Source: a virus. Taken from it: 23,206 nt of DNA. Under the pieces are notes generated by a model, which was not told the DNA's origin, searched no databases, and saw only the letters and a list, made by a program, of their open reading frames with translations. Shown here in pieces: positions 1 to 23,206 of this stretch. The stretch covers positions 1 to 23,206 of IMG/VR virus record IMGVR_UViG_3300025853_008850. The stretch is one strand, 5' to 3'. The position numbers were made by a program, and so were the translations under genes. The stretch's first letter is position 1. Each line of letters begins with the position of its first letter.

Positions 1-383
1 ATGATATTGGGGACAACTATGGTTTTGTTTATCTCATTACCAATCTCACCAACGGACGAGCGTACATTGGGAGAAAGTATTTTTGGAGTCACAGAAAACC
101 GCCAGGAAAGAAACGCAGAGTAAAAAAGGAATCTGATTGGAAAAAGTATTATGGGTCTTGTCCAGAACTTAAAGAGGAAATTGAACGCACTGGGAGACAA
201 AATTTTAGTAGAACTATCTTGTCTTTACATAAGACAGCTGGCAAAACAAACTACGAAGAAACAAGACAACTCTTCACCAACAACGTTCTCACAGAATCCC
301 TTGACGACGGAACCCCGAGGTACTACAATAGCAACATCCTCAGCAGGTACTTCCGAAAGGACTATTATGAAACTGGAGACTGA
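1..383 (+). CDS. GIY-YIG-like (SegE-type) putative endonuclease, 5'-truncated by window edge
   Basis: The open frame enters from the left edge (codons in phase with position 3) and stops at 381-383, so about 126 C-terminal residues are visible. The visible N-terminus has YGFVYLITN followed about 10 residues later by AYIGRK, which is the split GIY/YIG pair in the form seen in phage SegE-like nucleases. A lysine/arginine-rich stretch and an SDWKKYYGS segment follow, also typical of that group. Such proteins are site-specific DNA nucleases, often homing enzymes in T4-like phages, and this one lies just upstream of a tRNA array. Its last 17 nt overlap the next gene. The true start is outside the window. 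The family call rests on motif recognition only. Confidence 0.7.
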   Translation, partial: DIGDNYGFVYLITNLTNGRAYIGRKYFWSHRKPPGKKRRVKKESDWKKYYGSCPELKEEIERTGRQNFSRTILSLHKTAGKTNYEETRQLFTNNVLTESLDDGTPRYYNSNILSRYFRKDYYETGD

Positions 384-594
384 AGAAATTGTTGCTCATG
401 TTCGTGACTGGGCACTTGGTAGAATTGAATCTTACGATTGTCAGGACATTTCAAAAATTTATGATCAAATGGCAATCATCGATGAGTTTGTTGAATGGAT
501 AAACATTAGTGATGATGAACTTGAAATTGTAAGCCTTGACGAAATCAGTGAAGAGGAGTATGATAATTACGTTGATGGGATTGAGAGATCATAA
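367..594 (+). CDS. small acidic hypothetical protein
   Basis: 75 residues starting MKLETEEIV. I chose the ATG at 367 because an AAAGGA ribosome-binding site lies 5 nt upstream. The same frame extends back to 151, but that part overlaps the upstream nuclease and gives a low-complexity translation. The protein is strongly acidic, particularly in the C-terminal half (ISDDELEIVSLDEISEEEYD), and has no membrane segment or metal-binding motif. It overlaps the upstream nuclease gene by 17 nt. A possible sigma70 promoter (536-564) sits inside its 3' end and would read into the tRNA array. I do not recognise a function; small acidic proteins between nuclease and tRNA genes are common in T4-like phages. 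Confidence 0.7.
   Translation: MKLETEEIVAHVRDWALGRIESYDCQDISKIYDQMAIIDEFVEWINISDDELEIVSLDEISEEEYDNYVDGIERS
536..564 (+). promoter_or_regulatory. possible sigma70 promoter inside a gene, ahead of the tRNA array
   Basis: TTGACG (536-541) and TATGAT (559-564) are 17 bp apart, each one mismatch from consensus. The site lies within the coding sequence ending at 594, and transcription starting near 571 would reach tRNA-Arg at 652. Its position inside a gene lowers confidence. Confidence 0.35.
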
Positions 595-614
595 TCAACT
601 GCGGTAATCCCCTT

Positions 615-647
615 GGTAGTTCAGGATTAGCGGCGATAGGAACTACC
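615..647 (+). other. hairpin upstream of tRNA-Arg
   Basis: GGTAGTT (615-621) pairs perfectly with AACTACC (641-647), with a 19-nt loop. It ends 4 nt before the tRNA. Similar hairpins occur in the next three spacers, so this may be a processing or protection signal. Confidence 0.5.
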
Positions 648-651
648 ATAT

Positions 652-724
652 GGGCAAGTAGCATAATGGATAATGCAGCATCCTTCTAAGATGTCGATTG
701 GGGGTTCGAGTCCCTCCTTGCCTG
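652..724 (+). tRNA. tRNA-Arg(UCU)
   Basis: 73-nt cloverleaf. The acceptor GGGCAAG pairs with CTTGCCT (one G-U), followed by discriminator G724. The D-stem is GCAT/ATGC, the anticodon loop CTTCTAA has anticodon TCT at 685-687, and the T-arm is GGGGG-TTCGAGT-CCCTC. CCA is not encoded. It reads AGA, a common arginine codon in the AT-rich genes of this window. Confidence 0.95.
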
Positions 725-753
725 TTGACAATCAAACCAAAATGGTTTATGAT
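725..753 (+). promoter_or_regulatory. sigma70 promoter between tRNA-Arg and tRNA-Gly
   Basis: TTGACA (725-730) begins immediately after tRNA-Arg. TATGAT (748-753) follows after exactly 17 bp and is one mismatch from TATAAT. The predicted start near 760 is 4 nt before tRNA-Gly, so it could drive Gly-Asn-Val. The promoter DNA also encodes the hairpin at 727-757. Confidence 0.6.
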
Positions 754-757
754 TGTC
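727..757 (+). other. 13-bp interrupted hairpin in tRNA spacer
   Basis: GACAATC (727-733) pairs with GATTGTC (751-757), and AAACCA (734-739) with TGGTTT (743-748). There is a 2-nt AT bulge and a 3-nt loop. It overlaps both boxes of the promoter at 725-753. In a read-through transcript it would separate tRNA-Arg from tRNA-Gly. Confidence 0.6.
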
Positions 758-763
758 TCACTT

Positions 764-835
764 GCGGATGTAACTCAACGGTAGAGTCACAGCCTTCCAA
801 GCTGTTGGTTGCGCGTTCGAATCGCGTCATCCGCT
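764..835 (+). tRNA. tRNA-Gly(UCC)
   Basis: 72-nt cloverleaf. The acceptor GCGGATG pairs with CATCCGC, followed by discriminator T835. The D-stem is ACTC/GAGT, the anticodon stem ACAGC/GCTGT with loop CTTCCAA (anticodon TCC at 796-798), and the T-arm GCGCG-TTCGAAT-CGCGT. No CCA is encoded. It reads GGA and GGG codons. Confidence 0.95.
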
Positions 836-850
836 TCCTCTTTAAGAGGA
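836..850 (+). other. short hairpin between tRNA-Gly and tRNA-Asn
   Basis: TCCTC (836-840) pairs with GAGGA (846-850) around TTTAA. It begins directly after the tRNA-Gly discriminator base and ends 5 nt before tRNA-Asn. Confidence 0.45.
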
Positions 851-855
851 CTTAT

Positions 856-927
856 TCCCCTATAGCTCAACGGCAGAGCAGAGAGCTGTTAACTCTAAGG
901 TTCCTCGTTCGAATCGAGGTGGGGGAG
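856..927 (+). tRNA. tRNA-Asn(GUU)
   Basis: 72-nt cloverleaf. The acceptor TCCCCTA pairs with TGGGGGA, followed by discriminator G927. The D-stem is GCTC/GAGC, the loop CTGTTAA has anticodon GTT at 888-890, and the T-arm is CCTCG-TTCGAAT-CGAGG. The outermost anticodon-stem position (27-43) is a G-A mismatch. No CCA is encoded. Confidence 0.93.
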
Positions 928-928
928 T

Positions 929-969
929 AGGGTGGACGCATTTATGCGAGTGGGAGTACCTTCCACCCT
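929..969 (+). other. structured tRNA-like spacer element
   Basis: AGGGTGGA (929-936) pairs perfectly with TCCACCCT (962-969). Inside it is a second hairpin, CGCA-TTTA-TGCG (937-948). The outer helix resembles a tRNA acceptor stem (GGGTGGA with TCCACCC plus one base), but only 25 nt are enclosed, too few for a cloverleaf. It could be a processing hairpin or a collapsed tRNA. Confidence 0.5.
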
Positions 970-972
970 TTA

Positions 973-1044
973 GGGCGATTAGCGCAGTGGTAGCGCACCT
1001 CCTTTACACGGAGAGGGTCGGGGGTTCGAATCCCTCATCGCCCA
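973..1044 (+). tRNA. tRNA-Val(UAC)
   Basis: 72-nt cloverleaf. The acceptor GGGCGAT pairs with ATCGCCC, followed by discriminator A1044. The D-stem is GCGC/GCGC, the loop TTTACAC has anticodon TAC at 1005-1007, and the T-arm is GGGGG-TTCGAAT-CCCTC. The 27-43 position is a C-A mismatch. A late promoter box begins 2 nt after its 3' end. Confidence 0.95.
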
Positions 1045-1045
1045 T

Positions 1046-1053
1046 TATAAATA
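1046..1053 (+). promoter_or_regulatory. T4-type late promoter TATAAATA
   Basis: Exact TATAAATA, starting 2 nt after the 3' end of tRNA-Val. With T4 late spacing transcription would start near 1059, giving a 27-nt leader for the zinc-ribbon gene at 1086. Confidence 0.7.
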
Positions 1054-1085
1054 AAATACCATTGAACTGAATAGGATGCAGACAA

Positions 1086-1334
1086 ATGTTAGTCGTAAGA
1101 TGCAAGGATTGCAATAAGGAATTAACTAGCAATCCAAAGACGCAAGTATGTGGTTGTCCAAATATGATGACTGTAAAGGGTGATAGTGTTACAGCCCTTG
1201 ACTTAAGCAGAGTAGTTATGATAAACTCTACACAGAAAGAACAAAAGTCAAACGTTCTTTCCTCTTCAGATCTTGCATATCAAGAAGCAAGAAGACAGCG
1301 CAAAGTTCGCAAGTTGGATTTTGAAATCCGTTGA
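1086..1334 (+). CDS. small zinc-ribbon protein, function unknown
   Basis: 82 residues. The N-terminus has C6-x2-C9 and C22-x-C24, a compact four-cysteine zinc-ribbon arrangement. The rest is hydrophilic and ends in a basic tail (ARRQRKVRKLDFEIR) that could contact nucleic acid. An AGGA ribosome-binding site lies about 11 nt upstream of the ATG, behind the late promoter at 1046. I believe this protein type recurs in T4-like cyanophages, but no function is known to me. Its TGA (1332-1334) overlaps a possible TTG start at 1331. Confidence 0.8.
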   Translation: MLVVRCKDCNKELTSNPKTQVCGCPNMMTVKGDSVTALDLSRVVMINSTQKEQKSNVLSSSDLAYQEARRQRKVRKLDFEIR

Positions 1335-1537
1335 TTAATACTATCTGGAATTACTCTATATCTTTCTTTCAGATTGTAGTTGTGAATTGTGTAACAGTTC
1401 CTGCTAATTGGGAGTATTGTTATCGCGTTGACAAATGGTTAATTCCAGATATAATATATGTTTGGGAACTAAAAACTGGTAAGATTTATCCCTATCAACA
1501 AGAAAAAGAATACTTGGAAGGTCAACCCGATTGGTGA
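1331..1537 (+). CDS. doubtful ORF or gene remnant running into tRNA-Ser
   Basis: 68 codons with no ATG. The only coupled start is a TTG whose TTGA overlaps the previous stop. The translation is rich in W, Y and V (for example CVTVPANWEYCYRVDKW) and looks protein-like rather than random. The frame ends 22 nt inside tRNA-Ser and contains a near-consensus sigma70 promoter (1428-1455). It may be a real small gene whose 3' end was replaced when the tRNA arrived, a decaying gene, or a chance open frame over a tRNA leader. No family is recognised. Confidence 0.25.
   Translation: MINTIWNYSISFFQIVVVNCVTVPANWEYCYRVDKWLIPDIIYVWELKTGKIYPYQQEKEYLEGQPDW
1428..1455 (+). promoter_or_regulatory. sigma70 promoter for tRNA-Ser
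   Basis: Perfect TTGACA (1428-1433) and perfect TATAAT (1450-1455), 16 bp apart. The predicted start is near 1462, about 54 nt upstream of tRNA-Ser. Confidence 0.7.
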
Positions 1538-1602
1538 CGGGACCTGTCTTGAAAACAGTTGAGGTGTTAAAGCCCTTGCCGGTTCGACTCCGGCACCTTC
1601 CG
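1516..1602 (+). tRNA. tRNA-Ser(UGA)
   Basis: 87-nt type II tRNA. The acceptor GGAAGGT pairs with ACCTTCC, followed by discriminator G1602. The loop CTTGAAA has anticodon TGA at 1550-1552. There is a long variable arm (about 1560-1578) and a T-arm GCCGG-TTCGACT-CCGGC. The 27-43 position is a C-U mismatch. No CCA is encoded. Confidence 0.95.
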
Positions 1603-1604
1603 TT

Positions 1605-1612
1605 TATAAAAA
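1605..1612 (+). promoter_or_regulatory. late-promoter-like box TATAAAAA
   Basis: One mismatch from TATAAATA, placed 2 nt after the end of tRNA-Ser, the same position as the exact boxes behind tRNA-Val and tRNA-Pro. It could serve the small-gene string beginning at 1685. Confidence 0.4.
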
Positions 1613-1684
1613 GTTTTTGTATCAACATATTACAATGTTAAGAAAACATTGAATGTCTACATAAAAAATATAGAAGAATCTAAA

Positions 1685-1906
1685 ATGGCAGTCTTTTATT
1701 TTCTAATGCTGACATTCGTTGCATTAGTTGCCTATGCTGGTTATGCTGAAACCATGAAACTGGTTCAGTATATGGACTTACAAATTCGACATGCTGCCAT
1801 TCAGATTCAAATGAAATGGATGGGTTGGCAACTTAAGAGACAGTTAATTAAGGACACAACCGATTTCCAAAAGTTTCTTAAGGAGTACAACAAAGATGTC
1901 CAATAA
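1685..1906 (+). CDS. small membrane-anchored protein, function unknown
   Basis: 73 residues. I chose the ATG at 1685 because an AGAAG site lies about 8 nt upstream and the protein then begins with its membrane segment; the frame could be extended only from a TTG at 1649. Residues 2-20 (AVFYFLMLTFVALVAYAGY) form one transmembrane helix. A hydrophilic, basic cytosolic part follows (about 21-73) and is likely helical. It starts a run of seven tiny genes that overlap by 1-41 nt (1685-2974), suggesting one transcript. The overlap with the next gene is 11 nt. The function is unknown; such inner-membrane peptides are frequent in T4-like phages. Confidence 0.75.
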   Translation: MAVFYFLMLTFVALVAYAGYAETMKLVQYMDLQIRHAAIQIQMKWMGWQLKRQLIKDTTDFQKFLKEYNKDVQ

Positions 1907-2141
1907 AGAGCTGTCCGATCTTTCTATTGAAAGAAAGGAATGCCCAAAGTGTGGTGCGTTGTGGATCAACGGAGAGCACTACTGGTCTGGCACAGGTAAG
2001 AAAGGAAACGAACTTGACCTTGCTGGACTTGTTTGTAATAAACTAGGTGATGACACTTGCATCAATCCATGTGTGGGCATGGAAGGTGGTGTTACATGGC
2101 AAAAGAGATTGACTGAACTTAGTGAGGATTTTCCTGAATGA
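1896..2141 (+). CDS. small zinc-binding protein, function unknown
   Basis: 81 residues. The cysteines CPKC at 16-19, then C47, C55 and C59 are arranged as a zinc ribbon. Conspicuous segments are WINGEHYWSGTGKKG after the first pair and CVGMEGGVTWQKR near the end. It is strongly hydrophilic with no membrane segment. From memory this type is well conserved in T4-like cyanophages, without an assigned function. The ATG overlaps the preceding gene by 11 nt, and its TGA overlaps the next ATG as ATGA, so the genes are probably translationally coupled. Confidence 0.8.
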   Translation: MSNKELSDLSIERKECPKCGALWINGEHYWSGTGKKGNELDLAGLVCNKLGDDTCINPCVGMEGGVTWQKRLTELSEDFPE

Positions 2142-2341
2142 TGCATGAACAAGAAGAATTTATCACACGCTCAGAATGCCAGGAGATGATCGATGCAGCA
2201 ATACGACAACACAACCGTAATGCTTCTATCATTAGTATGTGCGTCGGTTGGGTGGTTCTTGCTTTATTTGCTGAGGGACTTTTGAGATTAGTTGGTGCTA
2301 TCCCACCATTATTGCCGTGGTTAAAAATTACACTTAACTAA
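2138..2341 (+). CDS. small single-pass membrane protein
   Basis: 67 residues. The N-terminal third is charged and hydrophilic (MMHEQEEFITRSECQEMIDAA), followed by a hydrophobic segment at about 30-60 (SIISMCVGWVVLALFAEGLL, then VGAIPPLLPWL), giving one or two membrane passes. It starts as ATGATG; the first ATG overlaps the previous stop and the second, at 2141, is an equally possible start. The stop TAA shares its last A with the next ATG. No family is recognised. The context is the coupled string of tiny phage genes. Confidence 0.7.
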   Translation: MMHEQEEFITRSECQEMIDAAIRQHNRNASIISMCVGWVVLALFAEGLLRLVGAIPPLLPWLKITLN

Positions 2342-2460
2342 TGGACAAGATACAAATCACAGAGGAAGATTTACTCAAACTCCAAAAAAGAGTTTTAGAA
2401 CAAAAAATGGAAGAACTATTTGAAGAGCCATCAACATACGAGGATGAGGAGGAAAAGTAA
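2341..2460 (+). CDS. very short acidic helical protein
   Basis: 39 residues: MDKIQITEEDLLKLQKRV, then a glutamate-rich tail ending EDEEEK. It is predicted helical in the first 30 residues. It is supported by its place in the coupled string: the ATG shares one base with the upstream TAA, and its own TAA shares one base with the ATG of the next gene (TAATG at both ends). AGGAGG-like sequence at its 3' end can serve as ribosome-binding site for the next gene. Function unknown. Confidence 0.6.
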   Translation: MDKIQITEEDLLKLQKRVLEQKMEELFEEPSTYEDEEEK

Positions 2461-2591
2461 TGGAACATCTGTTAGGAAAAGCACTCATTATAGTTGCAAT
2501 ACCCTTTGTAATCGCTACAATCTATTTCGGTTCTAAGAAGGGACACTACTATGAATCCGAACACTATAAGGGCAATGGAACCGCACACTAG
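2460..2591 (+). CDS. short membrane peptide
   Basis: 43 residues. Residues 4-24 (LLGKALIIVAIPFVIATIYF) make one membrane segment; the remainder is hydrophilic with GHYYESEHYKG. The GAGGAGGAAAAG upstream is a strong ribosome-binding site. The start overlaps the previous stop by 1 nt, and the 3' end overlaps the next gene by 41 nt. Function unknown. It resembles other membrane peptides in this string by size and topology only. Confidence 0.6.
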   Translation: MEHLLGKALIIVAIPFVIATIYFGSKKGHYYESEHYKGNGTAH

Positions 2592-2766
2592 ACAAAGGTT
2601 TCATTTCGCAGCATCAGCATTCTCAAGAATCTTTGGAGTCAATCATGTTTCATCTGGTATGATTGACTTTTGTTATGAATGGGCACTAAAAGATGAAACA
2701 GCACCACTTGATTGTTTAAACCACACAGACAGATATTTTAGAGAACTATGGAATCACAATTTTTAA
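2551..2766 (+). CDS. conserved-type small hypothetical protein
   Basis: 71 residues from the ATG at 2551, which has AAGAAGGGA about 7 nt upstream. An in-frame ATG at 2575, behind AAGGGC, would give 63 residues and a shorter overlap with the previous gene, and is a real alternative. The composition is that of a folded soluble protein: the segments RQRFHFAASAFSRIFG, SSGMIDFCYEWAL and LNHTDRYFRELW alternate aromatic and charged residues. No membrane segment or metal motif. The function is not recognised. The last 19 nt overlap the next tiny gene. Confidence 0.65.
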   Translation: MNPNTIRAMEPHTRQRFHFAASAFSRIFGVNHVSSGMIDFCYEWALKDETAPLDCLNHTDRYFRELWNHNF

Positions 2767-2822
2767 TTCTTGGATTTTTCATAGCATTCGGTTTTTTCTT
2801 GTTCTTTATGTCTATAATCTAA
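2748..2822 (+). CDS. 24-residue membrane peptide
   Basis: 24 residues that are almost entirely one hydrophobic helix (FLILGFFIAFGFFLFFMSII after MESQ). It is supported by its exact fit in the overlapping string: it begins 19 nt before the previous stop, and its TAA shares a base with the next ATG. It is too short for homology. It may be a genuine phage membrane peptide or a coupling ORF for the gene that follows. Confidence 0.45.
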   Translation: MESQFLILGFFIAFGFFLFFMSII

Positions 2823-2974
2823 TGGGACACTTTGCAGCAGCAGCACTTAACAACGACTTGTTTTTAGCGTTTATCTGTTATATACTTGTGTTTGTGCCTA
2901 TCATCGGTATCTGGGCAGTCCACAAATACAACTGGCAGCACTGGGCACCATTTGACAAGCACCACAAGAAGTAG
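2822..2974 (+). CDS. short single-pass membrane protein with His/Trp-rich tail
   Basis: 50 residues. Residues 13-32 (about LFLAFICYILVFVPIIGIWA) form one membrane helix. The tail is rich in W and H (VHKYNWQHWAPFDKHHKK). It is the last member of the run of tiny overlapping genes. The DNA for its final residues doubles as a sigma70 promoter: the -35 TTGACA covers codons for Phe-Asp-Lys, and the -10 TATAAT begins on the base after the TAG stop. Function unknown. Confidence 0.6.
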   Translation: MGHFAAAALNNDLFLAFICYILVFVPIIGIWAVHKYNWQHWAPFDKHHKK

Positions 2975-2980
2975 TATAAT
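2952..2980 (+). promoter_or_regulatory. consensus sigma70 promoter for tRNA-Pro
   Basis: Perfect TTGACA (2952-2957) and perfect TATAAT (2975-2980) with 17-bp spacing. The predicted start near 2987 is 11 nt upstream of tRNA-Pro. The -35 lies inside the preceding coding sequence. Confidence 0.85.
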
Positions 2981-2997
2981 TATTAGGTAAGCAACAA

Positions 2998-3071
2998 CGG
3001 AACGTAGCTCAGTTTGGTAGAGCTCTCGCTTTGGGAGCGAGCGGCCGTAGGTTCAAATCCTATCGTTCCGA
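2998..3071 (+). tRNA. tRNA-Pro(UGG)
   Basis: 74-nt cloverleaf. The acceptor CGGAACG pairs perfectly with CGTTCCG, with C1-G72 and discriminator A as is usual for bacterial tRNA-Pro. The D-stem is GCTC/GAGC, the anticodon stem CTCGC/GCGAG with loop TTTGGGA (anticodon TGG at 3032-3034), and the T-arm GTAGG-TTCAAAT-CCTAT. No CCA is encoded. Confidence 0.96.
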
Positions 3072-3073
3072 CT

Positions 3074-3081
3074 TATAAATA
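3074..3081 (+). promoter_or_regulatory. T4-type late promoter TATAAATA
   Basis: Exact TATAAATA, starting 3 nt after the end of tRNA-Pro. T4 late spacing puts the start near 3087, only about 3 nt before the ATG at 3090, so the message would be essentially leaderless. Confidence 0.65.
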
Positions 3082-3089
3082 TCACAACT

Positions 3090-3263
3090 ATGGATTTTTA
3101 TTCAGTGGAATACTGGCAAGAGAATTGGGACACTCTTCTGGACAGAGTAGAAAATGGTGAGACAATAGGAATAGAAAATATATCAACGGGCGAGAGAGCA
3201 GTAATGATACCAGCGGATGATGAACTCATACGCATATACACAGAACACAACGAAGCATCTTAA
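3090..3263 (+). CDS. orphan Phd/YefM-like antitoxin-type protein
   Basis: 57 residues. The pattern YSVEYWQENWDTLLDRVENG, then ETIGIEN and ERAVMIPADDEL matches the N-terminal fold of Phd/YefM antitoxins (a helix of the form W-x2-N-x3-L-L-x2-V-x-x-G-E followed by two strands and a V-x-I/V-P motif). That family binds its operator as a dimer and neutralises a partner toxin through a C-terminal tail. Here the tail is only about 12 residues and no toxin gene follows: tRNA-Ile starts 7 nt after the stop. It may neutralise a host toxin or act only as a DNA-binding regulator. The late promoter at 3074 lies directly upstream. Family assignment is by pattern, without a search. Confidence 0.65.
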   Translation: MDFYSVEYWQENWDTLLDRVENGETIGIENISTGERAVMIPADDELIRIYTEHNEAS

Positions 3264-3269
3264 TCCTAA

Positions 3270-3341
3270 GGGACTGTCGCCTATTGGTTAAGGCCGTCGC
3301 CTTATAAGCGGCTGAATCGGGTTCAATTCCCGACAGTCCTA
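3270..3341 (+). tRNA. tRNA-Ile(UAU)
   Basis: 72-nt cloverleaf. The acceptor GGGACTG pairs with CAGTCCT (one G-U), followed by discriminator A3341. The D-stem is GCCT/AGGC, the anticodon stem GTCGC/GCGGC with loop CTTATAA (anticodon TAT at 3303-3305), and the T-arm TCGGG-TTCAATT-CCCGA. The UAU anticodon reads AUA directly, whereas most bacteria use a CAU anticodon modified to lysidine. Confidence 0.93.
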
Positions 3342-3344
3342 TTG

Positions 3345-3379
3345 GTTAGTTCTGTTGTATAAATAACTGAAGAACTAAC
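3345..3379 (+). repeat. 9-bp inverted repeat bracketing a late promoter
   Basis: GTTAGTTCT (3345-3353) and AGAACTAAC (3371-3379) are perfect inverted repeats. The 17-bp interval holds the late box TATAAATA (3358-3365). It could be an operator or, in a read-through transcript, a hairpin hiding nothing but the promoter copy. Confidence 0.7.
3358..3365 (+). promoter_or_regulatory. T4-type late promoter TATAAATA for the HNH gene
   Basis: Exact TATAAATA; the predicted start near 3371 gives a 21-nt leader before the ATG at 3392. No Shine-Dalgarno sequence is visible in that leader. Confidence 0.65.
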
Positions 3380-3391
3380 TATTATTCTATT

Positions 3392-3769
3392 ATGATTGGT
3401 ACATGTACTTTCTGCTCAAAAAAATTTAAATATTCTCCATCACAAAAAACTGGCAAATATTGTTCTACTAAATGCCAAAGAAATGAAGAACAAAAAATTT
3501 ACATTAGGGAATGGCTTGAAGGAAAAATTGAAGGCAGAATTAGAGGTAATTATGTCTCTGGATATATCAGGAGATATTTGTTAGATGAATCCAATCATAA
3601 ATGTACTCAATGTGGATGGTCTCAAGTTAATCCACATACCGGAAATGTTCCTTTAGAAATAGATCATATAGATGGAAACCGAAAAAATTCTAAAAGGGAA
3701 AACCTACGAGTACTATGTCCAAACTGCCATTCTCTTACTCCAACCTATAGAGCACTCAATATAAAGTGA
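3392..3769 (+). CDS. HNH homing-type endonuclease with N-terminal zinc finger
   Basis: 125 residues. The N-terminus has C5-x2-C8 and C24-x3-C28, a zinc finger likely to assist DNA binding. The HNH nuclease core occupies about 68-115: C71-x2-C74 on one side, then LEIDHIDGNRKN (catalytic D91-H92), N104, and C109-x2-C112-H113 closing the structural zinc site. Small HNH proteins of this form are mobile endonucleases that cut near their insertion point in phage genomes. It sits between tRNA-Ile and tRNA-Met (9 nt to the latter), a typical target neighbourhood. Its own late promoter lies in an inverted repeat just upstream. Confidence 0.9.
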   Translation: MIGTCTFCSKKFKYSPSQKTGKYCSTKCQRNEEQKIYIREWLEGKIEGRIRGNYVSGYIRRYLLDESNHKCTQCGWSQVNPHTGNVPLEIDHIDGNRKNSKRENLRVLCPNCHSLTPTYRALNIK

Positions 3770-3778
3770 CTCATTAAT

Positions 3779-3851
3779 GCTGGTTTAGCTCTCTGGTGAA
3801 AGCACTGTCCTCATAAGACAAGATAGGTCGGTTCGATCCCGACAACCAGCA
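3779..3851 (+). tRNA. tRNA-Met(CAU), elongator type
   Basis: 73-nt cloverleaf. The acceptor GCTGGTT pairs perfectly with AACCAGC, followed by discriminator A3851. The D-stem is GCTC/AAGC (three pairs), the loop CTCATAA has anticodon CAT at 3812-3814, and the T-arm is GTCGG-TTCGATC-CCGAC. The paired G1-C72 argues against an initiator tRNA. Ile-lysidine identity is less likely because a UAU Ile tRNA is present. The 27-43 position is a C-A mismatch. Confidence 0.9.
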
Positions 3852-3852
3852 C

Positions 3853-3881
3853 TTGACAGTTCTCTGTCAAACCCCTATAAT
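3853..3881 (+). promoter_or_regulatory. consensus sigma70 promoter with hairpin over the -35
   Basis: Perfect TTGACA (3853-3858) and TATAAT (3876-3881) with 17-bp spacing, beginning 2 nt after tRNA-Met. TTGACAG (3853-3859) is repeated inversely as CTGTCAA (3864-3870), which could form an operator. It drives the gene at 3904, with a predicted start near 3888. Confidence 0.85.
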
Positions 3882-3903
3882 AACTGGGTAATCAATCAAA
3901 ACG

Positions 3904-4119
3904 ATGGCACTCACTTCAAAATTCAAGAAAGACATTCAAACCCTTCGTGGTGCAGCAAACGGCGAATTTTTCCTTGATGTAAAGAATCCGAAACTCTACA
4001 AAAAGGTTCGTCGGTACTACGAAAATGAAGGTGTAGTATTCTCTGGAGATCCTTTGGACGACTATGAGATGCTTATGGAATATCTATTCCAAGATCTTGA
4101 AACTGTGGAGGTTGCGTGA
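3904..4119 (+). CDS. small hypothetical protein of cyanophage type
   Basis: 71 residues starting MALTSKFKKDIQTLRGAANG. The N-terminal half is basic and the C-terminal half acidic (DPLDDYEMLMEYLFQDLE). There is no membrane segment or metal site. It lies just behind a consensus sigma70 promoter with a leader of about 16 nt lacking a clear Shine-Dalgarno, so it is probably expressed early. The TGA overlaps a GTG start of the next gene (GTGA). The protein type looks familiar from T4-like cyanophages but I cannot give a function. Confidence 0.75.
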   Translation: MALTSKFKKDIQTLRGAANGEFFLDVKNPKLYKKVRRYYENEGVVFSGDPLDDYEMLMEYLFQDLETVEVA

Positions 4120-4361
4120 AGATTATTCTTGAGCGATTTCCTTATCGTTATGTTGAATGTGGAACCCTAGATAATGGGTTCCCTGACTATCGCATTCAAA
4201 AAGCAGATAGTTGGACAAAACGATATAGTGATATGTACCTCTGTGATAACGGAATGCAAATCACTACAGCAATGGAAGACTTTGAATACACCAAATGGCT
4301 TGATCCTGAAGGTGTTCCTTGTTACATCAAGGATGATGATGAAGACATGGAGAGTCTCTAA
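4116..4361 (+). CDS. small hypothetical protein, GTG start
   Basis: 81 residues. The GTG at 4116 is chosen because GGAGG lies 4 nt upstream and the start overlaps the previous stop as GTGA, a coupled arrangement. The sequence is aromatic-rich and soluble (FPYRYVECGTLDNGFPDYRI, then YSDMYLCDNGMQ), with an acidic end (DDDEDMESL). No known domain is recognised. It is probably co-transcribed with the gene at 3904 from the sigma70 promoter at 3853. No clear terminator follows. Confidence 0.7.
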   Translation: MKIILERFPYRYVECGTLDNGFPDYRIQKADSWTKRYSDMYLCDNGMQITTAMEDFEYTKWLDPEGVPCYIKDDDEDMESL

Positions 4362-4437
4362 AAACCCTGGTCGGGAACCCCCCTTCAGTCACGGATGGAC
4401 TATAACAGAACTGGTGGAGTCATAAAGACCCCTTAAA

Positions 4438-4445
4438 ACTAAATA
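4438..4445 (+). promoter_or_regulatory. late-promoter-like box ACTAAATA
   Basis: A variant of the T4 late box TATAAATA, 22 nt upstream of the ATG at 4468. It is followed by the palindrome TAACTCAAGAGTTA. The 106-nt gap 4362-4467 shows no other clear signal. Confidence 0.4.
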
Positions 4446-4467
4446 ACTCAAGAGTTAATTCTTAAAC

Positions 4468-4686
4468 ATGGCAACAAAAGGAACAGCAGCAAAATCCTCA
4501 AGCGGTGCGGCAATGTCGCAATATGATGTTGAAGTTGAATCAAGACTTCAAAAATTAGAAGCGCAAGCACATACTCCTTGTGGTGGTGGTGCAGATGAAG
4601 GAAAAATCGCAGCACTTGAAGCAAAACTTGCTGAAGTGATTGCAGTCCTAAAACAAGCATCACCTGGAGCAGCAAAGAATCTCTGA
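4468..4686 (+). CDS. small Ala-rich coiled-coil protein
   Basis: 72 residues. The N-terminus is Ala/Ser/Lys-rich (MATKGTAAKSSSGAAMSQY) and probably disordered. Two heptad-like helices follow (about 20-34, VEVESRLQKLEAQ; 46-65, IAALEAKLAEVIAVLKQA), separated by a CGGG turn. This suggests a self-associating coiled coil. A late-type box upstream, no Shine-Dalgarno and a strong terminator downstream make it a monocistronic, probably late gene. Proteins of this form are common in cyanomyoviruses and are often suspected to be virion-associated, but that is inference here. Confidence 0.75.
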   Translation: MATKGTAAKSSSGAAMSQYDVEVESRLQKLEAQAHTPCGGGADEGKIAALEAKLAEVIAVLKQASPGAAKNL

Positions 4687-4690
4687 TAGT

Positions 4691-4774
4691 TTTCTTGCCA
4701 TTTCTCTAAAAGGCAAGTGGTGCGGATGGGATAACTCCCGCCTGGTTTCTTGCCTCCAGTTAAAGGGCAAGTGG
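4691..4774 (+). repeat. two copies of a stem-loop repeat, 55-nt period
   Basis: TTTCTTGCC...GGCAAGTGG occurs at 4691-4720 and again at 4746-4774. In each copy CTTGCC pairs with GGCAAG; the loops (12 and 11 nt) differ. The interval contains GGGATAACTCCC, another small hairpin. So 4687-4799, otherwise gene-free, is a series of three stem-loops ahead of the terminator. Confidence 0.65.
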
Positions 4775-4799
4775 CGAGCCTGCATACCTAAACGGAATC

Positions 4800-4829
4800 A
4801 AGGATGGTTGCATAAACCATCCTTTTTTT
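4800..4829 (+). terminator. strong Rho-independent terminator
   Basis: AAGGATGGTT (4800-4809) pairs perfectly with AACCATCCTT (4815-4824) around GCATA, and the T-run extends to 4829. It ends the transcript of the gene at 4468 and insulates the glycan operon. Confidence 0.9.
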
Positions 4830-4836
4830 GTATAAT
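4808..4836 (+). promoter_or_regulatory. promoter of the glycan operon overlapping the terminator
   Basis: A perfect TATAAT (4831-4836) follows the terminator T-run directly. The best -35, TTGCAT (4808-4813), is weak and 17 bp upstream, inside the terminator stem-loop. Transcription would start near 4843, about 3 nt before the first ATG, so the message would be leaderless. Confidence 0.55.
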
Positions 4837-4845
4837 ACATAATAT

Positions 4846-5910
4846 ATGAGTTTTTCACATTTCATGAGCGATTATAAGAAAAAAGCACTTGTGCTTGGTG
4901 CTGGTGGCTTTATTGGAAGTCATATGGTAAAGCGTCTCCGCGAAGAGGGATATTGGGTTCGTGGAGTTGATTTAAAGTATCCTGAGTTTTCTTCTACGAA
5001 AGCAAATGAGTTTGTTCAAGGGGATCTTCGTGACGTGAAATTTGTTTCTCGTTGTGTTCGTTTCACTGGATATCTTGGTAACTTTTATCAACAGATTGTA
5101 GACAAGTTTGCAGAACCCTTTGATGAAATCTATCAGTTTGCTGCTGATATGGGTGGAGCAGGTTTTGTCTTCACTGGAGAGAACGATGCAGATATTATGC
5201 ATAATTCTGTATCCATTAACTTGAACGTTCTTGAAGAGCAACGCAAGTTGAACGAAACCAAGGGTGTAAATAAGACTAAGATTTTCTATTCTGGATCTGC
5301 TTGCATGTATCCAGAGCATAATCAACTGGATCCTGACAACCCCGACTGCCGTGAAGAATCCGCATACCCCGCTAACCCCGATTCCGAATATGGATGGGAA
5401 AAACTATTCTCAGAGCGACTTTATTTTGCATATAATAGGAATTATGATATTCCTGTTCGTGTTGCCCGCTACCATAATATCTTTGGGCCAGAGGGCACCT
5501 GGGAGGGTGGAAGAGAGAAGGCTCCAGCTGCAATCTGCCGTAAAGTGGCTTACCTCCCAGAGGATGGTGGAGCAATCGAGGTGTGGGGAGACGGTCTACA
5601 AACTCGTTCCTTCCTGTTCATTGACGAATGTATTGAAGCAACTCGACGATTGATGGATAGTGACTTTATGGGGCCAGTCAATATTGGTTCTGAAGAGATG
5701 GTTACTATTAATCAACTTGTAGATACTGCTGCTAAAGTTGCTAGTAAAGAAGTTCAAAAGATTCATATTGATGGGCCTCTTGGTGTTCGTGGACGCAACT
5801 CAAATAATGATTTGATTCGTGAGAAACTTGGTTGGGATTACTCTCAGACTTTAGAGGAGGGTATTCGCAAGACTTATAACTGGATTCAAGAGCAAATTAA
5901 AAATCGATGA
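4846..5910 (+). CDS. GDP-mannose 3,5-epimerase (GME)
   Basis: 354 residues, extended SDR family. The enzyme epimerises GDP-D-mannose at C3 and C5 to GDP-L-galactose (GDP-L-gulose as by-product). The NAD-binding motif is GAGGFIG (18-24). The GME signatures are all present: AADMGG (99-104), SGSACMYPE (149-157, with S151 and C153), YGWEK (Y182 and K186 of YxxxK), HNIFGPEGTW (210-219), GGREKAPAA (K225, second acid/base residue), GDGLQTRSF and RGRNSNN. The length matches plant GME. ATG 4846 may be leaderless; ATG 4864 (Met7) is an alternative just before the fold. Neither has a Shine-Dalgarno. It is the first gene of the operon and overlaps the next by 4 nt. Confidence 0.93.
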   Translation: MSFSHFMSDYKKKALVLGAGGFIGSHMVKRLREEGYWVRGVDLKYPEFSSTKANEFVQGDLRDVKFVSRCVRFTGYLGNFYQQIVDKFAEPFDEIYQFAADMGGAGFVFTGENDADIMHNSVSINLNVLEEQRKLNETKGVNKTKIFYSGSACMYPEHNQLDPDNPDCREESAYPANPDSEYGWEKLFSERLYFAYNRNYDIPVRVARYHNIFGPEGTWEGGREKAPAAICRKVAYLPEDGGAIEVWGDGLQTRSFLFIDECIEATRRLMDSDFMGPVNIGSEEMVTINQLVDTAAKVASKEVQKIHIDGPLGVRGRNSNNDLIREKLGWDYSQTLEEGIRKTYNWIQEQIKNR

Positions 5911-6767
5911 AAGTATTAATCCTTGGTTCTGCAGGGCAAATTGGTGCCTATCTGACAGATTATCTACGCACAAAAGGACATGAGGTAACTGAGTTTGATG
6001 TTACTAATGGCGAAGAGTATGATTTGAGAACGATTCCTAATACAAAACTCATGCATGACATTCGTCTTGCTGACTTTGTATTCTTCCTTGCTTTTGATGT
6101 TGGTGGTTCTAGGTATCTGAAAAAATATCAACACACCTATGAGTTTATCAATAACAATACGCGGATGATGGCAAATGTATTCCAGTATTTGCAAGAATAC
6201 CGTAAGCCATTTGTGTTTGCTTCCTCTCAGATGAGTAACATGTCTTACTCACCATATGGAGTTATGAAGCGTGTTGGTGAAATGTACACCCAAAATCTTG
6301 GTGGATTGATTGTTAAGTTCTGGAATGTCTATGGTATTGAGAAAGATCATGAAAAATCTCATGTAATCACCGACTTTATTAAACGTGGATTTGAGGAAGG
6401 TGAGTTTGAAATGCTCACGGATGGAACCGAAGAACGTCAATTCCTTTACGCTGAAGATTGCTGTGAAGGACTAGAAACTATCATGGAACATTATGATAAT
6501 TTTAAATCAAATGATCCTCTTCATATTACATCATTCCGTTCCGATTCTATCAAACAAGTTGCTGAGATTATTCAAGGACAATTTAACTTGATTGGTAAGT
6601 ATGATGTAAAAATTAAACCTGGAGCCGCCAAAGACAGTGTTCAACTGGATAAAAGGAATGAAGCTGACAACTACATTCATGGATGGTGGTTGCCAAAAAC
6701 AAATTTAGAAACTGGTATTGGAAAAGTTTTTGCTGAAATGAAAAAGGAGTATGGCTACGATGACTAA
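5907..6767 (+). CDS. NAD(P)-dependent extended SDR epimerase/dehydratase
   Basis: 286 residues. The Rossmann motif is GSAGQIG (7-13), with SSQMSN (106-111) and Y117-x3-K121 (YGVMK) as catalytic elements, and FWNVYG and ERQFLYAEDC match the nucleotide-sugar domain. It is a reduced member of the UDP-sugar epimerase/dehydratase family; Ser-Ser then Gln-Met replaces the usual SSxxVYG. The substrate is unknown. Being coupled by 4 nt (ATGA) to GDP-mannose 3,5-epimerase, it may act on a GDP-hexose made by that enzyme. It lacks the TE-type dehydratase motif I would expect in a 4,6-dehydratase, so epimerase or reductase is likelier. Confidence 0.8.
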   Translation: MKVLILGSAGQIGAYLTDYLRTKGHEVTEFDVTNGEEYDLRTIPNTKLMHDIRLADFVFFLAFDVGGSRYLKKYQHTYEFINNNTRMMANVFQYLQEYRKPFVFASSQMSNMSYSPYGVMKRVGEMYTQNLGGLIVKFWNVYGIEKDHEKSHVITDFIKRGFEEGEFEMLTDGTEERQFLYAEDCCEGLETIMEHYDNFKSNDPLHITSFRSDSIKQVAEIIQGQFNLIGKYDVKIKPGAAKDSVQLDKRNEADNYIHGWWLPKTNLETGIGKVFAEMKKEYGYDD

Positions 6768-7554
6768 TCTCACACCGCTTAGAAATTTTATTAACGAACC
6801 TCATTGTGACTTGGGTTCAAATGCATGGGTTCTTGCAGAACTAGTGAGGACATTTAAGAATGGAAGATTCATTGATCTTGGCGTTCGCTATGGTTCTTCT
6901 TCTGCGATTATGTCTATTAATGCTGCAGAAAATGGAAACAAAGTACATGGATGTGACTTAAAGTTTGATGGCTTTGAGAAGAATGGAGCACGTTTTGTTA
7001 ATGAAGACTACATGTGTTATCTCGCAGACAGCGTAACGCTTGGTAAAAATTGGGATGAAGAACCATTTGATATTATCTTTGTTGATACAATTCACACTCG
7101 TGAGCAAGTTCTTGCCGAACTTTACTTCTGGTGCAATCATATTAAAGAAGGTGGGTATTTTGTCTTTCATGATTCTCACTGGGTTGGTCCAAATGGTGAA
7201 GACAATCCTGTCACAAAAGATACTTATGGTGATACGATTGGAGGAAAGAAATGGGAAAGGCCTGATGTTGCTATTACCGATTTCTTTGGACTTCCTAGAA
7301 GTGTTCGTGAAATGGATGCGTATGAAGATGAAAATGTCATCATCGGACACCATAAACCAAGTTGTGGTATGACATTTGTTCAGGTTAAGACTCTTGATGC
7401 TATTGAGAAATTTAAGAGTAACGTTGATTGGAATGAGGTATTTGAAATCCGTAATTGGTTGAACGATTTACACTTCAATCGTGACAATCCAAATTTTGTT
7501 GATTGGCAACAAGATATTGATAACATTGAAAATGAACTAGTAATCAATCCATGA
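6760..7554 (+). CDS. class I SAM-dependent methyltransferase (Methyltransf_24-like)
   Basis: 264 residues from the ATG at 6760. AAGGAG lies 10 nt upstream, while the in-frame ATG at 6751 is only 1 nt from that site and is less likely. Motif I is FIDLGVRYGSSS (37-48), an acidic residue follows in GCDLKFDG, VDTIHTREQ (108-116) corresponds to the D-x-x-H metal-site motif, and GGYFVFHDSHW (131-141) follows. This is the cephalosporin-hydroxylase/Methyltransf_24 type often found in polysaccharide clusters, where it O-methylates a sugar. It overlaps the previous gene by 8 nt and the next by 4 nt. Sugar methylation is inference. Confidence 0.8.
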   Translation: MTNLTPLRNFINEPHCDLGSNAWVLAELVRTFKNGRFIDLGVRYGSSSAIMSINAAENGNKVHGCDLKFDGFEKNGARFVNEDYMCYLADSVTLGKNWDEEPFDIIFVDTIHTREQVLAELYFWCNHIKEGGYFVFHDSHWVGPNGEDNPVTKDTYGDTIGGKKWERPDVAITDFFGLPRSVREMDAYEDENVIIGHHKPSCGMTFVQVKTLDAIEKFKSNVDWNEVFEIRNWLNDLHFNRDNPNFVDWQQDIDNIENELVINP

Positions 7555-8372
7555 CATGTTCAGTTTCTCACTGGAGCGGTAGGTTAGGCAATAACATTCA
7601 ACAAGTTGCTAATTGTCTAATGTATGCTGAAGCTAAAGGTGATACTTTCTATCAGCAATTGAATCATGATATCATTCAAAAGTTTGTTCTCAACTTTGGG
7701 ATGGAAGAAGATTCTCAAGAGTATTCTGGTAGATTCTATTCATGGGAACCACTTATCAATTGTGAAAAGAATATATTTGAAGGTGGTAATGAGATAGGAG
7801 TAACTAAAGAATACGTTTATGAAAATATTCGTAGAGTCTGTTTAAAACACATTACTCCCAATCTAAATCTTCCTCAAAAAGAATTGATTGGTGATGACAC
7901 TATTGTTATGCATTTGAGAAGTGGTGATAACTATCATCGCATTTTTAATCCACCAACAAATTATGTTCCCAATCCACTAATCTATTACTTGAACCTTATT
8001 GATAGTTTTGATAAGTGTATTTTAATTACTGAACCCGATAGAGAAAATCCTATCATTCATGAGTTAATGAAGATTGATAAAGTTCAAATTCAATCTTCAA
8101 CGGTAGATGATGATTTTGCCACACTCATGAATGCAAAGAACGTTGCTCTTTCTGGTGTAGGAACTTTTGCAATGGCAGCTGCTTTGTGTTCAACCAACAT
8201 TACAAATCTTTTCACTACAGATTTGCTATTGACTGAACACCTAAATTATAGTATGCTATTTAATACTGATGTCAAAGTGCATGTGATGGAGTTGGAAAAT
8301 TATATTCCAGTGGTTCCTTGCAGTTGGGCTAACACTGAAGAGCAAAGAAAGTTTATTTTAGATTATAGATGA
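7551..8372 (+). CDS. GT11-like (alpha-1,2-fucosyltransferase-like) glycosyltransferase
   Basis: 273 residues. The N-terminal GRLGNNIQQVA (10-20) resembles the GxLGNQxFQ motif of GT11, and MHLRSGDNY (120-128) corresponds to the H-x-R-R-G-D motif that binds the GDP part of the donor. The later segment SGVGTFAMAAALC fits the third GT11 motif position (usually NSTFSWW) only loosely, so this is a divergent member. It would transfer an L-fucose-type sugar from a GDP donor. No membrane segment. It overlaps both neighbours by 4 nt. It is one of four GT11-like genes in the operon, and the most diverged with the one at 14496. Confidence 0.7.
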   Translation: MTCSVSHWSGRLGNNIQQVANCLMYAEAKGDTFYQQLNHDIIQKFVLNFGMEEDSQEYSGRFYSWEPLINCEKNIFEGGNEIGVTKEYVYENIRRVCLKHITPNLNLPQKELIGDDTIVMHLRSGDNYHRIFNPPTNYVPNPLIYYLNLIDSFDKCILITEPDRENPIIHELMKIDKVQIQSSTVDDDFATLMNAKNVALSGVGTFAMAAALCSTNITNLFTTDLLLTEHLNYSMLFNTDVKVHVMELENYIPVVPCSWANTEEQRKFILDYR

Positions 8373-9361
8373 AAATTTTTGTAACGGGATGTGCTGGTTT
8401 GCTTGGATCAAACTACACAAGACACTTGCTTGCAAATGGACATGAAGTCATTGGTATTGATGATTTATCCGGAGGGTATAAGGCATTTTTGCCCAAAGGT
8501 GAAAAATTCACATTTGCAAAGTTTGATTTAGAAAGAAGAAAAAAAGTAGTTGAATTGTTTGAAGAGCACAAACCAGATGTTCTTCTTCATTTCGCTGCTT
8601 ATGCTGCAGAGGGATTGTCTCCATTTATTCGTAATTTCAATTATAGAAATAATCTTATCTGCTCTGCTAACTTGATTAATGAGTGTATTACTCATAATAC
8701 CAAATTCATTTTCACTTCAAGCATGGCAGTTTATGGTGAACAAGAACCTCCGTTCACTGAAGATAAACGTCCTCAACCTGTTGATCCTTATGGTATTGCA
8801 AAATATGCCGTAGAATGTGATTTGAAACTGGCTCATGAGCAGTTTGGGCTTAGATATAATATTGTTCGTCCTCATAATGTTCTTGGTATCTATCAAAATA
8901 TTTGGGATAAGTATCGTAATGTAATTGGTATCTTTATTCGCAAAACTTTGAATGGACAACCAATCCTTGTATATGGTGATGGAGAACAGACTCGTGCGTT
9001 CTCTGACATCAAATACTACATGGAACCATTTGATAAACTTCTGACAGACTATGATGGTGAAATATTTAACATCGGTGCAGATAAGCATTTTAGTTTGAAT
9101 GAGGTTGCTGAAACAGTTCAAAAGATTGGTAGAAAGTATGGTTATGAAGTTCCTATTGAACATGGAGAACCACGTCATGAGGTTAAACATGCTTATTGTG
9201 ATCACACAAAAGCAAAAACTATGCTAGACTTTAAGGATGAAACCAACCTTGAAGAGTTGATTGAATCCATGTTTGTTTGGGCAATAAAACAACCAAACAG
9301 AAAAGTAAAACATATGGATTACGAAGTTACAAAAGACATTTATGATTACTGGAGAAAATAA
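8369..9361 (+). CDS. UDP-glucose 4-epimerase-like extended SDR
   Basis: 330 residues, close to the usual GalE length. The motifs are GCAGLLG (7-13), IDD at the end of strand 2, LLHFAAYAAEG (72-82), SSMAVYGE (117-124) and Y141-x3-K145 (YGIAK), with RPHNVLG and YGDGEQTRAFSDI in the substrate domain. These fit an NAD-bound C4 epimerase or a related nucleotide-sugar epimerase. The usual GalE AG-x-K-A-V-G loop is replaced by AAYAAEGLSPF, so the substrate may differ from UDP-glucose. The last 30 residues extend beyond a minimal fold. Its TAA shares a base with the next ATG. Confidence 0.85.
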   Translation: MKIFVTGCAGLLGSNYTRHLLANGHEVIGIDDLSGGYKAFLPKGEKFTFAKFDLERRKKVVELFEEHKPDVLLHFAAYAAEGLSPFIRNFNYRNNLICSANLINECITHNTKFIFTSSMAVYGEQEPPFTEDKRPQPVDPYGIAKYAVECDLKLAHEQFGLRYNIVRPHNVLGIYQNIWDKYRNVIGIFIRKTLNGQPILVYGDGEQTRAFSDIKYYMEPFDKLLTDYDGEIFNIGADKHFSLNEVAETVQKIGRKYGYEVPIEHGEPRHEVKHAYCDHTKAKTMLDFKDETNLEELIESMFVWAIKQPNRKVKHMDYEVTKDIYDYWRK

Positions 9362-9987
9362 TGTTACTTAGTTATAACTCATTAATTAGACAGTACAATA
9401 TAAACGTTACTGGTGTTATTCATGTTGGTGGACACATTGGTGATGAACTCCCCGAATATAAAAATGGTGGAGTAGAAAATATTATTATTTTTGAACCACA
9501 ACAACATTGCTTTGAAAAACTTACTAAGAGGGTAGATGAAGTTGGACTTCCTGCTAAACTTGTCAACAAAGCCCTTGGTAATATATCTGGCAGAGTACAG
9601 ATGACCTCTGATCCAACTGGTTTGTGTGGTTCTATTCTTAAACCAAAACTTCATCTTGAGTTGTCACCAGATGTCATTTTTTCTGAAACTCTTGATGTAG
9701 AAATTTCTAAACTTGATAATGAAATCCCTGAAAACCATACATATAATTTCTTAAATATGGATACTCAAGGTTATGAATTGGAAGTTTTGAAAGGCGGGGC
9801 AAGGACGCTTGAAAAAATTGATTATGTTTATACTGAAGTGAATCAAGCAGAAGTTTATGAAAATAATGCCATGATTCATGAATTAGATGAATTTCTTCTA
9901 AAATATGGCATTGAGAGAATTGCTACGGGATGGCATGGATCTCAGACTTGGGGGGATGCTTTTTATGTTAAGAAGGGATTGATTTAA
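9361..9987 (+). CDS. FkbM-family methyltransferase
   Basis: 208 residues. SAM-binding motif I is VIHVGGHIGDE (19-29), the acidic end of strand 2 is FEP (44-46), and the FkbM signature FLNMDTQGYELEVLKGG (130-146) includes D134. The C-terminal TWGDAFYVK is also typical. FkbM proteins O-methylate sugars or polyketides, and they are regular members of phage and cyanobacterial glycan clusters. With no membrane part it would methylate a free or growing glycan in the cytosol. It overlaps each neighbour by one base (TAATG). Confidence 0.9.
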   Translation: MLLSYNSLIRQYNINVTGVIHVGGHIGDELPEYKNGGVENIIIFEPQQHCFEKLTKRVDEVGLPAKLVNKALGNISGRVQMTSDPTGLCGSILKPKLHLELSPDVIFSETLDVEISKLDNEIPENHTYNFLNMDTQGYELEVLKGGARTLEKIDYVYTEVNQAEVYENNAMIHELDEFLLKYGIERIATGWHGSQTWGDAFYVKKGLI

Positions 9988-10844
9988 TGAGAGTATTTGA
10001 TTCTTTTATCTTTTTCAATGAACTTGAACTGTTAGAAATGCGTCTCAACATCTTGAACGATGTTGTAGATTATTTTGTTCTTACAGAATCTCCATTTACT
10101 GTTAGTGGTAATGAGAAACCTCTTTACTATCAAGAAAATAAAGATAAGTTTGGTAAGTTCAATGATAAAATTATTCATAATGTAACAGAAACTATTCCTA
10201 ACAACTTTAACCATATGTTAGAGAAGACAAAGTTTCATGTTGCATATAATGATAAAGATCCTTATGGAACTAGATTCATTGATATTCCTATTAGATTCCA
10301 GAGAGCAATTTACAATAGAAATGCAAGTGCATTTGGTATTGAAAAAGCAGGTATAACTGATGATGATTTGGTAATCACTAGCGATGCTGATGAAATTATT
10401 AACCCATATGTTCTAGAAGATTTGTCTTGGTTTAATTCAGACAACCATTATATTGCTCTTTGTAATGCATATTATTATAAACTGAACTTTCTTTATCAAG
10501 ATGATTGGATGGGTTCAAGACTTTGCACTTGGAAACACTTGAAAAATACTACAATTGATCAGCATCGTCAAGATCATAAAAATGCATATCGAATCGAAGA
10601 TGGTGGTTGGCACTTTAGTTTCTTGGGTAACGCTGAAAACTTCAAACTTAAATTAGCTTCTTACGAGCACACTGAGAATAATACTGAAGTTAATATCTCT
10701 AATGCAGAAGAGAAAGTTGAGATGGGATTGGATCCACTCAATAGGGGAATGGCGTACAGAGCAGTTCCTATCGATGAAAGTTATCCGAAGTATATTCAAA
10801 ATAACCAGGAGAAATACGCTGAATTTATCAAACCATGGAACTGA
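9987..10844 (+). CDS. GT17-family glycosyltransferase (MGAT3-like)
   Basis: 285 residues. The N-terminus VFDSFIFFNELELLEMRLN (3-21) followed by VVDYFVLTESPFTVSG is the hallmark of Glyco_transf_17. The metal-binding D-x-D is in TSDADEI (131-137), and GGWHFSFLG (206-214) is the conserved C-terminal motif. GT17 is best known from the enzyme adding bisecting GlcNAc to animal N-glycans; bacterial and viral members have mostly unknown acceptors. No signal or membrane anchor is present, unlike the animal enzymes. It overlaps the previous gene by 1 nt and the next by 10 nt. Confidence 0.88.
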   Translation: MRVFDSFIFFNELELLEMRLNILNDVVDYFVLTESPFTVSGNEKPLYYQENKDKFGKFNDKIIHNVTETIPNNFNHMLEKTKFHVAYNDKDPYGTRFIDIPIRFQRAIYNRNASAFGIEKAGITDDDLVITSDADEIINPYVLEDLSWFNSDNHYIALCNAYYYKLNFLYQDDWMGSRLCTWKHLKNTTIDQHRQDHKNAYRIEDGGWHFSFLGNAENFKLKLASYEHTENNTEVNISNAEEKVEMGLDPLNRGMAYRAVPIDESYPKYIQNNQEKYAEFIKPWN

Positions 10845-11758
10845 TTGAAGGAGTTTTGTTATCTCAACTTTGCGACTATTCATTTGGCGAACAATCTGGA
10901 CAATGGGGGAGAATTTATTCTCACTTCATGAAAGATGCAAACTTGCTTAACACTGACTTTATCTCTAAAATGTTTGAGGTTAAGAAAAGTCGTGATTATA
11001 TGACTCTCTTTATTGATAATATTCGTTTATATAAAAGAGAAATAAAAGAGGTTAAACCGCAGGATTGGCCAATTGTTGGTGCAATGATGGAGAAAAGCGA
11101 TCTTCTAAAACTTTGTGGCAACTTCCCCGATATGAAGTTTATTATCTTTACAAATTTAGAAGATACGCCTATTGATGAGTATATTTTTAACTCTATTCCT
11201 GATAATGTTATTCGTATATGTGCTGTTAATGCTATATCCCATGGTGGAAAGGTGGTAGCAGCACCTTATGGTGTTCAGAGAAGAATGGCTCCTGCAGACA
11301 ATAGAATTGAAATTCTTAAAGAACAAATGAAAGTGAGTGTGTCAGATGCGTATAAACTTTTGCATGTGAGTATTAATGAAGATTCCCATTCGGAAAGAAA
11401 AGGACTTAGAGACAGATTTAAAAATTATCCATGGGCAGTTGTAGACACTGGTAGAGTTGATTACTCAACGTTCCTTGAGAGGATGAATAGTTGTAAATTT
11501 GTTCTTTGTCCGAGAGGAAATGCAATTGATTGTCATAGAAACTGGGAAGTTCTTTATATGCGTAGAGTTCCAGTTATGAAACGCACTACATACCTTGAAC
11601 ATCTATTTAAAGATTATCCTGTTCTTTTTGTTGATGACTATTCTCAAATCACAGAAGAGTTGTTAACAAAGAACTCTCAGCTCTTCATCACCGCACAGGA
11701 GATGGATTTATCTAAACTTGACGTTTATAATTTTTTTGAAACATGGAAAAAACCCTAG
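10835..11758 (+). CDS. exostosin/GT47-like glycosyltransferase
   Basis: 307 residues. The C-terminal half carries the exostosin-like signature: MNSCKFVLCPRGNAIDCHRN (217-236), then WEVLYMRRVPVM and YPVLFVDDYSQI. This is the nucleotide-sugar-binding region of GT-B transferases of the GT47 type. The N-terminal half has no clear motif but is well ordered, with LLHVSINEDSHSERKGLRDR as the linker into the second Rossmann domain. It would add a sugar from a UDP or GDP donor. The ATG lies 10 nt inside the previous gene, and the 3' end overlaps the next by 16 nt. Confidence 0.75.
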   Translation: MELIEGVLLSQLCDYSFGEQSGQWGRIYSHFMKDANLLNTDFISKMFEVKKSRDYMTLFIDNIRLYKREIKEVKPQDWPIVGAMMEKSDLLKLCGNFPDMKFIIFTNLEDTPIDEYIFNSIPDNVIRICAVNAISHGGKVVAAPYGVQRRMAPADNRIEILKEQMKVSVSDAYKLLHVSINEDSHSERKGLRDRFKNYPWAVVDTGRVDYSTFLERMNSCKFVLCPRGNAIDCHRNWEVLYMRRVPVMKRTTYLEHLFKDYPVLFVDDYSQITEELLTKNSQLFITAQEMDLSKLDVYNFFETWKKP

Positions 11759-12441
11759 TAGTATCAAATCACAATTCTGATCTAGAATGGCTCTCAACAA
11801 CATATGATTATGGTTTCTCTCCAGAGAACACCATCATCTACGATAGAAGTGATGAAGTAAAGGATTGGAACCACCTTGGAGAAAGTATCCGTTCTCCAAA
11901 TGTTGGTGAGAACATCTACGATATTATGCGTTATATTGTAGAACATTATGATAATCTTCCTGATGTCTGTATCTTTATAAAAGGAAATATGTTTCAACGT
12001 CCTCCTGAAAGAGGAGGTGCTGAGTATTATACAACTCATGAAAGGTTCTATCGTGCTCTTACCGCAGAGTATTTCTTGCCCATTGAACGATTTCATGAGT
12101 CTACATCGTTTGTAGTTAATGGCGGCGGTTTCATTCAACCAACATGGGAAGCTGTCACAAATCAAACGATCTATACTAGACACTTTGCAACTTTCCCTGA
12201 AATGTTGAATAAGTTGTTTATAAATCCTCCCAATTTTCCATTTAATAGGTTTGCTCCTGGTGGAAATTATGTTGTTCCTAGAGCAAACATTCTTAAGTAT
12301 AGTAAGTTGTTTTATGAAAAACTTCAGTTCTTTGTTTCATATGAACCACCTGATGAGTTTCAAAGTACCTCTGGAGAATCTTATTTAATTGAACGCCTTC
12401 TTTATATAATGTGGACAGAAGATTTACAAGAGAAAGAATGA
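11743..12441 (+). CDS. DUF3431-like protein, probable sugar transferase
   Basis: 232 residues. LVVSNHNSDLEWL (5-17), IIYDRSD (31-37), NVGENIYDIMRYIVEHYDNL (53-72), IFIKGN (77-82) and the C-terminal APGGNYVVPRANIL (171-184) with SGESYLIERLLYIMW follow the DUF3431 pattern. That family is widespread in fungi and scattered in bacteria and giant viruses, and it is thought to be glycosyltransferase-related, but no reaction is established to my knowledge. The operon context supports a sugar-related role. There is no membrane segment. It overlaps the previous gene by 16 nt and the next by 4 nt. Confidence 0.6.
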   Translation: MEKTLVVSNHNSDLEWLSTTYDYGFSPENTIIYDRSDEVKDWNHLGESIRSPNVGENIYDIMRYIVEHYDNLPDVCIFIKGNMFQRPPERGGAEYYTTHERFYRALTAEYFLPIERFHESTSFVVNGGGFIQPTWEAVTNQTIYTRHFATFPEMLNKLFINPPNFPFNRFAPGGNYVVPRANILKYSKLFYEKLQFFVSYEPPDEFQSTSGESYLIERLLYIMWTEDLQEKE

Positions 12442-13226
12442 TAAGCGTATATGGTGCGGGATATATTGGTGGGAGATATTGTCAAATGTATGACGATACT
12501 CTCATCATGCATAGAGATCAAAGAAAACCAGCAACGAAAGAACTTTTATATTTTATCTCAACAGTAGATAATTTTAATATTCATACCGACATCACATTAG
12601 ACGTTGAAACCAATCTCAAAGTTTTATGTGAAACTCTTGATTATTGTAGAGAAGATGTTGTTATTAACTTTATTAGCAGTTGGTTTGTGTATGGAGAGTG
12701 TGAATTGCCTGCTAAGGAAGATTCTCTTTGCAATCCCAAAGGTTTTTATTCCATAACAAAAAAATGTGCAGAAGATTTAATTATAGATTTCTGTAAAACT
12801 TATGATGTAAAATATAGAATTCTTCGTTTGTGCAATGTTGTTGGTGGACTTGATAGAAAAGCATCCCCGCAAAAGAATGCTATTGCACATATGATTAACC
12901 TTCTTAAGTCTGGAGAAGATGTAACTTTGTATAATGATGGAAGGGTATATCGTGACATTATGCATGTGGATGATGTTTGTAGAGCCATCAATACTGTCAT
13001 TTCATTGGGAGAACTCAATTCTATCTACAACATTGGAAGTGGACAGATGACATCTCTAGGTGATATAATTAGGACAGCAAAGCACTTTCTGCAGTCAGAT
13101 TCTAATATCATATCAAAATCTGCTGTAACCCAAGACATGTTTTTGGATTCCACAAAGTTGAGAGCCCTTGGTTTTCAACCAAGAATATCTACTACTGAAA
13201 TTATCAGAGAATTATGTACCAACTGA
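12438..13226 (+). CDS. NAD-dependent epimerase/dehydratase (extended SDR)
   Basis: 262 residues from the ATG at 12438, which overlaps the previous stop as ATGA and has AGAAAGA upstream. The frame could be extended from a GTG at 12411, but that adds nine residues ahead of the Rossmann strand. The motifs are GAGYIGG (6-12), SSWFVYGE (80-87) and Y104-x3-K108 (YSITK), then LRLCNVVG and YRDIMHVDD. It belongs to the nucleotide-sugar epimerase/4-reductase/dehydratase group. Immediately upstream of the RfbH-like 3-dehydrase (13-nt overlap), it may supply or process a 4-keto or 3-deoxy sugar for that enzyme. The exact substrate cannot be told. Confidence 0.82.
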   Translation: MISVYGAGYIGGRYCQMYDDTLIMHRDQRKPATKELLYFISTVDNFNIHTDITLDVETNLKVLCETLDYCREDVVINFISSWFVYGECELPAKEDSLCNPKGFYSITKKCAEDLIIDFCKTYDVKYRILRLCNVVGGLDRKASPQKNAIAHMINLLKSGEDVTLYNDGRVYRDIMHVDDVCRAINTVISLGELNSIYNIGSGQMTSLGDIIRTAKHFLQSDSNIISKSAVTQDMFLDSTKLRALGFQPRISTTEIIRELCTN

Positions 13227-14509
13227 TTGACAATTTTATTCAGTCTGCAAAGGAAATGGATGATGACATCTTTCCCTTTATTGCCAACAAGGATTGGGAA
13301 GAAGGAAAACCTGTTTACTATTCTGGTCCTTATTGGGACGAATTAGAAGCAAGAGAACTTATCTATTCAATTATGAAGGGTAAGTGGTTGTCTTCTGGTG
13401 AGAAAGTTAATAAATTTGAGCATGAGTTTTCTCAGAAGTTTGGATTCAAGCATTCTGTAATGGTTAACTCTGGTTCCTCTGCAAACCTAGTAATGATTGC
13501 TGCTCTAAAAAAATACTTTGGGTGGAAAGATGGTGATGAAATTATTGTTTGCTCTTGTGGTTTTGCTACTACTGTGGCTCCTATTGTCCAGGCAGGACTG
13601 AAACCAGTATTTGTTGACATTACTTGGGATGATTTGAACTGGGACTTGTCTCAGGTTGAAGAAAAAATCACCGATAGAACCCGAGCAGTATTCTCTTCTC
13701 CCGTACTAGGTAATCCTTATAACATGGATGCTCTTTATGACATTCTTGATAGACATAATCTGGAACTGATTGCAGACAATTGTGATAGCCTTGGTAGTAA
13801 GTGGAATGATAAGTATCTGACAGATCGCGCTGTTGCAGCATCTTGCTCTTTTTATCCTGCTCATCATCTTTGCACCGTTGAAGGTGGTATGGTATCTTCC
13901 AATATTAAAGCAATCGTTGATTTAGCACGTTCTTTCGCTTGGTGGGGACGTGGTTGCTATTGTGTTGGCCAGCAGAATCTTCTTTCTAATGGAGTTTGTG
14001 GACGTAGGTTTGATAAGTGGTTGGAAGAGTATCCTGATATTGTTGATCACAAATATGTGTTTGGTAATATGGGATATAATCTCAAACCTCTGGATATGCA
14101 AGGTGCTGTTGGCTCAGTTCAACTGCTCAAGTTTGAAGAGATTCATGCCAAGCGTCGTGCCAATAAAAACAAACTTCATAGAATCCTTGAAGGTATCCCT
14201 GGAGTTCGTGTGATGAGTGAGCAATCAAACGCAGAAACAAGTTGGTTTGGTGTTCCTGTTTTGTGTGGAAACAAAGAACTCAAGCACTCTCTTGTGAAAC
14301 ATTTTGAGACTAATAAAGTCCAAACACGAAACTATTTTGCGGGTAATATTCTTCTACATCCTGGATATTCTCACCTTGATAATGCAAACAAATATCCGAA
14401 TGCTAATCAAGTTCTGGATCTTGTTTTCTTCCTTGGTTGTTCCCCAACAATAACTGATGAAATGATTGGATATATCGATAAAGTAGTGAAGAAATATGTT
14501 AGCAACTGA
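13214..14509 (+). CDS. RfbH/E1-type PLP and [2Fe-2S] nucleotide-sugar 3-dehydrase
   Basis: 431 residues, DegT/DnrJ/EryC1/StrS fold. In the family the PLP lysine lies in S-F-x-x-x-K; here it is SFYPAH (212-217), so His217 replaces lysine, as in E1 (CDP-4-dehydro-6-deoxyglucose 3-dehydrase) and ColD. The E1 iron-sulfur ligands are also present: C190-x57-C248-x1-C250, exactly the E1 spacing, then C262 in CGRRF. E1 has x7 before its fourth cysteine, here x11. ColD lacks these cysteines, so the match is E1. It dehydrates C3 of a 4-keto-6-deoxy sugar, giving 3-deoxy sugars after reduction. No partner reductase (E3) or CDP-glucose dehydratase is in the window. Confidence 0.88.
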   Translation: MYQLIDNFIQSAKEMDDDIFPFIANKDWEEGKPVYYSGPYWDELEARELIYSIMKGKWLSSGEKVNKFEHEFSQKFGFKHSVMVNSGSSANLVMIAALKKYFGWKDGDEIIVCSCGFATTVAPIVQAGLKPVFVDITWDDLNWDLSQVEEKITDRTRAVFSSPVLGNPYNMDALYDILDRHNLELIADNCDSLGSKWNDKYLTDRAVAASCSFYPAHHLCTVEGGMVSSNIKAIVDLARSFAWWGRGCYCVGQQNLLSNGVCGRRFDKWLEEYPDIVDHKYVFGNMGYNLKPLDMQGAVGSVQLLKFEEIHAKRRANKNKLHRILEGIPGVRVMSEQSNAETSWFGVPVLCGNKELKHSLVKHFETNKVQTRNYFAGNILLHPGYSHLDNANKYPNANQVLDLVFFLGCSPTITDEMIGYIDKVVKKYVSN

Positions 14510-15386
14510 GTTTATTCATGGACAAGGTTTAGGTAATCAACTATTCTGTTATGTGACAACTAGAATGTTGGCTCATAAACTTGGATATGATTTTGGTATT
14601 GGCGGACTTCGCAATGCGGGAGATTCTAGAGTAAACAAAAAAGGTTTTTACTTTATGAATCTCGATTATGGCAAAGAAGTTTCTGATAATCTAACCAGAT
14701 ACGATGAATATCGTCATGGATTTCATACTGACAAATATTTGAGGACAGATATTCGTTTAACTGATAAAAAACTTTTATCAATTCCAGATAATCATATAAT
14801 CTATGGCAATCTTCAATCAGAAGATTACTTTGGTGATAGACTTGATTTGGTTAAAGATTGGTTGAAAGTTCGTCCAGAGCACGAACACATGGACACAAAC
14901 GGAAAGAACATTTGTGTTATGAACTTCCGTGGTGGAGACATGGTAGGCAATGCTGGTGGATTTGTTCCTCGTAGTTATTGGACTAAAGCAATCCAAAGAA
15001 TGCGTGAATACAATCCTAATATGGAGTTCTGTATTGTCACTGATGATGTAAAAACTGCCAATAGAATGTTGCCAGAGTATCCTGCATATCATGTTGATGT
15101 TGCATGGGATTATGTGGCTATCAAGAATGCAAGAAATGTTATCTGTACAACTTCAACGTTCTCTTGTTTCCCATTATGGACAAGTGAAACTTTAGAGTAT
15201 TGTATTGCTCCCAAGTATTGGTTCCACCACAATTTGTCTCAAGGATGGTGGAGTCTTGGGTGTAGCATATATAGTTACCCAACCTATTATATGGATAGGG
15301 ATGGTGAACTCTTTACACCTGAAGAATGTAGGGTAGAATGGGAAGAGTATAAGAAAACATCAAACATTTATGAAGGTGACTTATGA
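14496..15386 (+). CDS. GT11-like glycosyltransferase
   Basis: 296 residues. GQGLGNQLFCYVTTRMLA (9-26) is the N-terminal GT11 motif (GxLGNQxFQY). NFRGGDM (143-149) stands where GT11 enzymes have H-x-R-R-G-D. IVTDD, then STFSCFPLWTSE correspond to the later motifs (FSDD and NSTFSWW). The replaced His and Trp make it a divergent relative, so donor and linkage may differ from fucose alpha-1,2. The C-terminal 60 residues, rich in W and Y, are extra. It overlaps the 3-dehydrase gene by 14 nt and the next by 4 nt. Confidence 0.72.
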   Translation: MLATEFIHGQGLGNQLFCYVTTRMLAHKLGYDFGIGGLRNAGDSRVNKKGFYFMNLDYGKEVSDNLTRYDEYRHGFHTDKYLRTDIRLTDKKLLSIPDNHIIYGNLQSEDYFGDRLDLVKDWLKVRPEHEHMDTNGKNICVMNFRGGDMVGNAGGFVPRSYWTKAIQRMREYNPNMEFCIVTDDVKTANRMLPEYPAYHVDVAWDYVAIKNARNVICTTSTFSCFPLWTSETLEYCIAPKYWFHHNLSQGWWSLGCSIYSYPTYYMDRDGELFTPEECRVEWEEYKKTSNIYEGDL

Positions 15387-16084
15387 TTGATTTGCCTGAT
15401 GTTACATTAATTTCTGTAGACACTACAGATGACTTGAGTGGCACTCTTCGGGGTGTCTATACAAGTATGGCAGGTATTAACTTTGGTGCCGTGAAATTGA
15501 TTACAACTCAAGAGCAAATAGACAGCAATTCTAATCTTGTTCAAGATGGTATCATTATGGAAACTCCTGTTCGTGATATCAAAAACTATAATGACTACAA
15601 TTATTATGTTGTTTATCACCTTCATGGACATGTAGATACCACTCATTGTTTGCTTGTTCAACCAGATGGATTTGTATTGTTTCCCGATAAATGGGATAAT
15701 AAGTGGCTTGAGTATGACTACATTGGTGCTCCATGGGCATATGTAGAGGATTCTTATATTGATCCATTTGGAAATCACCATCGAGTAGGTAATGGTGGAT
15801 TCTCATTGAGAAGTAAAAAGTTTCTTGAGGTTCCTACAAAAGTAGAAGTTCCTTGGGAAACTAATAATAGTGATTTTTACTGGATGCCTGAAGGTGTGGT
15901 AAACTATCATGAGGACGGTAATGTGTGCGTCCATAATAGACACATTTTTATTGAGCAAGGATGTAAATATGCTCCTGTAGATGTAGCAGTTAGGTTCTCA
16001 CAGGAAACCCGAGTGCCTGAGTGTGAAGGAGTAACACCATTTGGATTCCATTATAGATTACCCCCTGGAGTTGAACTATCATGA
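15383..16084 (+). CDS. DUF5672-family protein, likely glycosyltransferase
   Basis: 233 residues. LVQPDGFVLFPDKWD (91-105), YDYIGAPW (111-118), VGNGGFSLRS (135-144), an E-D pair near 168-180, GCKYAPVDVAVRFSQE (193-208) and PFGFH are the conserved line-up of DUF5672. These proteins are widespread in polysaccharide loci and look like GT-A transferases, with the Q-x-D-G motif replacing D-x-D. No reaction is established for this one. There is no membrane segment. It overlaps each neighbour by 4 nt. Confidence 0.75.
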   Translation: MIDLPDVTLISVDTTDDLSGTLRGVYTSMAGINFGAVKLITTQEQIDSNSNLVQDGIIMETPVRDIKNYNDYNYYVVYHLHGHVDTTHCLLVQPDGFVLFPDKWDNKWLEYDYIGAPWAYVEDSYIDPFGNHHRVGNGGFSLRSKKFLEVPTKVEVPWETNNSDFYWMPEGVVNYHEDGNVCVHNRHIFIEQGCKYAPVDVAVRFSQETRVPECEGVTPFGFHYRLPPGVELS

Positions 16085-16890
16085 TTGGACATAATCACAT
16101 TGGAAAGAACGGAAGATTTGGTAATCAAATGTTCCAATATGCAGCAACTAGAGGCATTGCTTCAGCTCGTGGATATGATTTTATCATTCCTGATGGCCCT
16201 AGAACAGACGATGAATTTGTTGATGAGGAGCAACAACACAAACTCTTCATGGCATTTAAGATGCCTGGAGTTAAGAATGTTGGTATGCTAGAAGCAGGAT
16301 ATAAACAAGAAAGTTCTTTCAGGTATGACAAAGAACTTGTAAAAACTTGTCCTGATAATGTGAATCTCTATGGTTACTTTCAAACAGAAAGATACTTCTT
16401 TCATATTGAAGAAGAACTTCGTAAGGACTTTGAGTTTCGTGATGAAGTAAAGAAACTCTGTGATGATATCTGGAAAGAGATTGTAGTTGATGAAGGTTTT
16501 TCTGAAGCAATCTCACTACACATTCGTAGGACTGATTATCTTCATAAGTCAGATTTTCATCCTGTTCTTCCTATGAGTTATTATGAGGAAGCACTCTCCA
16601 AACTTCCAAAAGACATTCCTGTATTTGTATTCACTGATGATTCTCAGTGGGCATTTGGGCATGAGTTCTTTGCTGATGATAGATTCTTTATCTCTGAGAG
16701 TGACAACATTCATGATATGTGTTTGATGTCTATGTGTAACTACAACATTATTGCTAACTCTACTTTCTCTTGGTGGGGAGCATGGTTGGCAGGACACAAT
16801 AATGTGATTGGCCCTAAACTATGGTTTGGTGCTAAAGGTGAAGATGCTACTGACTTGTTTGTAAACGAATGGGAGTATATTGATGTCTGA
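16081..16890 (+). CDS. GT11 family (alpha-1,2-fucosyltransferase-type)
   Basis: 269 residues with the full GT11 motif set: NGRFGNQMFQYAATRG (10-25), HIRRTDY (147-153, the H-x-R-R-x-D donor site), FVFTDD and NSTFSWWGAWL (226-236). GT11 enzymes transfer L-fucose from GDP-L-fucose; some inverting GT families also accept GDP-L-galactose. The length and motif positions match bacterial FutC/WbsJ-type enzymes. It is clearly a paralogue of the gene at 19054; both also share CPDNV, an aromatic YF pair and a second charged helix in the middle. It overlaps the previous gene by 4 nt and the next by 8 nt. Confidence 0.92.
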   Translation: MIGHNHIGKNGRFGNQMFQYAATRGIASARGYDFIIPDGPRTDDEFVDEEQQHKLFMAFKMPGVKNVGMLEAGYKQESSFRYDKELVKTCPDNVNLYGYFQTERYFFHIEEELRKDFEFRDEVKKLCDDIWKEIVVDEGFSEAISLHIRRTDYLHKSDFHPVLPMSYYEEALSKLPKDIPVFVFTDDSQWAFGHEFFADDRFFISESDNIHDMCLMSMCNYNIIANSTFSWWGAWLAGHNNVIGPKLWFGAKGEDATDLFVNEWEYIDV

Positions 16891-17644
16891 AATGAGCATC
16901 GCCATTCCTTGTCATGATAGGGGAGAGAATGGCCCAATCTGGTTAGAAGAGTTATTTCAAACTTTAAAGACGCAAACCTATCAAGATTTTGATATTGTAA
17001 TTTCAGATCAAAGCAAGAACGATTTGATTCTGGATAAGTGTAAGGAGTGGAGTGATATTTTTGAGTTCACCTATGTGCGATATGAAGGTACTGCTCCTTG
17101 TGATAATATCAACACTGCACTAGAAAATTGTGAAGGAAGAATCGTTAAAATCATTTTCTCTGATGACGTTTTTACAAGAGATAATGCACTTCAAAAAATC
17201 TATGATACATTTGCTCAAGAGAATTGTAAGTGGTTGTTCACTGGGTATTGTGAAACAGATGATGGAAAAACTTTTTATAGTAATAGGAGACCTGTATGGA
17301 CAAGAGAAACTATTGAAGGTAGAAACTTATTGAGCAGTCCATCTGCAGTTGCTTTCCTCAATGAATATAAGGTTTTGTTTGATTCTAAAGTTAAACTTTT
17401 GTTAGATGTCGATTTCTATCATAGAATGAGAGTGAAAAATGGTATGCCATTCTTCATTGAGGAAGTCATGTTTGCAAATCGAAATCATGATAATAGAGTA
17501 AGTAGTCAAGCAACCTCTCAATATGATTGTGTTATTCAGCATGATACTGGTGGATGGTTGATGAATAAATCAGAGTATGAATATATAAGAGAAAAATATA
17601 AAGCATTTTTTGAAAACAATAAACGTTATCCAGATGAGAATTGA
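16883..17644 (+). CDS. GT2-family glycosyltransferase
   Basis: 253 residues. The ATG at 16883 has GGGAG 7 nt upstream; a TTG one codon earlier is not needed. MSIAIPCHDRG (4-14), an FQTLKTQTYQDFDIVISD stretch (25-42) and FSDD (92-95, the metal-binding D-x-D equivalent) give a GT-A fold, with LLLDVDFYHRM in the acceptor domain and HDN RVS near the end. It lacks a membrane helix, so it is a soluble elongating transferase and not a synthase. The donor is unknown. It overlaps the previous gene by 8 nt and the next by 11 nt. Confidence 0.88.
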   Translation: MSEMSIAIPCHDRGENGPIWLEELFQTLKTQTYQDFDIVISDQSKNDLILDKCKEWSDIFEFTYVRYEGTAPCDNINTALENCEGRIVKIIFSDDVFTRDNALQKIYDTFAQENCKWLFTGYCETDDGKTFYSNRRPVWTRETIEGRNLLSSPSAVAFLNEYKVLFDSKVKLLLDVDFYHRMRVKNGMPFFIEEVMFANRNHDNRVSSQATSQYDCVIQHDTGGWLMNKSEYEYIREKYKAFFENNKRYPDEN

Positions 17645-18443
17645 TTTATCAAAAGCAACATTCGTTATCCCTATTCGTATTGAATCTTCAGATAGGCTAA
17701 GGAATGTCATTACCAGCACAGCATTTCTTTTAGAAAACTTTGATACTAATATCATAATCAAAGAAGTAGATTCGGAATCTGTATTTGAAAAAGATGCTCT
17801 TCCTATCTTAGAAGATATTCTTGAAGTTGATATTAACGTAAAGCATATCTTTGAGAAAAGTGATGAACCTCTGTTTCATAGGCAGAGGGTTCTAAATGAA
17901 ATGATTATGGAATCAGATACAGAGGTAGTTGTTAACTATGATTGTGATGCTATTCTCCCATTAGAATCATATGAAACTGCATATCGTAGAATCATTGATG
18001 GGACACATGATGTTGTGTATCCCTACGGAAGTGGAATGTATCAGAAGCAAGTGAAAGCAGATGATTCTGTAGTCTCTAGATTTTTGCAAACGAGAAACTA
18101 TGATTACCTTGATGAGGTTTCTAATCTTCATACCTCAGATTTTGGTTGGGTTCAGTTCTTTAATCGCCAAGTTTATATTGATGGCGGACTGGAGAATGAG
18201 AACTTCAAAGCTTATGCTCCAGAAGATAAAGAAAGATTTTACAGATTCAACACGTTAGGATATAATGTTGGAAGAATCGAAAATTATGTCTATCATTTAG
18301 AACATGCAAGAGGAGAAAACTCTTGGTTCTCCAATCCACACATGCAATCAAACATGCAGGAGTGGGAAAAGATTCAATCAATGAGTAAAGAAAGTCTTAT
18401 TGAATACTATTCACAGCAAGAATATCTAAAAAAATACCAATGA
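17634..18443 (+). CDS. GT-A glycosyltransferase (GT2 / galactosyltransferase C-domain-like)
   Basis: 269 residues from the ATG at 17634; a TTG at 17610 is a less likely start. FVIPIRIESSDRLRNV (10-25) begins the GT-A domain, and the metal-binding D-C-D is in NYDCDAILP (101-109). The C-terminal part (FGWVQFFNRQVYIDGG at 170-185, then YAPEDKERFYRFNTLGY at 194-210) resembles the Glyco_transf_7C region of chondroitin-polymerase-type enzymes, where G-W and E-D bind donor and metal. H215-region residues (YVYHLEH) close the site. The donor is unknown. It overlaps the previous gene by 11 nt and the next by 4 nt. Confidence 0.82.
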   Translation: MRIDLSKATFVIPIRIESSDRLRNVITSTAFLLENFDTNIIIKEVDSESVFEKDALPILEDILEVDINVKHIFEKSDEPLFHRQRVLNEMIMESDTEVVVNYDCDAILPLESYETAYRRIIDGTHDVVYPYGSGMYQKQVKADDSVVSRFLQTRNYDYLDEVSNLHTSDFGWVQFFNRQVYIDGGLENENFKAYAPEDKERFYRFNTLGYNVGRIENYVYHLEHARGENSWFSNPHMQSNMQEWEKIQSMSKESLIEYYSQQEYLKKYQ

Positions 18444-19045
18444 AAACAAAAATTACTATCGATAAAAATTTTATATTCTCTTCTGCATATGAAGAGTATA
18501 AGTATCTTCTAAAATATATGCCAGAATTTCCAGAAGGAAATCCTTCTGGAAATTATAATGTTCCTGGAATTAGTGACTATCCATTTTATTCATATTTTTC
18601 CGGTTTGGTTGATAGCACAACTATTTTAGAGATTGGAACTTGTTTAGGTGGTTCTGCAGTTATGATGAGTCATAATATTACCAACAAAATTATCAGTTAT
18701 GATGTGGTGGATAGATTAGAACTTTTTAAATCAATTAATCGAAATATAGAATTTAGAGTTGGAGATTTTATGCAAGATTCGAGTATTAATTATGATGAAG
18801 TTCGTTTAATCTCAATAGATGCAGCTCATGATGGACATAGTGAAAAAAATATGTTAGAATACTTGGAAAATATTTGGGAAGGTGGATTGGTGTACATGGA
18901 CGATATTCGTCTTATTGGAGTAGCTTGGGATAACATCGATAAAGATAGGCATGAAGTTTTTGATATCACAGAAATATCTCATGGCATCAATGGATCTGGG
19001 TTAATTAATTTTAATCGATATTATGATTTAAACTTTATTGAATAA
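18440..19045 (+). CDS. class I SAM-dependent methyltransferase (Methyltransf_24-like)
   Basis: 201 residues. Motif I is LEIGTCLGGSAV (63-74), then VGDFM (107-111), IDAAHDG (126-132, the D-x-x-H-x-x metal motif) and GGLVYMDDI (148-156). It is shorter than the methyltransferase at 6760 and not closely similar outside the motifs, so the two probably methylate different positions or sugars. The N-terminal 55 residues (with FPEGNPSGNYNVPGIS) are a family-specific cap. It overlaps the previous gene by 4 nt. After it comes the only gap in the operon, 8 nt. Confidence 0.8.
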   Translation: MKTKITIDKNFIFSSAYEEYKYLLKYMPEFPEGNPSGNYNVPGISDYPFYSYFSGLVDSTTILEIGTCLGGSAVMMSHNITNKIISYDVVDRLELFKSINRNIEFRVGDFMQDSSINYDEVRLISIDAAHDGHSEKNMLEYLENIWEGGLVYMDDIRLIGVAWDNIDKDRHEVFDITEISHGINGSGLINFNRYYDLNFIE

Positions 19046-19053
19046 TAGTTTTT

Positions 19054-19911
19054 ATGTTAGCGTTTAATCAAATTGGAAGTCTTGGTAGACTTGGCAATCA
19101 GATGTTTGAATATGCCGCTCTAAGGGGCATTGCTGCCAAGCATGGTTATGAATGGTGTATCCCTCCATTTAATCGTAAAGGTATTGAGAACTACAGTCTT
19201 CATAGTTGCTTCAAGCTAGAATCTGTGAAGGATGAGAATCTAAATGTCATGGAACATTATCAATATGTTCAAGAGAGATTCTTTCACTTTGATGATGAAC
19301 TTGTAGAAAAGTGTCCTGACAATGTAAGTCTTCATGGATTCTTCCAATCAGAAAAATACTTTAAGCATATTTCTGATGAGATTCGTAAAGATTACACTTT
19401 CCATGATGAGCATCTTGGCCCATGTAAAGAGATGATGAATAGTCTTGAGGGGCAAGAACCTATTATGCTTCATGTTCGTCGTGGAGATCCTAATCTTGTA
19501 GATCCGCGTGGATTCAAGTGGAGTTATACTCAGTGTGGTTCAATGCACCCTGTTCAACCTCTTGAGTATTATGAAAGAGCACTTGCTGAGTTTGATGATA
19601 ATCAACCAGTTGTTGTATTCTCCGATTCTCCTGAGTGGGTTAAAGAACAAGAGTTCTTCTCTGGTGATAGATTCTTAATTTCAGAACCACAAGAAAAGTA
19701 TGAAGATGGTTCTTATACACCATACGCCGACTTGTGCTTGATGTCTTTATGCTCTCATGCTATTATTGCTAATAGTAGTCTGAGTTGGTGGGGTGCTTGG
19801 TTAATTTCAAACCCAAACAAAAAGGTTATTGCTCCTAAGATGTGGTTTGGCCCTGCATACGCAGACAAAGATACTAAAGATCTTTATTGTCCTGATTGGT
19901 TAGTCTTATGA
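19054..19911 (+). CDS. GT11 family (alpha-1,2-fucosyltransferase-type)
   Basis: 285 residues with all GT11 motifs: LGRLGNQMFEYAALRG (10-25), HVRRGD (140-145), FSDS (189-192) and NSSLSWWGAWL (240-250). It keeps the canonical H-x-R-R-G-D where its paralogue at 16081 has T for G. It carries an insertion of about 14 residues between that motif and the EYYERAL helix, including WSYTQCGSMHP, which is likely to shape acceptor choice. The donor would be GDP-L-fucose or GDP-L-galactose. The start lies 8 nt after the previous stop, with no clear Shine-Dalgarno. It overlaps the next gene by 4 nt. Confidence 0.93.
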   Translation: MLAFNQIGSLGRLGNQMFEYAALRGIAAKHGYEWCIPPFNRKGIENYSLHSCFKLESVKDENLNVMEHYQYVQERFFHFDDELVEKCPDNVSLHGFFQSEKYFKHISDEIRKDYTFHDEHLGPCKEMMNSLEGQEPIMLHVRRGDPNLVDPRGFKWSYTQCGSMHPVQPLEYYERALAEFDDNQPVVVFSDSPEWVKEQEFFSGDRFLISEPQEKYEDGSYTPYADLCLMSLCSHAIIANSSLSWWGAWLISNPNKKVIAPKMWFGPAYADKDTKDLYCPDWLVL

Positions 19912-20666
19912 ACAGAATCGAAAATTACGAAGAATTAAAAAACAGAATTACTTCTTGGATTAAAGAATACGCAAACACTAATGGCATTGAAGCACTTGTT
20001 GTTGGTGTATCTGGTGGTATTGATTCTGGTGTAGTTTCTACTCTTTGTGCAGAAACTGGACTACCGACTTATGTTCTGTCTATGCCTTTGAACTCTAGTG
20101 CAAAGAATGACGACTTGTCTGATTCATACACTAGTGCGCTTGAAAAGAAGTATGAAAATGTAACTAAAGTTAGAGTAGATTTGTCTCCTGTGTATGAGAG
20201 GTTTATTAGCAGCCTAGATTTCTGGATTGGTGATGGTGAGTTTACCTCAAACGATTTGGCAAATGCCAATACTAAATCACGTCTTCGCATGGTAACTCTA
20301 TATCAGATTGCTGCGAATGTTAGTGGTATTGTTGTTGGCACTGGTAATAAAGTTGAAGATTATGGTGTAGGATTTTACACTAAATATGGTGATGGTGGTG
20401 TTGATATTGCACCAATTGCAGATCTTTATAAGACAGAAGTATGGGAACTTGGAAAACATCTTGGTGTAGATCAACGTATCATTGACGCTCCTCCTACAGA
20501 TGGACTCTGGGAAGATAGTCGAACTGATGAAGATCAGATTGGCGCATCATACGCTGAACTTGAAGAAGCAATGGAGTTGGGAACTGGCTCTGCAGTTGAA
20601 GTTCTCAATAAATTCAATGCTCAGAACAAGCACAAAATGGAACCTATCCCTACATTCAAACTATGA
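19908..20666 (+). CDS. NAD synthetase (NadE-like, ammonia-dependent type)
   Basis: 252 residues from the ATG at 19908, which overlaps the previous stop as ATGA. The PP-loop SGGIDSG (35-41) binds ATP. NTKSRLRM (121-128), VVGTGNKVEDYGVGFYTKYG (142-161), GGVDIAPIADLYKTEV (163-178), PPTDGLW (195-201) and TDEDQIG (206-212) are the NadE signatures. The enzyme amidates nicotinic-acid adenine dinucleotide to NAD. There is no glutaminase domain, so ammonia is the nitrogen source. In a sugar operon it could keep up NAD for the dehydrogenase that follows (4-nt overlap) and the epimerases. A sugar amidotransferase role is less likely given how complete the NadE motifs are. Confidence 0.9.
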   Translation: MNRIENYEELKNRITSWIKEYANTNGIEALVVGVSGGIDSGVVSTLCAETGLPTYVLSMPLNSSAKNDDLSDSYTSALEKKYENVTKVRVDLSPVYERFISSLDFWIGDGEFTSNDLANANTKSRLRMVTLYQIAANVSGIVVGTGNKVEDYGVGFYTKYGDGGVDIAPIADLYKTEVWELGKHLGVDQRIIDAPPTDGLWEDSRTDEDQIGASYAELEEAMELGTGSAVEVLNKFNAQNKHKMEPIPTFKL

Positions 20667-21778
20667 AAATTGGAATTATCGGAGCAGGACGACTTGGCAT
20701 TTGCCTTGCACTTCTTTGCGAAAAGGCAGGTTATGATGTATTAGTTTCTGACATCAGAGAAGACTATATTAAATCTCTTCAGAATAAAGAAATTGATACT
20801 AATGAACCTGGGGTTGCTGAACTTCTCAAGCAATCGACAAACCTGAGAGCAACAACTGATAATAAAAAAGTCATCGAAGAGTGTGATGTAGTTTACACAT
20901 TAGTTGCAACTCCTTCACTTCCAACAGGAGACTATGATGTTTCTGCTATTTGGAAAGTGATTGATGATATTGTTTCTTCTGAAGTATATAATAAAACATT
21001 TGTCGTTGGTTGCACTACTAATCCTGGAGACTGTGAAAAGTTTCAGGATTATCTTGATGATACTAACTCTGGGTGGGATGTTTTCTATAATCCAGAGTTT
21101 ATTGCTCAAGGATCTATCATTAGAGATTTACAACATGCCGACATGGTTCTGATTGGTGGACATAAATCAAAGACATATGATAATCTTTATAAGATGTATC
21201 ATCAAATTCAAGTAAGCGAACCTAAGATTAGTTTAATGTCAACAACGGCTGCTGAACTAGTTAAACTTGCAGTTAATTGCTATTTGACTACTAAAATTAG
21301 TTATGCCAATATGGTTGGGGAGGTTATGACTCTTTCTGGATTTGAACATGAGATTGAAAGCGTTCTTGGTGCTATTGGAGATGACTCTAGGGTTGGTAAA
21401 AAATATTTAAATTATGGATATGGATTTGGTGGACCATGCCTTCCTAGAGATAATCGTGCATTCGCTGCCTATGCAAAAAAACTTGGATTGACATACAATC
21501 TTGGCCAAACTACCGATGATTTTAATGATGAACATGCAAAGTTTTTAGTAGATTATTTCATTAAAAAGAATGAAAAAAATCTTCCTTTTTGTTTTCATTA
21601 CATCACCTATAAAGAAGGAACAGATATTCTTACAGAAAGTCAACAATATCGCTTGTGTTTAGATCTTTTAGAAAAAGGATATAAGGTTTATGTTATTGAA
21701 GATTCTATCGCGTCTCAATGCGATGAAAGAATTATTTTTGGTGTACCGTGTGAGGAAGTTTTTTGGATTGAACTATGA
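20663..21778 (+). CDS. UDP-glucose/GDP-mannose 6-dehydrogenase family
   Basis: 371 residues, somewhat shorter than typical (about 390-440). The NAD motif is GIIGAGRLG (4-12). NPEFIAQGSIIRDLQHAD (143-160), AELVKLAVNCYLTTKISYAN (197-216, with K201 and N205) and GYGFGGPCLPRD (252-263, catalytic C259 and D263) are the family's catalytic blocks. The C-terminal domain keeps ITYKEGTDILTES (314-326) but ends early after a second strand. It oxidises the C6 alcohol to a carboxylate with two NAD, making UDP-GlcA or a GDP-linked uronic acid. Pro precedes the cysteine where Ser is common. It overlaps NadE by 4 nt and GT25 by 4 nt. Confidence 0.9.
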   Translation: MKIGIIGAGRLGICLALLCEKAGYDVLVSDIREDYIKSLQNKEIDTNEPGVAELLKQSTNLRATTDNKKVIEECDVVYTLVATPSLPTGDYDVSAIWKVIDDIVSSEVYNKTFVVGCTTNPGDCEKFQDYLDDTNSGWDVFYNPEFIAQGSIIRDLQHADMVLIGGHKSKTYDNLYKMYHQIQVSEPKISLMSTTAAELVKLAVNCYLTTKISYANMVGEVMTLSGFEHEIESVLGAIGDDSRVGKKYLNYGYGFGGPCLPRDNRAFAAYAKKLGLTYNLGQTTDDFNDEHAKFLVDYFIKKNEKNLPFCFHYITYKEGTDILTESQQYRLCLDLLEKGYKVYVIEDSIASQCDERIIFGVPCEEVFWIEL

Positions 21779-22596
21779 ATGTTTTATTAGACAAAAATAA
21801 GTCCACATTCAAACTCAAGAATATTGGGCCAATCTATTATCTCAATCTCGATGGACAACCAGAGAGACGTGAGTATATGGAGAACCAATTTAAGTATTGG
21901 GAAGTAGAAAACTATGAGCGTATCTCTGCCTATGATGGTAGAGATGATGACTTGAGTGATATTATCTCTGGACGATATCCAGAGATGATGACCTCTGGGG
22001 AGATTGGATGTACAACGTCTCACCTGAAAGCAATTAAACACTATCTGGAAACCTCTGATAGTCCTTATGCGATTATCATGGAGGATGATTGCAGTTTAGA
22101 TTTAGTTCGTTTCTGGAACTTTACCTGGACTGATTTCTATGCACACTTTCCATATGATTATGATGTAGTTCAGATTGCTATTATTTGCACAGGAGATATT
22201 CATGTCAAACTTCACAAGAGGTTTGTTAATGACTTCTCTACAGCATGTTATGTAATCAACAGATATCATGCTGAGAAACTTGTAAGGCTTCATTGTCGTG
22301 GAGATAAGTATAAACTTGATAATGGTTGTAAACCACGTCCAGTTGCTGATGACTTGATTTACAATTCAGGAAATACTTTCTCCATTCCTTTGCTTCTTTA
22401 TAGAACTGAATTGGGTTCTAGTATTCACCCAGAGCATGTTGATGCATTCCACAAAGGAAATTATCAAGCTCAATCTTCTTTCTGGGAACAGAACGGTTCA
22501 AGTATTGACATTAAGGACTACATGAACTATGATCCTTACCTAGGCAGAATCACAGAGAACACTGCCACCAAGAGGACGGAAAACCCAACCTCTTGA
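21775..22596 (+). CDS. GT25-family glycosyltransferase (LPS-type)
   Basis: 273 residues. YYLNLDGQPERRE (21-33), RISAYDG (49-55), GEIGCTTSHLKAI (75-87) and YAIIMEDDCSLD (98-109, with the E-D-D metal site) are the GT25 line-up, followed by a less conserved half with VADDLIYNSGN and LLLYRTELGSSIHPEH. GT25 members add Gal or Glc to LPS cores in bacteria and to collagen in animals. This is the last gene of the operon. Its stop codon lies within the -35 of a possible promoter (22593-22598). No terminator with a T-run follows, so the operon transcript may read on into the porin-like gene. Confidence 0.88.
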   Translation: MNVLLDKNKSTFKLKNIGPIYYLNLDGQPERREYMENQFKYWEVENYERISAYDGRDDDLSDIISGRYPEMMTSGEIGCTTSHLKAIKHYLETSDSPYAIIMEDDCSLDLVRFWNFTWTDFYAHFPYDYDVVQIAIICTGDIHVKLHKRFVNDFSTACYVINRYHAEKLVRLHCRGDKYKLDNGCKPRPVADDLIYNSGNTFSIPLLLYRTELGSSIHPEHVDAFHKGNYQAQSSFWEQNGSSIDIKDYMNYDPYLGRITENTATKRTENPTS

Positions 22597-22626
22597 CAAA
22601 TTCTTAAAGTTGTTTTAAGATAAATA
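22593..22626 (+). promoter_or_regulatory. overlapping sigma70-like and T4-late promoters
   Basis: TTGACA (22593-22598) and TAAGAT (22616-22621) are 17 bp apart, and the late box GATAAATA occupies 22619-22626. An inverted repeat TCTTAAA/TTTAAGA (22602-22608/22614-22620) lies between the boxes. The late start would be near 22632. Confidence 0.55.
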
Positions 22627-22628
22627 AC

Positions 22629-22648
22629 AATTGGCACATGTGCCAATT
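22629..22648 (+). promoter_or_regulatory. 20-bp perfect palindrome at the late start site
   Basis: AATTGGCACA followed by its exact reverse complement, with no spacer. It begins 3 bp after the late promoter box and covers the predicted start (near 22632), a natural operator position. As RNA it could fold as a hairpin only in longer read-through transcripts. Confidence 0.65.
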
Positions 22649-22686
22649 TGACTAACCAATGCCTCAACTACTCGCAACGGTTCTGT

Positions 22687-22747
22687 CTTAAAATGTTTAA
22701 GCGGGGAAAGTCGAACTCCCCCTTCATCTGTGGGTAACCATTCCACA
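22687..22747 (+). other. three consecutive hairpins in the 5' leader
   Basis: CTTAAA/TTTAAG (22687-22701), GGGGA/TCCCC (22703-22721) and TGTGG/CCACA (22729-22747) follow each other in the leader of about 140 nt before the ATG at 22772. They may stabilise the message or hold a regulatory element. Confidence 0.4.
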
Positions 22748-22771
22748 AGTAAAAATTACGAGGTATCTAAA

Positions 22772-23137
22772 ATGATTAAATCCGCATTCGCAGCTCTGGC
22801 TGCTGCTCCCCTTTTCGCTGGCGCTGCAATGGCAGGTCCTTATGTGAACGTTGAAGCCAACTCTGGTTTCACTGGTAGCGACTACGCTGGCACCACCACC
22901 GACTTCCACGTAGGTTACGAAGGTTCAACTGGTGCTCTGGGTTACTATGTCCAAGGCGGTCCTTCCCTGGTTAGCCCTGACGGTGCTGCTTCTGACACCG
23001 TTTTCTCTGGTAAGGTTGGCGGTTCTGTTGCTGCTACCGAGAACCTGGGTGTCTATGGCGAGTTCAGCCTGGCAACTGGTGCTAATGGTGCTGACAACGG
23101 TTACGGCACCAAAGTTGGTGTTAAGTACACCTTCTGA
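22772..23137 (+). CDS. small secreted porin-like beta-barrel protein
   Basis: 121 residues. The ATG at 22772 has ACGAGG about 8 nt upstream; a GTG at 22730 only adds an implausible N-terminus before the signal peptide. Residues 1-21 are a signal peptide ending AAMA, cleaved before GPYVNVEANSG. The mature part (about 100 residues) alternates polar and hydrophobic residues in short strands (TDFHVGYEG, ALGYYVQGGP, LGVYGEFSLA, TKVGVKYTF) and ends in Phe, as outer-membrane barrels do. Similar small proteins occur, to my memory, in marine cyanobacteria and their phages. Codon choice is noticeably richer in G and C than in the operon, suggesting high expression or host origin. Confidence 0.8.
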   Translation: MIKSAFAALAAAPLFAGAAMAGPYVNVEANSGFTGSDYAGTTTDFHVGYEGSTGALGYYVQGGPSLVSPDGAASDTVFSGKVGGSVAATENLGVYGEFSLATGANGADNGYGTKVGVKYTF

Positions 23138-23158
23138 TAACTTAATCAGATAAAACTG

Positions 23159-23183
23159 AGGGACTCTTCGGAGTCCCTTTTTT
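23159..23183 (+). terminator. Rho-independent terminator with UUCG tetraloop
   Basis: AGGGACTC (23159-23166) pairs with GAGTCCCT (23171-23178) around TTCG, closed by C-G, and the T-run extends to 23183. It terminates the porin-like gene. A weaker hairpin TCTGAT/ATCAGA (23133-23150) covers the stop codon. Confidence 0.92.
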
Positions 23184-23189
23184 ATTGGT

Positions 23190-23206
23190 ATGAGTAAATT
23201 AAATCC
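23190..23206 (+). CDS. possible start of the next gene, cut by window edge
   Basis: ATG AGT AAA TTA AAT remains open to the edge (MSKLN). No Shine-Dalgarno or promoter is visible between the terminator and this ATG, so it is only a suggestion. Confidence 0.25.

Follow-up and report, generated by a model that had tools for sequence, protein, structure and literature searches.

Host-type promoters head tRNA units, with promoter hairpins and a candidate pseudoknot RNA, in a T4-like cyanophage fragment

The window, that is the whole stretch of 23,206 nucleotides analysed here (IMG/VR record IMGVR_UViG_3300025853_008850), represents part of the genome of a T4-like cyanophage, a marine cyanobacterial virus of the Kyanoviridae. 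Its tRNA region appears to be compactly wired, a reading to which we give a probability of roughly two in three and which combines promoters at the heads of tRNA units, promoter hairpins, late promoters and a pseudoknot leader, with roles proposed for each. Predicted host sigma70-type promoters head the units Arg, Gly-Asn-Val and Pro as well as a protein gene pair following tRNA-Met. The hairpins overlapping promoters, the late promoters and the pseudoknot had escaped the original prediction, which had proposed consensus promoters and separate control for individual tRNAs; the tRNA genes on which it was built are confirmed:

651..725, plus strand: tRNA-Arg (tct)
764..835, plus strand: tRNA-Gly (tcc)
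855..928, plus strand: tRNA-Asn (gtt)
973..1044, plus strand: tRNA-Val (tac)
1515..1603, plus strand: tRNA-Ser (tga)
2998..3072, plus strand: tRNA-Pro (tgg)
3270..3341, plus strand: tRNA-Ile (tat)
3779..3852, plus strand: tRNA-Met (cat)

The tRNA-Met (cat) gene could encode a lysidine-type tRNA-Ile instead, for which other T4-like phages offer a precedent (PMC1524935). Gene content between the tRNAs is variable, the tRNA-Ile/tRNA-Met interval holding an HNH gene in the window versus 4 nt in phage S-SM2; despite this, no gene exchange was traced to the promoter/stem-loop elements. All five promoter-like motifs (536, 725, 1428, 2952 and 3853) are present in the window, as are the TTGACA and TATAAT hexamers at 16–18 nt spacing that characterise host sigma70-type promoters of cyanomyoviruses:

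536..564, plus strand: sigma70-like promoter TTGACG-N17-TATGAT, 10/12, predicted +1 at about 571, heading the leader/tRNA-Arg unit
725..753, plus strand: sigma70-like promoter TTGACA-N17-TATGAT, 11/12, predicted +1 at about 760, with a footprint in relatives; its −35 starts at the 3′ end of tRNA-Arg
1428..1455, plus strand: promoter-like TTGACA-N16-TATAAT, 12/12, inside the conserved ORF 1331–1537 (phrog_703)
2952..2980, plus strand: sigma70-like promoter TTGACA-N17-TATAAT for tRNA-Pro, 12/12, predicted +1 at about 2987
3853..3881, plus strand: sigma70-like promoter TTGACA-N17-TATAAT, 12/12, predicted +1 at about 3888, for the following protein genes (phrog_552)

Downstream of the predicted tRNA-Arg promoter lies a conserved hairpin and H-type pseudoknot RNA, an element of about 79 nt whose hairpin stands at the predicted +1 and whose pseudoknot ends about 2–4 nt upstream of the tRNA:

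571..599, plus strand: P0 hairpin of the leader RNA (GTTGAT...ATCAAC), beginning at the predicted +1
599..649, plus strand: H-type pseudoknot core, with P1 at 602–610/624–632 and P2 at 614–622/640–648 (R1, 79 bits)

This leader recurs in 92 distinct contexts, in 77 of which a tRNA follows directly (Arg in 56, Pro in 20 and Lys in one), and a promoter scoring 10/12 or better lies upstream in 85/92 instances. The P0 stem comprises at least 4 bp in all instances but one, relatives usually showing a GAGA or GAAA tetraloop, and the −10 most often precedes the core by 19 or 21 nt (41 instances are locked there); in the window the distance is 34 nt because the P0 loop is larger. Compensatory changes back both crossing helices of the predicted H-type pseudoknot: with 13 pairs counted in 27 distinct sequences, 351 of the 351 cells are paired without a single broken pair, and 54 cells carry double changes (0/500 shuffles; 0–5 double changes in slid controls). 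Double compensatory changes fall in 8/13 pairs, namely 6/8 in P1 and 2/5 inner pairs in P2. The perfect-promoter counts and the pseudoknot copy count are the parts of the analysis with genome-wide scope (15 cyanophage genomes), and the element occurs there as one copy per genome in six of the 15. S-SM2, Bellamy, S-SCSM2R and S-SKS1 are cultured phages that bear it.

The pseudoknot RNA appears to be undescribed so far and absent from Rfam. Searching Rfam with window positions 540–660 gave sub-threshold hits only, to a miRNA model (15.5 bits against a gathering score of 60) and a snoRNA model (9.1 bits against 50), and neither is credible; the element at locus L012 had no match, and a 21-nt pattern scan of genome contigs returned only matches failing the full element. 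By contrast, the wcaG RNA (RF01761), a cis-structured RNA of the same phages, is found in the window at 4686–4785. The T4 tRNA cluster encodes the stable RNAs C and D, likewise non-tRNA structured RNAs of a phage tRNA operon; the likeness is one of description, and no kinship is claimed.

Promoter 536 had been put forward as a near-match preceding tRNA-Arg, and its position and the leader at its predicted +1 speak for it, while its 10/12 match and its location within a gene, the conserved ORF 370–594 (phrog_23981), speak against. A coding coincidence, considered on account of that location, was dropped after the leader evidence: we keep 536 as a promoter because its predicted +1 is where the leader starts and a promoter occupies this place in related elements, so that its assignment to tRNA-Arg is indirectly supported.

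RNase P cutting at the tRNA 5′ end would free the hairpin-pseudoknot of about 79 nt as a small RNA, a release that we infer because the element is still present at loci that have lost the tRNA or hold a broken one (S-SKS1 and several IMG/VR loci have it with no intact tRNA). A tentative extension, against which we would still bet, is that many Synechococcus phages carry a one-copy early non-coding RNA with its own sigma70 promoter, usually joined to a tRNA, freed by host RNase P and acting in trans in the takeover of the cell. A serious competitor, short of even odds, is that the hairpin-pseudoknot is a cis-acting leader of the tRNA operon (a riboswitch, a put-like antitermination element or an exonuclease-resistant cap) that yields no free small RNA; its start at the predicted +1, the tRNA unit usually behind it and its placement directly before an ORF at loci L326 and L353 agree with this, whereas a tRNA would be an odd riboswitch target, RNase P would strip the leader, and a further promoter stands directly behind the element in S-SKS1 (L011) and at locus L259.

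The promoters at tRNA units recur across relatives. Sigma70 promoters of at least 11/12 lie upstream of tRNAs in 131 of 648 non-redundant regions compared to 2 and 1 in controls, in a set of tRNA loci that is biased to one orthologous region as it was fetched via the window's own genes. Among the covered relatives tRNA-Pro has an upstream promoter in 42/69 cases, and own promoters are found for Asn in 0/59, Val in 2/56, Met in 0/63 and Ser in 3/65. Promoters mark the heads of units because none of the 151 tRNAs at most 12 nt behind another tRNA carries one. Separate control as first proposed thus does not hold as one promoter per tRNA, Asn, Val, Met and Ser rarely or never having their own, and survives as promoters at unit heads; dedicated host-type promoters are supported at the Gly-Asn-Val unit (725) and at tRNA-Pro (2952), the one at tRNA-Ser (1428) being probably spurious. 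Conservation beyond coding or background constraint was seen for 725, 2952 and 3853 and not for 1428. Of the 31 alignments covering promoter 2952, the 22 distinct ones shown largely keep the hexamers, and the spacer varies. At 1428, relatives below about 70% identity have all lost the hexamers but still encode VDxWL(I/V/L)P(D/E); a tRNA-Ser promoter is therefore rejected, and the site is probably a coding coincidence. Promoter 3853 does lie directly downstream of tRNA-Met, an arrangement shared by 40 of 60 tRNA-Met genes, but it is conserved before the next protein gene and is predicted to drive the protein gene pair after tRNA-Met and no tRNA.

Host-type early promoters upstream of tRNA genes have already been reported in T4-like phages (PMC1524935), and the window resembles these in having them 5′ of tRNA genes. 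The −35 in those phages resembles the T4 GTTTAC, whereas in the window it is a canonical TTGACA that lies in hairpins at tRNA 3′ ends; a canonical −35 is expected because cyanophages lack Alt, ModA and ModB (PMC2984593). That the sites are ordinary early promoters of a gene-dense variable region, with tRNAs merely sitting at module boundaries and transcribed by read-through, we consider unlikely. Such a region would account for promoter 3853 serving a protein gene, for the many tRNAs that lack a promoter and for the known association of cyanophage gene-exchange hot spots with tRNAs (PMC3037559); against it, the −10-to-tRNA gap in relatives peaks at 8–10 nt, Gly, Pro, Arg and Ile are the tRNAs repeatedly chosen, and across the 15 genomes 12 of the 115 perfect promoters have a tRNA no more than 60 nt downstream, where 0.29 would be expected.

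Predicted hairpins adjoin tRNA 3′ ends, and those at 727 and 3853 share their DNA with promoters:

727..757, plus strand: hairpin enclosing the −35, spacer and −10 of promoter 725 (−13.2 kcal/mol, z −4.9)
836..850, plus strand: hairpin adjoining the tRNA-Gly 3′ end (z −2.5)
929..969, plus strand: hairpin structure in the tRNA-Asn/tRNA-Val interval (z −2.5)
3343..3381, plus strand: hairpin adjoining tRNA-Ile, with the late motif TATAAATA (3358–3365) in its loop region (−14.2 kcal/mol, z −4.7)
3853..3870, plus strand: hairpin TTGACAG-TTCT-CTGTCAA, its 5′ arm being the −35 box of 3853

Where a sigma70 promoter abuts a tRNA, the −35 box doubles as the 5′ arm of a predicted hairpin that opens directly at the 3′ end of the tRNA. 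Promoters abutting a tRNA (n = 36) have a mean fold z of −4.1 and 89% of them reach p ≤ 0.05, compared to only 14% of those away from tRNAs (n = 125), and at 63/72 promoters a stem of 6 bp or more adjoins the tRNA (8.7 expected). Pairing reaches 98.9% in the tRNA-Met type stem, and 14 cells are compensatory (0/500 shuffles), in an alignment whose statistics lean towards structure since it includes four sequences picked from near-abutting hairpins; the 13 abutting sequences alone all show the stem by eye. Covariation of the 725-type stem is weaker (75.9% paired), and only some measures beat shuffles.

These compensatory stems could also be DNA dyads, that is operators in place of RNA hairpins, at which a phage or host regulator would shut the early promoter off. 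We regard this as quite improbable: symmetry across −35 and −10 is perfect in several cases (e.g. GACAATTATA...TATAATTGTC) and neither of the two variable pairs of the tRNA-Met stem shows a G-U, yet stem geometry, loop and sequence vary between sites, which a single operator should not do, there are UUCG loops, and promoter-less tRNAs are hairpin-flanked as well (113/255, 42.8 expected), with hairpins absent between tightly packed tRNAs. Still less probable is that the hairpin, as a tRNA 3′ trailer or terminator, is the selected element and the TTGACA match a by-product devoid of real promoter activity. The sixth −35 base does covary with the tRNA-Met type hairpin (TTGACT, TTGACG) and some abutting TTGAC hairpins are followed by TATAAATA and not by TATAAT, but in most cases the −10 and the 16–18 nt spacing are kept alongside the hairpin, and promoters without hairpins are likewise enriched at tRNAs.

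The elements at 725 and 3853 recall the promoter early stem-loop (PeSL), reportedly described by Arbiol in 2010 and Comeau in 2014 as an early promoter overlapping an intergenic stem-loop in variable regions of T4-like phages, and credited with shuffling genes by recombination. Such an overlap is found at both sites; no terminator-like site was found at 727–757 or 3853–3870, and no T-run follows the stems. We call them PeSL-like and not PeSL because the stems lack a rho-independent terminator; they further differ from PeSLs in lying exactly at tRNA 3′ ends, in having no U-tract terminator and in belonging to a cyanophage. PeSLs are few in cyanophages and were judged unlikely to explain gene acquisition in S-PM2 (PMC4503421).

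Behind other tRNA 3′ ends stands a predicted late promoter of the phage, NATAAATA, serving the gene that follows. Motifs of the T4 type (TATAAATA/NATAAATA), on the coding strand and upstream of a gene, are found at 1046, 3074 and 3358, the last within the tRNA-Ile hairpin listed above:

1046..1053, plus strand: T4-type late promoter motif TATAAATA, 1 nt after tRNA-Val
3074..3081, plus strand: late promoter motif TATAAATA, 1 nt after tRNA-Pro

In relatives the motif lies at most 40 nt behind 70 of 624 tRNAs, mostly 1–3 nt after the tRNA, versus one on the opposite strand, which served as control in place of the reversed pattern because ATAAATA is identical when reversed. Hairpin flanks carry it in 17 cases (3.6 in shuffled sequence). 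The motif is that of the cyanomyovirus late promoter NATAAATA and T4 TATAAATA (PMC2984593), with a strong coding-strand bias; it differs from known late promoters in often standing 1–3 nt behind a tRNA and sometimes inside a hairpin loop.

The density of perfect promoters, which the original prediction had found striking, is borne out by chance counts: the window holds three perfect 12/12 sites (0 in 100 shuffles), and the 15 whole cyanophage genomes hold 115 (4 for the reversed pattern), about one per 26 kb. Three perfect sites within 2.5 kb form a local cluster given that average (Poisson P ~5e-4 for a 4-kb stretch; ~0.01 with 1428 discounted). Sites of at least 9/12 show no excess in the window (80, 72.1 expected), so only top-scoring sites are informative. 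That the sites are random matches in AT-rich DNA can be dismissed almost entirely: the looser sites and probably 1428 fit it, but the shuffles, the genome-wide excess and the enrichment upstream of tRNAs oppose it, and cross-phage conservation rules out a chance origin of 725, 2952 and 3853.

In the wiring that we favour, host RNA polymerase would transcribe the tRNA units early, a timing taken from the literature, according to which cyanomyoviruses lack alt, modA, modB and motA and presumably rely on the unmodified host enzyme to express their early genes (PMC2984593). The hairpins would close or shield the upstream tRNA transcript as a PeSL-like 3′ trailer or punctuation element, the same DNA starting the next transcript, and late transcripts, beginning behind tRNAs, would bypass them. 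On this reading the promoter list becomes a wiring plan from which it can be read which phage tRNAs are made as units, and the tRNA ends would indicate how early and late transcription are kept apart. A single stretch of DNA would be able to serve as promoter and hairpin both, and the pseudoknot RNA would be a new and concrete RNA to target in viruses abundant in the ocean, testable in cultured phages.

The window is a virus contig of 23,206 bases whose closest annotated relatives belong to the T4-like phages of Synechococcus (Kyanoviridae), S-SM2 and Bellamy among them. Its first 4.4 kb hold eight tRNAs, all on the + strand, among small genes, ordered as in S-SM2 and, save for tRNA-Ile, as in Bellamy; in both phages the tRNA region lies directly behind nrdA/nrdB. 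Beyond 4.4 kb the window is a glycan-gene cluster.

Features of the window
3-383, SegE-like GIY-YIG endonuclease (PF19835, E 5e-52)
727-757, stem (z -4.9; folded stretch 726-763)
929-969, branched hairpin (z -2.5) occupying the gap from tRNA-Asn to tRNA-Val
1046, 3074 and 3358, late promoter TATAAATA, three copies, each shortly after a tRNA
3090-3263, Phd-like antitoxin homologue (phrog_375), directly behind the late promoter that trails tRNA-Pro
3270-3341, + strand, tRNA-Ile with TAT anticodon
3343-3381, stem (z -4.7; folded stretch 3342-3388)
3392-3769, HNH endonuclease gene, flanked by tRNA-Ile and tRNA-Met
3779-3852, + strand, tRNA with CAT anticodon
3853-3870, stem (z -3.0; folded stretch 3853-3890)
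4686-4785, wcaG RNA (RF01761, 96.7 bits), with the epimerase gene downstream at 4846

The PHROG matched by the endonuclease at 3-383 is labelled "NAD synthetase", which looks wrong, and the wcaG RNA is an already-known cis-regulatory RNA of cyanophages. Where the window has its HNH endonuclease gene, tRNA-Ile and tRNA-Met of S-SM2 are 4 nt apart. The CAT-anticodon tRNA may be a lysidine-type tRNA-Ile, a reading proposed for CAT tRNAs in other T4-like phages (PMC1524935); if so, the window would have two AUA readers.

All five sigma70-like promoter motifs of the original prediction (536, 725, 1428, 2952 and 3853) are present. Three perfect motifs (12 of 12 hexamer bases) cluster within 2.5 kb of the window, where shuffles lead us to expect none, and 15 complete cyanophage genomes contain 115 perfect sites, about seven or eight each, versus 4 for the reversed pattern. 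Weaker sites show no excess in the window, so only strong sites are informative. The sequence claim is partly confirmed, and its interpretation as early, strong, separately controlled tRNA expression partly supported.

At 725, the -35 starts at the final base of tRNA-Arg and the expected +1 (~760) falls 4 nt ahead of tRNA-Gly; many relatives retain this promoter. The hexamers at 2952 are mostly retained in relatives while the spacer varies. The motif expected directly after tRNA-Met (3853) indeed starts at the tRNA 3' end, stands ahead of a conserved protein gene (phrog_552) and is kept by many relatives; a promoter of this kind follows tRNA-Met within 90 nt in 40 of 60 flanks. The 536 motif (10/12) lies within ORF 370-594 (phrog_23981). 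The supposed tRNA-Ser promoter at 1428 lies within ORF 1331-1537 (phrog_703); because relatives below ~70% identity retain VDxWL(I/V/L)P(D/E) and none retains the hexamers, the match is probably a coincidence and was set aside.

Genome-wide, and among the 150 tRNA matches listed, a tRNA follows within 60 nt of at least 12 of the 115 perfect sites, where random placement predicts 0.29. Across related loci, mostly fetched by genes of the window and so biased toward its own region, sites of ≥11/12 occur in 131 of 648 non-redundant tRNA upstream regions (reversed pattern, 2; opposite strand, 1). Most often 8-10 nt separate the -10 from the tRNA, so leaders would be only a few bases long. None of 151 tRNAs with another tRNA ending ≤12 nt upstream has a promoter, and promoters favour Gly (35/46), Pro (42/69), Arg (22/53) and Ile (18/47), with none or few at Met, Asn, Val and Ser. 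Judged from sequence, the promoters therefore mark the heads of tRNA units. This placement is of a known kind, early promoters ahead of tRNA genes being on record in other T4-like phages (PMC1524935).

The part worth following is the RNA that precedes tRNA-Arg, downstream of promoter 536: IMG/VR contigs and cultured phages show this leader in 92 distinct contexts, as 77 distinct sequences. A sigma70-like promoter (≥10/12 in 85 of 92) is followed by a P0 hairpin and an H-type pseudoknot, and 77 of the contexts have a tRNA directly after these (Arg 56, Pro 20, Lys 1). The -10 is most often 19 or 21 nt ahead of the core (41 cases), and P0 starts at the predicted +1, commonly as GTTGA-GAGA-TCAAC or GTGGTT-GAGA-GACCAC. 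With the boundary drawn by ARAGORN, the tRNA is usually 3-4 nt from the last paired base; covariance and tRNA models give a core-to-tRNA gap of 2 nt in five cultured phages. In 27 distinct cores, all 351 cells (13 pairs each) are standard pairs, with double changes at 8 of 13 pairs (54 cells); helix P1 stays paired even where core positions 5 and 33 change from G-C to T-A. No shuffle reached this pairing score, and slid controls gave 0-5 double-change cells. The covariance model scores 79 bits on the window, cleanly separated from background. One copy occurs in 6 of the 15 genomes, and blastn matches comprise 57 records, all Synechococcus phages. Rfam 15 holds no credible match, a structured-RNA survey of cyanophages lacks the RNA (PMC2864571), and a full-text search of openly readable papers for cyanophage and pseudoknot returned nothing relevant.

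The element can persist at loci whose tRNA is absent or damaged. In S-SKS1 and loci L259 and L300 the pseudoknot stands between its own promoter and the next one, in L326 and L353 an ORF comes next, and in L261 and L310 the tRNA behind it is cut off. In these last two, tRNA-Arg seemingly breaks off past its D arm; next come TATAAATA and an ORF that begins MNSCLKCGS, an arrangement suggestive of gene insertion into the tRNA.

Hairpins also occur at tRNA 3' ends. With shuffling confined to non-hexamer letters, 36 non-redundant tRNA-abutting promoters have a mean fold z of -4.1 (p ≤0.05 in 89%), versus p ≤0.05 in 14% of 125 promoters away from tRNAs. Stems of ≥6 bp abut the tRNA in 63 of 72 flanks with an abutting promoter (8.7 expected), 29 of 36 whose promoter lies a little farther away (2.3) and 113 of 255 promoterless flanks (42.8); there is no excess between tightly packed tRNAs (11/163; 17.2) or at abutting late promoters (8/46; 6.8). 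Arms of the tRNA-Met type, some with UUCG loops, vary in step (TTGACAG/CTGTCAA, TTGACTC/GAGTCAA, TTGACAC/GTGTCAA, TTGACGG/CCGTCAA, TTGACTT/AAGTCAA). The 725-type stem encloses both -35 and -10; its covariation is weaker, beating shuffles on some measures only. Promoter early stem-loops (PeSLs) of T4-like phages, as described in a citing paper (PMC4503421), are likewise promoter/stem-loop composites, but their terminator feature was not found in the tRNA-end hairpins here, which we therefore term PeSL-like. The nesting of promoters in hairpins is a variant, and the hairpins would act as trailers or punctuation rather than U-tract terminators.

The late promoter already described for these phages (PMC2984593) lies behind tRNAs: NATAAATA occurs ≤40 nt behind the tRNA in 70 of 624 flanks of relatives (opposite strand, 1), mostly at 1-3 nt, and in 17 flanks the late motif sits in the loop of a tRNA-abutting stem (3.6 in shuffles). 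CTAAATA at 4439-4445, followed by a short inverted repeat ahead of ORF 4468, is possibly a further variant.

Because the T4 proteins that retune host polymerase are absent from cyanomyoviruses (PMC2984593), this polymerase would transcribe the tRNA units early. The positions, conservation and base pairing of these elements are observed; the least certain step is that RNase P would free the pseudoknot RNA, and a leader that acts in cis has about the same likelihood. Late transcripts would start behind the tRNAs.

Follow-up and report, generated by a model that had tools for sequence, protein, structure and literature searches.

A collinear glycan-gene cassette in a conserved slot of T4-like cyanophages, probably used to remodel host-made glycan

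Whether the large sugar-gene clusters of cyanophages are functional or filler is a question that dates from 2010, and it is raised again by a 21-gene block in the 23,206-nucleotide viral contig analysed here (IMG/VR record IMGVR_UViG_3300025853_008850, positions 1 to 23,206; hereafter the window). The contig is a fragment of a T4-like cyanophage genome (Kyanoviridae), from a virus that infects marine cyanobacteria: its best DNA matches are Synechococcus phages, and segE, a tRNA array and a cyanophage outer-membrane-like protein, all in the window, mark it as a cyanomyovirus. Our comparisons indicate that the cluster is selected, collinear and equipped with promoters, and that it probably forms a glycan-remodelling cassette, placed in a conserved slot and expressed early, that decorates a glycan made by the host.

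The block consists of 21 ORFs of 201-431 aa each on the plus strand, from 4846 or 4864 to 22596 (Table 1). With the best-supported starts (g01 4864, g03 6760, g10 12438, g15 16883, g16 17634, g19 19908), 19 of the 20 junctions are overlaps of 1-16 nt, ten junctions of the block having a 4-nt overlap, and the remaining one, g17-g18, is an 8-nt gap; the ORF coordinates thus confirm the layout given in the original prediction. Its description of a cyanophage glycan operon that encodes nucleotide-sugar enzymes as well as transferases and methyltransferases is likewise borne out by the gene matches and the T4-like flanks. Most block genes have no clear Shine-Dalgarno sequence of their own, which fits coupled translation. 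The order of the slot is tRNAs, wcaG RNA, GDP-mannose 3,5-epimerase, glycan genes, GT25 and outer-membrane-like protein. Four cultured phages have the same slot and flanks, and hli and pstS are expected here beyond the contig end. The tRNA-to-cassette order is identical in RN05-S and SynMITS9220M01, and homologues of the 72-aa ORF sit before wcaG in many loci. As judged by these comparisons, the block occupies a known variable slot, in which cultured phages have other cassettes.

Table 1. Features of the window, with positions and supporting evidence
Feature	Position	Strand	Evidence
segE-like GIY-YIG endonuclease, cut by contig end; left slot flank	3..383	+	Pfam SegE_GIY-YIG E 5e-52
Eight tRNA genes (Arg, Gly, Asn, Val, Ser, Pro, Ile, Met), small ORFs between	651..3852	+	ARAGORN
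Perfect sigma-70-type promoter TTGACA-N17-TATAAT, upstream transcription unit	3853..3881	+	sequence
72-aa conserved cyanophage ORF, stop codon abuts wcaG RNA	4468..4686	+	PHROG 35121 E 9e-21
wcaG RNA (RF01761), full length	4686..4785	+	Rfam 96.7 bits, E 1e-17
Intrinsic terminator, 10-bp hairpin 4800-4824, loop GCATA, T run to 4829	4800..4829	+	sequence, covariation
Putative promoter P1: -35 TTGCAT (4808-4813) in hairpin, 17-nt spacer, -10 TATAAT (4831-4836)	4808..4836	+	sequence
g01 GDP-mannose 3,5-epimerase; longest ORF from 4846	4864..5910	+	PDB 2c59 E 7e-87
g02 extended SDR, NAD-dependent epimerase/dehydratase family	5907..6767	+	Pfam PF01370
g03 methyltransferase (Methyltransf_24 / CmcI-like)	6760..7554	+	Pfam PF13578
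g04 probable fucosyltransferase-superfamily transferase, tentative	7551..8372	+	HLRSGD motif; hhalign probability 59%
g05 UDP-hexose 4-epimerase-like SDR	8369..9361	+	PDB 4zrm E 6e-40
g06 FkbM-type methyltransferase	9361..9987	+	PF05050, TIGR01444
g07 GT17 glycosyltransferase	9987..10844	+	PF04724 E 9e-29
g08 putative transferase, RXYLT1_C / exostosin-like	10835..11758	+	PF24785 18.8 bits, sub-threshold (cut-off 27)
g09 DUF3431, putative transferase	11743..12441	+	PF11913 29.3 bits, cut-off 25
g10 short SDR, epimerase/reductase type	12438..13226	+	PF01370; no TDE motif
Putative promoter P2 in g10: TGGACA-N18-TATAAT, TG before -10	13040..13069	+	sequence, conservation
g11 E1-type (RfbH-like) NDP-4-keto-6-deoxyhexose 3-dehydrase	13214..14509	+	PDB 3bcx E 5e-67
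g12 GT11-like transferase	14496..15386	+	hhalign vs GT11 profile, probability 99%
g13 DUF5672, putative transferase	15383..16084	+	PF18922 E 7e-19
g14 GT11	16081..16890	+	PF01531 E 3e-25
g15 GT2; cassette's most variable position	16883..17644	+	PF00535
g16 GT2-like	17634..18443	+	weak PF00535; PHROG 15655
g17 methyltransferase	18440..19045	+	PF13578 just under cut-off
g18 GT11	19054..19911	+	PF01531 E 3e-25
g19 NadE-like ammonia-dependent synthetase	19908..20666	+	TIGR00552 183 bits; PDB 3fiu E 1e-41
g20 UDP-glucose/GDP-mannose dehydrogenase family, short C-terminal domain	20663..21778	+	TIGR03026 227 bits; PDB 3gg2 E 1e-33
g21 GT25	21775..22596	+	PF01755 E 2e-13
T4-type late-promoter-like GATAAATAA, before outer-membrane-like gene	22619..22627	+	sequence
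Cyanophage outer-membrane-like beta-barrel protein, likely start 22772; right slot flank	22730..23137	+	PF24653 E 7e-51
Intrinsic terminator ending the unit	23158..23179	+	9-bp stem then T run

The signals that could drive the block lie at its left edge. The wcaG RNA, whose covariance-model score of 96.7 bits stands well above the gathering threshold of 42, belongs to a junction that recurs among relatives: an intrinsic terminator follows wcaG in 107 of 115 copies, and in 86 of the 115 the -35 box of the next operon lies within the terminator hairpin, compared with 5% and 1.7%, respectively, of control stretches drawn from the same loci and mostly coding. The hairpin arms covary (49 distinct copies). 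The -35 box of P1 matches only 3/6 consensus positions in the window; sister copies have TTGACA or TTTACA there. Comparison thus shows a terminator after wcaG with a predicted sigma-70-type promoter embedded in it, and transcription of the cassette would probably begin from this promoter, built into the preceding stop signal. Promoters upstream of wcaG are few and a gene ends shortly before it, and the RNA itself resembles the 3' terminus of the transcript that arrives from upstream. Internal promoters and terminators splitting the block would count against the original prediction, and this is partly the case: we saw no sign of a terminator within the 21 genes, but there is one conserved promoter-like element, P2, 144 nt upstream of g11. 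It is retained at synonymous sites, with a rare ATA codon in 21 of 22 copies; the measure is a rare-codon test, sliding-window synonymous conservation being dominated by the less divergent g01 and not discriminating. On this comparison, P2 is a second promoter-like element kept at the DNA level. A promoter-like match in g16 (18238) was not retained in relatives and was rejected.

The wcaG motif was published as a candidate cis-regulatory 5' riboswitch of downstream genes (PMC2864571). The copy in the window matches that model over its full length and differs from the published picture in resembling the 3' end of an upstream transcript; the geometry of the junction argues against its serving the downstream gene as a 5' leader. 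Extended to this locus, the published proposal would make wcaG a metabolite riboswitch that decides, by classical attenuation, whether transcripts from an upstream promoter pass the terminator and enter the glycan operon, and the position of wcaG, mostly ahead of sugar genes and with a terminator right behind it, is what such a role would lead one to expect. We nevertheless consider it unlikely, since the operon is served by a predicted promoter of its own beyond the terminator and since the terminator-promoter composite also precedes this cassette where wcaG is absent (loci L098, L109 and L111). Moreover, aptamer-antiterminator pairing was sought twice for wcaG and none was found: wcaG and the spacer paired with their own terminator arm at -9.40 kcal/mol and with swapped arms at -9.26 +/- 0.14 kcal/mol, in a test that easily detects a true partner arm (-13.1 vs -6.8). 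This test bears on control by base pairing only, other modes of control being outside its reach. The reading of wcaG as a 3' end followed by a terminator with the next promoter inside offers a concrete, testable alternative to the published riboswitch idea, and the wcaG-terminator-promoter junction is also present in cultured phages.

Regarding the enzymes, most of the predicted labels held. Pfam matches support GT17 (g07), GT25 (g21), DUF5672 (g13) and DUF3431 (g09; an AlphaFold model of this protein, with pLDDT 50, was discarded), and PDB matches support the E1-type dehydrase (g11) and NadE (g19, also by TIGR00552). Two of the four proposed GT11 enzymes are found by Pfam (g14, g18) and a third by profile-profile comparison (g12); g04 stays tentative, its fold search giving matches led by fucosyltransferases (FUT8/POFUT2/NodZ), none below E 1e-3, that we used as a weak lead only. 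The GT47-like label of g08 comes down to a sub-threshold RXYLT1_C match. In g11, the PAHH motif at 215 has a His replacing the PLP lysine, as expected of E1-type enzymes, and cysteines lie at 190, 248, 250 and 262. The iron-sulphur cysteine pattern in E1 is C-X57-C-X1-C-X7-C; the spacing in g11 is C-X57-C-X1-C-X11-C, with a last interval unlike that of E1. The g19 protein clears the NadE profile (cut-off 63.65 bits) and has the ATP-binding SGGxDS as SGGIDS, while the C-terminal HKR of solved NadE enzymes is replaced by HKM in those phage homologues whose sequence extends to the C terminus.

The further proposal that the pathway is its own system, independent of a host locus for most steps, is not borne out, given what the 21 proteins lack. 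None has a membrane segment or a Pfam match to an initiating transferase, flippase, polymerase, ligase or ABC exporter, and none matches a nucleotidyltransferase. The TDE dehydratase motif occurs in none of the four SDR enzymes (g01, g02, g05, g10), so the substrate of g11 must come from elsewhere. The block therefore has neither the assembly and export genes nor the nucleotidyltransferase and 4,6-dehydratase of a self-sufficient O-antigen or capsule locus; the contig covers only part of the phage genome, whose remainder may encode the missing steps.

In alignment to 2c59, g01 keeps all eight diagnostic GDP-mannose 3,5-epimerase residues, which are, in AtGME numbering, the Ser-Tyr-Lys triad, the catalytic Cys and Lys, Arg306, Arg243 and Asn203 (PMC8787198). 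GT11 genes accompany a source of GDP-L-galactose or GDP-L-fucose in 13/14 vs 1/8 records (Fisher p = 4e-4), a co-occurrence that may merely come from both being glycan-cassette genes. The genes g19 and g20 are an inseparable pair. A joint reading, which we offer as speculative, is that g01 would supply GDP-L-galactose, used instead of GDP-L-fucose by the GT11-type "fucosyltransferases", and that g20 and g19 would be a uronamide module of two steps, g20 oxidising a nucleotide sugar to a uronate whose carboxylate the NadE-like g19 amidates with ATP and ammonia. If both parts were true, the phage would make a glycan part that the host may lack, and g19 would have been freed from NAD synthesis. 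These activities, L-galactosylation and possible uronamide synthesis, are possible phage routes to rewriting the surfaces of very abundant photosynthetic cells.

Taken together, the most likely role of the cassette is to add sugars, L-galactose among them, to a surface glycan of host origin at an early stage of infection. Host RNA polymerase would start at P1, and for g11-g21 also at P2, early in infection, and transcribe the overlapping, translationally coupled genes to the terminator near 23179. Host GDP-mannose and other nucleotide sugars would be the starting material of the soluble enzymes, g01 yielding GDP-L-galactose and g05, g10, g11, g20 and g19 further unusual sugars. The GT11, GT2, GT17 and GT25 enzymes would attach these to a host-made lipid-linked or surface glycan and g03, g06 and g17 would add methyl caps, assembly and export staying with the host. 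The changed coat of the infected cell could plausibly block further phage adsorption or hide the cell from grazers.

Alternatively, the sugars could go onto proteins of the virion itself, such as those of the tail fibre or capsid or the outer-membrane-like ones, and so hide the particle or tune adsorption. All 21 enzymes are soluble and cytoplasmic, as expected for a phage-protein acceptor, and an outer-membrane-like gene comes next in the window, as an outer-membrane or DUF680 gene does in S-H68, RN05-S and SynMITS9220M01. This possibility seems to us improbable, however, since P1 is of the sigma-70 (early) type whereas a T4-type late promoter motif precedes the next gene, envelope glycans are where FkbM, GT11, GT25 and uronate-type enzymes typically act, and no virion glycan is known here. 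A further doubt, left by Sullivan et al. 2010 (PMC3037559), is that such clusters, to which the largest cyanophages owe much of their additional genome, are functionless stuffer DNA for headful packaging. Collinear order, purifying selection and intact copies speak against this. Uncultured phages hold 19-20 of the 21 genes in unchanged order (20/21 in L092 and L093; g17 is missing from the collinear cassettes L090, L092 and L093), and the order is kept even in very divergent phages, with inseparable gene pairs. Homologues are intact in 258 of 264 copies, all six exceptions lying on a single contig, and pN/pS of the cassette genes is 0.01-0.55, mostly <0.35. The upper values belong to g15 (0.53-0.55), which is replaced in L087, a locus with gene-by-gene replacement between flanks 92-98% identical. 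These comparisons show an inherited, collinear and selected gene set with exchangeable transferase positions, and, together with the conserved promoter elements, leave the stuffer explanation with very little probability. It is almost equally improbable that a complete pathway was acquired whole from a host locus. The g01-g02 pair does occur, at 78-79% and 64%, in two single-cell assemblies of Prochlorococcus, and a further genome of the family has the g10-g11 pair (58% and 69%), but g11 exceeds 60% identity in just 3/300 genomes of the family, and the fetched neighbourhoods have at most one further close block gene. A complete host copy of the cluster, whose existence would have counted against the original prediction, was sought in these genomes and neighbourhoods and not found.

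Comparison with known systems places the decorating cassette among others of its kind. Large "LPS" clusters have been described in P-SSM2, S-SM2 and S-SSM7 (PMC3037559), and the cell-wall genes of S-SCSM1 include GDP-mannose 3,5-epimerase and fucosyltransferases (PMC9602691). In all of these phages, which are cyanomyoviruses, the sugar genes lie close to tRNAs and hli genes; the clusters differ from the window in gene content, and the papers left their function and transcription open. Given these clusters and the 26 genes (21.9 kb) of SynMITS9220M01 in the same slot, the breadth of the block is not exceptional. Nor is tight packing rare in the slot, because 21/25 junctions overlap in SynMITS9220M01 and 14/19 in RN05-S. 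SynMITS9220M01 also shares the wcaG-terminator-promoter start, but its cassette has heptose/phosphosugar content, and only g01 and g21 are close to window genes. The Kyanoviridae phages S-H68, RN05-S, S-B05, RB11-B and S-B43 share the slot, the GT25 at the 3' end and the tight packing, with a GDP-mannose 3,5-epimerase 86-89% identical and g11 77%. In S-H68 and RN05-S, which we examined in full, homologues of at least 40% identity exist for only 8/21 genes, in partly different order, and, unlike the block, both cassettes begin with cytidylyltransferase and 4,6-dehydratase genes.

Judging by what lies at its two ends, a segE-type endonuclease with tRNA genes on the left and an outer-membrane-like protein on the right, and because its DNA-level relatives are mostly Synechococcus phages, the window, which spans the whole 23,206-nt record, is a fragment of a T4-like cyanophage. 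The 21-gene block (g01-g21) exists and is packed as tightly as the original prediction claimed, and comparative data indicate that it is a real unit under selection. Twenty of its genes recur in unchanged order in each of the comparison loci L092 and L093, and 19 in L090. Against L092, where synonymous sites are almost saturated, pN/pS is 0.09-0.33 in 19 of 20 genes and 0.55 in the glycosyltransferase gene g15. The 17 collinear contigs contribute 264 homologues, 258 of them intact; all six broken ones lie in L127, an otherwise collinear contig that looks like an error-rich assembly, so that its breaks likely reflect sequencing or assembly errors. The strongest synonymous conservation in the operon falls in g01 (window 5602-5616, 5497 and 5608), rare TCC and ACC codons included, and could reflect low divergence or an overlapping element.

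Features of the window, in order
Feature	Position	Description
segE-type endonuclease, eight tRNA genes	left end	segE at the contig end
HNH endonuclease	3392-3769	between tRNA-Ile and tRNA-Met
wcaG RNA (RF01761)	4686-4785	96.7 bits; starts at the stop codon of the small gene ahead of it
Terminator	4800-4829	10-bp hairpin and T run, ~15 bases past wcaG
-10 box of promoter P1	4831-4836	TATAAT, after the terminator
Promoter P2	13040-13069	TGGACA-N18-TATAAT, TG ahead of the -10; within g10, 144 nt upstream of g11
Cyanophage outer-membrane-like protein	right end	

The junction of wcaG RNA, terminator and promoter at the operon start is one of three results added here. Among 115 distinct wcaG copies, most from a motif scan blind to neighbours, 107 are followed by a terminator of this sort (5.4% of 575 control stretches), and in 86 the promoter -35 box lies within the terminator hairpin (1.7% of controls). 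Within the TTGCAT class, which was selected on TTGCATAAA, stem pairs flanking that sequence stay standard pairs despite many base changes, and 47 of the 49 distinct copies have TATAAT at a distance of 17 nt; other copies carry TTGACA (22) or TTTACA (13). The -35 of P1 itself matches the consensus poorly (3/6). The median distance from wcaG back to the end of the closest upstream reading frame is 33 nt, and upstream of wcaG promoter-like matches (>=10/12) are depleted (2/106 versus 9%). The simplest reading of these arrangements is that the upstream transcript has wcaG and the terminator as its 3' end and that the next operon has its own promoter. The published proposal (PMC2864571) differs: there wcaG is a riboswitch that controls the genes downstream of it. 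No signature of wcaG-antiterminator pairing emerged from a pairing test whose positive control was strong; wcaG could still place the terminator under ligand control by another route. P1 is presumably active early, since it is of sigma-70 type; a late-type ATAAATA lies at the outer-membrane-like gene following the operon. The terminator-promoter composite also precedes the cassettes of L098, L109 and L111 without a recognisable wcaG. A terminator hairpin carrying the next promoter's -35 in its loop, as at 4800-4836 of the window and in 108 composites in loci L003-L251, seems to be a device that these cyanophages use repeatedly at operon junctions, with or without wcaG.

A further added result is the internal promoter P2. 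In consensus scans neither promoter matches (76 versus 69.8 +/- 7.7 in shuffles) nor terminator matches (11 versus 8.3 +/- 3.3) are enriched across the region, so single internal matches mean little unless conserved. P2 recurs at the matching place in at least 24 distinct g10 homologues, each at least 57% identical to g10, while matches of its strength occur in 0-10% of copies of other genes, except g09 (25%) and g16 (29%). The GGA of its -35 and its rare isoleucine codon ATA (11% use) are each retained in 21 of 22 non-redundant copies, with free variation in the codons between the boxes; only 5 of 5,426 codon columns of the operon conserve a rare codon to such a degree. L090, L092 and L093 keep the TATAAT despite changed adjacent amino acids. 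Given this conservation, g11-g21 are probably a sub-operon nested in the larger one. Within g16, a match of similar quality was rejected for lack of conservation.

The original prediction is partly supported: a cyanophage glycan operon is borne out, whereas the view that it would need no host locus for most steps is not supported. Since all 21 proteins are soluble and none of the four SDRs has the TDE dehydratase motif, the cassette would alter host-made material rather than replace the host locus. A complete host copy, singled out beforehand as refuting the prediction, was absent from the picocyanobacterial genomes searched, where only pieces occur: g01-g02 in Prochlorococcus single-cell assemblies and g10-g11 in one picocyanobacterial genome. 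The epimerase g01 has all eight diagnostic GDP-mannose 3,5-epimerase residues, and g11 the active-site histidine and cysteines of an E1-type dehydrase. The window encodes no GDP-fucose pathway; several fucosyltransferases take GDP-L-galactose as substrate (PMC8787198). Among 22 phage records picked by wcaG, 13 of 14 with GT11 carry this epimerase or a GDP-mannose dehydratase, versus 1 of 8 without (p = 4e-4), an association confounded by cassette presence. Where solved NAD synthetases read HKR, phage homologues of the NadE-like g19 read HKM, and g19 and g20 co-occur in 22 loci, neither appearing alone away from contig ends; together these leave room for a uronamide-forming role of g19, on which we speculate. 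The glycan's identity and function are inferred. In two Nitrospirae MAG contigs (L267, L331), NadE-like genes adjoin an epimerase gene, echoing the phage association.

The block is of a kind already known, as cultured phages and published clusters attest. The equivalent slot in S-H68, RN05-S, SynMITS9220M01 and S-SCSM2R holds differing cassettes of 13-26 genes. This slot runs from tRNAs through a GDP-mannose 3,5-epimerase gene to sugar genes, the last a g21 homologue; next comes a gene of outer-membrane-like, DUF680 or hypothetical type, followed by pstS/hli. Inside the tRNA cluster, S-H68 (L003 1187-1397) and RN05-S (L004 32592-32801, minus strand) carry manA RNAs. Misbinning is the probable explanation for loci L255, L257 and L259: a contig from a 'Rhodobacteraceae' MAG bears tRNAs, a wcaG RNA and a cassette of cyanophage type, and 69% identical epimerases occur on two contigs assigned to 'Bifidobacterium breve' MAGs. 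Homing-type nucleases flanking the slot (HNH, segE) could drive cassette exchange.

Sullivan et al. 2010 (PMC3037559) described LPS clusters that lie by hli03 and close to tRNAs, leaving undecided whether these have a function or are 'stuffer DNA'; the selection evidence, the remaining added result, counts against the latter. Individual genes have evidently been exchanged in place, since the closest relative, L087, is a mosaic in which blocks of 92-98% nucleotide identity surround divergent genes (amino acid identity 45% for g15, 61% for g10, 60% for g06, 77% for g07) and g19-g20 are missing. In this the cyanophage cassette resembles O-antigen loci, where single genes are replaced in place.
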